64,000 nt of DNA. It comes from Streptomyces sp. SCSIO 30461 (GTDB taxonomy: Bacteria > Actinomycetota > Actinomycetes > Streptomycetales > Streptomycetaceae). Position 1 is the first letter of the stretch; each line of letters opens with the position of its first letter. Shown piece after piece: positions 1 to 64,000 of the stretch. A model generated the notes under the pieces. It worked only from the letters and a program-made list of their open reading frames with translations, had not been told where the DNA came from and did no database searches. The position numbers and the translations under genes were made by a program. The DNA lies in assembly GCF_037023745.1 (NCBI RefSeq), contig NZ_CP146101.1:2534001-2598000 (forward strand), written 5' to 3'.

Positions 1-60
1 CCGGCGAGGCGGTGGTGGAAGGCGGAATCCGCGGCGGATCGGGCAGAGGTGGCGAGCATG
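1..60 (-). CDS. possible start of a further minus-strand gene, cut by window edge
   Basis: An open frame begins with ATG at 60 and runs 20 codons off the left edge (MLATSARSAADSAFHHRLAG). An AGGA-like sequence lies about 7 nt upstream and the frame starts about 30 bp after the phosphopantetheinyl transferase stop, in the same direction, so it could continue the operon. Twenty codons are too few to recognise a family. By analogy with the tylosin cluster, a crotonyl-CoA carboxylase/reductase gene might be expected on this side, but these residues do not show that. Confidence 0.3.
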
Positions 61-90
61 GCGAATCCTGCCTGTCCCTGGGAGATGGCG

Positions 91-765
91 TCAGAGGGGT
101 GCCGGGCGGGGGCCCGGGATGGCGACAGCGGTCAGGAGGAGTCCCTCCGCCACCGTCCACCGGCCGGCCAGCTCGGTCAGGGTCTGGCCGTCGAGCACCG
201 GTCCGGGGACTCTCAGCCGGGCGGTGAACGACCAGGAAGCCGGATGGAGTTCGAGGTCAGCGGAATCGAAGTCCAGAGTCCGGTGGGTGAGCGGGGACCA
301 GGCCTTGAACAGGGACTCCTTGGCGCTGAACAGCAGCCGGTCCCAGTAGGTGCCGGGGTGCCGGTGGGCGAGCGTGCGCAACTGCTCGCGTTCTGCGGCC
401 GATGTGACCTCGCGGGCCACGCCGGGCGGCAGCGCCAGGTGCGGCTCCGCGTCGATGCCCAGCGCCCGCCAGCGGTCGGCGGGCGCCACGGCGGCACCCC
501 GGTAGCCCTCGCAGTGGGTGAGGGAGCCGATGGTGCCGGCGGGCCACAGTGGCTCGCCGCGGCGGCCGGTGAGCACCGGCTCGGCCGCCCACCCGAGGGC
601 GACGAGCGCCTGGTGGGCGCACACGCGGACCGTGGCGAACTCGCGGCGCCGTTCTTCGACGGCGTCGCGGATCAGGGCCAGCTCCGCCGCGAAGAGCAGC
701 TCCCGCGGGAAGTCCCCGACCGTGTCGACCGAGACCGTCCCGGGCGGGAGGATCTCCTGGATCAT
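91..765 (-). CDS. Sfp/EntD-type 4'-phosphopantetheinyl transferase
   Basis: Predicted 224-aa enzyme that moves phosphopantetheine from CoA onto the active-site serine of carrier proteins; here the natural targets would be the eight ACP domains of the neighbouring PKS. The sequence has the family hallmarks: an ...GSLTHCEGYRGAAVAP segment, the Mg-binding GIDAE motif (ALGIDAEPH), and the C-terminal WDRLLFSAKESLFKAW motif with the catalytic Glu/Lys. Length is normal for the EntD-like subgroup. It starts with ATG at 765, only 7 bp after the dimethyltransferase stop, so it is the fourth gene downstream of the PKS genes in one directional run. A dedicated transferase inside a macrolide cluster is uncommon, because a general cellular one usually serves PKSs. 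Family assignment is secure; exclusive use by this cluster is inferred. Confidence 0.92.
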   Translation of the reverse strand: MIQEILPPGTVSVDTVGDFPRELLFAAELALIRDAVEERRREFATVRVCAHQALVALGWAAEPVLTGRRGEPLWPAGTIGSLTHCEGYRGAAVAPADRWRALGIDAEPHLALPPGVAREVTSAAEREQLRTLAHRHPGTYWDRLLFSAKESLFKAWSPLTHRTLDFDSADLELHPASWSFTARLRVPGPVLDGQTLTELAGRWTVAEGLLLTAVAIPGPRPAPL

Positions 766-772
766 ACGGGGG

Positions 773-1516
773 TCACTCCCGGGTGCCGATGAAGAGGCCG
801 CGCCCGGACGGGCCGCCCTCCTGGAACTCGACGGCGAGGCCGGCGCGGGCGAATGCCCGCTCGTAGGCGTCGCGCGTGAAGAGGGTGATGAGGTGGGTCT
901 CGGAGAGGTGCGTGATGTCCTGGCCGGGCTCGGCGATCAGGTAGTGCACGTCGATGCGGGTGGCGCCGCTCTCCAGCCGCGAGTGCGAGACGCGGGAGAT
1001 GGTCTTGCCCTCCGCCTCGGTGATGGACGCGCCCACGAAGCCGGGGGTGAACGTGGCGGGGAACCACCAGGGTTCGACGACGACGACACCGCCCGGTTCG
1101 AGGTGGGCCGCGAAGCGGGCCAGAGCCGCGTCGAGTTCGGCCTGGTCACGCATGTGGCCGATGGAGCTGAACATACAGGTGACGGCGGAGAAGGCGGTGT
1201 CGAGCGTGAAGTCGCGCATGTCGCCGAGGTGCACGGGCACGTTCGGGTTGCGGCGGACCGCTATGTCCCGCATGTCCGAGGAGAACTCCACGCCCTCGAC
1301 CCTGTCGAAGGCGCCGTTGAGATGCTCCAGGTGGAGGCCGGTGCCGCAGGCCACGTCGAGGAGGCTGCGGGCGCCGGGCGCGCGGGAGGCGATGAGGGCG
1401 GCCAGGTCCGTCGCCTCGCGTGCGTAGTCCTTGCCCTTTCCCTGGTGGACCAGGTCGTAGAGGCGGGCGACGCCGCCCGCGTAGCCGCTGTTCGCGGGGG
1501 CTTCGGTGGTGGTCAC
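773..1516 (-). CDS. dTDP-aminosugar N,N-dimethyltransferase (TylM1/DesVI-like)
   Basis: Predicted 247-aa SAM-dependent methyltransferase that would dimethylate the 3-amino group of dTDP-3-amino-3,6-dideoxyglucose, the last step to dTDP-mycaminose. The N-terminus (YAGGVARLYDLVHQGKGKDY) and the SAM-binding motif LLDVACGTGLH, followed by VEGVEFSSDMRDIA, are characteristic of TylM1/DesVI/EryCVI. The GTG start at 1516 is chosen because GAGGAGAG lies 5-13 nt upstream and because it forms a GTGA overlap with the glycosyltransferase stop, implying translational coupling. The gene order helper-glycosyltransferase-dimethyltransferase downstream of the last PKS gene matches tylMIII-tylMII-tylMI of the tylosin cluster. 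A DesVI role (desosamine) is less likely because no C4-deoxygenation pair (DesI/DesII) is present in the window. Confidence 0.93.
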   Translation of the reverse strand: MTTTEAPANSGYAGGVARLYDLVHQGKGKDYAREATDLAALIASRAPGARSLLDVACGTGLHLEHLNGAFDRVEGVEFSSDMRDIAVRRNPNVPVHLGDMRDFTLDTAFSAVTCMFSSIGHMRDQAELDAALARFAAHLEPGGVVVVEPWWFPATFTPGFVGASITEAEGKTISRVSHSRLESGATRIDVHYLIAEPGQDITHLSETHLITLFTRDAYERAFARAGLAVEFQEGGPSGRGLFIGTRE

Positions 1517-2820
1517 GTCGTCTCTCCTCGGCTGGGGTGTGCGGTGTGCGTAGGGCCCCGGCGGGCCGCGAGGCGTTCGAGGGCCGGGACGAGTTCCGCC
1601 GGGGAGGGGTCGGCGAGGGCCTCGTCGCGCAGCCGGTGCGCGGCCGCCGTGATCGAGGTGTCGGTGAGGACCCGGATGACCGCCTCGCGCAGGGATGCGG
1701 CGTCGAGCTTCTCGGGCGGCAGGTCGATGCCGGCGCCATGTTCCTCGTGCATGCGGGCCTTGAGCGGGGCGTCCCACAGGGAGGCCACGATGATCTGCGG
1801 TACGCCGTGCACATGGGCGGTGTAGCCGGTTCCGGCGCCGCCGTGGTGGACGATCGCGGCGCAGGTCGGCAGCAAGGCGTCCAGAGGGACGAAGTCGACG
1901 ACGCGGATGTTGGCGGGCAGGGCGTCGCGGTCGTCGAGTTGGGTCGCGTCGAAGGTCGCGACGAACTCGGCGTCGATGTCACCGAGGGCGTGCAGCAGGT
2001 CCTCCAAAGACACCGCGTCGCGGCCGAAGGTCTCGCGGGCGGAGACCCCGAGGGTGATGCAGACGCGCGGCCGTGCCGGCGGGGCGTGCAGCCAGTCCGG
2101 TATGACGGAAGGGCCGTTGTAGGGGACGTAGCGCATCGGCAGGAGCTCGCCGGGCACAGGTATGCGCAGACTCGCGGGCGCCGGGTCGATGGTGGCCTGC
2201 CCGCCGACCATCTCCTCGACGGTGGCGGCGTCGGGGGTGATCCCGAAGCGTTCGAGGGTCCACGCCAGCCATTCGCCCATCGGGTCCTCGCGGCGCTCCT
2301 CGGGCTGCGCGGCCAGCAGTTCGAGGAACTGGCGGCGCGCGTTGAGGACCACGTCGGGGCCCCACAGCAGACGGGCGTGGGCCGCGCCCGTGACGTGCGC
2401 CGCGATGGGACCGGCGTACGTGAAGGGCTCCCAGAGCACCAGGTCGGGCTGCCAGGCACGGGCGAATGCCACGATGTCGTCGATGGTCGTGTCGCCGTTG
2501 AGCGGCGCGAAAGACATGGCCGTCATCATGGTCTGCTGGCCGAGTGCGTGCTCCCAGCCGATCGGCTCGGTGACCGTCTCGGCGAAGTCGAAGCCGACCT
2601 GATAGGGGGTGGGATCGCCGCCGATCTGCGTCATCAGCTCGATGATCGAGTCGAGGTCGCCGACGGGTACCGCGGTCAGTCCGGAGCCGTTGACCACCTC
2701 GGTGAGCGCGGGCTGGCTGGCCACCCGGACCTCGTGCCCGGCGGCGCGCAGCGCCCAGGCCAGCGGTACCAGGTTGTAGTAGTGCGTGTTGTGCGCGAAG
2801 CACGTGATCAGGACGCGCAT
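1513..2820 (-). CDS. macrolide aminosugar glycosyltransferase (TylM2/DesVII-like)
   Basis: Predicted 435-aa GT-B (GT1) glycosyltransferase that would attach the dTDP-aminosugar, probably mycaminose, to the C5 hydroxyl of the macrolactone. The N-terminus (MRVLITCFAHNTHYYNLVPL then ALRAAGHEVRVASQP) is typical of the DesVII/EryCIII/TylM2 class, which needs a P450-like helper; such a helper is the next gene upstream. The C-terminal donor site has the expected VHHGGAGTGYTAHVHGVPQ motif. The ATG at 2820 gives a normal-length protein, and the stop overlaps the methyltransferase GTG by 4 nt. Class is secure. The actual sugar and acceptor position are inferred from the sugar genes and from the tylactone-like PKS. 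Confidence 0.93.
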   Translation of the reverse strand: MRVLITCFAHNTHYYNLVPLAWALRAAGHEVRVASQPALTEVVNGSGLTAVPVGDLDSIIELMTQIGGDPTPYQVGFDFAETVTEPIGWEHALGQQTMMTAMSFAPLNGDTTIDDIVAFARAWQPDLVLWEPFTYAGPIAAHVTGAAHARLLWGPDVVLNARRQFLELLAAQPEERREDPMGEWLAWTLERFGITPDAATVEEMVGGQATIDPAPASLRIPVPGELLPMRYVPYNGPSVIPDWLHAPPARPRVCITLGVSARETFGRDAVSLEDLLHALGDIDAEFVATFDATQLDDRDALPANIRVVDFVPLDALLPTCAAIVHHGGAGTGYTAHVHGVPQIIVASLWDAPLKARMHEEHGAGIDLPPEKLDAASLREAVIRVLTDTSITAAAHRLRDEALADPSPAELVPALERLAARRGPTHTAHPSRGETT

Positions 2821-2914
2821 GGCATCGTCCGCCCTTGGCTGGCTCGTTGCGGTCGGGGTCGTGGTCTTCTGGGTTGGCGGCCGTCTGCACGGCCGCCAAC
2901 GCCGGGGCCCGCCA

Positions 2915-4123
2915 TCAGGCCGCCCTGGCGACGGGGAAGCTCGCGGGGGCGCCCAGGACCGGCGAGCGCAGCCGCGTGACCTCTTCGCCGGCCGTGCGCA
3001 GGGTGGGCAGGGACTCGGCGAGCGCGCCGAGCGCCGCGCGGGCGAGCACCCTGACCAACCGGCCCGAGAGCGCGAAGTGCAGGTCCGTGGGGAGCCCGAA
3101 GGGAGCGGCGTCCGTGGGCGCCTTCGGATCGCGGTTGACAGCGGGGACGAGGATGGTGACGTGGCTGCCGGCGGGCAGTGTGGTGCCTGCGAGAACGGTG
3201 GTGGTGCGTGCGGTGCGGGTCTCCAGCCGGACCGGCGGGGCGTGGCGCAGTGTGTCCTCGACGACCTCGGCGGCCAAGGCGGGGTCGTCGGCCAGCCGCT
3301 GCCAGGCGCCGGGCTCTGTGAGGACCCCGCGCACGGCGTTGGTGATGAGCACGGCGGTGGTCTCGGCGGCGCTGACGGCGAGGATCGAGGCGGCCCGGGC
3401 ACTGTCGGCCCGGGCACTGTCCGCCCCGTTCTGGTGGAGCCCTTCGGCGAGCAGCGCGGCCAGGGTGGCTTCGGCCCGCTCCGCAGCGCGCGCCACGGCA
3501 TGGGGCTGGGGGCAGAGCAGTCCGTCGAGGGCGTGCCGGCAGCCGGTCAGGGTGCGGGCGAACCGCTCCTGGGTGGCCTTGGGCAGGTCGAGCTGCCCGG
3601 CGAGCACACGGCCGACGAGATGGCGCGCGAAGTCCTCGGCGAGGTCGAAGCGTTCGCCGAGCCCGGCGAGGATCGAGCGGCTGGACTCCCACGCCCGCTT
3701 CTCCACGCGCTCCTCCCCGGCCGTCCACAGCATCGAGCCGCCGAGGGGGGCGAGGCGGGCAGCGGCCTCCCGGTCCACGGCGAGCAGGGCACTGCGGTAC
3801 GGGAGCCCGTCGTCGGCGGCGTCATCCGGGCCCGTACCGGGCCCGTCGAAGGCGTCGCAGGCGACTATCGCTTCGGCGACGGCGCGGTCAGCGGTCACCC
3901 AGGTGCCGAGTGGCGCACTGTGGAACAGCGGCCCCTCGGCGCGGACGCGTTCCTCGTGGGGACGCGGGTCCTCCGCGCCGGAGCGCAGGATCAGTCCGTA
4001 GGGGTCGTTCTGGATGCCCGCGAACCACTGGGCGGCGCGGGTGAGCTGGTTCCTGCGGGCCCGTTGGGCGCCCGCGAGGGCGGTCTCGCCGCCGGGGTGG
4101 TCGGTCAGCGGCCCGGAGGTCAT
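2915..4123 (-). CDS. P450-like glycosyltransferase auxiliary protein (TylM3/DesVIII/EryCII-like)
   Basis: Predicted 402-aa helper that binds and activates the neighbouring glycosyltransferase; it is not expected to be an oxygenase. The fold is that of a P450 but the heme-ligand loop is lost: where an active P450 has HFCLG, this protein reads LHFALSG, so alanine replaces the cysteine, and the I-helix lacks the AGxET motif. This matches the DesVIII/TylM3/EryCII family. The start is taken at ATG 4123 because AGGAG lies 7 nt upstream (4131-4135). An in-frame ATG at 4141 overlaps the PKS stop as ATGA and would add six residues. A 94-bp gap separates it from the glycosyltransferase start. Pairing with that enzyme is inferred from family and adjacency. 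Confidence 0.9.
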   Translation of the reverse strand: MTSGPLTDHPGGETALAGAQRARRNQLTRAAQWFAGIQNDPYGLILRSGAEDPRPHEERVRAEGPLFHSAPLGTWVTADRAVAEAIVACDAFDGPGTGPDDAADDGLPYRSALLAVDREAAARLAPLGGSMLWTAGEERVEKRAWESSRSILAGLGERFDLAEDFARHLVGRVLAGQLDLPKATQERFARTLTGCRHALDGLLCPQPHAVARAAERAEATLAALLAEGLHQNGADSARADSARAASILAVSAAETTAVLITNAVRGVLTEPGAWQRLADDPALAAEVVEDTLRHAPPVRLETRTARTTTVLAGTTLPAGSHVTILVPAVNRDPKAPTDAAPFGLPTDLHFALSGRLVRVLARAALGALAESLPTLRTAGEEVTRLRSPVLGAPASFPVARAA

Positions 4124-4137
4124 GTGGCGACTCCTGA

Positions 4138-7100
4138 TCATCGGTCACCGCCGGTCAGCACATCGAGCCAGGCATCGACGCTGCGCGCGGTGGTCGGAGC
4201 GTGCTCGGTCATCATCGTGAAGTGGTTGCCGGGTACGTCGATGACGGTGTGGGCGCCGTCCCAGACGGACCGCCAGTCCGTCAGCGGGTCGGTCCACGCG
4301 GCCATGGGCTCGCCGGCCCGCAGGTGCAGGACCGGGGCGCGGGTGGGCTCGGGGACCCAGTCCAGCAGCAGCCGGTGGAAGGCGCCCATGGCGGTGAGCC
4401 GTGTGTCGTCGAGCGTTATGACCGTACGGTCCATCGCCCAGCGGAGCATGACGTCCCGCCAAGTGCCCATCGCACCGGGGGCACTGGGGGTGTAGATGTC
4501 GGCCAGCACCAGGGCGGTGGGCCCGGTGCCGCGGGCCTCCAGATGCTTGGTGAGCGCGTGGGCGACGTTGGCTCCGGCGGAATGACCGACCAGGGCGTAC
4601 GGCCGCCCGGCGGCGTACCGCGCGATGGCCTCGGCATGCGTGGCGCACAGCGTCTCGATGGTGCCCGGCAGCAGTTCACCGGGCCTGAAGCCGGGCTGGG
4701 GCAGCGCGGTGACCGTCCGGCGGCCGGCGAGGGCGGCGGCGAACGCGGCGAACTCGGCTGGGCCGGAGACGGCCGCGGTGCCGGTGACCGCGATGAGCAG
4801 CGGGCCCAGGTCACCGGCGGGACCATCGGCGAGCCGGATCGGGGTCACGGGCTGCCGCGCGGGGTCGTCGAAGGCCGGGCGCAGGGCGGAGACGGCACCG
4901 AGGGCCTCGGCGGCCTCGGCCCCACGGCTGTCGGCGACCGCGCAGCGGTACACCGACACCAGGGTGGTGTCGTCGGCGGTACCGGTGGCCGTGGAGCCCG
5001 TCGCGTCGACCGGGTCCCGCAGGAGGTCAAGCAGGTGGGCGGCGAGCGTGTCCGTGGTGTTGTGGTCGTAGAAGGTCTCCAGGGGCAGGTCGGTGGCGGA
5101 GGCGGCGCTGAGTCGGCGCCGGAATTCCGCGATGCCGAGGGAGTCGAACCCCACCAGGGTGAAGGGCTCGTCGGCGGCGACCTCGTCGGGGCTCTCGTAG
5201 CCCAGCACGGTGGCGGCCTCAGTGCGGACCAGGGCCCGGACTGCGGCGGCGCGCTCGTCGGGGCCGAGGGTGGCGAGTTCGGCGCGCAGCTCGCGCCGCA
5301 GAGGGACCCCCGGGGTTCCGTCGCCGCCGGCCGCACCGCGGCAGGCTGGGCCCGGGTCCGCACCTGGGACCGGGGCGAGGGCGGCCAGCGGGGAGATGAG
5401 CGGGCTGGGCCGCCGGGAGGTGAACCCGAGGGCGAACCGCTCCCAGTCGGTATCGGTGACGGTGACCTGGGCCTCGCCGTCGGCGATGGCGCGGAAGAGC
5501 TCGGTGAGGGCGTCCTGCGGGTCCATGGGGCGCAGTCCTCTGCGGCGCAGGTACTCGGTGCCCTCGCCGTCGCCCATGCCGCCGCCGCCCCACAGCCCCC
5601 ATGCCACGGAGGTGGCGGGCAGACCGTCGGCGCGGCGGCGCTCGGCGAGTGCGTCGAGACCGGCGTTGGCTGCGGCGTAGGCGCACTGGCCCGCGCTGCC
5701 CCAGACGCCCGCGCCGGAGGAGTACAGGACGAAGGCGTCGAGGTCGAAGCCCCGGGTGAGTTCGTCGAGGTGCCGGGCACCGGCGACCTTCCCGGAGTAG
5801 ACCTCGGACACGAGTGCGGGGCCGGTCTCGGTGAGCGGGCTGATCTGGGGGACGCCCGCGGCGTGGAAGACGGCGGTCAGTGGGGCGTCGGCGGGGATCT
5901 GTCCCAGGAGCGCCGCCAGGGCATCGCGGTCGGCCACATCGCAGGCGGCGAAGGTGACCTTGGCGCCGAGGGCGAGTATGTCGGCTTCAAGGTCCGCGGC
6001 GCCGGGGGTTCGGGCCCCGCGCCGACCGACGAGCAGCAGGTGCTCGGCGCCCTCACGGGCGAGCCGGCGGGCGAGGTGGCCGCCGAGGGCCCCGGTGCCG
6101 CCGGTGACCAGGACACTGCCTCGGGGGTGGTAGGGGGCATGGACCCGCGGCGCGGGGGCGACGGTGAGCCGGCGTCCGAGCAGGCCGGTGCCGCGCACGG
6201 CCACTTGGTCCTCGGGGCCGCCGAGTGCTTCGACCAGGAGTCGCCAGGCCTCGTCCTCCCCGGAGGCGACGGGGGTGGCGGCGGCGATCCCGGCGCCGGC
6301 CACGGCGTCCGCTCCTGCGAAGGGGCTGGGGGTGGCGGCGGTCCCGGCCACGGCGTCCGCTCCCGCTTCGGGCAGGTCCACGAGTCCGCCCCACAGGGCG
6401 GGGAGTTCGAGCGCGGCGACGCGTCCGAGCCCCCAGAGCTGTGCCGCCGCCTCCCGCGGCCGCTCGCCGGGGGACGTGGTCACGGCCCCCCGGGTCGCGC
6501 ACCAGAGGCGGGCGGTCATGGATGTCTCCTCCATCGCCTGGACAAGGGACAGGGTGGCTCGGACGGCGGCCGGGACCGGTCCGGTGCCGGGCCGCTCTCG
6601 ATCATCCGCGCCGAGAAGCGAAAGGACCCCCTCCACGGCTGAGGCTGTGTCACCTTGGGCACCGGCGGGCGATTCGGCAGGGGAGGCCTGGGGCGCCTGT
6701 GGTGCGAGGACCGCGGTGAGTGCGGCCCGGTCGGCCTGCTCGGGGTCGACCTGGAGCCGGCGGACATGGGCGCCGCGGGCGCGCAGTGCCCGCTCGGCCC
6801 GGTCGGCGGTGGCGGGGTCGGCAGCCGCCCCGGAGGGCTCCACCAGCAGCCAGGTGCCGGTCAGTGGTGGGACGGTGCCCGGGTTCGCGCAGGCGGCCAG
6901 CGGGCTCCAGGTGATGTGGTGGCGGCGGGGGCCGGTGGCGGGTCCGCGGTCGGCCCGCCGGCGCGGCGTGGGGGCGATCCAGTACCTGCGGTGTTGCCAG
7001 GCGTACACGGGCAGCGATACCGGGCGGTCGGGGGCGGAGGGGAACAGCCGGCCGCGGTCGATGGCGGCGCCGCGGCTGGCGGCGATGGCCACCGCCCGCA

Positions 7101-9807
7101 GCAGGGTGGCCGGTTCGGGACGACCGCGGCGCAGGACGGGAACCATCACGGCGGGCTCCGCGCCGGGGTCGACCGCGGACAGGACCTCCTGGGCCATACC
7201 GCAGAGCACACCGTCGGGGCCGAGCTCGACGAAGGTGGCCGCGCCCAGGTCACGGGCGGTGCGCACGCAGTCGGCGAAGCGGACGGCGGCGCGGACGTGC
7301 CCGGACCAGTAGGCGCCGGTGCGCAGGTCATCGCCGGCGGCACGTCGGCCGGTGACGTTGGAGATGACGGGAAGCCGGGGCGCGCGGTAGGAGAGTCCGT
7401 CGGCGAGGGCACGGAACTCCGCCAGCATGGGGTCCATGAGCGGGGAGTGGAAGGCATGGCTGACCGTCAGCCGCTTGGATTTTCGGCCGCGTTCGGCGAG
7501 CAGTTCCGACACCTGCCCGACGGCGGTCTCAGTGCCGGAGACGACCACGGACCGTGGGCCGTTGACGGCGGCGACGGCGAGGGCGTCCTCGTGACCGGCC
7601 AGGATCTCGTGGACCTCGTCCTCGGAGGCCCGTACGGACAGCATCGCGCCACCGGCCGGGAGGGCCTGCATCAGCCGACCGCGTGCGGCGACGAGGGCGC
7701 AGGCGTCGTCGAGGTCGAGGACGCCTGCCGCGTGGGCCGCGGTGATCTCGCCGACGGAGTGGCCGATGAGGATGTCGGGACGCATGCCCCAGTGCTCCAG
7801 CAGCCGGAACAGGGCCGTCTCGACGGCGAAGAGGGCGGCCTGGGCGTACTGGGTCTGGTGCAGCAGGGCTTCGTCGGGGGTGCCCGGCGCGGCGTCGAGC
7901 ACGGCGGTGATCGGGCGGCCGAGGTATGGGTCGAGCCGCTGTGCGACAGCGTCCAGGGCCTGGGCGAAAACCGGTTGGGCGGCGCGTAGTTCGCGGGCCA
8001 TGCCGGGGCGCTGGCTGCCCTGTCCGGTGAAGAGGAAGGCGGTTCTGGCCTCGCGGCGGCGCACGCCGGTGACGACGGCGGGCGAGGGGGCGCCATCGGC
8101 CAGACGGTCGAGGCCACGGGCCAGTTCCGCGTACGAGTCGCCGATGATGACGGCCCGGTGCTCGAAGGCGGTGCGGGTGACGGCCAGGGCGTGCCCGACG
8201 GCCTCGGCGGTGGCGCCGGTGGCGGCCGGTCCGGCGAGATGGGTGCGCAACCGGTCGGCTTGGGCGCGGAGCGCTTCGGCGGAGCGGCCGGAAAGGAACC
8301 AGGCGACGGGGCCCTCGGGGTCCCGCCCGCCTTCGGGGACGGTGTCGGTCGAGGCGCTCGCCGCGGTCGCCGGGGTCCCGGCGGACGCCCTGTCCGAGGC
8401 GTCGGCGCCGTCGGCGGCTCCCGCCGCTTCCTCCACGATCACGTGGGCGTTCGTTCCTCCCACTCCGAAGGCCGAGACCCCGGCGCGGCGCGGGCGTCGG
8501 CCTGCCGGCCAGGCCACCGGCTCGGTGAGCAGCCGTACCTGCCCGGAGGACCAGTCGGCGTGCGGGGTGGGGGTGGCGGTGTGCAGGGTCTTGGGCAGCA
8601 GCCCGTTGCGCATCGCCTGGATGGTCTTGATGACCCCGCCGACGCCGGCGGCGGCCTGCGCGTGCCCGATGTTGGACTTGAGGGAGCCGAGCCACAGGGG
8701 CCGGTCCGCCTCGCGGCCCTGTCCGTAGACGTCGAGCAGGGCCTGCGCCTCGATGGGGTCGCCCAGCATGGTGCCGGTCCCGTGTGCCTCGACGGCGTCG
8801 ACGGCCTGTGGATCGAGCTGGGCGTCGGCGAGGGCGGCGCGGATGACGCGTTGCTGGGATGGCCCGTTGGGGGCGGTGAGGCCGTTGCTGGCACCGTCCT
8901 GGTTGACGGCGGAGCCGCGGATGACGGCGAGCACGTTGCGTCCGGCCCGGCGTGCGTCGGAGAGCCTCTCCAATACGAGCACCCCGGCCCCCTCGGCCCA
9001 GCCCGTGCCGTCCGCGTCGGCGGAGAAGGCCTTGCAGCGGCCGTCCGCCGCGAGGCCCTTCTGCCGGGAGAACTCGACGAACGCGGCCGCGTCGGGCATC
9101 ACCGCGGCGCCGCCGGCCAGAGCCAGACCGCACTCCCCGCGGCGCAGCGCGGCGACAGCCAGGTGCAGGGCGACCAGCGACGAGGAGCATGCGGTCTCCA
9201 CCGTCATGGCCGGGCCTTCGAGGCCGAGGGCGTAGCTGATCCTGCCGGAGAGAACGGCGTCGGCGCTTCCAGTCAGCAGGTAGCCCTCGGAACCGGAAGG
9301 GACTCGGTCCAGGTCGGTGGCGTACTCGGCGTGGGCGGCGCCGATGTAGACGCCCGTGCCGGACCCACGCAGTGAGCGCGGGTCCAGTCCGGTGCGCTCC
9401 AGGGCTTCCCAGGACACTTCCAGCAGCAGCCGCTGCTGGGGGTCCATGACGACGGCCTCGCGCGGTGAGATCCCGAAGAACGCGGCGTCGAAGTCCCCGG
9501 CGCCGGCGAGGAACCCGCCCTGGTTGCAGTAGGTGGTGCCCTGCGACTCACGGTCCGGGTCGTAGAGTCCCTCGAGGTCCCAGCCGCGGTCCTCGGGGAA
9601 GGGCGCGATGGCGTCCGTCCCGGAGGAGACCAGCTCCCACAGGGCCTCGGGGGAGTCGACTCCGCCGGGGTAGCGGCAGGCCATGCCGACCACGGCGACG
9701 GGCTCGCGGGCGGCTGCGGCCAGTTCCCGGTTGCGCCGACGCAGTCGCTCGGTCTCCTTGAGCGAGGTTCTCAGCGCCTCCATGAGCTTTTCGGATGACA
9801 TGGCCAT
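4138..9807 (-). CDS. type I PKS, module 7 and thioesterase (KS-AT-KR-ACP-TE), TylGV-like
   Basis: Predicted 1889-aa last PKS protein. It adds one malonyl unit, reduces the beta-keto group and releases/cyclises the chain. A coiled N-terminal docking segment ([18 protein letters not shown]) precedes KS (active Cys207 in ETACSSS), AT (Ser684 in GHSVGEI plus HAFHSP, the malonyl signature), KR ([10 protein letters not shown] near residue 1230 and a YAAANA active-site region), ACP (Ser1556 in GFDSL) and TE (Ser1743 in GHSAG, His1862 in GNHF). The KR has no LDD motif and has GVWG, suggesting an A-type (L-hydroxy) reductase. ATG 9807 is preferred; the reading frame remains open through the upstream repeat to 9993, but those residues are repeat-derived. 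Malonyl use, one KR and a TE are as in TylGV, which closes a 16-membered ring. Confidence 0.95.
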
Positions 9808-9871
9808 CAGGGGTACCTCTCTGGGCGGGTCGGGCGGAGCAGCGGCATCGTGGCTGCCGGGTCGGGCGCGG

Positions 9872-10052
9872 CTTAGGGTGTGTTGCGAAAGTAGCTCCGT
9901 CCGCCCGCAGGGCGGGGCCTGCGGCGTCTGGTGCGTGCGATCGCAAGGCGGAGGATCATCCTCGTACTGGACGTACTTGGATGACTCCGGCAACGCAGCG
10001 AGCGTGCGTGCCAGGCGTCGCGCGCCCGCCGGGGATTACGGGACAGCCCTTA
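9872..10052. repeat. MITE-like Streptomyces intergenic element between the M6 and M7 PKS genes
   Basis: About 181 bp. The left end reads CTTAGGGTGTGTTG and the right end, reverse complemented, reads CTAAGGGCTGTCCC: imperfect terminal inverted repeats. The interior, read on the minus strand, carries AGTACGTCCAGTACGAGGA and then ATCCTCCGCC. A related sequence occurs at 62132-62292. The right end overlaps the TAA stop codon of the upstream PKS gene (10050-10052), so the repeat supplies or abuts the stop. It contains no convincing gene of its own and fills most of the 242-bp gap between PKS genes that are otherwise tightly packed. Confidence 0.7.
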
Positions 10053-13000
10053 GGTCGCATCGCGTAGTGCCAGCTCGATCAGCGCGTCCGCGTCGAGTTC
10101 GTCAAGGGCGGTGATGTCGTCGAGGCGGTCGAGTTCGTCGAGGGCGGCGGCGTGGCCGAGGTCGTCCATCCCGACGACGGCGCCGGTCCGGTCCGCCCCG
10201 TTGAACCCGCCGTGAGGTGTGCGCCCATCGGGCGCCGCCATGCCGGGCTCCGTGGACGCCAGGGCGAGCAGCGTGTCCAGCAGACCCGCCTCGCGCAGCA
10301 CGCTCAACGGCAGCGTGGCCAGGGCGGTCCTGACCCGCCGCTCATCGGGGGTGCCGCTGCCCCCTGCGGCGGTTTCGGCGGCAGGGTGCAGGAGTTCGGT
10401 CAGATGGTTGGCCACGGCGGCGGCCGTCGGGTGGTCGAAGACCAGGGTGGGAGGCAGCTTGCGGCCGCAGACACGGCTGAGCCGGATCGCCAGCTCGCTC
10501 GCGATCAGGGAGCTGAATCCGAGGTTCCTGAAGGGCTCTTCGGGGTCGACGTCGTCGGGTGCGGAATGGCCGAGCACGGCCGCGACGCTGCCGCGCACCT
10601 CGTCGAGCACGATCTCGTACTGTTCGGCGGGGTCGACGGCAGCGAGCCGGGCGGGCAGCAGCCCGTCTGCCTCCGCTCCGGCAGACTCCCCACCGGTCGC
10701 CGTGGCGGACCCGTCCGCGCCGGACTCGCGTACACCGGGCAGGTCGCGGATCAGGGAGCTGGGCCGGAACGTCGTGAACCCCTTGGCGAAGAGCGGCCAG
10801 TCCATGTCGGCGAGTGTGACGCAGCCGTCGTCGCGGTCCAGGGCCCGGCTCAGGGCCGCCACGGCCCGTACGGGGTCCATGGGGCGCAGACCGCGGCTGC
10901 TGAGGAACTCCTCACCTGCGCCCTCGCCCATGCCGCCGCCGCCCCACAGGCCCCAGGCGATGGAGGTGGCGGGCAGGCCGTCGGCCCGGCGCTGCTCGGC
11001 GAGCGCGTCGAGTGCGGCGTTCGCGGCGCCGTAGGCACTCTGGCCACCGCTGCCCCACACGCCCGCGCCGGAGGCGTACAGGACGAAGGCGTCCAGATCC
11101 AGGCCCCGCTCGCGCGTGAGTTCGTGCAGGTGCAGGGCGCCGGCGACCTTGCCCCCGTACACCTCGGCGAGCGAGCCGCCGTCGGTGTCGAGGAAGGCGG
11201 CCGAGTGCGGCACGCCCGCGGTGTGGAAGACGGCGGTGGGTGGGTGGGCTTCGAGTAGGGCGGCGATGGCGTCGCGGTCGGAGACGTCGCAGGCGGCGAT
11301 GGTGACTTCGGTGCCGAGGGCGTGTAGTTCGCGGGTCAGTTCGGTGGTGCCGGGTGCGTTGGGGCCGCGGCGGCTGGTCAGTACGAGGTGTGTGGCGCCG
11401 GTTCTGGCGAGCCATCGGGCGACGTGGGCGCCGAGGGCGCCGGTGCCGCCGGTGACCAGGACGGTGCCACGGGGCGTGTAGGTACGGCGGGTTGGGGTCC
11501 CGCCGGCCGGGACGAGTCGGCGGCCGTAGCTGCCGGAGGCGCGGATGGCGATCTGGTCCTCGTCCGCCGTGCCCGCCAGGGCGGCGGCCAGCCGCTGCCA
11601 GGTGCGCTCGTCGGGGGTCCCGGGCAGGTCGACCAGGCCGCCCCAGAGAGTGGGGTGCTCCAGAGCGATACCGCGTCCGAGTCCCCAGACCTGGGCGCCT
11701 TCGGAACCGGGCCGTTCGCCGGGGGAGACGGCGACGGCACCGCGGGTGACGGTCCAGAGCTTCGCGGTGAGGCCGGCGTCGGCTGCCGCCTGCGCGAGGA
11801 CGGTGGTGCCGAGCACGCCGAGGGCCAGTTCGGGGTGCTCGGGGTGCGAGCGCCCATCGGTACCGAGGAGGGAGAGGATGCCGTCAAGGGGTTCGGTTGG
11901 GTTGCCGGTGTTGTGTGTGGTGAGTTGTGCGGTGAGGGTGTGGCGGTTGGTGTTGTGTGGGTTGAGGGTGAGGGTTTCGGTGTGGGCGCCGTGGCGGGTG
12001 AGGGTGGCTTGGGCGGCGGCGATGAGCTCGGTCTCGGAACCGGTGAGGGTTTCGGGGATGACGAGGAGCCAGCGGCCTTTGAGTGTGGGGGTTTGGGTGT
12101 GGTGGAGGTGTTTCCAGGTGGTGCGGTAGCGCCAGGTGTCGGTGGGGTGGGTGGTGGTGTTGGTGGGGGTGGTTGGTTGATGCCAGTAGTGCTGGTGTTG
12201 GAAGGGGTAGGTGGGGAGGTTGATGGTTTGGGGGTTGGTGTGGTGGAAGAGGTTGGTCCAGTTGATGTTGGTGCCGTGGGTGAAGAGGTGGGCGGCTGAG
12301 GTGAGGAGGCGTTGGAGTCCGCCTTCGTTGCGGCGGAGTGTGCCGGTGGTGGTGATGTGGTGGGGGGTGGTGTCGGTGGTTTCGTGGATGCCGGTGGTGA
12401 GGACGGGGTGGGCGCTGGTTTCGATGTAGGTGGTGTGTCCGTTGTCGAGGAGGAGTCGGATGGTTTCTTCGAAGCGGACGGTTTGGCGGAGGTTTTGGTA
12501 CCAGTAGTCGGGGGTGAGTGTGGTGGTGTCGGTGATGTGGGTGGCGTGGACGGTGGAGTAGAAGGGGGTGTGGGAGGGGCGGGGTTTGATGGGGGTGAGT
12601 GCGTCGAGGAGTTGGTTTTTGATGTGTTGGACGTGGGTGGAGTGGGAGGGGTAGTCGACGGGGATGTGGCGGGCTCGGATGTTCTGGTTCTGGTAGGTGG
12701 TGATGGTGTGGGTGATGGCTTCGTTGTCGCCGGCGATGATGGTGCTGTTGGGTCCGTTGGTGGCGGCGATGGTGATGCGTTGGTGGTAGGGGGTGGTGGT
12801 GAGGTGTTGCTGGATGGTGTGGGGTGGGAGGGGGATGGAGGCCATGGTGCCGTGGCCGGTGAGGTGGTGGGTGATGAGTTTGGCGCGGAGGGCGATGATG
12901 CGGGCGGCGTCGTTGAGGGTGAGTGCGCCGCAGACGGTGGCGGCGGCTATTTCGCCTTGGGAGTGGCCGATGACGGCGTCGGGGGTGATGCCGAGGTGGT

Positions 13001-14882
13001 GCCAGAGTTCGGCGAGGGAGACCATGACGGCCCAGGTGATGGGTTGGACGATGTCGGCGCGGTCCAGGGGTGCGTGGGTGCGGAGGGTCTCGGTGGGGTC
13101 GTAGTCGATGTGGGGGGCGAGTGCGTTGGCGCATTCGTGGAATCGGTCGGCGAAGACGGGGCTGGTGTCGAGGAGTTCGGCGGCCATGCCGGTCCATTGG
13201 GTTCCCTGTCCGGGGAACACCAGCACCGTGCGGCCCGGAGTGCCCGCTGTGCCTTCGATGGTGGTGGTGCCGAGGGTGACGCGGCGGTGTTCGAACATCG
13301 AGCGGGTGGTTGCCAGTGAGTAGGCGATGTCGAGGGGGCGTGGTTCCCTGCCGTGGTCGCGCTCGCGTTCCAGGTGGTTCCGCAGCCGCTCGCTCTGAGC
13401 CCTGAGCGCGGGTTTGGAGCGGGCGGTGACGATCTGGGGGATGACGGGTAGCTCGCGGGTGGGTGCCTCGTCCTCGGCGGGTTCGGCCGCCTGGGGTGCT
13501 GGGGCCTGTTCGAGGATGACGTGGGCGTTGGTGCCGCTGACGCCGAAGGAGGACACGCCGGCGCGGCGTGGGCGTCCGGTGTCGGGCCAGGTGCGGGGTT
13601 CGGTGAGCAGCTCGACTTGGCCGGTGTTCCAGTCCACCTGCGAGGAGGGGGTGTCGATGTGCAGGGTCTTGGGGAGCAGGCCGTTCTGTATCGCCATCAC
13701 CATTTTGATGACTCCGCCGACACCTGCGGCGGCTTGGGCGTGTCCGATGTTCGACTTCAACGAACCCAACCACAAAGGCCGTTCGGTGGTGTGAGCACTG
13801 CCGTACGTGTCGATCAACGCGTGCACTTCGATGGGGTCGCCGAGTCGGGTGCCGGTGCCGTGGGCTTCGACGGCGTCCACGTCGGCGGCGGTGACCCGGG
13901 CGTCGGCGAGTGCCTGTCGGATGACGCGCTGCTGGGCGGCGCCGTTGGGGGCGGTGAGTCCGTTGCTGGCGCCGTCCTGGTTCACCGCCGAGCCGCGGAT
14001 GACGGCGAGTACGCGGTGTCCCTTGCGGACGGCGTCGGAGAGCCGCTCCACCAGGAGGATGCCGACACCTTCGCCGGGGCCGAACCCGTCGGCGGCCTCG
14101 GCGAAGGCCTTGCAGCGGCCGTCGGCGGCCACGCCGCGCTGGCGGGAGAACTGGACGAAGACGGCGGGTGTGGACATGACGGTGGCACCGCCTGCCAGGG
14201 CGAGGTCGCACTCACCCGCGCGCAGGGCCTGGGCCGCCTGATGGAGTGCCACCAGGGAGGACGAGCAGGCCGTGTCCACGGTGACAGCGGGTCCTTCGAG
14301 CCCGAGCGTGTAGGAGATGCGGCCCGAAGTGAAGCTGACCACACCGCCGGTGAGCAGGTCGCCCTCCAACTCCGCGGAGGGGTCGCGCACCCCGGAGGTG
14401 TACCCGCCGTCCCAGGCGCCGACGAACACGCCGGTGCGGGAGCCCTTCAGCGAGCGGGGATCGACGCCGGCCCGTTCCAGGGCCTCCCAGGAAATCTCCA
14501 GCAGCAGCCGCTGCTGCGGGTCCATCGCCACCGCCTCGCGCGGCGAGATCCCGAAGAAGGCCGGGTCGAAGGCTCCTGCGGCCTGCAGAAAGCCGCCCTC
14601 ACGGCAGTACGAGCGGCCTGCCGCGCCCGGGTCCGGGTCGTAGAGCCCCTCGACGTCCCAACCGCGGTCGCCCGGGAAGGGCGAGATCGCGTCGACGCCG
14701 TCGGACAGGAGTTCCCACAGGTCCTCGGGGGAGTCGACGCCGCCGGGAAAGCGGCAGGCCATGCCGACGATCGCGATCGGCTCGTTGGCGCGTGCCTCCA
14801 ACTCCTTCAGGCGCTCGCTGGTGCGGTGCAGTTCGGTCGTGGCCCGCTTCAGGTATTCGCGGAGCTTCTCTTCGTTCGCCAT
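10050..14882 (-). CDS. type I PKS, module 6 (KS-AT-KR-ACP), TylGIV-like
   Basis: Predicted 1610-aa PKS protein adding one methylmalonyl-type unit with ketoreduction. Domains in order: docking helix ([23 protein letters not shown]), KS (Cys206 in DTACSSS), AT (about 547-895, Ser641 in GHSQGEI), KR ([11 protein letters not shown] near 1137, YGAANA active-site region), ACP (Ser1458 in GFSSL rather than the usual GFDSL) and a C-terminal acidic docking tail. GHSQGE indicates a methylmalonyl-type AT; the usual YASH motif appears as YPSH. The KR lacks LDD and has GVWG, so A-type is likely. The AT is one of five copies of the homogenised 1047-bp block. ATG 14882 lies 29 bp after the upstream PKS stop. 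The TAA stop lies in a MITE-like repeat. Module content equals TylGIV. Confidence 0.95.
12198..13244 (-). repeat. homogenised AT block, copy in module 6
   Basis: One of five nearly identical 1047-bp blocks, from [15 protein letters not shown] to NLPTYPFQ of the AT domain. In 12661-12720 the plus strand has 30 G and only 6 C, so the coding strand is extremely C-rich; the protein is unusually rich in Thr, His, Asn and Ile. Distinguishing sites noticed: C at the ...GTTCTGG... position near 12686 and CGGTCGGCG near 13150. Confidence 0.95.
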
Positions 14883-14911
14883 GTCTCGTCACCCGTCACG
14901 TGCTGTGCGGT

Positions 14912-17900
14912 TCAGAACCGCTCGTCGATGAATGCGAAGATCTCGTCGTCCTCGGCGTCCTCGATGGACGCGGCCACCGATTCCCCCTCCGAGTCCGCGA
15001 GATGTGTGCCGCCGGATCCGCTGCCGATACCGCCCCACAGGCCGGCGAGGGCCGTGAGCCGGTTGGCGATCTCCTTGTGTGCCGTCTCGTCGGTGACGGC
15101 ACTGTCGGCGGCTTGTCCGGCGAGGGTGCCGAACAAGGCCTCCAGACGGTCGAGTTCCGCCATGACGGAGGTCCCACGAGCGTCCGGGGCCGCCGGAGCG
15201 GCCGCGGCCCCCTCCGCCGCCAGTTCGCGGCGCAGGTGCGCGGCGAGTGCCTCCGGCGTCGGGTGGTCGAAGACCAGGGTGGCCGCCAGACGCAGTCCTG
15301 TGGCCGCGGCCAGCCTGTTGCGCATTTCGACGGCGGTGAGGGAGTCGAATCCGAGTTCCTTGAACGCCCGGTCGACGACGATGCTCTCCGGCCCGCCGTG
15401 GTTGAGCACGGCCGCGGCGTGGGTCCGTACGGCCTCCAGGACGACTTCCGCCTGGCCCTCGGCGGACAGGCCGGCGAGCCGGTCGGCGAGGGTCTCGGCG
15501 GGACCTTCCTGAGCGCGCCGCCCGGACCGGGTGTCCGCGCCGTCGACCAGCGAGCTGAGGAAGGCGGGGACCGGGCCCGCGGCGCGCAGAGCCGCGTGGT
15601 TGAGCCGGATCGGGACCAGCAGGGGGTTGTCGACGGTCTGCGCGGAGTCGAAGAGCGCGAGCCCTTCGGCGTCGGTGAGCGGCATGATGCCGCCGCGTGC
15701 GAGCCGGCGGTGCATTCCGCTCTGGTCGAGATGCTCGGCCATGCGGCTGCTGCTGGACCACAGGCCCCACGCGAGGGATACGGCGGGCAGGCCGAGGGAG
15801 CGGCGGTAGCCGGCGAAGGCGTCGAGGAAGGCGTTGGCCGCCGCGTAGCCACCCTGGCCGGGACTGCCGAAGAGGGCGGAGGAGGACGAGTACATGATGA
15901 AGGCGGACAGATCGAGGTCGCGGGTGAGGTCGTGCAGGTTGAGCACGGCGTCGACCTTGGGGTGCAGAGCGGTGTCCAGGACCTCGGGGGTGAGCGTGGG
16001 GAGCGTGCCGTCGGCGAGCACGCCGGCGGTGTGGACCACGCCGGTCAGCGGCTGGTCCCGCGGGATGGCGGCGAGGAGCGCGGCGAGCTGTTCGCGGTCG
16101 CCCGCGTCGCAGGCCCGTACGGCGACCTCGGCGCCCAGAGCGGTCAGCTCGGCGGCCAGTTCGGGGGCGCCATCGGCCTCCAGGCCCTGGCGGCCGGCGA
16201 GTACGAGATGGCGTACGCCGTGCTCGGCGACCAGGTGGCGGGCCACAGCGCTGCCGAGGGTGCCGGTGCCGCCGGTGACCAGCACGGTGCCGTACGGCCC
16301 GAACGACGGTGGCAGGGTGAGGACGAGCTTGCCGGTGTGACGTGCCTGGCTGAGGGCGCGGAAGGCCTCACGGGCGTGCCGGATCTCGTAGGTCGTCATC
16401 GGCAGCGACACGAGGACTCCCGCCTCGAAGAGCGCGAGCAGTTCGCGCAGCATCTCACCGACGGTCTCCGGCCCGGCCTGCACCAGGTCGAAGGCCTGGT
16501 AGACGGTGCCCGGGTGGTCGGCGGCGATCCGCCGCGGGTCGCGTACGTCGGCCTTGCCGAGCTCCAGGAAGTGGCCGCCCCTGGGGAGCAGCCGCAGGCC
16601 GGCGTCGACGAACTCACCGGCGAGGGAGTTGAGGACGATGTCCACGCCGTCGCCACCGGTCTCCGTGAGGAACGCGTCGGCGAAGCCCAGGGTGCGGGAG
16701 TCGGAGATCGCCTCGTCGCCCAGGCCGAGGTGGCGCAGGGTGTCCCACTTGCCGGTGCTGGCCGTGGCATACACGGTCAGCCCGTGGTGGCGGGCCAGTT
16801 GGAGGGCTGCCATGCCCACGCCGCCCGCGGCGGCGTGCACGAGCACGCTCTGGCCGGGTTCGGCCTTGGCCAGGCGGGTCAGGGCGTACTGGGCGGTGAG
16901 GAACACAGCCGGTACGGAGGCCGCTTCCGCGTAGGTCCAGCCGGTGGGGATCGGGGCGACCATGCGGTGGTCGGCGATCGCGTAGGGGCCGAATCCTCCG
17001 GTCCACATGCCGAGGACACGGTCGCCGGGGGCGAGTCCGGTCACACCGGGCCCGACCTCGGTGACGACGCCCGCGCCTTCGGCGCCCATGACCGCCGCGT
17101 CGCCGGGGTACATGCCGAGAGCGATGAGGGTGTCGCGGAAGTTGAGGCCGGCGGCACGCACGGAAACGCGTACCTGCCCTTCCAGCAGTTCGCCCAGGGC
17201 GTCGGGCGCAGCGGCGAGGCGCAGGCCCTCCATGGTGCCGGTGCCGCTCGTGGCGAGCCGCCAGGAGGTGCTCTCGGCGGGCGGCAGGAGGACGTCGCCG
17301 CGGGCGCCGTCGGCGCCCGTCCGGACGAGCCGGGGGACGCGGACGGCGCTGCCGCGGACGGCTGCCTGGGGTTCGCCGCAGGCGAGGGCGGCGGTCAGGG
17401 CGGTGACGTTGACGGAGTCCGTGTCCACGTCGAGCAGAGCGAAGCGGCCGGGCTCTTCGGACTGGGCGGAGCGGACCAGGCCCCAGAGGGTGGCCGCGGC
17501 CGGGTCGCCGGGCTCGTCGTCGCCGCCCGCGGCGACGGCTCCGCGGGTCACCAGCACGAGCGTGGTGCCGGAGAGGGCGCTGCCGTGCTCCAGCCATGCC
17601 TGGGCGAGGTCCAGGGCCCGGTGGGCCGTGGTGTGCGCGGACCGCGCGTCGGGGCAGGGAAGGTGGGGGAAGGACACGACGACGGTGTCGGGTGCCTGTC
17701 CGACGGATACGGCCTCGAACAGCGCCTCCAGGTCGGGGTACCACTCGCCGGCGTTGCCGGTGGCCTCCAGCGCGGTGGCGATCTTGGCATGGTCCTCGCC
17801 GACGACGGCGATCCGGCGTACGGGCAGGGCCTGGGTGACGGGCAGCTGCTGCCAGTCGACCTCGTACAGGGAGCCGTTGCGCTTGCTGCCGCCCGCTGGG

Positions 17901-20900
17901 CCGGCGGTGAGCTGTTCGTCGGAGACGGTCCTCACTACGAGCTCGTCGACGGCGAGGACGGGCCGGCCCGTGTCGTCGGTGCACAGCAGGCGTACGGCCT
18001 CGGCGCCGGCGGGGGAGATGCTGACGCGCAGCCGGGCGACACCCTCGGCGTACAGGCGGACACCGCGGACGGCGAACGGCATGCGGGCCGTGCCGTCCTC
18101 GGGGAAGAACGAGCCGAGGCTCATGGCCTGCAGAGCGGCGTCGAGGAGCGCGGGGTGGAGCCCGAAGCCGGCGGTGGTCTCGTCGGCGTGCTGGGGGAGT
18201 GCCACCTCGGCGTGGACGGTGGTGCCCTCGGTCCAACCGGCGCGGAAGCCCCGGAAAAGCGGGCCGTAGTCGTAGCCGCGCCCGGTGAACTGCTCGTAGA
18301 AGGACTCGGGGTCGGTGCCGGTGGCGGGTTGGGCCGCCGCCGGGGGCCACGCCCCATCAGCCGAGGCGGGTGCGGCAGGAGCCGGCCCGCCGTCGACGGA
18401 GGCGACGACGGCCTCCGCATGGCGGCGCCACGGGGAGCCCGGGTCCACTCCGGCCTCGCGGGAGTGGACCGTGAGGGTGCGCTTGCCTGCCTCGTCGGCG
18501 GCGGTGACGAGCAGGCTGAGTTCTATGGCGCCGTTGTCGGGGAGGACCACGGGTGCCTGCAGGATCAGCTCGTCGAGACGGTCGCAGCCGTGCTGGCGGC
18601 CGGCCCATAGGGCGAGGTCCATGAGGGCGGCGCCGGGCAGCAGGGCCGTGCCCATGAGGGCATGGTCGGCCAGCCACGGCTGGGTGTCCGAACCGAGCCG
18701 GGCGGTGTAGACCACCGAGCCGGACTCGGGGAGTTCGACCCCCCCGCCGAGCAGCGGGTGGCCGGCCTCGCGGATGCCGATGCCGGCGGCATCGCCGCGG
18801 CGAGCGGGGGCGTGGTACCAGTAACGCTCGCGCTGGAAGGGGTAGGTGGGCAGGTCGACATGGCGGGAGTCGGTACCGAACAGGGCATCGGCATCGATCT
18901 CGACCCCGCTGATGTGGGCCATTCCGAGCGCGGCGCCGAACCAGCGGGCGCCGCCCTTCTCCCGGCGCAGGGTGCCGAGCACGGCGGCCCGGCCGCAGGC
19001 GTCGGCGACGGTCTCCTGCAGGGAGGTGGCGAGCATGGGGTGCGGGCTGGGCTCCAGGAAGACCTCGTAGCCGTCGGCGATCAGGGAGCGGGTGGCCTGC
19101 TCGAACTCGACGGGCTCGCGCATGTTGCGGTACCAGTACGCGCTGTCGAGGGCGGCGGTGTCGAGGAGCCCGCCGGTGACCGTGGAGTAGAAGGGGATCT
19201 GCCCGGTGCGCGGGGACACCGGCGCCAGCACCTCCATGAGGTGGTCCCTGAGGGCGTCGACCTGGGCGGAGTGCCCGGCGGTGTCGACGCCGGGGATGGC
19301 GCGGGCATGGATACCTTCGGCCGTGAGCTCCTCCAGGAGCTCACGGAGGGCTTCGGGATCACCTGCGACTGCGGCGGTGCCGGGGCTGTTGACGGCGGCG
19401 ACGGACAGCCGGTCGCCGAACCGCTCCAGGCGGGGCCGGATCTCCTCGGCGGGCAGGGAGACGGCGAGCATGCCGCCCTTGCCGGCCAGCGTCAGCCATG
19501 CCTGGCTGCGCAGGGCCACGATGCGGGCGGCGTCGTCGAGGGAGAGGCCGCCGGAGACGCAGGCGGCGGCGATCTCACCCTGGGAGTGGCCGACGACGGC
19601 GTCGGGGTGGACCCCGATGGCCCGCCAGGCCTCGGCCAAGGACACCATCATCGTGAACAGCACGGGCTGGACCACGTCGACGCGGCTGAGGGCCGGCGCG
19701 CCGGGCACCTGCCGCAGCACATCCATGACGGACCAGTCGAGGTACGAGCGCAGAGCGGTGTCGCAGGCCTGCGCGGACTCGCGGAAGGCCGGCGAGCGGT
19801 CGAGCAGCCCTTCGGCCATGGCGGGCCACTGGGACCCCTGGCCGGGGAAGACGAACGCGATGCGGTCGCTCGGCCCGGCGGTGCCGCGGAGCACGGCCAG
19901 GTGCGGCCGGTCCTGGGCGAGGGAGTTGAGGGCGTCGAGCAGCTCCTCGCGGCTCTCGCCGATGACGGCGGCCCGGTGCTCGAAGCGGGAGCGGGCCGTC
20001 ATCAGGGTGTAGCCGGCATCGGCGGGGTGCATACCGGGATGCTCGACGAGCCCCGCGCGCAGCCGGGCGGCCTGGGCGCGCAGCGCCGACTCGGAGCGGG
20101 CCGAGAACAGCAGCGGGACGGTGACCTCTTCCCACCAGTTGGTGTCCTCGACGCCGCCCTGACCGCCGTCGTCGGCGGTGCCGGCCGTGCTGTCGGGGCG
20201 CGGTGCCTCCTCCACGATGACGTGGGCGTTCGTACCGCTGATACCGAAGGCGGAGACTGCGGCGCGGCGCAGGGTTGCCCGCTCGGGCCAGGGCACGTCG
20301 TCGGTGAGCAGGGACACGGCTCCGGCGCTCCAGTCGACCCGCGGGGTCGGCTCGTCCACATGAAGGGTCCGGGGCAGGGTGTTGCCGCGCAGCGCGAGGA
20401 CCATCTTGATGACGCCGGCGACGCCGGCGGCGGCCTGGGTGTGGCCGATGTTGGACTTGACCGATCCGAGCCACAGTGGATCGCCGGCCGGGCGCGCGTC
20501 GCCGTAGGTGGCCAGGACGGCCTGCGCCTCGATGGGGTCGCCGAGTTCGGTGCCGGTGCCGTGTGCCTCGACTGCGTCGATGTCCTCCGGGCGCAGTCCG
20601 GCATCGGCCAGGGCCTGTCGGATGACGCGTTGCTGGGATGGGCCGTTGGGGGCGGTGAGTCCGTTGCTGGCACCGTCCTGGTTGACGGCGGAGCCGCGGA
20701 TGACGGCGAGCACGGGGTGTCCGTTGCGTTCGGCATCGGACAGGCGCTCGACGAGCAGCATGCCGGCACCCTCACCGAGGGCGACCCCGTCGGCCCCGGC
20801 CGCGAAGGCCCGGGAGCGCCCGGAAGGTGACATGACGCGCTGGCGGGAGAACTCGACCAGCATTTCCGGGGTGGACATGACGGTGGCGCCACCGACCAGG

Positions 20901-23900
20901 GCCATTCCGCATTCACCGCGGCGCAGCGACTGGACGGCCAGGTGCAGGGCGACCAGTGAGGCCGAGCAGGCGGTGTCGACGGTGACAGCGGGGCCTTCGA
21001 GGCCGAAGACGTAGGAGAGGCGGCCGGACATGACGCTGGCGGAGTTGCCGGTGCCGAGGTAGCCGTCGAAGTCCTCTTCGCCGTTCTGAAGCAGCGGCAT
21101 GTAGTGCTGGCCGTTGGTGCCGACGAACACTCCGGTGCGGCTGCCGCGCAGGACGTTCGGGTCGATGCCGGCGCGTTCCAGGGCCTCCCAGGAGGTCTCC
21201 AGCAGCAGCCGTTGCTGCGGGTCCATGGCGAGGGCCTCGCGGGGCGAGATGCCGAAGAACTCGGGGTCGAAGTCGGTGGCCTCGTGGAGGAAGCCGCCCT
21301 CGCGGACGTACGTGCGGCCCTGGGCCTCCGGATCCGGGTCGTACAGCCCGTCGAGGTCCCAGCCGCGGTTGGTGGGGAAGGCGGTGATGGCATCGCCTCC
21401 GCGGGCCACGAGATGCCACAGCTCGTCGGGCGTGTTGATGCCGCCCGGGAAGCGGCAGGCCATGGAGACGATGGCGATGGGTTCGCCGTCCCCGCCGGCG
21501 GGGGCGGTGACGAACGGGGCCGCGGTGTCCGGCTCCTGGACCCCGCTGGCCAGGTCCCGGAGGTGCCGGGCGACGGCCGCGGTGGTGGGGTGGTCGAAGA
21601 CGAGCGAGGGGGCCAGGCTCAGCCCGGTAGCCTCCCGGAGGCGGTTGCGCAGTTCGACCGCGGTGACCGAGTTGAAGCCCAGTTCCTTGAAGGCCCGGTC
21701 GGGGGCGATGCCGTCGCCGGTGGCGTGGCCGAGCACGGCGGCGACGTGCGTGCGTACGAGGCGCACCAGTTCGCGTTGCTGCTCCTCGTCGGACTTGTCA
21801 CGCAGGACGGCCGCCAGGCCGGTGGTGTCCCGCTCGTCCGCTGCCGCCCGTTCGGCGGCCCGGAGCCGCCGCACGGCGGGCAGTTCGTCGAGGAGTGCCG
21901 AGGGCCGGGCCGCTGTGTACGCGGGCTCGAAGCGCTCCCAGTCGATGTCGGCGACGGTGATGCCGGTCTCGCCGCGAGCCACGATCCCGTCGAGCATGTC
22001 GAGGGCGCGCTCGGGGTCGAGGAAGGACACGCCGGTGCGGAACAGCTGCTCGGCGGCGGGGCCGGCGGCGACGTCCTGCCAGGGGGTCCAGGCCACGGAG
22101 GTGGCGGGCAGCCCGCGGTCGCGGCGGCCGTCCGCGAGTGCGTCGAGGTACGCCGTGCCTGCCGCGTACCCGCCCTGGCCCGCGCCGCCCCAGACACCGG
22201 CGACGGAGGAGAAGACGACGAACGCGTCGAGTTCCGTGTCCGCCAACAGGGCGTCAAGGCGGGTGGCGAGGCCGGTCTTGGCGTCGATGGAGGCGGCGAA
22301 GCCCTCCATCGTGGTTTCCGTGAGGGTGGTCAGGGGGGCTGTCGGCGGCGCGACATAGACCGCGGACGGGGTGTGCGCGGCGAGCAGGGCGCGCAGCCCC
22401 TCCTGGTCGTCGAGCTCGCACGGGACCACGGTGGTGCGGTCGGCGAGCCCGGCGAGCGGGCCGCCTGGGGTCGCGATCTCGTCCGCGAGAGTGCCGGTGA
22501 GCCCGGAGAGGACGATCCGCTCCGCGCCACCGTCCAGTAGGTGGCCGGCGAGGGGTCCCGCCACGGCGGCGATGTCGCCGACGACGAGGACGGTGCCGCG
22601 CGGGCGGGTCCGTACGGCGGCCGGTGCGGCGGGCGCCTGGACCAGGCGGCGGCCGTATGTGCCGGAGCTGCGGACTGCGACCTGGTCGTCGGTGCCCGGT
22701 GCGGCGAGGACGCCGGCCAGCTGCTGGAAGGCGCGGGCGTCGGCGGTGGCCGGCAGGTCGGCGAGTCCGCCCCAGCAGACGGGGAGTTCGAGGGCTGCGA
22801 CCCTTCCGAGGCCCCAGATCTGGGCCTGCACGGGGGACGGGGACTCGGCCGGGGACACGGCCACGGCGCCGGATGTGACGGCCCATAGGCGGGCTTCGGT
22901 GCCGGCGTCGGCGGCGGCTTGGGTGAGGGTGAGGGTGCTGGCGAGGCCGAGTGGGACGGTTGGGTGGTCGGGGTGTGTGTCTTGGGTGAGGGCGAGGAGG
23001 GAGAGGATGCCGGTGAGTGGTTCGGTTTCTGGGCGGTCGGTGGTTTCGGCGAGTCGGGCTCTTAGCAGGGATCGGTCGGCTGCGGCCGGGTTCACGATGA
23101 GTGGTTCGACGGTGGCGCCGTGGTCGCGCAGGGTTTGTTGGGCGAGTTGGGTGGTTTCGGTGTTGGTGAGGGTTTCGGGGATGACGAGGAGCCAGCGGCC
23201 TTTGAGTGTGGGGGTTTGGGTGTGGTGGAGGTGTTTCCAGGTGGTGCGGTAGCGCCAGGTGTCGGTGGGGTGGGTGGTGGTGTTGGTGGGGGTGGTTGGT
23301 TGATGCCAGTAGTGCTGGTGTTGGAAGGGGTAGGTGGGGAGGTTGATGGTTTGGGGGTTGGTGTGGTGGAAGAGGTTGGTCCAGTTGATGTTGGTGCCGT
23401 GGGTGAAGAGGTGGGCGGCTGAGGTGAGGAGGCGTTGGAGTCCGCCTTCGTTGCGGCGGAGTGTGCCGGTGGTGGTGATGTGGTGGGGGGTGGTGTCGGT
23501 GGTTTCGTGGATGCCGGTGGTGAGGACGGGGTGGGCGCTGGTTTCGATGTAGGTGGTGTGTCCGTTGTCGAGGAGGAGTCGGATGGTTTCTTCGAAGCGG
23601 ACGGTTTGGCGGAGGTTTTGGTACCAGTAGTCGGGGGTGAGTGTGGTGGTGTCGGTGATGTGGGTGGCGTGGACGGTGGAGTAGAAGGGGGTGTGGGAGG
23701 GGCGGGGTTTGATGGGGGTGAGTGCGTCGAGGAGTTGGTTTTTGATGTGTTGGACGTGGGTGGAGTGGGAGGGGTAGTCGACGGGGATGTGGCGGGCTCG
23801 GATGTTTTGGTTCTGGTAGGTGGTGATGGTGTGGGTGATGGCTTCGTTGTCGCCGGCGATGATGGTGCTGTTGGGTCCGTTGGTGGCGGCGATGGTGATG

Positions 23901-26032
23901 CGTTGGTGGTAGGGGGTGGTGGTGAGGTGTTGCTGGATGGTGTGGGGTGGGAGGGGGATGGAGGCCATGGTGCCGTGGCCGGTGAGGTGGTGGGTGATGA
24001 GTTTGGCGCGGAGGGCGATGATGCGGGCGGCGTCGTTGAGGGTGAGTGCGCCGCAGACGGTGGCGGCGGCTATTTCGCCTTGGGAGTGGCCGATGACGGC
24101 GTCGGGGGTGATGCCGAGGTGGTGCCAGAGTTCGGCGAGGGAGACCATGACGGCCCAGGTGATGGGTTGGACGATGTCGGCGCGGTCCAGGGGTGCGTGG
24201 GTGCGGAGGGTCTCGGTGGGGTCGTAGTCGATGTGGGGGGCGAGTGCGTTGGCGCATTCGTGGAATCGGTTGGCGAAGACGGGGCTGGTGTCGAGGAGTT
24301 CGGCGGCCATGCCGGTCCATTGGGTTCCCTGTCCGGGGAACACCAGCACCGTGCGGCCCGGAGTGCCTGCTGTGCCTTCGATGGTGGTGGTGCCGAGGGT
24401 GACGCGGCGGTGTTCGAACATCGGGCGGGTGGTTGCCAGTGAGTAGGCGATGTCGAGGGGGCGTGGTTCCCTGCCGTGGTCGCGCTCGCGTTCCAGGTGG
24501 TTCCGCAGCCGCTCGCTCTGAGCCCTGAGCGCGGGTTTGGAGCGGGCGGTGACGATCTGGGGGATGACGGGTAGCTCGCGGGTGGGTGCCTCGTCCTCGG
24601 CGGGTTCGGCCGCCTGGGGTGCTGGGGCCTGTTCGATGATGACGTGGGCGTTGGTGCCGCTGACGCCGAAGGAGGACACGCCGGCGCGGCGTGGGCGTCC
24701 GGTGTCGGGCCAGGTGCGGGGTTCGGTGAGCAGCTCGACTTGGCCGGTGTTCCAGTCCACCTGCGAGGAAGGGGTGTCGATGTGCAGGGTCTTGGGGAGC
24801 AGGCCGTTCTGTATCGCCATCACCATTTTGATGACTCCGCCGACACCTGCGGCGGCTTGGGCGTGTCCGATGTTCGACTTCAGCGAACCCAGCCACAGGG
24901 GTGTGCCTGCGGGGCGTTGGCCGTAGGTGGCCAGGAGGGCTTGGGCTTCGATGGGGTCGCCGAGTCGGGTGCCGGTGCCGTGGGCTTCGACGGCGTCCAC
25001 GTCGGTGGTGTCCAGTCCGGCATTCGTGAGGGCGGCACGGATGACGCGTTGCTGGGATGGGCCGTTGGGGGCGGTGAGTCCGTTGCTGGCGCCGTCCTGG
25101 TTCACCGCCGAACCGCGGATGACGGCGAGCACGCGGTGTCCCTTGCGGACGGCGTCGGAGAGTCGTTCGACCAGCAGTACGCCCGCGCCCTCGGCCCAGC
25201 CGGTGCCGTCGGCGCCTTCCGCGAACGCCTTGCACCGTCCGTCAGTGGCCAGACCCCGCTGCTGCGAGAACTCCACGAAGGTGGCAGGTGTGGACATGAC
25301 GGTGACGCCGCCTGCCAGGGCGAGGTCGCACTCACCCGCGCGCAGGGCCTGGGCCGCCTGATGGAGTGCCACCAGGGAGGACGAGCAGGCCGTGTCCACG
25401 GTGACAGCGGGTCCTTCGAGCCCGAGCGTGTAGGAGATGCGGCCGGAGACCACACTGCCGGAGGTGCCGGTACCGCCGTAGCCGCCCGCGTCCTCGCCGG
25501 AGGCGGTCCGGTCGGTGCCGTAGTCGTGGTACATCGAGCCGACGAACACGCCGGTGCGGGAGCCCTTCAGGGAGAGGGGATCGATGCCGGCGCGTTCCAG
25601 GGCCTCCCAGGAGGTCTCCAGCAGCAGCCGCTGCTGCGGGTCCATCGCCACCGCCTCGCGCGGCGAGATCCCGAAGAACTCCGCGTCGAACTCGCCCGCC
25701 TCGTGCAGGAAGCCGCCCTCACGCACATAGGAGTGCCCCGGAACACCCGGCTCGGGATCGAACAGGGACTCCACGTCCCAACCGCGGTCGGTCGGGAACG
25801 GCGACACCGCGTCCGCACCCGAGGACACCAACTCCCACAACGCCTCCGGCGAACCGACCCCACCAGGGAAACGGCACGCCATCCCCACGATCGCGACGGG
25901 CTCGCTGCCGCGCTCCTCGACCGCACGCAGCTTCTCTCGGGTCTCGTGCAGCTCGGCCATGGCCCGGCGTAGGTAGTCGCGGAGCCTGCCCTCGTTGCCG
26001 ATGGCGTCGTTGTGGGTTTCTTTAGCGGACAC
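14912..26032 (-). CDS. type I PKS, modules 4 and 5 (KS-AT-KR0-ACP / KS-AT-DH-ER-KR-ACP), TylGIII-like
   Basis: Predicted 3706-aa two-module PKS. Module 4: KS (Cys216), AT (about 556-903, GHSQGEI), a KR whose NADPH motif has decayed to VVGDIAAVAG (near 1145), and ACP (Ser1455 in GFNSV). It should leave a ketone, as at C9 of tylactone. Module 5: KS (Cys1689, DTACSAS), AT (Ser2150 in GHSQGEI with DTAGHS near 2249, the ethylmalonyl-type signature), DH (His2457 in HALMGTALLPG), ER (HAAAGGVGMAALQ near 3070), KR (VTGGTGTLG near 3248, AGVLADG B-type-like) and ACP (Ser3564). Full reduction with an ethyl branch matches tylosin module 5. GTG 26032 is chosen because AGGGGAGAG lies just upstream; it is 31 bp from the previous gene. 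Substrates are predicted from motifs only. Confidence 0.95.
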   Translation of the reverse strand: MSAKETHNDAIGNEGRLRDYLRRAMAELHETREKLRAVEERGSEPVAIVGMACRFPGGVGSPEALWELVSSGADAVSPFPTDRGWDVESLFDPEPGVPGHSYVREGGFLHEAGEFDAEFFGISPREAVAMDPQQRLLLETSWEALERAGIDPLSLKGSRTGVFVGSMYHDYGTDRTASGEDAGGYGGTGTSGSVVSGRISYTLGLEGPAVTVDTACSSSLVALHQAAQALRAGECDLALAGGVTVMSTPATFVEFSQQRGLATDGRCKAFAEGADGTGWAEGAGVLLVERLSDAVRKGHRVLAVIRGSAVNQDGASNGLTAPNGPSQQRVIRAALTNAGLDTTDVDAVEAHGTGTRLGDPIEAQALLATYGQRPAGTPLWLGSLKSNIGHAQAAAGVGGVIKMVMAIQNGLLPKTLHIDTPSSQVDWNTGQVELLTEPRTWPDTGRPRRAGVSSFGVSGTNAHVIIEQAPAPQAAEPAEDEAPTRELPVIPQIVTARSKPALRAQSERLRNHLERERDHGREPRPLDIAYSLATTRPMFEHRRVTLGTTTIEGTAGTPGRTVLVFPGQGTQWTGMAAELLDTSPVFANRFHECANALAPHIDYDPTETLRTHAPLDRADIVQPITWAVMVSLAELWHHLGITPDAVIGHSQGEIAAATVCGALTLNDAARIIALRAKLITHHLTGHGTMASIPLPPHTIQQHLTTTPYHQRITIAATNGPNSTIIAGDNEAITHTITTYQNQNIRARHIPVDYPSHSTHVQHIKNQLLDALTPIKPRPSHTPFYSTVHATHITDTTTLTPDYWYQNLRQTVRFEETIRLLLDNGHTTYIETSAHPVLTTGIHETTDTTPHHITTTGTLRRNEGGLQRLLTSAAHLFTHGTNINWTNLFHHTNPQTINLPTYPFQHQHYWHQPTTPTNTTTHPTDTWRYRTTWKHLHHTQTPTLKGRWLLVIPETLTNTETTQLAQQTLRDHGATVEPLIVNPAAADRSLLRARLAETTDRPETEPLTGILSLLALTQDTHPDHPTVPLGLASTLTLTQAAADAGTEARLWAVTSGAVAVSPAESPSPVQAQIWGLGRVAALELPVCWGGLADLPATADARAFQQLAGVLAAPGTDDQVAVRSSGTYGRRLVQAPAAPAAVRTRPRGTVLVVGDIAAVAGPLAGHLLDGGAERIVLSGLTGTLADEIATPGGPLAGLADRTTVVPCELDDQEGLRALLAAHTPSAVYVAPPTAPLTTLTETTMEGFAASIDAKTGLATRLDALLADTELDAFVVFSSVAGVWGGAGQGGYAAGTAYLDALADGRRDRGLPATSVAWTPWQDVAAGPAAEQLFRTGVSFLDPERALDMLDGIVARGETGITVADIDWERFEPAYTAARPSALLDELPAVRRLRAAERAAADERDTTGLAAVLRDKSDEEQQRELVRLVRTHVAAVLGHATGDGIAPDRAFKELGFNSVTAVELRNRLREATGLSLAPSLVFDHPTTAAVARHLRDLASGVQEPDTAAPFVTAPAGGDGEPIAIVSMACRFPGGINTPDELWHLVARGGDAITAFPTNRGWDLDGLYDPDPEAQGRTYVREGGFLHEATDFDPEFFGISPREALAMDPQQRLLLETSWEALERAGIDPNVLRGSRTGVFVGTNGQHYMPLLQNGEEDFDGYLGTGNSASVMSGRLSYVFGLEGPAVTVDTACSASLVALHLAVQSLRRGECGMALVGGATVMSTPEMLVEFSRQRVMSPSGRSRAFAAGADGVALGEGAGMLLVERLSDAERNGHPVLAVIRGSAVNQDGASNGLTAPNGPSQQRVIRQALADAGLRPEDIDAVEAHGTGTELGDPIEAQAVLATYGDARPAGDPLWLGSVKSNIGHTQAAAGVAGVIKMVLALRGNTLPRTLHVDEPTPRVDWSAGAVSLLTDDVPWPERATLRRAAVSAFGISGTNAHVIVEEAPRPDSTAGTADDGGQGGVEDTNWWEEVTVPLLFSARSESALRAQAARLRAGLVEHPGMHPADAGYTLMTARSRFEHRAAVIGESREELLDALNSLAQDRPHLAVLRGTAGPSDRIAFVFPGQGSQWPAMAEGLLDRSPAFRESAQACDTALRSYLDWSVMDVLRQVPGAPALSRVDVVQPVLFTMMVSLAEAWRAIGVHPDAVVGHSQGEIAAACVSGGLSLDDAARIVALRSQAWLTLAGKGGMLAVSLPAEEIRPRLERFGDRLSVAAVNSPGTAAVAGDPEALRELLEELTAEGIHARAIPGVDTAGHSAQVDALRDHLMEVLAPVSPRTGQIPFYSTVTGGLLDTAALDSAYWYRNMREPVEFEQATRSLIADGYEVFLEPSPHPMLATSLQETVADACGRAAVLGTLRREKGGARWFGAALGMAHISGVEIDADALFGTDSRHVDLPTYPFQRERYWYHAPARRGDAAGIGIREAGHPLLGGGVELPESGSVVYTARLGSDTQPWLADHALMGTALLPGAALMDLALWAGRQHGCDRLDELILQAPVVLPDNGAIELSLLVTAADEAGKRTLTVHSREAGVDPGSPWRRHAEAVVASVDGGPAPAAPASADGAWPPAAAQPATGTDPESFYEQFTGRGYDYGPLFRGFRAGWTEGTTVHAEVALPQHADETTAGFGLHPALLDAALQAMSLGSFFPEDGTARMPFAVRGVRLYAEGVARLRVSISPAGAEAVRLLCTDDTGRPVLAVDELVVRTVSDEQLTAGPAGGSKRNGSLYEVDWQQLPVTQALPVRRIAVVGEDHAKIATALEATGNAGEWYPDLEALFEAVSVGQAPDTVVVSFPHLPCPDARSAHTTAHRALDLAQAWLEHGSALSGTTLVLVTRGAVAAGGDDEPGDPAAATLWGLVRSAQSEEPGRFALLDVDTDSVNVTALTAALACGEPQAAVRGSAVRVPRLVRTGADGARGDVLLPPAESTSWRLATSGTGTMEGLRLAAAPDALGELLEGQVRVSVRAAGLNFRDTLIALGMYPGDAAVMGAEGAGVVTEVGPGVTGLAPGDRVLGMWTGGFGPYAIADHRMVAPIPTGWTYAEAASVPAVFLTAQYALTRLAKAEPGQSVLVHAAAGGVGMAALQLARHHGLTVYATASTGKWDTLRHLGLGDEAISDSRTLGFADAFLTETGGDGVDIVLNSLAGEFVDAGLRLLPRGGHFLELGKADVRDPRRIAADHPGTVYQAFDLVQAGPETVGEMLRELLALFEAGVLVSLPMTTYEIRHAREAFRALSQARHTGKLVLTLPPSFGPYGTVLVTGGTGTLGSAVARHLVAEHGVRHLVLAGRQGLEADGAPELAAELTALGAEVAVRACDAGDREQLAALLAAIPRDQPLTGVVHTAGVLADGTLPTLTPEVLDTALHPKVDAVLNLHDLTRDLDLSAFIMYSSSSALFGSPGQGGYAAANAFLDAFAGYRRSLGLPAVSLAWGLWSSSSRMAEHLDQSGMHRRLARGGIMPLTDAEGLALFDSAQTVDNPLLVPIRLNHAALRAAGPVPAFLSSLVDGADTRSGRRAQEGPAETLADRLAGLSAEGQAEVVLEAVRTHAAAVLNHGGPESIVVDRAFKELGFDSLTAVEMRNRLAAATGLRLAATLVFDHPTPEALAAHLRRELAAEGAAAAPAAPDARGTSVMAELDRLEALFGTLAGQAADSAVTDETAHKEIANRLTALAGLWGGIGSGSGGTHLADSEGESVAASIEDAEDDEIFAFIDERF
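23321..24367 (-). repeat. homogenised AT block, copy in module 4
   Basis: Second copy of the 1047-bp AT block. It differs from the module 6 copy at only a few positions noticed by eye, for example TTTTGG instead of TTCTGG near 23808 and CGGTTGGCG near 24270 (Asn instead of Asp in FANRFHE). In this module the identity to module 1 continues far beyond the block on both sides (22881-25903). Confidence 0.95.
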
Positions 26033-26063
26033 AGCTCTCCCCTGGAGGTGTCGGTGCCGGGCT

Positions 26064-29000
26064 TCAGGCGGTGCGGAAGCCGCTGTCGAGCATCTGGAAC
26101 AGCTCGTCGTCGGAGGCGGAATGGAGTAGCGCGGTGACATCGCCGGTGTCCGGGATGCCCGGCTCCGGGATGTGCCCGGCCGGGGTCGCGGCGGCGGTGC
26201 CGAGGTCGGCGAGCAGTGCTTCGAGGCGGCCGGCCACGGTCTGCCGGGCCCCTTCGTCGAGGACGGACTGAGCCGCGGCCTCGGAGAGTTGGTCGAGCAG
26301 AGCCAGTACGGACGCCTCGGCTCCCGGCAGCTCCCCGTCGAGGTGATCGGCGAGGGCCAGGGGCGTCGGGTGGTCGAAAACCAGAGTCGCCGTCAGCCGC
26401 AGTCCGGTGGCCGTGGTGAGCCGGTTGCGCAGTTCCACGGCGGTGAGCGAATCGAAGCCCGCTTCCTTGAAGTTGCGGGCGGCGGCGATCTCGGCCGGGC
26501 CGGTGTGGCCGAGTACGGCCGCCACCTCGGTGCGTACGAGATCGAGGAGGAACGCGGCGCGTTCGGCCCTGGGCAGGACCGCGACCCTGTCGGCGAATCC
26601 GGCGAGCTCCGAAGGCCGTGTGGCTGCGCTACCTGCGGCCGGTTGCGGGGTGCGTGCGTCCGGGCGGCGGGCGGTGGGTCCGGCGAGGGTGCGCAGGACC
26701 TCAGGCCGGGCACTGCCGGTGTCCCGGGCCGCGGCGGGGTCGATGCGCAACGGCAGCAGAACCGGTTCCTCGCGGGTGCAGGCCGCGTCGAAGAGGGCGA
26801 GGGCCTCCGGATACGGGAGGGAGACGAGTCCGCTGCGGCGCAGCCGGGCGGCGTCGGCTCCGGCGAGTTCGCCGGCCATGCCCTCACCCGCCCAGGGGCC
26901 CCAGGCGAGGGAGAGGACGGGCAGGCCTTGGGCGCGCCGCCAGGAGGCGAAGGCGTCCAGGTAGGCGTTGGCGGCGGCGTAGGTGGCCTGGCCCGCACTG
27001 CCGATGAGCCCGGCCGCGGAGGAGAAGAGGACGAACGCGTCGAGGTCCAGGTCGCGGGTGAGCTCGTGCAGGACGCGGACGGCGTCGGCCTTGGGCCGCA
27101 GTACGGCGGCGAGGCGGTCGGCGTTCTGGCCGGTGACCAGACCGTCGTCGGTGACGCCCGCGGTGTGGACCACGCCGGTCAGCGGGTGGGCCGAGGGCAG
27201 TTCGGCCAGGAGTGTGCCGAGAGCCTCGCGGTCGGCGGCGTCGCAGGCGGCGATACGGACCGTCGCTCCGGCCTCGGTGAGTTCGGCGGCGAGTGCGGCC
27301 GCCTCGGGGGCGTACGCGCCGCGCCGACTGGTCAGCAGCAGCCGGCGTACGCCGTGCCGGTGGACCAGATGGCGGGCGACGGCGGCGCCGAGGCTGCCGG
27401 TGCCGCCGGTGACGAGCACGGTGCCCTCGGAGCTCCAGACGGTGCCGGTGGAGGGTTCCGCTGCGGGTGCGGCGCGGACCACGGCCGGGGCGTGCGGAAC
27501 CCCGGAGCGCAGGGCCAGCTGCCCGGTCGTGTCGCCGCGGGTGAGAGTAGCGGCCAGGGCGGCGTACGAGGCAGGGGCGCCGTCGAGGTCGGCGAGGGCG
27601 AAGCGGCCGGGGTGCTCGGTCTGGGCGGAGCGCAGCAGGCCCCAGGCCGTCGCAGCCGAGGGGTCGGTGACGGGACCGGCGCAGTCCACGGCGCCGTGGG
27701 TGAGCAGGGTCAGGCGGGCCGCGGCGAGGTGTTCGGCGGCCAGCCAGGCCTGGGCGAGTGCGAGAGCGCGGGCCCCGGCTTCGTGCGGGTCTCGTGCTCC
27801 CCGCAGGTCGGCGAGCACCTGGACGGCGCGGCCGTCGGTGGCCCGTATGCCGTCCAGGTCGTGCGGCGCGCAGTGCCTCACGCGCGCACCGGCGTCGGCC
27901 AGGGCTTCGGCCAAGGCCGGGTCGTGGTCGTCCAGGAGATACCAGTCGGTCGACTGGACGGCGGTGGCGGACACCCTGCCGGCGGGTGCGGCGGGCAGTG
28001 GGTTCCAGGTGGGCCGCAGCAGCGGCCCGGTGCCGGAGGCGGCGACGCGGGCGGCGGAGATCCGGCGCATGGCCAGGGAGCCGGCGGCGAAGACGGCGCG
28101 GCCATCGGGGTCGGCTGCGGTGACCGCGACGGCGTCGGGGCCTGCGGGGGAGATCCGGACACGCAGGGCGTCGGCGCCTGCGGCGTACAGGGTGGCGCCG
28201 GTCCAGGCGAAGGGGACGAGCCCGTGGGCGCCCTCGCGGGTGGCGGTGACGGCGTGCAGGGCGGAGTCGAGGAGTGCGGGATGGAGCCCGTACCCAGGTG
28301 CCTCGGCGGCCTCGGGCTGGGGCAGGACGGCATACGCGTAGACGTCGTCGCCGAGCCGCCAGGCGGCCTGCAGGCCCTGGAACGCGGGTCCGTAGCCGAT
28401 GCCGGCCGCGACGAACCGCTCGTACTCTCCTTCGATCGAGACGGGTTCGGCGCCCTCGGGCGGCCAGGTCCCGGTAAGGCCCGTGAGGTCGGGATCGGTG
28501 GCGGACGGCCCTGCCTCGGGCGAGGTGTGGCCGGTGGCGTGCAGGACCCAGCCGGTGTCGGCGGCGGCACGGTCGTCGGCCGGAGCGGAGTGGACGGCGA
28601 TGGGCCGGGTGCCGTCGGCGGCGGCTGGGCCGTGCCAAAGGCGCAGCCGGACGGGCGCGTCCTCGGGGAGCACGAGCGGGTTCTCGAAGGCGAGCTCCGC
28701 GACGCCGCCCTCGCCGGCGGCGGTCAGGGCGAGTTCGAGCAGGGCCGTGCCGGGCACTACCGGACGGCCCGCGAGGGTGTGCTCGGCCGTCCACGGGTGG
28801 GTGCGGGTGGACAGCGTGGCCGTCCATACCGTGCCCTGGGAGTCCGGGAGTTCGACCGTGGCGGCCAGCAGGGGGTGCTCGGCAGGGGCGACGCCGGCGG
28901 CGGCCAGCGGGGCCCGCGGGGTGGGGGCGTCGAGCCAGAAGCGGCTGCGCTGGAAGGCGTAGGTGGGCAGCCGGCCGGCGAGGGCTGTGCCGGCTCCGGG

Positions 29001-31925
29001 CCCGGGAACGGGGGCGGTGGGCACCAGCAGACCGTGCACGTGGGCGGTGGCCATGGCCTGCTCGAAAGCGGAGTCCTCGGGGCGGCCGCGGCGCAGTACG
29101 GAGAGGGTGACGGGGGCCGCGCCTGCCTGCCGCGAGTCCGGCTCGTCGGTGTCGAGGAGAGTGCGGCTGAGCGCCGTGAGCACGGCGTCCGGGCCGAGTT
29201 CGACGAAGGTGTCGATGCCCTCTGCGCGCAGGGCGCGCAGACCGTCGAGGAACCGCACCGGGCGGCGCGCATGGCGGACCCAGTGGTCCGCGTCGCACAG
29301 CGCATCGCCGACGGCGATTTCTCCGGTCAGGTTCGACATGACAGGAATCTTGGGCGGGCGGTATGCGAGACCGCGAGCGATCGTTTCGAACTGTGTCAAC
29401 ATGCCGTCCATGTGGGGCGAGTGGAAGGCGTGACTGACTTTCAGGAGTTTGGCGGCGCGACCTCGGCCCTTCCAGTGCCCGACCAGTTCGCCGACGGCGT
29501 CCGCGTTCCCGGCGATGACGACAGCGGCGGGCCCGTTGACGGCTGCGAGGTCGAGTTCCGTCTCCCGGCCGGCGAGTTGGGGCGCTAGCTCATCGGCACT
29601 CGCGGCTATGGCGCCCATGGCGCCGCCCTCGGGTAGCTCGCCCATGAGGCGTCCGCGGGCGGCGACCAGGCGGGCCGCGTCGACGAGGGTGAACACCCCC
29701 GCGACATAGGCGGCTGTTATCTCGCCGACGGAGTGACCGGTCACGGCATCGGGGCGCAGGCCGCGGGAGGTGACGAGCGCGTACAGGGCGGCTTCCAGCG
29801 CGAACAGCGCGGGCTGGGTGTACTCGGTGCGGTCGAGCAGCGCGGCATCGGGCGAACCGGGCTGGGCGAACATCACCTCGCGCAGCGGGCGCCGCAGGTG
29901 CGGGGCGAAGGCGGCGCAGATCCGGTCGAGACTGCGGGCGAACTCCGGTTGGGATTCGTATAGTTCATGGCCCATGCCGGGGCGCTGGCTGCCCTGGCCG
30001 GTGAAGAGGAAGGCGGTGCGGCGGCCTGTGGCGGCGCGGCCGGTGATCATACGGGACGGGTCGCCGCCCTCTCCGGCGGCCAGGGTCTCGACTCCGCGCA
30101 GCAGTTCCGCGGTGTCCGTTCCGAGGATGACGGCCCGCTGCGGGAACGCGGTGCGCTGGTGGGCGAGAGCGGAGGCCACAGCGGCTGGATCGGCCGGGTT
30201 TCCGGCGCGGTCGTCGGCGGCGATGTGGTCGACGAGCCGACGGGCCTGGGCGCGCAGGGCGGTCTCGTCGCGGGCTGACAGGGCCCAGGCGAGGGTGCCG
30301 GAGTCCGGGTGGGGCCCGGCGGCCGGGCGGTCCGCCCGGTCCGCCGGGTCTTCCCGGTCCGCGGGGGCTGCCATGCCCGCGGCAGGGGTGTCGGCAGCCG
30401 GGGTGCCCGCGGCGGGTTCGGTGGTGTGTTCGGGGGCGGCGGCGGTGCCGGGGGAGGACCGGATGTCCACGCCCGCGGCTGCTTCGGCGGAGGCGTGGTC
30501 CGCCTCCAGGATGACGTGGGCGTTGGTGCCGCTGGCGCCGAAGGCCGACACCCCGGCCCGGCGGGGTTCGCCCGGCCGCTCGGGCCAGGGGGTGTGCTCG
30601 GTGAGGAGGGAGACCGCACCGGCCGACCAGTCGATCCGCGTGGACGGTACGTCGGCGTGCAGGGTCCGGGGTAGCGCGCCGTGCCGCATGGCCAGCACGG
30701 TCTTGATGAGGCCGGCGACGCCCGCGGTGGCCTGTGTGTGCCCGATGTTGGACTTGAGGGAGCCGAGCAGCAGCGGAGAGGCGGCGGAGCGGCCCTGGCC
30801 GTACGTGGCGAGCAGCGCCTGCGCCTCGATGGGGTCGCCCAGCTTGGTACCGGTGCCGTGCGCCTCGACGGCGTCGACCTGGTCGGATGTGAGCCGGGCA
30901 TTCGCGAGCGCGGCACGGATGACGCGTTGCTGTGCGGGGCCGTTGGGGGCGGTGAGGCCCGCTCCGGTGCCGTCTTGGTTGACGGCTGAGCCACGGATGA
31001 CGGCCAGGACGGTACGGCCTTCACGGCGGGCGTCGGAGAGTCGCTGGAGGAGCAGCATGCCGGCGCCCTCGCCGAAGCCGGTGCCGTCGGCGCCGTCGGA
31101 GAAGGCCTTGCAGCGGCCGTCCGGTGCGAGTCCGCGCTGCCGGGAGAAGTCGATGAACATCGTCGGCGTGGACAGGACCGTCGCGCCGCCGGCCAGCGCG
31201 AGGTCGCATTCTCCTGCCCGCAGGGCCTGCGCGGCGAGGTGAACGGCGACGAGCGAGGAGGAGCAGGCGGTGTCGACGGTGATCGCGGGGCCGCGCAGCC
31301 CGAAGGTGTAGGAGACGCGGCCGGAGGCGACGCTGCCGGCGCTGCCGTTGACGAGATAGCCCTCCAGGCCGTCGGGGAGCCGGCCGCCGGGTATGTGCGG
31401 GACGCGGGCGCCGTAGTCGTCGTACATGACGCCCGTGTACACGCCCGTTCGGCTGTCGCGCACGGTGTCACCGCGGATGCCGGCGCGTTCCAGGGCCTCC
31501 CAGGAGGTCTCAAGCAGCAGCCGCTGCTGCGGGTCCATGGCGAGGGCCTCGCGCGGGGAGATCCCGAAGAACTCCGGGTCGAAGTCCGCGCAGTCGTGGA
31601 GGAAGCCGCCTTCGCGGGCGTAGCTGGTGCCGTGCGCGTCAGGGTCCGGGTCGTAGAGGGCCGCCAGATCCCAGCCGCGGTCTTCGGGCAGGGCGGAGAT
31701 GGCGTCGGTGCCGGACTCCAGGAGCTTCCAGAGCGCCTCGGGGGTGTCGGCCCCGCCGGGGAGCCGGCAGCTCATCGAGACGATGGCGATCGGCTCCCGG
31801 GCGGCTTCGGCCGCCTCTTCGGCGGTGCGCAGCCGGGTGCGGGTGGCGACGAGTTCCGCGGTGACGCGCTTGAGGTAGTCACGGACCTTGGCGTCGTTGG
31901 CGTCGTTGGCGGCGCTTCCGGTCAC
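26064..31925 (-). CDS. type I PKS, module 3 (KS-AT-DH-KR-ACP), TylGII-like
   Basis: Predicted 1953-aa PKS protein adding malonyl and leaving a double bond. Order: N-terminal docking coiled coil ([20 protein letters not shown]), KS (Cys221 in DTACSSS), AT (Ser732 in GHSVGEI and HAFHSPH, malonyl type), DH (His1049 in [11 protein letters not shown]), KR (VTGGTGSLG near 1500; AGVTDDG suggests B-type; YAAANA), ACP (Ser1826 in GFDSL) and a C-terminal docking region. GTG 31925 overlaps the PKS I stop as GTGA and has GAGGAG upstream, so translation is coupled. The malonyl AT plus DH-KR is exactly the content of TylGII. Its AT does not belong to the homogenised AT family and has ordinary GC-rich codon use. 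Confidence 0.95.
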
Positions 31926-34900
31926 AGCTGCTCCTCGATGAAGGCGAAAAGTGCGTCGTCGTCGGCGAGTTCGAGCGCCGGCTCGGGGGTGGCGGGCAGA
32001 GTCCCGCCCAGGGCGGAGACCAGGGCGGCGAGCCGCCGGTGGACGATCTCGCGCCGGATGTCGTCTTCGGAGAGCCCGGCCACGGCCGCTTCCAGGGCTT
32101 CCAGTCCGGCAAGGGCGGCTTCGCCCGCTTCCCGGCCGCCGCCGGCGGCGGCGTTCAGCTCATCGCCGATGTGCTCGGCGATGGCCTGGGCGGTGGGGTG
32201 GTCGAAGACGACGGAGGCGGCCAGGCGCAGGCCCGTGACGGCGTTGAGCCGGTTGCGGAGCTCGACCGCGGTCAACGAGTCGAAGCCGATCTCGCGGAAG
32301 GCGCGTGTCGGTTCGACCGCTTCGGGCCCGGCGAAGCCGAGTACGGAGGCCACCTCGGCCCGGACCACGGCCAGCAACTGCCGACCGCGCGCGGCGGCGT
32401 CGAGCGGGGCCAGACGCTGTGTCAGGGTCTGCGCGTCGCGTTCGTCGGAGCGGGTGGCGATGCCGCCGGTCGCGGCCCGCGGGGTGGCGGGGGCCGGGAC
32501 CAGGGCACGCAGCAGGGCGGGAACCGCGTCGGGGCCGTTGGCGGCCTGCTCGCGGCGCAGCGCCGGGGTGTCCAGGCGTAGGGGTACGAGCAAAGCGTCG
32601 CCCCGGTCCGCGATGCCACGGTCGAAGAGGGCGAGCCCTTGGTCGTTGCTCATGGGCGCGATGCCGGAGCGCCGCATGCGGTGCAGGTCGGTGGCCGCGA
32701 GGTGCCCTGTCATGCCGCTGGCCTCGCCCCACAGACCCCAGGCCAGGGAGACGGCGGGCAGCCCGATGGCGCGGCGGTGCTGGGCCAGGGCGTCCAGGAA
32801 GGTGTTGGCGGCGGCGTAGTTGGCCTGGCCGGGACGGCCCAGGATCCCGGCGGCACCCGAGAACAGCACAAACGCGGACAGCGGGAGGCCGCGGGTCAGC
32901 TCGTGCAGATGCAGGGCAGCGTCGGCCTTGGGCCGCAGTACGGCGTCCAGCCGCTCGGCGTCGAGGGCGGTGAGCGCTCCGTCGTCGAGCACACCGGCCG
33001 CGTGGATCACGGCGGTCAGCGGGTGCGCGGGGTCGATGCCGGCCAGCAGGGCCGCGAGCGCGGAGCGGTCGGCCGTGTCGCAGGCGACGATCTCGACGTA
33101 CGCGCCGAGCGCGGTCAGTTCCCCTTCCAGTTCGCCGGCCCCGGTGGCGTTCCGGCCGCTGCGGCTGACCAGCAGCAGTCGGCGGGCTCCGTAGGCGGTG
33201 ACGAGGTGGCGGACGAGCAGTCGGCCGAGAGTGCCGGTCGCCCCCGTGACCAGCACGGTCCCCTCAGGGGCGCACATGCTTCCCGTCACGCCGGTTGCGG
33301 TCTCGGCGGCCCTCGCGGGGGCGAGGGCCGGGGTGAGCACCTTGCCTGCCCGCAGGGCGAGTTGGGGCTGGCCGGTGGCCAGGGCCGAGGGGAGCGCGCG
33401 CGCCGAGGCGGGCGTGCCGTCGGTGTCGACGAGCACGAACCGGCCCGGGTGCTCGGTCTGGGCGGAGCGTACGAGTCCCCAGAGCCCGGCGCCCGCCATC
33501 CCGGCCGCGGTGTCGTCCGCAACGGCGGCGAGAGCCTGCCCGGTCAGCACGGTCAGCGGGACCGTCGCGAGGGGACCGTCATGGCCGAGCCAGTCCTGCA
33601 TCAGGGCAAGACCCCGTGAGGCGAGGTCATGTACGTCCTCGGGCCTGGCACCCGGGTCGGCCGGGAAGGGCACGACCACCGCGTCCGGTACGGCGGCGCC
33701 CGCGGTCACGGCGGCGCGCAGGGCCGCCGCGTCCGCGTACACCCCGACCTCGGCACAGCCCGCCGCGGCGAGGCCGAAGTCGTCGGCGCCGAGCACCGCC
33801 AGCCGGGTCGGTGGTGTGGTCGCCGGGCTCCCGGCGGGCCGTTCCCAAGCGACGCGATAGAGGGGAAGGTCGGTGCCGGCGGCGGAGAGCAGGGCGTCCA
33901 GGCCGTCCTGCGCCAGGGGCCGCATGACGAGGGCGTCCAGAGTGAGGACGGGTGCCGCGGTGAGGTCCGTGGCCTCCAGACGCACCGCGCCTTCGCCGGC
34001 CGGGCTGAGGCGTACGCGCAGCGCGTCCGCGCCCGCCGCGTGGAGGGTGATGCCCTGCCATGCGAACGGCAGCAGCACGGAGCCGTCCGGAACATCGAGT
34101 AGCCCGCCGGCCAGCCAGGGCTGCAGGGCCGCGTCGAGCAGCGCGGGGTGCACGCCGTAGCCGCCGGCGTCCGCCTGGGCCCGGGCGGGCAACCGGATCT
34201 GGGCGAAGACCTCGCCGTCGCCACGCCAGAGGGCCTCGATACCGGCGAAGACCTCGCCGTACTCATAGCCGAGGTCCGAGAACTGCCCGTAGACGTCGAC
34301 CGGTTCGATGCGCTCGGCTCCGGCGGGTGGCCATGCGGCGGCCCCGGCCCAGTCGGCGGCCACGGGCGCGGCGGCGGGAGCGGGCACGACGACACTCTCA
34401 CCGTGCCGGATCCACGCGGCCTCTTCGGCACCGGCGGCGCCCTCGGGACGGGAGTGGAAGGTCAGCCGTCGGCGGCCCTGCCCGTCGGCGGCATCCACTC
34501 GCACCTGGATCTGAGCGGCGTGTCGGCCGTCGAGGACGAGAGGGGCCTCCAGGGACAGTTCCTCCACGGTCGCGCAGCCGGTCGCGGCGGCGGCGTGCAG
34601 GGCGAGTTCGACGAAGGCCGTGCCGGGCAGCAGGGTCCGACCGCGGACGGCGTGGTCGGCGATCCACGGGTGATCGGTGAGCGAGATCCGCCCGGCGAAC
34701 ACCGTCTCGCCGGTCGATGCGACCGCCAGGGCACCGCCGAGCAGCGGGTGGTCCTCCCACACCATGCCGAAGCGGGCGGCCGCGGCGTCGCCGACGCCCG
34801 CGGGCGAGGTCGGTGCCCAGTAGTGCTGGTGTTGGAAGGGGTAGGTGGGGAGGTTGATGGTTTGGGGGTTGGTGTGGTGGAAGAGGTTGGTCCAGTTGAT

Positions 34901-37900
34901 GTTGGTGCCGTGGGTGAAGAGGTGGGCGGCTGAGGTGAGGAGGCGTTGGAGTCCGCCTTCGTTGCGGCGGAGTGTGCCGGTGGTGGTGATGTGGTGGGGG
35001 GTGGTGTCGGTGGTTTCGTGGATGCCGGTGGTGAGGACGGGGTGGGCGCTGGTTTCGATGTAGGTGGTGTGTCCGTTGTCGAGGAGGAGTCGGATGGTTT
35101 CTTCGAAGCGGACGGTTTGGCGGAGGTTTTGGTACCAGTAGTCGGGGGTGAGTGTGGTGGTGTCGGTGATGTGGGTGGCGTGGACGGTGGAGTAGAAGGG
35201 GGTGTGGGAGGGGCGGGGTTTGATGGGGGTGAGTGCGTCGAGGAGTTGGTTTTTGATGTGTTGGACGTGGGTGGAGTGGGAGGGGTAGTCGACGGGGATG
35301 TGGCGGGCTCGGATGTTTTGGTTCTGGTAGGTGGTGATGGTGTGGGTGATGGCTTCGTTGTCGCCGGCGATGATGGTGCTGTTGGGTCCGTTGGTGGCGG
35401 CGATGGTGATGCGTTGGTGGTAGGGGGTGGTGGTGAGGTGTTGCTGGATGGTGTGGGGTGGGAGGGGGATGGAGGCCATGGTGCCGTGGCCGGTGAGGTG
35501 GTGGGTGATGAGTTTGGCGCGGAGGGCGATGATGCGGGCGGCGTCGTTGAGGGTGAGTGCGCCGCAGACGGTGGCGGCGGCTATTTCGCCTTGGGAGTGG
35601 CCGATGACGGCGTCGGGGGTGATGCCGAGGTGGTGCCAGAGTTCGGCGAGGGAGACCATGACGGCCCAGGTGATGGGTTGGACGATGTCGGCGCGGTCCA
35701 GGGGTGCGTGGGTGCGGAGGGTCTCGGTGGGGTCGTAGTCGATGTGGGGGGCGAGTGCGTTGGCGCATTCGTGGAATCGGTTGGCGAAGACGGGGCTGGT
35801 GTCGAGGAGTTCGGCGGCCATGCCGGTCCATTGGGTTCCCTGTCCGGGGAACACCAGCACCGTGCGGCCCGGCGTGCCTGCTGTGCCTTCGATGGTGGTG
35901 GTGCCGAGGGTGACGCGGCGGTGTTCGAACATCGGGCGGGTGGTTGCCAGTGAGTAGGCGATGTCGAGGGGGCGTGGTTCCCTGCCGTGGTCGCGCTCGC
36001 GTTCCAGGTGGTTCCGCAGCCGCTCGCTCTGAGCCCTGAGCGCGGCGGCCGACTTGGCGGTCACCACGAGTGGGACGACCGGCAGTTCGCTGCCCGCGGG
36101 CTCCGTTGCCGACTCCCGTACGGGCGGTTCTTCGAGGATGACGTGGGCGTTGGTGCCGCTGACGCCGAACGCGGACACGCCGGCGCGGCGTGGGCGTCCG
36201 GTGTCGGGCCAGGTGCGGGGTTCGGTGAGCAGCTCGACTTGGCCGGTGTTCCAGTCCACCTGCGAGGAGGGGGTGTCGATGTGCAGGGTCTTGGGGAGCA
36301 GGCCGTTCTGTATCGCCATCACCATTTTGATGACTCCGCCGACACCTGCGGCGGCTTGGGCGTGTCCGATGTTCGACTTCAGCGAACCCAGCCACAGGGG
36401 TGTGCCTGCGGGGCGTTGGCCGTAGGTGGCCAGGAGGGCTTGGGCTTCGATGGGGTCGCCGAGTCGGGTGCCGGTGCCGTGGGCTTCGACGGCGTCCACG
36501 TCGGTGGTGTCCAGTCCGGCATTCGTGAGGGCGGCACGGATGACGCGCTCCTGTGCTGGCCCGTTGGGGGCAGCCAGTCCGTTGCTCGCACCGTCCTGGT
36601 TGACGGCGTCGCCACGGATCACCGCAAGCACGCGGTGCCCCCTGCGTACGGCGTCCGAGAGCCGCTCGACGGCCACCATGCCCGCGCCCTCGGCCCAGCT
36701 GGTGCCGTCGGCCGCGTCGGCGAATGCCTTGCAGCGGCCGTCGGCCGCGAGGCCGCGCTGGCGGGAGAACTCCACGAACAGGCCGGGGGCGGCCATGACG
36801 GTGACGCCGCCCGCCAGGGCGAGGTCGCACTCACCCGCGCGCAGGGCCTGGGCCGCCAGGTGGAGCGCCACCAGGGAGGACGAGCAGGCCGTGTCCACGG
36901 AGATGGCCGGGCCTTCGAGCCCGAGCGCGTAGGAGATGCGGCCGGAGACCACACTCGCGGACTTCCCGGTGAGCAGGTAGCCCTCGTGCTCCTCGGAGGC
37001 CTCGTGCAGGCGGGACGCGTACTCCTGGTGGGTGAGGCCCGCGTACACACCTGTGCGGGAGCCGCGCAGGGTCAGCGGGTCGATGCCGGCGCGTTCCAGG
37101 GCCTCCCAGGAGGTCTCCAGCAGCAGCCGCTGCTGCGGGTCCATCGCCACCGCCTCGCGCGGCGAGATCCCGAAGAACTCCGCGTCAAAACCACCGGCCT
37201 CGTGCAGGAAGCCACCCTCGCGGACGTATGTCGTGCCGCGTCGACCCGAATCCGGGTCGGGGTCGTAGACCTCGTCGAGGTTCCAGCCGCGGTCGACGGG
37301 CGCGGCGCCGATGACGTCGCGCTCGTCCATGACCAGGTCCCATAGAGCCTCGGGAGTGTCAGCCTCACCGGGGAAGCGGCAGGCCATGCCCACGATCACG
37401 ACGGGGTCGTCGGCGTCGGCAGGGCGGACGGTGGCGGCGGATACCTCGGGAGCCCCGGCCGGGGTGCCGCCGAGGAGTTCGCCGAGCAGGTACGCGGCGA
37501 GTACGCCCGGGTTGGGACGGTCGAACACCACGGTGGCGGGCAGGCGCAGGCCGGTGGCGTCGGCGAGGCGGTTGCGCAGCTCCAGCGCGGTGAGGGAGTC
37601 GAAGCCGGCGTCCTTGAACGCCCGATCGGCGCGGACGGCGTCCGTGCTCGCGTGCCGCAGCACCGCCGCGGCCTCGCCGCGGACCAGCTCGACCAGAACC
37701 CGGGTCCGCTCGGCTTCGGGTAGCCCGGCGAGCCGCTGCCCGAGTCCCTCGGGCGAGCCGGCAGCTGCTCCGGCGAGGGCCTGCTGCCGCGCCTCCTCCA
37801 GGGCGCGACGGGCCTCGGGAACGCTGTCGAAGGCCGGCCCGGGACGCAGCGCGCCGGTGTGCGCCGCGAAGCCGGCCCAGTCGACGTCCACGACGGTCAC

Positions 37901-40900
37901 GCAGGTGTCGCCGAGATCGAGGGCCCGGTGCAGGGCCTCGATGCCCTCGTCGGGGTCCATGGCCCGGATGCCGCGACGGCCGAGGCTCTCCTCACCTGCG
38001 CCCACGGCCATGCCGCCGCCGCCCCACAGGCCCCAGGCGACGGAGGTGGCGGGCAGGCCGTCGGCCCGGCGCTGCTCGGCGAGCGCGTCGAGTGCGGCGT
38101 TCGCGGCGGCGTAGGCGGCTTGGCCGCCGTTGCCCCAGGTGCCGGTGACGGAGGAGAACAGGACGAAGGCGTCCAGATCCAGGCCCCGCTCGCGCGTGAG
38201 CTCGTGCAGGTGCTGCGCCGCTTCGGCTTTCGGGGCCCGCACCCCGCGGAAGGCCTCGGCAGTGACGGAGTCGATCACCCCGTCGTCGAGCACGCCTGCG
38301 GTGTGGAAGACGGCGGTGGGTGGGTGGGCTTCGAGTAGGGCGGCGATGGCGTCGCGGTCGGAGACGTCGCAGGCGGCGATGGTGACTTCGGTGCCGAGGG
38401 CGTGTAGTTCGCGGGTCAGTTCGGTGGTGCCGGGTGCGTTGGGGCCGCGGCGGCTGGTCAGTACGAGGTGTGTGGCGCCGGTTCTGGCGAGCCATCGGGC
38501 GACGTGGGCGCCGAGGGCGCCGGTGCCGCCGGTGACCAGGACGGTGCCACGGGCGGTCCAGCGCGGGTCATCGGACGCCTGGGCCGGCCGGCCGGCGCGG
38601 GTCACCCGGCGGCCGTGGCTGCCGGAGGTGCGGACGGCGATCTGGTCCTCGGCGCCGGGGCGGCCGCCTTGGGCGAGAGCGGCCGCCATCCGGTCGAAGG
38701 CGCGGGCGTCGGGCTGCTCGGGCAGGTCGACGACCCCGCCCCAGAGGGCGGGCAGTTCGAGCGCGGCGACCCGGGCGAAGGCCCACACCTGGGCCCCGGA
38801 GTCCTCGGGCAGTTCTCCGGGCGTGACCGCCACCGCCTGCCGGGTCAGGGCCCATAGGCGGGCTTCGGTGCCGGCGTCGGCGGCGGCTTGGGTGAGGGTG
38901 AGGGTGCTGGCGAGGCCGAGTGGGACGGTTGGGTGGTCGGGGTGTGTGCCTTGGGTGAGGGCGAGGAGGGAGAGGATGCCGGTGAGTGGTTCGGTTTCTG
39001 GGCGGTCGGTGGTTTCGGCGAGTCGGGCTCTTAGCAGGGATCGGTCGGCTGCGGCCGGGTTCACGATGAGTGGTTCGACGGTGGCGCCGTGGTCGCGCAG
39101 GGTTTGTTGGGCGAGTTGGGCGAGTTGGGTGGTTTCGGTGTTGGTGAGGGTTTCGGGGATGACGAGGAGCCAGCGGCCTTTGAGTGTGGGGGTTTGGGTG
39201 TGGTGGAGGTGTTTCCAGGTGGTGCGGTAGCGCCAGGTGTCGGTGGGGTGGGTGGTGGTGTTGGTGGGGGTGGTTGGTTGATGCCAGTAGTGCTGGTGTT
39301 GGAAGGGGTAGGTGGGGAGGTTGATGGTTTGGGGGTTGGTGTGGTGGAAGAGGTTGGTCCAGTTGATGTTGGTGCCGTGGGTGAAGAGGTGGGCGGCTGA
39401 GGTGAGGAGGCGTTGGAGTCCGCCTTCGTTGCGGCGGAGTGTGCCGGTGGTGGTGATGTGGTGGGGGGTGGTGTCGGTGGTTTCGTGGATGCCGGTGGTG
39501 AGGACGGGGTGGGCGCTGGTTTCGATGTAGGTGGTGTGTCCGTTGTCGAGGAGGAGTCGGATGGTTTCTTCGAAGCGGACGGTTTGGCGGAGGTTTTGGT
39601 ACCAGTAGTCGGGGGTGAGTGTGGTGGTGTCGGTGATGTGGGTGGCGTGGACGGTGGAGTAGAAGGGGGTGTGGGAGGGGCGGGGTTTGATGGGGGTGAG
39701 TGCGTCGAGGAGTTGGTTTTTGATGTGTTGGACGTGGGTGGAGTGGGAGGGGTAGTCGACGGGGATGTGGCGGGCTCGGATGTTCTGGTTCTGGTAGGTG
39801 GTGATGGTGTGGGTGATGGCTTCGTTGTCGCCGGCGATGATGGTGCTGTTGGGTCCGTTGGTGGCGGCGATGGTGATGCGTTGGTGGTAGGGGGTGGTGG
39901 TGAGGTGTTGCTGGATGGTGTGGGGTGGGAGGGGGATGGAGGCCATGGTGCCGTGGCCGGTGAGGTGGTGGGTGATGAGTTTGGCGCGGAGGGCGATGAT
40001 GCGGGCGGCGTCGTTGAGGGTGAGTGCGCCGCAGACGGTGGCGGCGGCTATTTCGCCTTGGGAGTGGCCGATGACGGCGTCGGGGGTGATGCCGAGGTGG
40101 TGCCAGAGTTCGGCGAGGGAGACCATGACGGCCCAGGTGATGGGTTGGACGATGTCGGCGCGGTCCAGGGGTGCGTGGGTGCGGAGGATCTCGGTGGGGT
40201 CGTAGTCGATGTGGGGGGCGAGTGCGTTGGCGCATTCGTGGAATCGGTCGGCGAAGACGGGGCTGGTGTCGAGGAGTTCGGCGGCCATGCCGGTCCATTG
40301 GGTTCCCTGTCCGGGGAACACCAGCACCGTGCGGCCCGGAGTGCCCGCCACACCGTGGATGGCGGAGCGTTCCAGCCGGGTCAGGAATTCCTCGCGGTCG
40401 CTCGCCACGACCACCGCGCGGTGGTCGAAGACGGTACGGGCGGATGCCTGGGTCCACGCGATGTCCAGGAGCCGGTGCTCCGGGCTGTGCTCGACCCGGG
40501 CACTGAGCCGGGCGGCCTGTTCACGCAGGGCCTCCGCGGTGCGGGCGGTGACGACGACGGGCAGGACCGGCAGGCTGTGGGTGGCGGGTTCGGCCGCCTG
40601 GGGTGCTGGGGCCTGTTCGAGGATGACGTGGGCGTTGGTGCCGCTGACGCCGAAGGAGGACACGCCGGCGCGGCGTGGGCGTCCGGTGTCGGGCCAGGTG
40701 CGGGGTTCGGTGAGCAGCTCGACTTGGCCGGTGTTCCAGTCCACCTGCGAGGAGGGGGTGTCGATGTGCAGGGTCTTGGGGAGCAGGCCGTTCTGTATCG
40801 CCATCACCATTTTGATGACTCCGCCGACACCTGCGGCGGCTTGGGCGTGTCCGATGTTCGACTTCAGCGAACCCAGCCACAGGGGTGTGCCTGCGGGGCG

Positions 40901-43900
40901 TTGGCCGTAGGTGGCCAGGAGGGCTTGGGCTTCGATGGGGTCGCCGAGTCGGGTGCCGGTGCCGTGGGCTTCGACGGCGTCCACGTCGGTGGTGTCCAGT
41001 CCGGCATTCGTGAGGGCGGCACGGATGACGCGTTGCTGGGATGGGCCGTTGGGGGCGGTGAGTCCGTTGCTGGCGCCGTCCTGGTTCACCGCCGAACCGC
41101 GGATGACGGCGAGCACGCGGTGTCCCTTGCGGACGGCGTCGGAGAGTCGTTCGACCAGCAGTACGCCCGCGCCCTCGGCCCAGCCGGTGCCGTCGGCGCC
41201 TTCCGCGAACGCCTTGCACCGTCCGTCAGTGGCCAGACCCCGCTGCTGCGAGAACTCCACGAACATGCCAGGGCTCGCCATGACGGTGACGCCGCCCGCC
41301 AGGGCGAGGTCGCACTCACCCGCGCGCAGGGCCTGGGCCGCCTGATGGAGCGCCACCAGGGAGGACGAGCAGGCCGTGTCCACGGTGACAGCGGGTCCTT
41401 CGAGCCCGAGCGTGTAGGAGATGCGGCCTGACATGACGCTGGCTGTGCTTCCGGTGAGCAGATAGCCCTCGTAGCCCTGGGCGTCCTCGTACAGCCGCGG
41501 GCCGTACTCCTGCGTCATGGCGCCGACGAACACGCCGGTGCGGGAGCCCTTCAGGGAGAGGGGATCGATGCCGGCGCGTTCCAGGGCCTCCCAGGAAGTC
41601 TCCAGCAGCAGCCGCTGCTGCGGGTCCATCGCCACCGCCTCGCGCGGCGAGATCCCGAAGAACTCCGCGTCGAACTCGCCCGCCTCGTGCAGGAAGCCGC
41701 CCTCACGCACATAGGAGTGCCCCGGAACACCCGGCTCGGGATCGAACAGGGACTCCACGTCCCAACCGCGGTCGGTCGGGAACGGCGACACCGCGTCCGC
41801 ACCCGAGGACACCAACTCCCACAACGCCTCCGGCGAACCGACCCCACCAGGGAAACGGCACGCCATCCCCACGATCGCGACGGCGTCGTCCTGGTCGAAG
41901 TCCGGTTGCTCGCGACGGACCTCGGCCGCGGGCAGCGAGGCCGGAGCATCGGCGGCGGCCGTGTCGCGGATCAGGTGGGCGACGGCCAGGGGGGTCGGGC
42001 AGTCGTAGATCAGGCTCGTGGGCAGATTCAGGCCGGTCACGGCCCGCAGCCGGTTGCGCAGCTCGATGCCGGTCACGGACTCGAAGCCCTGCTGCTTGAA
42101 GGACTTCTCGGGCTGAATCGATTCGCCGGTTGCCCGGCCGCGCACGTCGGCGGCGTGGATGAGCACCAGTTCCAGCACATGCTTGAGCTGGTCGTCCGCG
42201 GAGCGGCCGCGCAGCTCGCGTATGAGCAGGCTCTCGGTGGGTTCGGCCGGGGCCGGGAGGTTCCGCTCCTCGCTCCCATCCGGGGTGAGCCAGTGGCGGG
42301 TTCGTTGGAAGGGGTAGGTGGGGAGGTTGATGGTTTGGGGGTTGGTGTGGTGGAAGAGGTTGGTCCAGTTGATGTTGGTGCCGTGGGTGAAGAGGTGGGC
42401 GGCTGAGGTGAGGAGGCGTTGGAGTCCGCCTTCGTTGCGGCGGAGTGTGCCGGTGGTGGTGATGTGGTGGGGGGTGGTGTCGGTGGTTTCGTGGATGCCG
42501 GTGGTGAGGACGGGGTGGGCGCTGGTTTCGATGTAGGTGGTGTGTCCGTTGTCGAGGAGGAGTCGGATGGTTTCTTCGAAGCGGACGGTTTGGCGGAGGT
42601 TTTGGTACCAGTAGTCGGGGGTGAGTGTGGTGGTGTCGGTGATGTGGGTGGCGTGGACGGTGGAGTAGAAGGGGGTGTGGGAGGGGCGGGGTTTGATGGG
42701 GGTGAGTGCGTCGAGAAGTTGGTTTTTGATGTGTTGGACGTGGGTGGAGTGGGAGGGGTAGTCGACGGGGATGTGGCGGGCTCGGATGTTTTGGTTCTGG
42801 TAGGTGGTGATGGTGTGGGTGATGGCTTCGTTGTCGCCGGCGATGATGGTGCTGTTGGGTCCGTTGGTGGCGGCGATGGTGATGCGTTGGTGGTAGGGGG
42901 TGGTGGTGAGGTGTTGCTGGATGGTGTGGGGTGGGAGGGGGATGGAGGCCATGGTGCCGTGGCCGGTGAGGTGGTGGGTGATGAGTTTGGCGCGGAGGGC
43001 GATGATGCGGGCGGCGTCGTTGAGGGTGAGTGCGCCGCAGACGGTGGCGGCGGCTATTTCGCCTTGGGAGTGGCCGATGACGGCGTCGGGGGTGATGCCG
43101 AGGTGGTGCCAGAGTTCGGCGAGGGAGACCATGACGGCCCAGGTGATGGGTTGGACGATGTCGGCGCGGTCCAGGGGTGCGTGGGTGCGGAGGATCTCGG
43201 TGGGGTCGTAGTCGATGTGGGGGGCGAGTGCGTTGGCGCATTCGTGGAATCGGTCGGCGAAGACGGGGCTGGTGTCGAGGAGTTCGGCGGCCATGCCGGT
43301 CCATTGGGTTCCCTGTCCGGGGAACACCAGCACCGTGCGGCCCGGAGTGCCCGCCACACCGTGGATGGCGGAGCGTTCCAGCCGGGTCAGGAATTCCTCG
43401 CGGTCGCTCGCCACGACCACCGCGCGGTGGTCGAAGACGGTACGGGCGGATGCCTGGGTCCACGCGATGTCCAGGAGCCGGTGCTCCGGGCTGTGCTCGA
43501 CCCGGGCACTGAGCCGGGCGGCCTGTTCACGCAGGGCCTCCGCGGTGCGGGCGGTGACGACGACGGGCAGGACCGGCAGGCTGTGGGTGGCGGGCTCGAC
43601 CGCCTGGGGTGCTGGGGCCTGTTCGATGATGACGTGGGCGTTGGTGCCACCCATGCCGAAGGAGGACACGCCCGCCCGGCGCGGCGGGTTGCCGTCAGCC
43701 TCGCCCCCCTGCCAGGGCCGCAGCTCGGTCTGGACGCTGAGGTTCAGCGCGTCGAGCGGGATGTCGGGATGGGGAGTGGCGTAGTTGAGGCTGGGCGGGA
43801 GCTCGCCCTCACGGACGGCGAGCGCCGCCTTGAGGAGGCCGACGATGCCCGCGGCGCCCTCGAGGTGGCCGATGTTGGTCTTGACGGAACCGACGGAGAG

Positions 43901-44875
43901 CCGGGTTCCGGAGGCGCGGGCCGTGCCGAGGACGGCGCCGAGGGCCGCGGCCTCGACGGGGTCCCCGGCACGGGTGCCGGTGCCGTGGAGCTCGACGTAG
44001 CCGACGTCCTCGGGGCGGACGCCGGCACGCTCGTAGGCCTCGTGGAGGACGGCCTCCTGGGCGTCCTGGCTCGGGGTGGTCAGGCTGGGGCCCCCGCCGT
44101 CGTTGTTGACGGCGCCGCCCTTGATGACGCAGTGGACACGGTCACCGTCGGCGAGCGCCTGCCGCAGCGGTTTGAGGACGACGCAGGCGCCGCCCTCGCC
44201 GCGTACGTAGCCGTTGGCTCGGGCGTCGAAGGTGTGGCAGCGGCCGTCCGGTGAGAGTGCGCCCATCAGCTCCATGGTGGTGGTGCTGCGGTCGGAGAGG
44301 ATGAGGTTCACACCGGCGACCACGGCGAGGTCGCTTTCGCCGCGGCGCAGTCCCTCGCAGGCGAGGTGGACGGCCACGAGCGAGGAGGACTGGGCGGTGT
44401 CGACGGTCATGCTGGGGCCGCGCAGGCCGAGGTGGTACGAGAGCCGGTTGGCGGTCATGGCCCGGTGCAGACCGGTCGCGCTGTAGCCGCCGGTGCGCCC
44501 GGTGTCGTGGGCGAGCATCGCGTAGTCGTCGGACGCGACACCGACGTAGACGGCGGTGCGGCTGCTGGAGAGGTGGCCGGGGACGATCCCGGCGTGCTCC
44601 ATGGCTTCCCACCCGAGTTCGAGCACGAGGCGCTGCTGCGGATCGGTCGCGGCGGCCTGCTCCGGGCTCATCCCAAAGAATTCAGCGTCGAATTCGCCGT
44701 GGTTGTCGAGAGCGGCCCTCCAGGTGCCGTCATCCTGCCTGGCGACACTGTGGCTTCCCGTTCGGATGAGCTGCCAGAATTTCTCGGGAGAATCGGCTCC
44801 TGGCAGGCGGCACGCCATCCCCACGACGGCTATGTCGTTAGCACCCACGAGTTGTTCACCGGTCTTGGGGGTCAT
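31922..44875 (-). CDS. type I PKS, loading module with modules 1 and 2 (KSQ-AT-ACP / KS-AT-KR-ACP / KS-AT-DH-KR-ACP), TylGI-like
   Basis: Predicted 4317-aa initiating PKS. Loading module: KSQ with Gln162 in DTAQSSS (decarboxylating, not condensing), AT (about 509-857, Ser603 in GHSQGEI), ACP (Ser933 in an unusual GFESV context). Methylmalonyl loading and decarboxylation would give a propionyl starter. Module 1: KS (Cys1169), AT (1511-1859), KR (VTGGTGALG near 2107, AGVLDDG, B-type), ACP (Ser2427). Module 2: KS (Cys2664), AT (3000-3347), DH (His3408 in [11 protein letters not shown]), KR (VTGATGTLG near 3872, AGVLDDG, B-type), ACP (Ser4200). ATG 44875 has GGAGA 5 nt upstream; the frame is open further upstream, but that stretch overlaps the P450 gene. 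All three ATs carry the homogenised block. Layout equals TylGI. Confidence 0.96.
34832..35878 (-). repeat. homogenised AT block, copy in module 2
   Basis: Third copy of the 1047-bp AT block. It shares the TTTTGG and CGGTTGGCG variants with the module 4 copy and has its own GGCGTGCC variant at the upper edge. Identity stops sharply at the lower edge: just past PFQHQHYW the sequence turns into the module's own DH region. Confidence 0.95.
39299..40345 (-). repeat. homogenised AT block, copy in module 1
   Basis: Fourth copy of the 1047-bp AT block, with TTCTGG and CGGTCGGCG variants and AGGATCTCGG (Ile for Leu in TEILRTH), a variant shared only with the loading-module copy. Above the block the KS-AT linker matches the loading module (to about 43628); below it the sequence matches module 4. 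Confidence 0.95.
42305..43351 (-). repeat. homogenised AT block, copy in the loading module
   Basis: Fifth copy of the 1047-bp AT block. It combines the TTTTGG variant (as in modules 2 and 4) with CGGTCGGCG and AGGATCTCGG (as in module 1) and carries one private change (GTCGAGAAG near 42713). This reticulate pattern argues for repeated exchange rather than a single duplication series. Lower edge: PFQ followed by RTRHWLTP. Confidence 0.95.
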
Positions 44876-45002
44876 TAATTCTCCATAGCCAGAGATGAGG
44901 TGCGGAAAATCCACAAGCATTTCGAAGGGGCGGAAGGCCTCTCGGGCCCGTCCGGTCGTACCGGCCCGAAGGGCCGGGGGGAGCAAGGCTGCCAGGGCTC
45001 CG

Positions 45003-46214
45003 TCACCACGTGACGGGGAGCTCCACGAGCCCGCGCACGAGCATGTCGCGGTGCCAGGCGAGTTCGGCCGCGGGCACGGCCAGGCGCAGTCCGGGCAGGC
45101 GGCTGGTGAGGGCTTCCAGGGCACACTGGAGTTCGACTCGGGCCAGCGGGGCGCCGAGGCAGAAGTGCGGGCCCTGTCCGAAGGCGAGGTGCTGGTTGGG
45201 CTCCCGGTCCAGAACGACACCGGCGGCGTCAGCGAACACGGTCTCGTCGTGGTTGGCCGATGCGAGGGAGTACACGACGGCCTCGCCGGCACGAATGGTC
45301 ACGCCGCCGATCTCGACGTCCTCGGTGGCGACGCGGGTGGGTCCGACGCTGTTCCACAGGGGGACGACGCGCAGCAGCTCCTCCACGGCGGCGGGCACCA
45401 GCTCGGGGCGGGCGCACAACCGCTCGTAGCGGCTGCAGTCCTGTAGGAGGACGAGGACATGGCCGGCGATCTGGCTGGCGGTGGTCTCGTGGCCGCCGAT
45501 GAGCATGCCGCCGGTGAGCATGAGGAGTTCGTTCTCGGTGAGCCGCCCGCCCTCGTCGTGGGCCTCGATGAGGGCGCTGAGGAGGTCGCCTTCGGGTTGT
45601 GCGCGCCGCTTGGCCACGTATCCGCGCAGGTAGTCGGCGTACTCCTCGGCTGCCTGGCCGACCTGCTCGTCGGTGTAGCGGCTGGCGGACATCAGGGCTT
45701 CGGTGAAGGTCCGGAAGATGTGCCGGTCCGCATGGGGGATGCCGAGCATCTCGCAGATGACCGAGGTGGGCAGGGGCAGCGCGAGCCTCTCGACGAGGTC
45801 GGCCGGCCCGCCGTCGGCGATCAGGTCGTCGACGAGCGCGTGCGAGATCTCGGTGATGCGGGGGCGTATCGCGGCCACCCGGCGGGCGGTGAAGGCCCGG
45901 GACACCAGCCGGCGCAGTCGGGCATGGGCCTCGGGGGGCATGCCCATCAGGCCGATGGAGTCGAGGCCGCGGGGGGCGGCGCGGGGCACATCCCTGTCGG
46001 CGCCCGCGTGCATGCTCAACCGGGGGTCGGCCAAGGCCTTCCGCACGTCCGCGTGCCGCGTCAGGAGCCATGCCTCGCCGCCGTAAGGCATGCGGACCCG
46101 TGCCACGGGCTCACCGGCCCGGAGTTCGGCGTACGCGGGGGCGAGTGCGAGGTCTACTCGGTCGCCGAACGGGTACGCCCGGACGGATCCGGCGGCGGCT
46201 TGAGGGCAAGTCAT
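45003..46214 (-). CDS. cytochrome P450 macrolide oxygenase, candidate 12,13-epoxidase or tailoring hydroxylase
   Basis: Predicted 403-aa soluble P450. Motifs: I-helix GGHETTA (intact acid-alcohol pair), ExxR-type K-helix VEELLRVVP followed by PTRVA, and heme loop [10 protein letters not shown] with Cys352. All are consistent with an active CYP105/107-like oxygenase of macrolide tailoring. The ATG at 46214 is chosen because GAGGAG lies at 46223-46228; an ATG 11 codons upstream has no comparable site and lies in the hairpin region. It reads toward the PKS genes, 127 bp ahead of PKS I, so it probably leads that transcript. Two P450s occur in this cluster. The other looks like TylI, leaving this one for ring epoxidation (as RosD-type enzymes do) or another hydroxylation; the reaction cannot be told from sequence. 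Confidence 0.88.
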
Positions 46215-46508
46215 GGCTGAATCTCCTCTGTACGCGGACGCTGACACTCAACATCGGCACCGCGCCGTTGCCATCGGCGCGGTTTTTGAGTGTGTCAAGT
46301 CCTCGCGAATTGAGCAGGAAATTCAAGCCGTAATGTAGCGGTATTCGAGCGTCGCGCGACAGTGGTTTGAGCTTGTGTGCAGTGGTCGGCTCGACCGGAG
46401 AACTGCGGATGACTGTGTCAAGTCCCGCCTTGCGCCCTGCAAGTAATTGACCTTAATTTGCCGCTGTATCGACAAGTCGTATCCATTTTTCCTCGAAGGG
46501 CTGCCCCG
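46215..46508. promoter_or_regulatory. divergent intergenic region with inverted and direct repeats
   Basis: This 294-bp gap separates the minus-strand P450-PKS arm from the plus-strand sugar arm and must carry both promoters. It is clearly more AT-rich than the genes. It holds a long interrupted palindrome (46242-46297) and a perfect 12-bp direct repeat TGTGTCAAGTCC at 46291-46302 and 46414-46425, 123 bp apart. Read on the minus strand each copy gives CTTGACACA, a good -35 box, although no convincing -10 follows at standard spacing. TTGACC at 46447-46452 is a possible plus-strand -35. No coding frame is credible here. Confidence 0.7.
46259..46287 (+). terminator. terminator-like hairpin inside the divergent region
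   Basis: CCGCGCC (46260-46266) pairs with GGCGCGG (46276-46282) across a 9-nt loop and is followed on the plus strand by TTTTT (46283-46287). This is an intrinsic-terminator form, oriented toward the glycosyltransferase although no plus-strand gene precedes it. Flanking arms TGACACTCAA (46242-46251) and TTGAGTGTGTCA (46286-46297) extend the dyad, so it could instead be an operator or a 5'-UTR hairpin of the P450 transcript. Confidence 0.5.
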
Positions 46509-47738
46509 ATGGCGCATATCGCCTTCTTCATTCTCCCCGCGGCCGGCCACGTCAATCCGACACTGTCCGTTGCGCGGGAGCTCGTCGCACGCGGCCACCG
46601 GGTCAGCTACGCCCTGTCCGAGAACTACGCCGAGCGGGTCCTCGCGACCGGGGCCGAGTTCATCCCCTACGCGATGGACCAGGACCGCTTCCTGGCCACG
46701 ATGGTGCCGCAGCAGGACTCCGCCGAGTACACGGACCAGCAGGAGTTCGTGAACATGATGAAGTGGATGCTGGAGCTCACCCAGCAGACGCTCGGGCAGT
46801 TCGAGGAGCACTTCGAAGCCGACGGCCGTCCTGACGTGTTCGTGTGCGACCCGTCCTCGTTCTGGAGCGGGGCCATCCTCGCGGCGAAGTGGGGCGTGCC
46901 GGTCATCCGCAGTACGCCGACCTACGTGGCCAACGAGCATTGGTCTCTGCACCCGCCGGTCGACACGGCGGAGGAACAGCAGCAGGACCCGGAGACCGGG
47001 CAGTTGTTCGGGATCATCGCAGAGCTGCTGGCGGAGCACGGCGTGGAGAAGAGCATCGGGGAGTTCGCGGAGGACGTGCACTCGGGTCCCGCCCTGGTCT
47101 ACCTGCCGCGTGCGTTCCAGTACGCCGGCGAAACCTTCGGCGAAGAGGTCGACTTCGTCGGCCCGTGCACGAGCGACAACAGCTTCCACGGCGACTGGGA
47201 GGCACCCGCGACGGGGCGTCCGCTCGCGCTGGTCAGCCTGGGCACTCTGTACAACAAGCAGCCGGAGTTCTTCCGCGCCTGCGTCGACGCCTTCGCTGAC
47301 CTCGACTGGGATGTGGTGATCGCGCACGCCGGCGGCATCCCGGAGGGCGGTCTCGGTGAGCTTCCTCCGAACGTGCGGGTGCACTCCTTCGTGCCGCAGG
47401 GCGCGGTCCTCAAGCATGCGTCCCTGATGATCAACCACGGCGGTACGAGCACCGTGCTCCAGGCCGTGTCCGAGGGCGTCCCGGTCATCTCGGTGCCGCA
47501 GATGGCGGAGTTGCACGCGACCGCGACCCGGGTGGAGCAGCTGGGCGTGGGCGCCAAGATCCTGCGCAAGGACATCTCCCCGGAGAAGGTCCGCGAGACC
47601 GTGCTCGCACTGGCCGCCGACCAGTCGGTCGCGACGCGGGTGGCGTGGTTGCGGCAGGAGATCGAGTCCGCGGGGGGTCCCGCCGCGGCCGCCGCCGCGA
47701 TCGAGCGGCTCCTTGTGCCGGCGCCAGCCGCCGGCTGA
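46509..47738 (+). CDS. macrolide glycosyltransferase, OleD/OleI (MGT) family
   Basis: Predicted 409-aa GT1 enzyme. The N-terminus MAHIAFFILPAAGHVNP has the acceptor-side GHVNP with the presumed catalytic His, and the donor site reads NHGGTSTVLQAVSEGVPVISVPQ. Family members such as OleD, OleI and MgtA inactivate macrolides by glucosylating the aminosugar 2'-OH. Here the segment after VPQ reads MAELHATATRVEQLG, so the Gln of the (D/E)Q pair that contacts glucose is replaced by Leu. Together with the sugar genes that follow and the absence of a reactivating glucosidase in the window, this leaves open that it transfers the second deoxysugar instead. ATG 46509 follows GAAGGG at 46495-46500; the in-frame extension to 46458 lacks a site. 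It is first in the plus-strand run. Confidence 0.88.
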   Translation: MAHIAFFILPAAGHVNPTLSVARELVARGHRVSYALSENYAERVLATGAEFIPYAMDQDRFLATMVPQQDSAEYTDQQEFVNMMKWMLELTQQTLGQFEEHFEADGRPDVFVCDPSSFWSGAILAAKWGVPVIRSTPTYVANEHWSLHPPVDTAEEQQQDPETGQLFGIIAELLAEHGVEKSIGEFAEDVHSGPALVYLPRAFQYAGETFGEEVDFVGPCTSDNSFHGDWEAPATGRPLALVSLGTLYNKQPEFFRACVDAFADLDWDVVIAHAGGIPEGGLGELPPNVRVHSFVPQGAVLKHASLMINHGGTSTVLQAVSEGVPVISVPQMAELHATATRVEQLGVGAKILRKDISPEKVRETVLALAADQSVATRVAWLRQEIESAGGPAAAAAAIERLLVPAPAAG

Positions 47739-47801
47739 ACTGCCGCGCCCGTCCGACGTCCCTTCAGATTTCTTGCCGAACTTCAGTTGAGGAAAGCCGA
47801 C

Positions 47802-49058
47802 ATGACAACACAGATCGCCGAGGCCGCGGACGCCGCGGACGCCGACACCCCGGAGACCGAGGCGCCGCACCCGCTGGCCCAACCCGCCAAGGCCAACGCG
47901 GAGGAGCTACTGGAGTGGTTCGCGCGCGGCCGCGCCGAGGCCCCCGTCTTCTGGGACTCGACGCGTTTCGCATGGCAGGTGTTCTCGTACGAGGACTACA
48001 ACACGGTCTCCACCAACCCGCAGATCTTCTCCTCGGACTTCTCACCGGTCTTCCCGGTGCCGGAGGAGCTGGCGCTGCTGATGGGTCCGGGCACCTTCGG
48101 CGGCATCGACCCGCCGAAGCACGGCCCGTTGCGCAAGCTGGTCAGCCAGGCGTTCACCCCCCGCCGGATGGCCGCGCTTGAGCCTCGCATCGAGGAGCTC
48201 GCCCGCAAGCTGCTCGACGACCTCGGCGACCGTACCGAGATCGACGCGGTGACCGAGCTGGCGTACCCGCTGCCGGTGACGGTGATCGCGGAGCTGCTGG
48301 GTGTCCCGGCTTCGGACCAGGACCTGTTCCGCGAGTGGGTCGACGTCATCCTCAACAACGAGGGCATGGAGTACCCCAACCTCCCGGACGACTTCGCGGA
48401 GACGATGGGACCGGCCATCAAGGAGTGGGCCGCGTATCTGTACGCGAAGATCGCCGAGAAGCGGGCAGAGCCGTCCGACGACCTGATGAGCGGCCTCATC
48501 GAGTCCGAGGTCGACGGGCGCCGCCTCACCGACGAGGAGATCGTCAACATCGTGGCCCTGCTGCTGACGGCGGGCCATATCTCCAGCGCGACCCTGCTCA
48601 GCAACCTGTTCATCGTGCTGGACGGGCACCCGGAGGCGCAGGCGGAGTTGCGGGCCGACCGCTCGCTGATCCCGGGTGCCGTCGAGGAGGTCCTGCGCTA
48701 CCGCAGCCCCTTCAACAACATCTTCCGGCTGTTGAAGGAGGACACCGACATCCTCGGCGTCCCGATGAAGGCCGGCCAGATGGTCACGGCCTGGAGCGCC
48801 TCCGCCAACCGCGACGCCGCGCAGTTCACGGAGCCCGACACCTTCGACATCCGCCGGACCGCGAACAAGCACATGGCCTTCGGCCACGGCATCCACCACT
48901 GCCTCGGCGCCTTCCTGGCCCGTATGGAGGCGAAGGTGTTCCTCAATCTGGCCTTCGACGCCTTCCCGTCGTTCACGGTCGACCTCGACAACGCGGAGTT
49001 CTACGAGGCGGATCAGTTGACCGCCCGGCACCTTCCGGTCTCCGTCGTCCGCGGCTGA
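47802..49058 (+). CDS. cytochrome P450, TylI/EryK (CYP113)-like, likely C20 oxidase
   Basis: Predicted 418-aa P450. The heme loop is FGHGIHHCLG with Cys367. The I-helix reads LLLTAGHISSATLLSN, so the usual Glu/Asp-Thr pair is Ile-Ser; EryK (CYP113) similarly has AGHITT, placing this protein near EryK and TylI. TylI oxidises the C20 methyl of the tylactone ethyl branch to an aldehyde, a reaction that fits the ethylmalonyl module 5 seen here. ATG 47802 is preferred over the in-frame ATG at 47787 because GAGGAAAG lies 5-13 nt upstream. It follows the glycosyltransferase by 63 bp, in the same order relative to the aminotransferase and rml genes as in tylosin (tylI-tylB-tylA1-tylA2). Family is secure; position of oxidation is inferred. 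Confidence 0.9.
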   Translation: MTTQIAEAADAADADTPETEAPHPLAQPAKANAEELLEWFARGRAEAPVFWDSTRFAWQVFSYEDYNTVSTNPQIFSSDFSPVFPVPEELALLMGPGTFGGIDPPKHGPLRKLVSQAFTPRRMAALEPRIEELARKLLDDLGDRTEIDAVTELAYPLPVTVIAELLGVPASDQDLFREWVDVILNNEGMEYPNLPDDFAETMGPAIKEWAAYLYAKIAEKRAEPSDDLMSGLIESEVDGRRLTDEEIVNIVALLLTAGHISSATLLSNLFIVLDGHPEAQAELRADRSLIPGAVEEVLRYRSPFNNIFRLLKEDTDILGVPMKAGQMVTAWSASANRDAAQFTEPDTFDIRRTANKHMAFGHGIHHCLGAFLARMEAKVFLNLAFDAFPSFTVDLDNAEFYEADQLTARHLPVSVVRG

Positions 49059-49114
49059 ACCAGCCGCGCCTCAAAGGCACCGGCCGGGCAGGGCAACCAG
49101 GGAGCGCGATCGCA

Positions 49115-49561
49115 ATGTCGGTGAGCATCACCACAGAACCGAAGGTGGGCAGGTTGAAGCCCTGCGCCTTCATCGAGTTGGAGCAGCACAACGACGCACG
49201 GGGCAACCTGTCCGTCGTCGAGTCCGAATGGACGGTGGGCTTCCCGATCCAGCGGGTGTACTACCTGCACGACCTGGACACCGGCTCGTCCCGCGGCGGA
49301 CACGCACACCGGGCGCTGGAGCAGCTCATCATCGCCGTCCACGGCAGTTTCACGATCACGGTGGACGACGGGTTCAACCAGACCGAGTTCCGCCTCGACG
49401 ACGCCGGCCGGGGCCTGTACGTGGGGCCGATGGTGTGGCGGAACCTGAGCGACTTCTCGGAGGGCGCGGTCAGCGTGGTCCTGGCCTCGCTGCACTACGA
49501 CGAGTCGGACTACTACCGCGACTACGACGAGTTCCTGCGGGATGCGAGGAGTGGACTGTGA
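49115..49561 (+). CDS. dTDP-4-keto-6-deoxyglucose 3,4-ketoisomerase (Tyl1a/FdtA-like)
   Basis: Predicted 148-aa single-cupin sugar isomerase that moves the keto group of dTDP-4-keto-6-deoxyglucose from C4 to C3, providing the substrate for 3-amination. The central SSRGGHAHRALEQLI motif carries the conserved histidines of FdtA/QdtA/Tyl1a, and length matches the family. ATG 49115 has AGGGAG about 10 nt upstream. The TGA stop overlaps the GTG start of the aminotransferase (GTGA), so the two sequential pathway enzymes are probably translated together. Product stereochemistry at C4 (gluco for mycaminose, galacto for Fuc3NAc) cannot be read off; gluco is expected from context. Confidence 0.92.
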   Translation: MSVSITTEPKVGRLKPCAFIELEQHNDARGNLSVVESEWTVGFPIQRVYYLHDLDTGSSRGGHAHRALEQLIIAVHGSFTITVDDGFNQTEFRLDDAGRGLYVGPMVWRNLSDFSEGAVSVVLASLHYDESDYYRDYDEFLRDARSGL

Positions 49562-50697
49562 CGGTTCCGACCGTGGCGCGTGCGGCGCGCGTCCCCTTCT
49601 ACGACCTCCAGGACCTGCACGCCATGGACGGTGTGCAGGCCGAGATCGACGCCGCCCTGCTGCGGGTCTCGCGCTCCGGGCGCTACCTCCTCGGCCCCGA
49701 GCTGGAGGCGTTCGAAGAGGAGTACGCCCGGTACTGCGAGAACGCCCACTGCGTCGGTGTCGGCAGCGGCATGGACGCCCTGGAACTGACACTGCGGGCA
49801 CTGGGCGTCGGCGAGGGCGACGAGGTGGTCGTCCCCGGGCACACGTACGTCGCCACTTGGCTCGCGGTGTCGGCCACGGGGGCACGCCCGGTCCCCGTGG
49901 AGCCGGAGGCAAGCTCCTACCTGATCGACCCGGACCGCCTCACCGCCGCGATCACCCCGCGGACCAAGGCGGTCATGCCGGTGCACACGTACGGGCACCC
50001 GGTGGATCTCGACGCGATCGAGGCCGTCACCGCGCCCCGGGGTATCCCGGTCGTGGAGGACGCGGCCCAGGCGCACGGGGCCCGTTACAAGGGCCGGCGG
50101 ATAGGCTCGCGGTACGCGGCGGCGTTCAGTTTCTACCCGGGCAAGAACCTGGGCGCGCTGGGCGACGGCGGCGCCGTGGTCACCTCGGACGCGGAGCTGG
50201 CCGAGCGCATCAGGCTGCTGCGCAACTACGGCTCCCGTGAGAAGTACGAGCACGAGGTGCGCGGCACCAACTCCCGGCTGGACGAGATACAGGCGGCGGC
50301 GCTGCGGGCGAAGCTCCCGTACCTCGACGCGTGGAACGCCCGCCGGAACGTCATCGCCGCACGCTACACAGAAGGCCTGTCCGGACTGCCGGGGGTGACC
50401 CCTCCGGCCGTCCGGTCCTGGGCGGAGCCCGTCTGGCACCAGTACGTACCGCGCACCACGCACCGCGAGGAACTGCGGCGGGCCCTGACCGATGCCGGAG
50501 TGGAGCACCTGATCCACTACCCGGTCGCCGTCCACCGTTCCCGCGCCTATGCGGGCACCGTGCCCGGACCGCTGCCGCGTTCCGAGCGGTTGGCGGCGGA
50601 GGTGCTGAGTCTGCCCATCGGTCCGCAGCTGACCGCCCAGGACGCGGAGACCGTCATCGCGGCGGTCCGTCATGCCACGGAGAACAGCCATGTCTGA
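49558..50697 (+). CDS. PLP-dependent dTDP-3-keto-6-deoxyhexose 3-aminotransferase (TylB/DesV-like)
   Basis: Predicted 379-aa DegT/DnrJ/EryC1 aminotransferase adding the 3-amino group of mycaminose. The PLP lysine is Lys196 in SFYPGKNLGALGDGG. The upstream GSGMDALELTLRALGVGEGDEV and VVEDAAQAHGA segments contact PLP as in TylB, DesV and EryCI. It starts with GTG at 49558, overlapping the ketoisomerase stop, and its last 8 bases overlap the thymidylyltransferase start. The partner ketoisomerase directly upstream and a TylM1-like methyltransferase in the other arm support a 3-amino rather than a 4-amino role. No second aminotransferase is present in the window. Confidence 0.94.
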   Translation: MTVPTVARAARVPFYDLQDLHAMDGVQAEIDAALLRVSRSGRYLLGPELEAFEEEYARYCENAHCVGVGSGMDALELTLRALGVGEGDEVVVPGHTYVATWLAVSATGARPVPVEPEASSYLIDPDRLTAAITPRTKAVMPVHTYGHPVDLDAIEAVTAPRGIPVVEDAAQAHGARYKGRRIGSRYAAAFSFYPGKNLGALGDGGAVVTSDAELAERIRLLRNYGSREKYEHEVRGTNSRLDEIQAAALRAKLPYLDAWNARRNVIAARYTEGLSGLPGVTPPAVRSWAEPVWHQYVPRTTHREELRRALTDAGVEHLIHYPVAVHRSRAYAGTVPGPLPRSERLAAEVLSLPIGPQLTAQDAETVIAAVRHATENSHV

Positions 50698-51658
50698 CGT
50701 TCCGAAGATCCCGAGCCCCTCGGCGCTCGGCAGTCCCGACTCCCGACGCCCGATGAAGGGCATCATCCTGGCCGGCGGCAGCGGCACCCGGCTGCGCCCG
50801 CTGACCGGTGCACTGTCCAAGCAGTTGCTGCCCGTGTACGACAAGCCGATGATCTATTACCCGCTGTCGGTCCTGATGCTGGCGGGTATCCGCGACATCC
50901 AGATCATCTCCGCGAAGAACCATCTGGAGATGTTCCGCGCGCTGCTCGGAGACGGTGAGCAGCTCGGCGTCCGCCTGAGCTATGCCCAGCAGGACGAGCC
51001 CCGCGGCATCGCCGAGGCCTTCCTCATCGGCGAGGAGCACATCGACGACAGCCCCGTGGCGCTGATCCTCGGGGACAACGTCTTCCACGGTCCCGGATTC
51101 TCCCAGCTGATCGCGCAGGCCGCGGCTCGCCTGGACGGTTGTGAGCTGTTCGGCTACCCGGTCAACGACCCCCAGCGGTACGGGGTCGGCGAGGTCGACT
51201 CCGAGGGCAACCTGGTCTCCATGGTGGAGAAGCCGGTCAAGCCGCGCTCCAACCTCGCGGTTACGGGCCTGTACCTGTACGACAACGACGTGGTGGACAT
51301 CGCCCGCGGGCTGACCCCGTCGGCGCGCGGCGAGCTCGAGATCACCGACGTCAACCGGGAGTACCTGGCCCAGGGCCGGGCAAGGCTGAATCAGCTGGGC
51401 CGCGGGTTCGCCTGGCTGGACATGGGTACCCACGACTCGCTGCTGCAGGCCGGTCAGTACGTGCAGCTGCTGGAGCAGCGCCAGGGCGAGCGGATCGCCT
51501 GCGTGGAGGAGATCGCCCTGCGGATGGGCTTCATCGGCCCGGAACAGTGCTTCGCCCTCGGCAGCGACCTGGGCGCCTCCAGTTACGGCGACTACGTGCG
51601 GGAGATCGCCCGCCGTGCCGCCGCCGACGGGCCCGCCGCCGACTCCCCGGCTGCCTGA
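50690..51658 (+). CDS. rmlA: glucose-1-phosphate thymidylyltransferase (RmlA/TylA1-like)
   Basis: Predicted 322-aa nucleotidyltransferase making dTDP-glucose from dTTP and glucose 1-phosphate, the first step for both sugars. The nucleotide-binding GGSGTRLRPLTGALSKQLLPV segment, YYPLSVLMLAGIRDI, and LGDNVFHG are classical RmlA motifs. There is an unusual 20-residue N-terminal extension (SDVPKIPSPSALGSPDSRRP) before the conserved MKGIILAGG start. The internal ATG at 50753 is an alternative start that would give the usual family length. ATG 50690 is supported by tight overlap with the aminotransferase end. This is a cluster-dedicated copy, as with tylA1. Confidence 0.95.
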   Translation: MSDVPKIPSPSALGSPDSRRPMKGIILAGGSGTRLRPLTGALSKQLLPVYDKPMIYYPLSVLMLAGIRDIQIISAKNHLEMFRALLGDGEQLGVRLSYAQQDEPRGIAEAFLIGEEHIDDSPVALILGDNVFHGPGFSQLIAQAAARLDGCELFGYPVNDPQRYGVGEVDSEGNLVSMVEKPVKPRSNLAVTGLYLYDNDVVDIARGLTPSARGELEITDVNREYLAQGRARLNQLGRGFAWLDMGTHDSLLQAGQYVQLLEQRQGERIACVEEIALRMGFIGPEQCFALGSDLGASSYGDYVREIARRAAADGPAADSPAA

Positions 51659-51710
51659 CCCCCCGAAAGTCCACCCGCCCCACCCCCATTCTCGGAAAGG
51701 CCTGTTGGAG

Positions 51711-52745
51711 ATGCGCGTCCTGGTGACCGGAGGTGCGGGCTTCATCGGCTCGCACTTCGTCAGAGAACTGCTGTCCGGGGCCTACCCGGGCCTTGAGGCG
51801 TCGCGGGTGGTGGTGCTGGACGCTCTCACCTACGCCGGGAACCCCGCCAATCTCGACCCGGTCCGCCACCATCCGGCTCTGGAGTTCGTCCACGGAGACA
51901 TCTGCGACACGGAGCTGGTCGGACGGCTGATGGCCGGGACCGGCCTGGTGGTGCACTTCGCGGCCGAGTCGCACGTGGACCGCTCGATCGCCGACGCATC
52001 GGAGTTCGTGCGTACCAACGTGCTCGGCACCCAGACCCTCCTGCAGGCGGCCGTCGAGGCGGAGGTGGCGCGTTTCGTGCATGTCTCCACGGACGAGGTG
52101 TACGGGTCGATCGACTCCGGCTCATGGCCCGAGGACCATCCACTGCGGCCCAACTCCCCCTACGCTGCCTCCAAGGCGGCTTCCGACCTGCTGGTGCTGG
52201 CCTTCCACCGCACACACGGGCTGGAGGTGTGCGTGACACGCTGTTCCAACAACTACGGGCCCTACCAGTTCCCGGAGAAGGCGATCCCCCTGTTCACCAC
52301 CAACCTGGTCGACGGGCTCGATGTGCCGTTGTACGGCGACGGCCTCAACAGCCGCGACTGGCTGCATGTGGACGACCACTGCCGGGGTGTCGCCCTGGTC
52401 GCGGAGAGGGGCCGGCCAGGCGAGGTCTACAACATCGGCGGTGGCACGGAGCTGACCAATCGTCAACTGATTGAACAGTTGCTGGCGCTGTGCGGCCGGG
52501 ACTGGTCGGCGGTGCACGGCGTCGCCGACCGGGCCGCCCATGACCGCCGCTACTCGGTGGACACCTCGAAGATCTCCCGCGGGCTTGGCTATGAACCGCG
52601 GGTGCCCTTCGCGGAGGGCCTGGCCGCCACGGTGACCTGGTACCGGGAGAACCGCGCCTGGTGGGAACGGCTGAAGGAGCGCGCCGCGCTCCCGAGGCCC
52701 GCCGCACCCGTCGAGCAGCCGGTAGGTGCCCGTGCGTATCGATGA
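51711..52745 (+). CDS. rmlB: dTDP-glucose 4,6-dehydratase (RmlB/TylA2-like)
   Basis: Predicted 344-aa short-chain dehydrogenase/reductase enzyme forming dTDP-4-keto-6-deoxyglucose, the branch point of both sugar routes. It has the NAD-binding MRVLVTGGAGFIGSH motif at the very N-terminus, the catalytic Thr127-Asp128-Glu129 in STDEVYG, and Tyr151/Lys155 in SPYAASKAAS. ATG 51711 is chosen because the Rossmann motif begins there and GTTGGAG lies just upstream; the frame is open 96 bp further up without a better site. It lies 52 bp after rmlA and overlaps the following epimerase gene by about 20 bp, as expected for an operon. Confidence 0.96.
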   Translation: MRVLVTGGAGFIGSHFVRELLSGAYPGLEASRVVVLDALTYAGNPANLDPVRHHPALEFVHGDICDTELVGRLMAGTGLVVHFAAESHVDRSIADASEFVRTNVLGTQTLLQAAVEAEVARFVHVSTDEVYGSIDSGSWPEDHPLRPNSPYAASKAASDLLVLAFHRTHGLEVCVTRCSNNYGPYQFPEKAIPLFTTNLVDGLDVPLYGDGLNSRDWLHVDDHCRGVALVAERGRPGEVYNIGGGTELTNRQLIEQLLALCGRDWSAVHGVADRAAHDRRYSVDTSKISRGLGYEPRVPFAEGLAATVTWYRENRAWWERLKERAALPRPAAPVEQPVGARAYR

Positions 52746-53325
52746 GACGGCCGTCCCCGGTACGTACCGGCTGCTGCCGGAGCGGTTCGAGGACGAGCGC
52801 GGCCATTTCTACGAGGCCGCCAAGCACAGCGAGCTCACGGCGGCGACCGGGCTGCCCTTCGAGGTGCGCCAGGTCAACAACTCCGTCTCGCGGCGCGGCG
52901 TCCTGCGCGGGCTGCACTGCAACGACGTGCCCGCCGACGCCGGCAAACTGGTCACCTGCGTCAGGGGCTCGATCCTCGACGTCATGGTCGACCTCAGGGA
53001 GGGCTCGCCGGCCTTCGGCCGGTACGCCGTGAACCGGCTCCACGCCGATGAAGGCACAGCCCTCTACCTGCCCGGCGGCATCGGCCACGCCTTCCTCGCA
53101 CTGGAGGACGGCACCTGCGTCAACTACCTGCTGTCCGCGGAGTATGCACCCGGGGCCATGGTCGACGTCGACGCGCTCGACCCAGGGCTGGATCTGCCGT
53201 GGGAGCTCGACGGGCCCCCGATCCGCTCGGCGAAGGATGCCGCAGCGCCCTCCCTCGCCGAGGTCGTGGCATCCGGTCGGCTGCCGCGCTACGCACCGCT
53301 GCGCGAGGAGCTGATCCGGCCGTGA
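52726..53325 (+). CDS. dTDP-4-keto-6-deoxyhexose 3,5- or 5-epimerase (RmlC-like)
   Basis: Predicted about 199-aa cupin epimerase that inverts C5 (with or without C3) of a 4-keto-deoxysugar, converting D to L configuration. It has the FEDERGHFYE start, the catalytic His in RGVLRGLHCND, and the PGGIGHAFLALEDG cupin strand. LHCND instead of the LHYQ/LHFQ of rhamnose-pathway RmlC places it with secondary-metabolite epimerases. Either GTG 52726 or GTG 52732 could start it; the second has GGTAGG at better spacing. Mycaminose is a D-sugar and needs no epimerase, so this enzyme serves the second sugar, which is therefore probably L-configured. The TGA stop overlaps the thioesterase GTG. Confidence 0.88.
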   Translation: MPVRIDETAVPGTYRLLPERFEDERGHFYEAAKHSELTAATGLPFEVRQVNNSVSRRGVLRGLHCNDVPADAGKLVTCVRGSILDVMVDLREGSPAFGRYAVNRLHADEGTALYLPGGIGHAFLALEDGTCVNYLLSAEYAPGAMVDVDALDPGLDLPWELDGPPIRSAKDAAAPSLAEVVASGRLPRYAPLREELIRP

Positions 53326-54116
53326 CCGTACCCGCCACCCGCGGCAACGCCGCATCCGCCCAGAACCCACCCGCTTCCCCTTCCGGCGTGTGGCTGCGCC
53401 GCTACCGGCCCGTCGTGGACCCGGCCGTTCGTCTTGTGTGCTTTCCGCACGCCGGCGGTTCGGCCACGGCCTACCTGGGCCTCGCCGCCGGCCTCGCCGA
53501 TGCCGGCATCGAGGTGCTGGCGGTGCAGTACCCGGGCCGCCAGGACCGGCGCGGTGAGCCTTTCGTCGAGACCGTTGACGCCCTGGTCGAGGCGGTGCTG
53601 CCGGAACTGGGGGAGTGGACCGGCCACCCGGTCGCCCTGTTCGGGCACAGCCTGGGCGGCACCCTCGCGTACGAGACGGCACGTCGGCTGGCCGAGCTGG
53701 GCGAAGCGCCCGTGCATCTGTTCGTATCGGGCCGCCGCGCGCCCACCGTACCGCGCACGGACACCGCGCACCTGCTGGACGACCGGGCACTGATCGCCCA
53801 TATCGGCACCCTGGAGGGCACCGACCCGGTAGTGCTCCAGGACGAGGAGCTGTTGCGGATGGTGCTGCCGGCGCTCCGCAACGACTACGGAATGGCGGGC
53901 ACCTACCGGCACCGCGCCGGGGCGCTCCCCGTGCCGTTGACGGTTCTCACCGGGGACCGTGACCCCAATGTCTCCGTCGAGGACGCGCGGCGTTGGTCCG
54001 AGGTGGCCGGGGGGCTGGTGGGGCTGCACGTGCTTCCGGGCGGGCACTTCTTCCTCAACGACCGCCTGGAATCCGTCTGCCACATCATCGAGGAGGCGCT
54101 GGACCATGTTCGCTGA
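53322..54116 (+). CDS. type II thioesterase (TylO-like editing hydrolase)
   Basis: Predicted 264-aa alpha/beta hydrolase acting in trans on the PKS to remove stalled or decarboxylated acyl groups from ACPs. Features are LVCFPHAGGSATAY near the N-terminus, the nucleophile Ser110 in GHSLGG, a LTGDRDPNVS aspartate loop, and the C-terminal LPGGHFFLND histidine. GTG 53322 forms a GTGA overlap with the epimerase and its end overlaps the 2,3-dehydratase start by 11 nt. A free-standing type II thioesterase near tylA2 (tylO) is also present in the tylosin cluster. Assignment is firm; the substrate range is general. Confidence 0.94.
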   Translation: MTVPATRGNAASAQNPPASPSGVWLRRYRPVVDPAVRLVCFPHAGGSATAYLGLAAGLADAGIEVLAVQYPGRQDRRGEPFVETVDALVEAVLPELGEWTGHPVALFGHSLGGTLAYETARRLAELGEAPVHLFVSGRRAPTVPRTDTAHLLDDRALIAHIGTLEGTDPVVLQDEELLRMVLPALRNDYGMAGTYRHRAGALPVPLTVLTGDRDPNVSVEDARRWSEVAGGLVGLHVLPGGHFFLNDRLESVCHIIEEALDHVR

Positions 54117-55539
54117 CACCGTGCCACGGGCCGGGGACCGCACGGACACCGCGAGGCGCCTGCTCACATCGGCCCGAACCCCCGACAGCGCGGCCATGCC
54201 CGTCGACCGGGTGCCGGGCTGGCTGGCCGATCAAGCCCGCGCGGGCAGCTTCCGGGTCACCCGGGTGCCGTTCGCCGCGCTGCGGGGCTGGTACTTCGGC
54301 GACGGCGGCAACCTGTGCCACGAGTCAGGCCGCTTCTTCGCCGTGGAGGGACTGCACGTCACCGCCGACGGGCTTCCGGAGCGGGGCTGGAAGCAGCCGA
54401 TCATCGTGCAGCCGGAAGTCGGCCTGCTGGGGATCGTGGTGAAGGAGATCGACGGGGTCCTGCACTTCCTGATGCAGGCCAAGATGGAGCCGGGCAACCG
54501 CAACATGCTCCAGCTCTCCCCGACCGTGCAGGCCACGCGCAGCAACTTCACCGGGGTCCACCAGGGCCGCGGCATCCCGTTCCTGGACCTGTTCCTGGAG
54601 CGGGGTCGGGCACGGGTGCTCGTGGACGTGCTCCAATCCGAACAGGCCGACTGGTTCCTCGCCAAACGCAACCGAAACATGATCGTGGAGATCGACGGCC
54701 AGACCGAGATCGGCGAGATCGGCGAGGACTTCCGCTGGCTGACCTTCGGTCAGCTGCTGTGTCTGCTGCGGCTGGACAACGTGGTGAACATGGACACCCG
54801 GTCCATCCTGGCCTGCCTGCCCACCGCGGGCGCCGAGCCCGTCGGCATGGACTCCGATCCGGTGCTGCGTTCCTTCCACGACCTGTCGGCCCCCTCGGTG
54901 CACGGCATGTCCGAGGTCCTCAGCTGGCTGACCGGCATTCGGGCGGTGCGCCGGCTGGTCCAGCGCCGGGTTCCCCTCTCCGAGGTCGCCGAAGACGGCT
55001 GGGAGTTCACGGACGAGGAGATCGGACATTCCGGCGGCCGCAGGTTCCGGGTGATCGGCGCCGACGTCTCGGCGAGCAATCGCGAGGTCGCCTCCTGGAC
55101 CCAGCCCCTGATCCAGCCCCAGGTGCCGGGCCTGATGGCCCTGATCGTGAAGAGGATCGGGGGCACCCTGCACGCCTTGGTGCAGGCCCGGGTGGACGTC
55201 GGGCACCTGAACGTCGCCGAGCTGGCGCCCACGGTGCACTGCCGCCCGGCTGACCACACGGGCCCGGGGACCGAGCCGTATCCGCCGTTCCTCGCCGACG
55301 TGCTGGCTGCTCCGAAGGTGCGGTTCCACTACGACGCGGTGCAGTCCGAGGAAGGCGGCCGCTTCTACCACGCGGAGAACCGGTACGCGATCACCGAGGT
55401 GTCCGACGACTTCCCCGAGGAAGTCCCGAAGGACTACGCCTGGCTGACCTTCGCCCAGCTTACCGAGCTGCTGGCGCACGGCAACTACCTCAACGTCGAA
55501 CTGCGCACGCTTGTCGCCTGCGCCCACACCCTGTACTGA
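54106..55539 (+). CDS. dTDP-4-keto-6-deoxyglucose 2,3-dehydratase (EvaA/TylX3/SpnO-like)
   Basis: Predicted 477-aa enzyme that eliminates the 2-hydroxyl, giving an unstable 3,4-diketo-2,6-dideoxy sugar and committing it to the deoxysugar branch. The protein consists of two homologous halves, as in the EvaA family: GRFFAVEGLHV...GWKQPIIVQPEVGLLGIVVK and later GRRFRVIGADV...SWTQPLIQPQVPGLMALIVK; each half ends in a WLTFxQL segment (RWLTFGQLLCLL, AWLTFAQLTELL). Length is normal. ATG 54106 overlaps the thioesterase end. The 3-ketoreductase that uses its product follows 40 bp later. Because mycaminose keeps its 2-OH, this gene indicates a second sugar. Confidence 0.93.
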   Translation: MFADTVPRAGDRTDTARRLLTSARTPDSAAMPVDRVPGWLADQARAGSFRVTRVPFAALRGWYFGDGGNLCHESGRFFAVEGLHVTADGLPERGWKQPIIVQPEVGLLGIVVKEIDGVLHFLMQAKMEPGNRNMLQLSPTVQATRSNFTGVHQGRGIPFLDLFLERGRARVLVDVLQSEQADWFLAKRNRNMIVEIDGQTEIGEIGEDFRWLTFGQLLCLLRLDNVVNMDTRSILACLPTAGAEPVGMDSDPVLRSFHDLSAPSVHGMSEVLSWLTGIRAVRRLVQRRVPLSEVAEDGWEFTDEEIGHSGGRRFRVIGADVSASNREVASWTQPLIQPQVPGLMALIVKRIGGTLHALVQARVDVGHLNVAELAPTVHCRPADHTGPGTEPYPPFLADVLAAPKVRFHYDAVQSEEGGRFYHAENRYAITEVSDDFPEEVPKDYAWLTFAQLTELLAHGNYLNVELRTLVACAHTLY

Positions 55540-55579
55540 CCGGTCCCGGCCCCGGCCGCCCGCACCCCCCGAGGACGTC

Positions 55580-56572
55580 ATGCCCGCACCCCTGCGCTTC
55601 GGCCTTCTCGGCTGCGGCGACATCGCCGCGCGCCGCACCCTGCCGGCCCTGCTCCGCACCCCCGGACTGCGACTGGCCGCCGTGGCCGCGCGGGACCCCG
55701 CGCGGGCCGCGGGGTTCGCGGACCGCTTCGGGGGCGTCCCCGCGCCGTCGTACGAGGACCTGCTCGCGCGCCGCGATGTGGACGCCGTCTATCTGTGCCT
55801 GCCCACCATGCACCACGCCGTGTGGGCCGAACGCGCCCTGCGGGCCGGCAAGCACGTCCTGGTGGAGAAGCCGCTCGCGACCAACGGCGCCGACGCGGCG
55901 GCCCTGTACCGGCTGGCGCGGGAACGCGGCCTCGTCCTGCTGGAGAACTTCATGTTCCTCCACCACGGCACACAGCGGCGGGTCGCGGGCCTGTTGGCGG
56001 ACGGGGCCCTGGGCGAGCTCCGCGCCGTCTCGGCGGCGTTCACGATCCCGCCGAGACCACCGGGGGACACCCGCTACGACCCGCGGACCGGCGGCGGGGC
56101 GCTCTTCGACAACGGGGTCTATCCGCTACGGGCCGCCCTGCGCTTCCTCGGCTGCGGCCTCAGCGTCGCCGGCGCGGTTCTGCGTGTCAGTGAGGAGCAC
56201 GGCGTGGATCTCGCAGGGGCCGTGCTGCTGTCCGCTCCGGAGGGGGCGACCGCGCAGATCCGGTTCGGCATGGAGCACCACTACCGGTCCTGGTACGAGA
56301 TCCAGGGCAGCGAGGGCACCCTGTCGGTGGACCATGTGTACACGACGGCGCCCGGCCACGAGTCTGTGGTCCGGCTTGCCACCGGTACCGGGCACACGGA
56401 GATCCGGGTGCCCGCGGAGGACCATTTCGAGGCCGTGCTGCGGTTCTTCGCCGCGGCCGTGCGCGTACCGGACGCGCAGCAGCCCGCCCTGTCGCTCCTC
56501 GGTGAGGAATCGCGGCGGCAGGCCGGGCTGCTGGACGAGATCGGCGCGGTGGCGGTCCACGTCAGCCGGTGA
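55580..56572 (+). CDS. dTDP-3,4-diketo-2,6-dideoxyhexose 3-ketoreductase (SpnN/Gfo-Idh-MocA family)
   Basis: Predicted 330-aa NAD(P)-dependent reductase that stabilises the 2,3-dehydratase product by reducing its C3 ketone. The N-terminal Rossmann motif is FGLLGCGDIAARRTLPA, followed by YLCLPTMHHAVWAERALRAG and the family EKP motif (HVLVEKPLATN). The C-terminal part has the typical Gfo/Idh/MocA pattern GGGALFDNGVYP. ATG 55580 has GAGG 6-9 nt upstream. It is the last gene of the plus-strand run and overlaps the convergent ABC-F gene by 11 bp, so the two transcripts collide. SpnN, TylC1 and UrdS-type enzymes differ in C3 stereochemistry, which cannot be predicted here. Confidence 0.91.
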   Translation: MPAPLRFGLLGCGDIAARRTLPALLRTPGLRLAAVAARDPARAAGFADRFGGVPAPSYEDLLARRDVDAVYLCLPTMHHAVWAERALRAGKHVLVEKPLATNGADAAALYRLARERGLVLLENFMFLHHGTQRRVAGLLADGALGELRAVSAAFTIPPRPPGDTRYDPRTGGGALFDNGVYPLRAALRFLGCGLSVAGAVLRVSEEHGVDLAGAVLLSAPEGATAQIRFGMEHHYRSWYEIQGSEGTLSVDHVYTTAPGHESVVRLATGTGHTEIRVPAEDHFEAVLRFFAAAVRVPDAQQPALSLLGEESRRQAGLLDEIGAVAVHVSR

Positions 56573-58223
56573 CAGGGGCTCCGTCGCTCAGTTCGAGATG
56601 CGAGCCCTGGAAGGCCCTGCGCATCCGCCGGTCGTGGGTGACGATCACGACCGCCCCCGTGTAGTCCGCCAGCGCCTGCTCCAACTCCTCGACGAGCAGC
56701 GGGGACAGGTGGTTGGTGGGTTCGTCGAGGAGCAGCAGGTCCACGGGCCGGGTGACCAGGCGGGCCAGGTCGATACGGCGGCGCTGGCCCACCGACAGGG
56801 AACCGACCGGAAGGTCGAGCTCGGACTCGCGGAACAGGCCCAGGGACAGCAGCTGTCCGGTGAATTCGTCGGGGTGGCCGGGGCGGCCATCGGCGAATTC
56901 CGCGAGCACCGAGCGCCGGGGATGCTTGGGCAGTTCGTCCTGGCGCAGCCAGCCGATCCGCTCGGCCCGCCGCACGGTGCCGGCGTCGGGCTCCAGGTCG
57001 CCGGCGAGCACCCGCAGGAGGGTGCTCTTCCCCGCGCCGTTGGGGCCGGTGATCAGCAGCCGCTCGCCGTGGGCGAGGGACAGCCCGCCGATGCTGAGGC
57101 GGCCGTCGACGCGCAGGCCGTCGACCTCGGTGAGGGGTCCCTCCGGGGCCGCGGCGGCTTCGTCCCCCACCGCGATGGAGGCGGTGAAGCGCAGTGGATC
57201 GGGCGGCTGCGGCACCGGGTTGGCGCGTAGCCGGTTCAGCCGCTCGTTGGCGTTGCGGGCCTTGCTGGACGTGGAGGAAGAGGACGACCGGGCGCGGTGG
57301 TGCTCGGAGCCGCTGAAGGCCCAGGGCCCCTTCTTGGCGATGGTGGCCAGCATCCGGCCCGCGTTGGCCGCGAGGGTCTCCTGCCGGGCGATCTCGGCGA
57401 GGTGCTCCTCGTACTCCCGCTCCCAGCGGGCACGGGCGGCGGCCTTGGCGGTGAGGTAGCCCTGATATCCGTCGCCGTAGCGGTTCACGGTCTTGCGGTC
57501 CGGGTCGACCTCCAGGATCGCGGAGGTGACGGCCTCCAGGAAGGCGCGGTCGTGGGTGATGACGACGATGGTGCCGCGGTGGTCCTGCAACCGCTTCTCG
57601 AGCCAGTCCACGGCCTGGTCGTCCAGGTCGTTGGTGGGCTCGTCCAGAAGCAGCAGCTCGGGGGCCGCGGCCAGGGTGGCGGCGAGCGCCAGCCGGGAGC
57701 GTTCGCCGCCGGAGAGGGTGTCCACCGGGCGGTCGCGGTCGAGGCCGGGCAGGCCGAGCCCGTGCAGGGCCGCGTCCGCCCGGGCGTCCGCCTCGTAGCC
57801 GCCGCGGTCCTCGAACTCCGCCAGCAGGTCCCCGTACGCGGCGAGGAGCTGCGGGTCGTCGTCCACCAGCGCGTCCTCGACTTCGTGGAGCCGCCTCTCC
57901 AGGTCGCGCAGGTCGGCGAAGGCGCGGTCCAGCACATCTCTGACGGTGGAACCGGCCGGCATGTCGAGGCGCTGCGGCAGGTATCCGATGCCTCCGGGAG
58001 CGGTGACGGTCACCTCGCCGTTGTCCACGCCTTCGACCCCGGCGATGAGCCGGAGGAGGGTGGACTTGCCGGAACCGTTGTCACCGATGACACCGGCCTT
58101 CTCACCGGGCTTGACAGTGAGGGACACCCGGTCGAGTACGACGTGCTCGTCGTACCGCTTGGTGATCTCTTCCAGCGAGAGCTGGGAATGCACCCGTGAT
58201 GCGGCGGGTGAGGACATGCGCAT
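56562..58223 (-). CDS. ABC-F ribosome-protection ATPase (TlrC/OleB/SrmB-like macrolide self-resistance)
   Basis: Predicted 553-aa protein with two ATP-binding cassettes and no membrane segments. Walker A GDNGSGKST (about 47) and GPNGAGKST (about 391); signatures LSGGERSRLALA (about 169) and LSVGQRRRIDLA (about 475); Walker B LLLDEPTNDLD and LLLDEPTNHLS. The inter-domain region is charged and coiled (ARARWEREYEEHLAEIARQE). ABC-F proteins of macrolide producers (TlrC, CarA, SrmB, OleB) dislodge drug from the ribosome, so self-resistance is the likely job. ATG 58223 has AGGAG at 58231-58235; a second in-frame ATG lies two codons later. A 348-bp untranslated region precedes it. No erm-type methyltransferase is seen in the window. 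Confidence 0.92.
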   Translation of the reverse strand: MRMSSPAASRVHSQLSLEEITKRYDEHVVLDRVSLTVKPGEKAGVIGDNGSGKSTLLRLIAGVEGVDNGEVTVTAPGGIGYLPQRLDMPAGSTVRDVLDRAFADLRDLERRLHEVEDALVDDDPQLLAAYGDLLAEFEDRGGYEADARADAALHGLGLPGLDRDRPVDTLSGGERSRLALAATLAAAPELLLLDEPTNDLDDQAVDWLEKRLQDHRGTIVVITHDRAFLEAVTSAILEVDPDRKTVNRYGDGYQGYLTAKAAARARWEREYEEHLAEIARQETLAANAGRMLATIAKKGPWAFSGSEHHRARSSSSSTSSKARNANERLNRLRANPVPQPPDPLRFTASIAVGDEAAAAPEGPLTEVDGLRVDGRLSIGGLSLAHGERLLITGPNGAGKSTLLRVLAGDLEPDAGTVRRAERIGWLRQDELPKHPRRSVLAEFADGRPGHPDEFTGQLLSLGLFRESELDLPVGSLSVGQRRRIDLARLVTRPVDLLLLDEPTNHLSPLLVEELEQALADYTGAVVIVTHDRRMRRAFQGSHLELSDGAPVTG

Positions 58224-58571
58224 ATGCGTACTCCTGGTGGTGCGGATCGGAGAGCGGTGACCGCGCCCTCCGTAAACTGCTTGACGGGGTCGAGCGTTGC
58301 GGGGTTGTCGGTGGCAGAGCGCCTCCCTGAGGTAGGTACGGGCCCGAACCCGTCGGCGCCCCCGCCGAGGATCTTCCGAACGGGCTCCCTCCGCAAGACG
58401 ACGCCGTGCCCCGGGCGGCGGTGTCATCGCCCGCCGCACGGACCGCTGTCCGGCGGCTCGTTCGGGCGGCCGTCGGTGCGGGGCCGCGGTCCGGTGCGCG
58501 ACCGGCCGAGACCGGTCGCGGTGGGAGGGACCGACCTGATGCCGGTCCATCGGACCAGGACGCGGTCGGGT
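58224..58571. other. non-coding leader region upstream of the ABC-F gene
   Basis: 348 bp lies between the stop of the 3-dehydratase and the ABC-F start, both on the minus strand. It is GC-rich with short inverted repeats, for instance ACGGG and CCCGT around a 6-nt loop near 58339-58354. An in-frame ATG at about 58427 is open into the ABC-F gene but encodes an Arg/Pro-rich stretch unlike the family. ABC-F resistance genes often have long attenuating leaders; I could not identify a clear leader peptide or terminator here. Confidence 0.4.
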
Positions 58572-59873
58572 TCAGTGGACGCCGGTGGTGAAGTCGCGGA
58601 CGGAGCCGATCACGTAGTCGGCCATCTCCTCGGTAATGCCCGGGTAGACGCCGATCCAGAAGGTCTGGTCCGTGATCAGGTCGCTGTTGACGAGCGGCTC
58701 GGCGATGCGGTGGGGCTTCTCGGCGTACGCCGGGTGGCGGGTCAGGTTGCCCGCGAAGAAGCGACGGGTGTTGATGCGCCGCGACTCCAGGAACTCCACC
58801 AGCGCTGCCCGGGTGTAGGCGGCGTCGGGGGCCACCGTGATCAGGAAGCCGAACCAGCTCGGGTCGCTGTCCGGGGTCGGCTCCGGGAGCATCAGACCCG
58901 GCAGTCCGTCGAGCCCGGCGCGCAGCTGCGCCCAGTTGCGGCGGCGGGCGGTGCTGAACTCGCCGACGCGCTGCAGCTGGCTCAGGCCCAGAGCCGCCTG
59001 TAGGTCGGTGGCCTTCAGGTTGTAACCCACGTGGGAGAAGATGTACTTGTGGTCGTAGCCGTGCGGCAGCTTCCCCATCTGCTGGTCGAAGCGCTTCATG
59101 CAGCGGTTGTCCTCGCCCGGTTCGCACCAGCAGTCGCGACCCCAGTCGCGGAAGGACTCCACGATCCGCGCCAGCGCCAGGTTGCTCGTCAGGACGCAGC
59201 CCCCCTCACCCATCGCGATGTGGTGCGCCGGGTAGAAGCTGGTGGTCGCCAGGTCGCCGAAGGAGCCGGTACGCCTGCCCCGATAGGTGGAGTCGACCGC
59301 GTCGCAGTTGTCCTCGATGAAGAATAGGCCGTGCTCTTGGGCGAGTTGGGTCACCTCCTCCACCTTGAACGGGTTGCCCAGGGAGTGCGCGATCATGATC
59401 GCGCGGGTCTTCGGGCCGATGGCGGCCGCGATCCTCTCGGGGGTCGTGTTGTACGTACCCAGCTCGACGTCCACGAAGACCGGCACCAATCCGTTGTGCA
59501 GGATCGGGCTGACCGTTGTCGGAAATCCCGCCGCCACGGTGATGACCTCGTCGCCCGGCTTCAGGCGCTGCTCCTCCAGCTGCGGGGAGGTCAGGGAGCT
59601 GAGGGCCAGTAGGTTCGCGGAGGAACCGGAGTTCGTCAGATGCGCCTTGCGGGTGCCGATGAACCGGGCGAAGTCCCGTTCGAAGCGGCGCGAGCTGACG
59701 CTGGCGGCGATCCGCATGTCGAGCGCCGCGGAGACCAGTGCCAGCCGGTCCTCCTCGCTGAGCACGGCACCGGAGACCTGTACCGGGGAGACTCCGGGTA
59801 CGAACGGGCCTGGGGCCTGCTCCCGGTGGTACTCACGGACGAGCTCCGCGATCCGGTCCTTGGTCTCGCCCAT
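58572..59873 (-). CDS. dTDP-4-keto-(2,)6-deoxyhexose 3-dehydratase, PLP/[2Fe-2S] (SpnQ/E1-like)
   Basis: Predicted 433-aa enzyme of the aminotransferase fold that removes the C3 hydroxyl, giving a 2,3,6-trideoxy-4-keto sugar. Where aminotransferases carry the PLP lysine, this protein has histidine (FYPAHHIAMGEGG, His217/His218), the hallmark of E1-type dehydratases; it also has the cysteine cluster DCWCEPGEDNRC for the iron-sulfur centre. SpnQ and UrdQ are close analogues. E1 enzymes need a reductase partner; none is nearby, so cellular ferredoxin/flavodoxin reductases probably serve. ATG 59873 with GAAGGG upstream gives normal length. It is separated from the other sugar genes by the ABC-F gene and faces the same way as that gene. 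Confidence 0.93.
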   Translation of the reverse strand: MGETKDRIAELVREYHREQAPGPFVPGVSPVQVSGAVLSEEDRLALVSAALDMRIAASVSSRRFERDFARFIGTRKAHLTNSGSSANLLALSSLTSPQLEEQRLKPGDEVITVAAGFPTTVSPILHNGLVPVFVDVELGTYNTTPERIAAAIGPKTRAIMIAHSLGNPFKVEEVTQLAQEHGLFFIEDNCDAVDSTYRGRRTGSFGDLATTSFYPAHHIAMGEGGCVLTSNLALARIVESFRDWGRDCWCEPGEDNRCMKRFDQQMGKLPHGYDHKYIFSHVGYNLKATDLQAALGLSQLQRVGEFSTARRRNWAQLRAGLDGLPGLMLPEPTPDSDPSWFGFLITVAPDAAYTRAALVEFLESRRINTRRFFAGNLTRHPAYAEKPHRIAEPLVNSDLITDQTFWIGVYPGITEEMADYVIGSVRDFTTGVH

Positions 59874-60085
59874 GGTCGTTACCCTTCTGATGGCACCGCT
59901 GACGGAACCGTGAGCCTAGACCGGGGAAGCACATCGAATCGTCAGAGCACCATTCGACTTCGTCAGGTCAGGGAGGAATTTCGGCGTGTGGCGAAAACTC
60001 TTCGCTCGGCAGAGAACGCGGCTCGCCAGCCGAGCGCTCGGATGCCACACTGAAATCGCTCTAGAACATGCTCAGGAGGTAACGC

Positions 60086-60268
60086 ATGACGAATACGCCG
60101 GAAGACAACGCTGCTGAGACCGATGCCAAGCGCAAGTTCCGTGAGGCTCTGGAGCGCAAGTCCCGCAACGCCAGGTCCCAGCAGGCCCACCACGAGGCGC
60201 GACTGAAGATCAACGGCTCCAGTGGGCCCGCCCATCAGAACCAGAGCTTCCGACGTAAGGCAGGCTGA
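60086..60268 (+). CDS. small DUF5302-type protein
   Basis: Predicted 60-aa, highly charged protein (MTNTPEDNAAETDAKRKFREALERKS, ending QNQSFRRKAG) resembling the conserved actinobacterial DUF5302 family, whose function is unknown. It has no signal peptide or membrane segment and looks largely helical/disordered. The start is well supported: AGGAGGT lies 7 nt upstream of ATG 60086. A strong terminator follows directly. Such genes are normally part of the chromosomal background, so this one probably marks the right edge of the macrolide cluster. Confidence 0.8.
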   Translation: MTNTPEDNAAETDAKRKFREALERKSRNARSQQAHHEARLKINGSSGPAHQNQSFRRKAG

Positions 60269-60286
60269 CCCGCGTAGGCATTTCAC

Positions 60287-60330
60287 AGGGCCGCCGCGAT
60301 CCCGTCCGAGGGATCACGGCGGCCCTCTTT
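60287..60330 (+). terminator. intrinsic terminator after the DUF5302 gene
   Basis: AGGGCCGCCG-CGATCCC pairs with GGGATCA-CGGCGGCCCT across a 7-nt loop (GTCCGAG), with one or two bulged bases, and is followed by CTTTC. It starts 19 bp after the stop codon. Confidence 0.85.
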
Positions 60331-60443
60331 CATGCGTTCCGCTCTTATGTTCGCCCGGTTCGCTCAATTTCCGCTCAAGGATGGACGGAGAACGGCTCGA
60401 TGACTTCTGGGTATTCGCTCGGCATTCAGTCACGCCGGTTCAG

Positions 60444-62110
60444 CCTGGATCCACCGAGCGGTGCCTGCGCGGTGCCAGCCCAACGAAGAAGACGTGCCCT
60501 GTGACCTGCGAGGATGGGAGTTCTCTACGCTTCCAGCCCGCAGCAAGACAAGGCACGTCGTAAGTGAAATCTTCCCATACCGTCGCAGCGACCTTCGCGG
60601 CGTTCGATGACCCGAATCTCCTCGCGTACGGTGGGCTGGCTCCGGCGGTCCGACTGGCCGAGCGGTGCGGCCTGCCGGACCTGGCTGTCACGAAGGTGCG
60701 GCTCAAGGGTGTTGCGAACGGGGCCGGGGCAGCGGTCGGCGCGAAGGTGATGTCGCTGGTGGCGGGGATGCTCGCCGGAGCGGACAGCATCGACGACACG
60801 GATGTGCTGCGGCACGGGGCGGTGGCCAGGGCATTCGACGGAGTTCGCGCCCCGTCGACGCTGGGCACGTTTCTGCGGGCGTTCTCCTGGGGTCACGTGC
60901 GTCAACTGGAGTCGGCGGCACGGGCGTTCACCTGCAACCTCGCCGGACACTGCAATCTGCTGCCCGGCGGCGACCAGGTGGTGCACCTGGACATCGACTC
61001 CAAGGTCAAGCAGGTCTACGGGGCGGCCAAGCAGGGCGCCGAGCACGGCTACACCAAGGTGAGGGGCCTGCACTTCCAGATCGTCACCGCCTCCACTCCG
61101 CTGGCCGCGCCGGTAATCGTGGCCACCCGCCTGCGCAAGGGCTCGGCCGGCTCCGCCAAGGGCGCGGCCTCGCTGATCGCCGAGGCGATCAAGGCGGTGC
61201 GGGCGATGGGCGCCACCGGCACGATCGTGGTCCGCGGCGACTCGGCGTTCTTCTCCCACAAGGTCGTCGCCGCCTGCCGCCGCGCAGGCGCGCGGTTCTC
61301 CTTCGCCGTCGCGCAGCGCAAGAAGATCCGGGAGCTGATCGCCACCGTTCCCGAGGACGCCTGGACGGCGATCAAGTACCCGAAGGCGATCTGGGACAAG
61401 GACGAGCAGCGGTGGATCTCGGACGCGGAGGTCGCCGAGGTCGAGTACACCGCGTTCACCGGCAAGGCCAAGCGCTACCACGCCACCGCCCGGCTGCTGG
61501 TCCGCCGGGTCAAGCGCCTGAACGACGCCCACGTCCTGGACGGTCAGGGTGAGTTGTTCACTGTCTGGCGGTTCCATGCGGTGTTCACCGACCAGGTGCT
61601 GCCGCTGGTCGAGGCAGAAGCCGATCACCGCCGCCACGCGATCGTCGAGCAGGTCTTCGCCGATCTTGAGGACTCGGCCCTGGGGCACCTGCCCTCGGGG
61701 AAGTTCACCGCGAACGCGGCCTGGCTGACCCTGGCAGCCCTCGCCCACAACCTCACCCGGGCGCTGGGCGCGCTCGCCTCGGCCTTCCACGCCCGGGCCC
61801 GCACCGGCACCATCCGCCGCCAACTCATCGCGGTTCCAGCCCGATTGGCAGCCGGAGCACGCACCCTGACCTGGCACCTGCCGCAGCACTGGCCCTGGCG
61901 AGAGGCCTTCAGCGACCTGTGGACGGCCGTCGGCCACCGCCTGCGAACCTGACCACCCGGACGCCTGCCCGCCCACGACCAAGGACCTCGGAGACCCCGC
62001 CACCGGGACGGCCACCCGGCGACCACTCCTGCCCGCCAGCAGGAACGCCCCCGAATCCGCTCCGAAAATCACAGAGCCGCACTCATCGAATACGGCCCTG
62101 TGGATCCAGG
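60444..62110 (+). mobile_element. complete IS1380-family insertion sequence (1667 bp)
   Basis: Both ends begin with CCTGGATCCAC (left 60444-60454; right, reverse complemented, 62100-62110), after which the inverted repeats diverge. The element is flanked by a perfect 5-bp direct repeat TTCAG (60439-60443 and 62111-62115), consistent with target duplication. Size, one transposase and end structure fit IS1380. Intact ends, duplication and open frame suggest a fairly recent insertion. Confidence 0.88.
60564..61952 (+). CDS. IS1380-family DDE transposase
   Basis: Predicted 462-aa transposase that cuts and inserts the surrounding element. Conserved blocks include the first catalytic Asp region HLDIDSKVKQVYG, the second in TIVVRGDSAFFSHKVV, and a C-terminal block with HRRHAIVEQVFADLEDSALGHLPSG carrying the likely Glu. 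These match IS1380-type DDE enzymes. It starts with GTG at 60564, 120 bp inside the left end, and no frameshift or stop interrupts it, so the element may be active. It has no role in macrolide synthesis. Confidence 0.9.
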   Translation: MKSSHTVAATFAAFDDPNLLAYGGLAPAVRLAERCGLPDLAVTKVRLKGVANGAGAAVGAKVMSLVAGMLAGADSIDDTDVLRHGAVARAFDGVRAPSTLGTFLRAFSWGHVRQLESAARAFTCNLAGHCNLLPGGDQVVHLDIDSKVKQVYGAAKQGAEHGYTKVRGLHFQIVTASTPLAAPVIVATRLRKGSAGSAKGAASLIAEAIKAVRAMGATGTIVVRGDSAFFSHKVVAACRRAGARFSFAVAQRKKIRELIATVPEDAWTAIKYPKAIWDKDEQRWISDAEVAEVEYTAFTGKAKRYHATARLLVRRVKRLNDAHVLDGQGELFTVWRFHAVFTDQVLPLVEAEADHRRHAIVEQVFADLEDSALGHLPSGKFTANAAWLTLAALAHNLTRALGALASAFHARARTGTIRRQLIAVPARLAAGARTLTWHLPQHWPWREAFSDLWTAVGHRLRT

Positions 62111-62131
62111 TTCAGCCCAAGGGCTGTCCCC

Positions 62132-62292
62132 TAAGGGATGTCCCGCAATCCCGGCGGGCGCGCGGCGCTCCCCCAGAGCTTCGCCTGGGAGGTGTCCCCA
62201 GCTACGGCACTCCCCCTGGCTTCGCCGGAGGTGCCCCCACGCCGCGTTGTCGAATCGCCCGAATACGCCCAGTATGAGGACGGTCCTCCGCC
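62132..62292. repeat. second, truncated copy of the MITE-like element
   Basis: Begins TAAGGGATGTCCCG and contains CCGGCGGGCGCGCGGCGC and later AATACGCCCAGTATGAGGAC, then GTCCTCCGCC. Each corresponds in order and orientation to the minus-strand reading of 9872-10052 (TAAGGGCTGTCCCG, CCGGCGGGCGCGCGACGC, AGTACGTCCAGTACGAGGA, ATCCTCCGCC). The other end of the element is missing and is replaced by the tandem repeat. An extra AAGGGCTGTCCC sits just before it at 62119-62130. Confidence 0.6.
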
Positions 62293-62379
62293 TCCCGGTC
62301 CTCCGCCTCCCGGCCCTCCGCCTCCCGGCCCTCCGCCTCCCGGCCCTCCCGGCCCTCCCGGCCCTCCCGGCCCTCCCGG
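62284..62379. repeat. tandem repeat: four 15-bp then four 9-bp units
   Basis: Four copies of YCCTCCGCCTCCCGG (62284-62343) are followed directly by four copies of CCCTCCCGG (62344-62379). The 9-bp unit is the 15-bp unit with CCGCCT deleted. All but C are rare on the plus strand. Translated, it gives a PPG-type collagen-like peptide in one frame and a Gly/Pro-rich one on the other strand; neither is part of a recognisable gene. Confidence 0.85.
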
Positions 62380-62690
62380 GCCGCGGGGACGCCTCGCGTC
62401 ACAGCGTTGGGACGGTGGCCGCGGCGTCGACGTTCCCGGGTGGACCGACGGCCTCCCGACCGTCCTGTCTACTTCCCCCGCCGGACCTCGGGGCGCGGTG
62501 TGCGGCGGGTAGCGTTGTCCCGGCCGGACAGCCTTCAAGGGGGCCCGGAACAGGGGCGGCAGGAAGCCGCTGGTCCCACGCTGCCCGCCGGTCGGTGTGA
62601 ACTGCAGCCCTGCTCTGCTGAGGAGTCGAGATCCGAAAACCCGTGTACCGGTCACGTGAACGCACCGCGGGCCGATCGGATGTGAGGCCG

Positions 62691-63326
62691 ATGGTGCTGC
62701 CCCCGTCGCTGCGCGGGTGGCTCGGGGTGACCGCGGTCCTCGCCGCGCTGGTGGTCGTCGTGCTCGGAGTGCTGTACGCCGACGACAGCGAATCCGCCAT
62801 GGCGGATACACGGGTCGGGGCGATGGTGGACGGTGTGGGGACGCGGTCGCGCCACGTCGCCCTGGGCGTGGACTTCCTGGGGGAGCCCGTGGGAGCGGCG
62901 ATTCTGGTTGTCGCCGCCGTGGCGGGCTGCCTGCTGCTTCGCCGTCCTCGCGCTGCGGTGCTCGTCGTCGCCGGCACCGGCGTGACCGTGGGGACGGCGA
63001 CGCTGCTCAAGCCCCTGGTGGGACGCACCATCCACGACGGGCACCTGTCCTACCCGAGTGGGCACACCGCCTTCGTCACCGCGCTCGCCCTTGTGGTGGC
63101 GCTGCTCGCGGTCGGCCGGATCGGCCTCGGCAGGACGGCCGGTATCTCGCTCGCACTCGCCGCGGCGCTGATCGCGGGGGCTTCCATGGGCTGGGCGCAG
63201 GTCGCCCTGGGCGCGCACTACCCGACCGACGTGATCGGCGGCTGGTGCACCGCGCTGGCGGTGGTACCGGCGACCGCGTGGGTGGTGGACCGGACGGCTG
63301 AGGCCGTCCGGTGGAGGCATCGCTGA
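62691..63326 (+). CDS. PAP2-superfamily membrane phosphatase
   Basis: Predicted 211-aa membrane protein with an N-terminal transmembrane helix (WLGVTAVLAALVVVVLGVLY) and several further hydrophobic segments. The phosphatase signature is present: KPLVGR (motif 1), YPSGHTAF (motif 2) and GAHYPTDVIGG (motif 3, with the catalytic His and Asp). Family members hydrolyse phosphatidic acid, diacylglycerol pyrophosphate or undecaprenyl pyrophosphate at the membrane; the substrate here is unknown. ATG 62691 with GAGG 5-8 nt upstream is preferred; a GTG at 62643 in frame would add 16 hydrophilic residues. It is probably not part of the macrolide cluster. Confidence 0.87.
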   Translation: MVLPPSLRGWLGVTAVLAALVVVVLGVLYADDSESAMADTRVGAMVDGVGTRSRHVALGVDFLGEPVGAAILVVAAVAGCLLLRRPRAAVLVVAGTGVTVGTATLLKPLVGRTIHDGHLSYPSGHTAFVTALALVVALLAVGRIGLGRTAGISLALAAALIAGASMGWAQVALGAHYPTDVIGGWCTALAVVPATAWVVDRTAEAVRWRHR

Positions 63327-63368
63327 CGTCACGTCACGCCAGGCGGCGGAAGACGGGTTTGACCGGTC

Positions 63369-63782
63369 GTCACCGACGAGCAGTTCGCGAAGATGTGGAA
63401 CCCCTCGCTCGACGAAGGGAAGATCGGACAGATCTTGCTGACCGCGTGGATCGCCAAGGAGAGCCTGCGCACCATCCTTGCCCTGGCCCGCACCGGAGCC
63501 GACCGCGAGCAAGTAGGCCATGCCCGATGGAAGTTCCTGACCTGGTGCGCGGACTCAGGCATCCCCGAAGTTCGCACCCTCGCCGCCACCGTCGACCGCT
63601 GGTGGCTCGAAATCGCCGCGTCCATCGACACCGGTCACAGCAACGCCAAGAGCGAGGGCATCAACCGCGTGATCAAGCTCGTCGCCCGCAACGCGTTCGG
63701 GTTCCGCAACGCTGACAGTCAGCGTCTACGGACACGCTGCGTCACGACACGACGAGCCCGCGGATACCTCCGCACCGCTTAA
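63369..63782 (+). pseudogene. 3' remnant of an ISL3-family (IS204/IS1001/IS1096/IS1165) transposase
   Basis: A 137-codon open stretch from 63369 ends at TAA 63780-63782 and encodes VTDEQFAKMWNPSLDEGKIGQ..., then AWIAKESLRTILALART, then SIDTGHSNAKSEGINRVIKLVARNAFGFRN. The last block, with the conserved Asn/Lys/Glu run, is the C-terminal DDE region of ISL3-type transposases. The N-terminal two thirds are missing: a TGA stands at 63360-63362 and no upstream continuation is seen in other frames. No start codon or ribosome site is convincing. It is a decayed fragment. Confidence 0.82.
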
Positions 63783-64000
63783 CTTCGAAGACCCACTTTG
63801 ACTTCACTCGAGGGTGGCACGGCTTTGGGGAAGAGCGACTCGATTTCCCCGATCACAGCGAGTAGGGGAAGTCTCTGCGTGAAGCAGTTTCGTCGTTGAC
63901 TGCAGCGGCGACGCTCGCCAGGATCGCGAGGCGGGGGCGACGCCGAGGTGCTGGGCGGAGGTGAGTAGCGCCGAGGCGATCTCCGGTTGCCGTGGTCCAC
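63783..64000. other. right flank of the ISL3 remnant
   Basis: 218 bp after the transposase stop. GCACGGCTTTGGGGAAGAGC at 63817-63836, reverse complemented, begins GCTCTTCCCCAAAGC, resembling the GGCTCTTC-type inverted-repeat ends of ISL3 elements, so 63836 or so may be the right end of the element. Beyond it no gene is recognised. The minus-strand frame that spans the region is Arg/Pro-rich and resembles no family I know. Confidence 0.45.

Follow-up and report, generated by a model that had tools for sequence, protein, structure and literature searches.

Why do five AT domains of one PKS read almost base for base the same, and why is the DNA that they share so strongly skewed in composition? 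We addressed these questions for the window, by which we mean the whole 64,000-nucleotide stretch of Streptomyces sp. SCSIO 30461 analysed here, and for related PKS loci in genomes of the same genus.

The PKS and its repeated AT blocks

The PKS genes of the window lie on the minus strand. They encode the loading module with module 1 (KS-AT-KR-ACP) and module 2 (KS-AT-DH-KR-ACP) at 31922–45292, module 3 (KS-AT-DH-KR-ACP) at 26064–31925, modules 4 (KS-AT-KR-ACP) and 5 (KS-AT-DH-ER-KR-ACP) at 14912–26140, module 6 (KS-AT-KR-ACP) at 10050–14882, and module 7 (KS, AT, KR) with a thioesterase at 4138–9993. The domain assignments, together with the KSQ and AT motifs, agree with the plan of a 16-membered macrolide PKS of the tylactone type, which we take to be a KSQ-AT-ACP loading module followed by KR (module 1), DH-KR (module 2), malonyl DH-KR (module 3), KR (module 4), ethylmalonyl DH-ER-KR (module 5), KR (module 6) and malonyl KR-TE (module 7). 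By its domain plan, the PKS is of the tylactone type; the cluster also contains deoxysugar genes and an ABC-F gene of the TlrC type. It is not the S. fradiae tylosin cluster, as the match to the tylactone synthase structure PDB 2z5l (511 residues, presumably from S. fradiae) reached 310 residues in its best stretch and 469 bits in total, far below an identity.

The sequence-only reading had placed a nearly identical 1047-bp block in the ATs of the loading module (KSQ-AT-ACP; 42305–43351), module 1 (39299–40345), module 2 (34832–35878), module 4 (23321–24367) and module 6 (12198–13244). All five lie on the minus strand and have the motif VDYPSH. An ungapped comparison confirmed the five coordinates, and the roughly five variable sites noticed by eye proved to be exactly five variable columns, at block positions 412, 487, 890, 951 and 1042 (+ strand). 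Any two blocks differ at one to four positions. A search of the window's own genome, in which 40 of 157 candidates were scored, found the block five times, with four further, short matches of no more than 76% identity. The identity also exceeds that between same-substrate ATs of one PKS elsewhere: across the 37 other loci that were retrieved and have two or more YASH ATs, some of them pieces of one cluster, the best pair reached 99.1%, compared with 99.6% for the worst pair of the window, whose blocks are the most uniform among the 38 PKS loci compared.

In the parts of PMC10394414 and PMC9899208 considered here, genetic repeats of intense nucleotide skew (GRINS) are ~1-kb repeats inside one PKS that are >90% identical and have GC and TA skew >0.25; they are tied to gene conversion and are commonest in actinobacteria and in cis-AT PKSs. 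For a region to count as such a repeat, at least 500 bp had to match elsewhere in the same PKS at >80% (often >90%) identity. The similar stretch in the window extends past the 1047-bp block to 1126–1748 bp at ≥90%, depending on the pair, with 99.6–99.9% identity in the core, and the blocks sit within the ATs of three different PKS genes. Their GC/TA skew is about −0.55/−0.36 to −0.38 in all five, with peaks of about −0.70/−0.50, while the PKS genes overall, blocks included, have −0.18/−0.11. As claimed earlier, the ATs of module 3 (malonyl type, SHAFH; 28989–30032), module 5 (ethylmalonyl type, DTAGH; 18839–19876) and module 7 (malonyl type, SHAFH; 7000–8058), likewise on the minus strand, are unlike the blocks in DNA; they lack intense skew (GC −0.12 to −0.16, TA −0.01 to +0.08) and served as controls. 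Near-identical, intensely skewed copies are therefore found in all methylmalonyl-type ATs and in none of the other ATs, and the five blocks are one GRINS in five copies. The skew and its polarity had been missed in the sequence-only reading.

Opposite skew shifts in the window and in sister clusters

Four sister clusters, from GESEQ-35, S. cirratus, S. werraensis and Streptomyces sp. NBC_01276 (loci L146–L155 and L163–L165), are tylactone-type PKSs whose DNA is collinear with the window. Their methylmalonyl ATs carry YASH where the window has YPSH, and their coding-strand skew is not negative (GC 0.00 to +0.21, TA +0.13 to +0.37). The sisters are thus shifted in the opposite direction, towards G/T, although three of the four only weakly: their whole-AT GC skew of 0.00 to +0.14 is under the GRINS threshold used here (both skews ≥0.15), which counts against the explanation that we favour. 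Polarised with 13 outgroup ATs, the window lineage had 56 keto-to-amino (K>M) changes and one reverse change at 440 sites, whereas the sister lineage had 0 K>M and 26 M>K changes at 404 sites. With two alternative outgroups, the counts were 63 v 0 and 82 v 1 in the window lineage and 0 v 27 and 0 v 52 in the sister lineage. These polarised counts were made without L038_3, which is GESEQ-35's own module 4 AT. For the control ATs of modules 3, 5 and 7, unpolarised K>M v M>K counts were 18 v 23, 19 v 54 and 43 v 48. One keto-to-amino change turned YASH into YPSH in all five window ATs, and the recoded AT is still predicted to fold (pLDDT 91).

We propose that mutation flowed in one direction on one strand and so recoded the AT in place. 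Alternatively, a foreign C/A-type methylmalonyl AT could have been imported once by AT replacement and copied to all five methylmalonyl positions, the skew coming along with it. This would fit the DNA identity of just 61–66% between the window ATs and those of GESEQ-35, S. cirratus and S. werraensis. It would also fit a search of 392 genomes of the genus, the window's own included, with two candidates scored per genome, which yielded no close orthologue of the block; the best DNA matches were ATs of other PKSs, at most 77% identical and skewed like the window where measured. Because two candidates were scored per genome, this search can miss weaker relatives, such as a cluster in genome G038. 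A quick AT protein tree likewise grouped C/A-type ATs from other PKSs, and not those of the sisters, with the window ATs (97*). However, that tree is confounded by composition, and likeness of C/A-type DNA is expected from composition alone; an AU test did not reject a clade of window plus sisters (p = 0.37), and the top BLASTP hits among the ATs compared were the sister tylactone ATs (55–59%). In the 110 least skewed, N-terminal residues, the sister ATs are 67–72% identical to the window as against 53–65% for the C/A types, with two ATs from outside the sister group (P0009 and P0012) reaching 68–69%. We take an import seriously but hold it to be unlikely. These results also call for caution, since AT DNA similarity and tree placement may mirror a common skew instead of common descent, a point of importance for AT phylogeny and for PKS engineering based on homogenised domains.

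Skew sign and the direction of replication

The sign of the skew could be related to replication in 47 ATs, one per locus, on chromosomes of the window's genus with dnaA located; they comprise 16 of 29 loci from the C/A query (the remaining 13 being on draft contigs), all 30 loci from the G/T query, and the window. C/A-type skew was found in genes transcribed towards oriC and G/T-type skew in genes transcribed away from it in 44 of the 47 (Fisher p = 1.6e-9). The 47 include L024, whose AT is odd past its motif, VPSH. The fit was 32/33 (p = 2e-8) for ATs with both skews ≥0.15, and p was 3e-7 (Fisher) after near-copies had been collapsed to 39 rows, by hand, from the near-copy groups of the KS tree. 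Taking all chromosomes as circular lowered the fit to 41/47 (p = 5e-7). Of the three ATs that misfit, one does so strongly (L017 in G058, GC skew −0.60, co-directional). The median GC skew of ATs was +0.22 for co-directional and −0.41 for head-on genes, compared with +0.04 and +0.01 for DNA 500–1300 bp upstream and +0.07 and +0.01 for DNA 500–1300 bp downstream; judged by these medians, the flanks show little gap between directions. Statistically, then, skew sign follows replication in genomes of this genus, with a G+T-rich leading strand, which suggests that the skewed DNA of GRINS follows the direction of chromosome replication.

The window's row was entered by hand, its direction being taken from the contig wrap and from synteny. 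The PKS is head-on: the contig wraps at oriC (12/12 genomes), and a stretch located about 0.1 Mb from the cluster, read by eye, has the same orientation relative to oriC in 9/12 genomes, those matching its 3.7–5.4-kb part. Its transcription runs towards oriC, and so the coding strand is C+A-rich. Synteny did not place the sisters, and its matches do not enter the evidence for the rule. For GESEQ-35, synteny was mixed, with one block (82–87%, in G346) pointing to co-directional and weaker 75% matches of that part, found in G031 and G154, to head-on, and at the other contig end the matched gene occurs twice in the genome concerned. The synteny search to place the S. cirratus cluster relative to oriC found nothing collinear, and that for S. 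werraensis found a neighbouring PKS in one genome. On the AT tree, polarity changes just twice, and an independent-pairs test had three starred pairs; on the KS tree, polarity needs 12 changes and is not clustered, and the test had one starred pair. Supported pairs were thus too few on both trees.

The skew might instead stem from transcription or from selection on protein or codon use. Intense skew is indeed limited to certain coding blocks, and within any one cluster transcription and replication direction are inseparable. Across clusters, however, the coding-strand sign varies (17 negative and 30 positive ATs) and is split by replication direction, and 11 genomes carry both signs, 10 of which fit replication. 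Moreover, the changes in the window lineage fell at codon positions 1 (39/70), 2 (13) and 3 (18), a count whose outgroup included one wrong row (L038_3). A source in transcription or selection is therefore improbable.

How GRINS arise was reportedly given as unknown in the original GRINS paper (PNAS, 2021). Read on the leading-sense strand, the changes are chiefly C to T and C to G, which cytosine deamination with abasic-site bypass would give. The one-way flow might, tentatively, come from damage or error-prone synthesis on DNA that is single-stranded at or behind the fork. That the replication fork writes the skew, making the leading strand G+T-rich in every GRINS whichever strand codes, is to us an even bet. 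If it does, flipping the replication orientation of a PKS would reverse the direction of AT recoding, and chromosomal orientation would steer how the proteins of antibiotic assembly lines evolve, their substrate-specificity motif included. Since the sign of the skew is linked to replication, how GRINS originate can be tested directly, both by comparing genomes and by building laboratory Streptomyces strains.

Exchange among the copies and known systems

The proposal of gene conversion among the methylmalonyl ATs is supported by comparison with the tylactone-type relatives, in which these ATs group by cluster and not by module, and that the conversion was recent is supported by a divergence of just 0.1–0.4% among the window copies. 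AT identity is 85–99.9% inside clusters and 61–83% across them, the sister methylmalonyl ATs being homogenised in-cluster too, more weakly (85–96% in GESEQ-35, S. cirratus and S. werraensis). All five window ATs have the same nearest sister AT, ge_4, so that the module signal is gone, whereas for 8/8 window KS the nearest relative outside the cluster is the KS of the same module. Within the blocks, sites 487 and 890 occur in all four allele combinations, and the ends of similar tracts vary by pair. ATs grouping by cluster, KS by module and the four-gamete violation agree with the link of GRINS to gene conversion. These comparisons show that the five copies evolve in concert, converted among themselves per cluster while the KS keep a module-by-module signal, and that part of the exchange is later than the homogenisation.

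The earlier claim that all methylmalonyl-type ATs, and only these, are homogenised holds among ATs, where it is exactly those five, and the data support gene conversion among ATs confined to this type. It fails for the PKS as a whole: the KS of modules 1, 2, 4 and 6 are partly homogenised too, so the ATs are not the sole homogenised part. The most similar KS, a second homogenised pair, are those of modules 1 (40613–41884) and 4 (24629–25900), both on the minus strand and 95.5% identical. The exchange seen among the window ATs is like for like and not of AT specificity, and the interpretation in the sequence-only reading is as a whole partly supported.

Assembly collapse is unlikely. Short reads resolve repeats of >1 kb at 99.6% poorly, and polishing with them can homogenise repeat copies, so that truly more diverse copies could have been levelled by consensus reads spread across all of them; yet the window lies in a single 8.05-Mb contig with differing flanks around the copies, copy-specific variants are resolved at five sites, and the sister clusters show the same, weaker homogenisation in other assemblies, which makes an assembly or polishing artefact highly improbable. 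Recent duplication of whole modules without gene conversion could draw on long similar stretches between modules 4 and 2 and modules 4 and 1 (93–95% over 1.7–2.4 kb), on the KS1/KS4 pair, and on KS2 and KS6 being slightly closer to window KS1 (85.1% and 83.8%) than to their module counterparts in other clusters (81.1% and 83.2%), but it was rejected as highly improbable on the KS module signal in 8/8 despite this partial homogenisation, with the varying tract ends, the four allele combinations and the number and order of KS-AT pairs, as in the window in both complete sisters (GESEQ-35 and NBC_01276), also against it.

We therefore consider a GRINS in five copies, with concerted conversion, replication-linked skew and in-place recoding, to be the best overall explanation, with a probability of roughly 0.8. 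Each change would have been carried to all five copies by homologous recombination, and one change spread in this way would have altered the motif from YASH to YPSH. The literature considered here describes GRINS as repeats by which PKS domains are recoded and gene conversion is promoted. The present locus adds a natural contrast, as corresponding ATs are recoded in opposite directions in sister clusters.

Modules 4–6, 1–4, 2–6 and loading–6 have been reported as deleted in plasmid-driven events (PMC5663706, 2017, in the part considered), and all deletion ends named there fall in L, 1, 2, 4 and 6, the set homogenised in the window; this likeness concerns another strain and is one of module numbers. 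According to the portions of Medema et al. 2014 (PMC4256081) considered, BGC-specific AT clades are ascribed to internal recombination, and KS are less affected than AT in some families. The window is alike in both respects; it differs in being a tylactone-type cluster (tylosin has 0 occurrences in the main text of PMC4256081) with nucleotide recoding and a sign reversal between clusters. GRINS and concerted AT evolution are already known, and the window is a strong case of this repeat type. It shares with known GRINS the ~1-kb within-PKS repeats, the high identity, the skew and the link to gene conversion; a relation of the skew to replication direction was not found in the parts of PMC10394414 and PMC9899208 considered. 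What sets the window apart is that its copies are 99.6–99.9% alike and that their polarity is opposite to the shift of the sister clusters and tracks replication.

A homogenised AT family in a tylactone-type PKS

The window spans positions 2,534,001-2,598,000 of a genome made up of a single contig of 8,047,498 bp. In it, five minus-strand genes (window positions 4138-45292) encode a modular PKS comprising a loading KSQ-AT-ACP, M1 (KR), M2 (DH, KR), M3 (DH, KR), M4 (KR), M5 (DH, ER, KR), M6 (KR) and M7 (KR, TE). VDYPSH is the AT motif of the loading module, M1, M2, M4 and M6, while M3 and M7 carry SHAFH and M5 carries DTAGH; the arrangement of domains and ATs follows the tylactone plan. Upstream of the PKS are deoxysugar genes and an ABC-F gene of the TlrC type, and downstream of it is an activator-dependent glycosyltransferase; identity with the S. 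fradiae cluster itself was rejected. A 4'-phosphopantetheinyl transferase gene (91-765, minus strand) sits at the window edge near the cluster.

The sequence-only reading had placed a near-identical 1047-bp block in each of the five methylmalonyl-type ATs and noticed about five variable sites by eye. The positions of these blocks (loading, 42305-43351; M1, 39299-40345; M2, 34832-35878; M4, 23321-24367; M6, 12198-13244) were confirmed, and block comparison found exactly five variable columns, with 1-4 differences per pair. Two of these columns are non-synonymous (I/T and D/N). Tracts of 90% identity span 1126-1748 bp, and their ends vary from pair to pair. The window's lowest pair was unmatched in the 37 other fetched loci with at least two YASH ATs, where the best pair reached 99.1%. 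All four allele combinations at block positions 487 and 890 occur among the five copies, which implies partial exchange (or repeated mutation) after homogenisation. The claim that only methylmalonyl-type ATs were homogenised held among the ATs, but homogenisation extends to KS domains: KS1 (40613-41884) and KS4 (24629-25900), 95.5% alike, form a second homogenised pair.

A scan with M6 gave 78 loci, which include collinear clusters of the tylactone type from Streptomyces sp. GESEQ-35, S. cirratus and S. werraensis. A fourth such cluster belongs to Streptomyces sp. NBC_01276 (genome G038), where it is carried by the linear plasmid NZ_CP108444.1 (474,642 bp). This plasmid PKS has eight KS-AT pairs (fetched loci L163-L166, 346-396 kb). 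In an AT/KS identity matrix covering the window and the first three of these sisters, methylmalonyl ATs of the same cluster share 99.6-99.9% DNA identity in the window, 85-91% in GESEQ-35, 86-93% in S. cirratus (three ATs) and 90-96% in S. werraensis; the values are 74-83% across the three sisters and 61-66% between window and sisters. One and the same sister AT (ge_4) is the closest to each of the five window ATs, so the module signal is gone from the ATs. It is kept in the KS domains, as the nearest KS outside the cluster belongs to the same module for 8/8 window KS (77-89%). KS1, KS2, KS4 and KS6 are partly homogenised among themselves (80.6-95.5%), and KS2 and KS6 are slightly closer to KS1 (85.1% and 83.8%) than to the same-module KS elsewhere (81.1% and 83.2%). 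The window/GESEQ-35 alignment runs mostly at 0.75-0.90 outside the blocks (0.62-0.72 in some linker and KS1/KS4 windows) and at 0.57-0.73 inside them, save one edge window at 0.84. In GESEQ-35, locus L147 has direct repeats between the M4 AT and M5 KS (~9829-10507; 168-bp offset, 94-95% identical). Concerted AT evolution in PKSs has been described before (PMC4256081).

One-way recoding in opposite directions

While the block identity reported by the sequence-only reading stands, the skew of the blocks had been overlooked. Their coding strand has a GC skew of about -0.55 and a TA skew of about -0.36 (peaks ~-0.70/-0.50) at a G+C of ~0.65, and the whole PKS genes, blocks included, have -0.18/-0.11 and 0.72. 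By the definitions given in PMC10394414 and PMC9899208, the five blocks are GRINS (genetic repeats of intense nucleotide skew), here of the C/A type, with negative coding-strand skews. Because the coding strand is depleted in G and T, the AT protein is recoded too: Thr, His and Asn number 57, 29 and 16 in the window's loading AT, where three sister ATs have 15-20, 5-7 and 2-4. Structure prediction gave a confident model of the recoded AT (mean pLDDT 91, pTM 0.91). Each copy also harbours a plus-strand antisense ORF with a common start point (12312-13319, 23435-24442 and 34946-35953, 335 aa each; 39413-41431, 672 aa; 42419-44254, 611 aa), which most likely arises as a side effect of the skew.

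The same ATs in the sisters are shifted towards positive coding-strand skew (G/T type). GC and TA skews of the methylmalonyl ATs are +0.13 to +0.21 and +0.29 to +0.37 in NBC_01276, +0.08 to +0.14 and +0.19 to +0.25 in S. werraensis, +0.01 to +0.08 and +0.18 to +0.28 in S. cirratus, and +0.00 to +0.08 and +0.13 to +0.23 in GESEQ-35 (locally ~+0.3/+0.48). Whole-AT GC skew is below the 0.15 threshold in three of the four sisters; the unskewed ATs of each sister's own cluster are negative (-0.09 to -0.19), and the methylmalonyl ATs differ from these in all sisters. KS1 and KS4 of GESEQ-35, 90.3% alike, are G/T-skewed, as are those of NBC_01276.

Unpolarised comparison of the window with 17 sister ATs gave 191 keto-to-amino changes and one reverse, against 18 v 23, 19 v 54 and 43 v 48 in the control ATs M3, M5 and M7. 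Polarised against 13 outgroup ATs, of which five come from M5 and eight are unskewed methylmalonyl ATs, the counts were 56 v 1 in the window lineage and 0 v 26 in the sisters; each lineage has thus shifted one way, in opposite directions. The motif change YASH to YPSH is itself keto-to-amino (GCC to CCC) and occurs in 5/5 window and 0/17 sister ATs; among the 120 database homologues listed, whose sequences yielded 243 AT domains, no AT has YPSH (205 YASH, 23 not classified). Another C/A-type AT, at locus L024, reads VPSH.

We prefer recoding of the window ATs in place, with import of a skewed AT from another PKS as a less likely alternative. Import would agree with the best DNA matches among those scored in 392 genomes of the genus (two candidates each), which are ATs of other PKSs, and with a quick protein tree that groups the window ATs with C/A-type ATs (97*), but BLASTP and the least skewed, N-terminal part of the AT favour the sisters as relatives, and an AU test did not reject a grouping of window and sisters (p 0.37).

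Skew sign follows replication direction

The sign of the skew tracks replication direction. dnaA was found in 76/76 genomes searched, and among 47 ATs of known direction negative skew was head-on, that is, transcribed towards oriC (16 v 1), and positive skew co-directional (28 v 2; p 1.6e-9); with the GRINS threshold of 0.15 applied, this became 13 v 1 and 19 v 0. With all chromosomes assumed circular, 41/47 ATs fit. The rule was obeyed in 10 of the 11 genomes with both signs, and flanking DNA differed little (median GC skew, co-directional v head-on: upstream +0.04 v +0.01, downstream +0.07 v +0.01). Against the rule, polarity switches only twice on the composition-prone AT tree, and AT and KS trees alike offer too few supported independent pairs. 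In its favour, the KS tree needs 12 polarity changes, with no clustering beyond chance (71/500 shuffles as low), and p is 3e-7 with near-copies collapsed. The sole strong exception is locus L017 (G058:C1, ~7.79 Mb); PKS matches occur on either strand of this region, which might have undergone a recent local inversion.

The last 17 kb of the window's contig match at most ~0.14 Mb from dnaA in 12/12 genomes, the contig wrapping at oriC, and a segment located ~0.1 Mb from the cluster was used to orient it. Nine of 12 genomes match the 3.7-5.4-kb part of this segment, and in all nine it is directed away from oriC, just as it is in the window. This makes the window PKS head-on, as the rule would have it for a C/A-rich coding strand. 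No link between GRINS skew and replication strand appeared among the literature matches listed for strand asymmetry with polyketides, and the term "leading strand" is absent from the papers found that spell out GRINS in full; we do not claim that the rule is unpublished.

Possible mechanism and related systems

Recoding may act on the strand exposed at or behind the replication fork, with recombination then carrying the changes from copy to copy. Read on the leading-sense strand, most changes are C to T or C to G; as a guess, this spectrum would suit cytosine deamination with abasic-site bypass. Deletions obtained by forced recombination in the tylosin PKS of S. fradiae have all their named ends within L, 1, 2, 4 and 6 (PMC5663706); these named ends would accord with recombination between such repeats. 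A more distant modular PKS on an S. zagrosensis contig (L156-L158) has five C/A-type YASH ATs (GC skew -0.38 to -0.47), sharing the skew of the window, contrary to the window's sisters.
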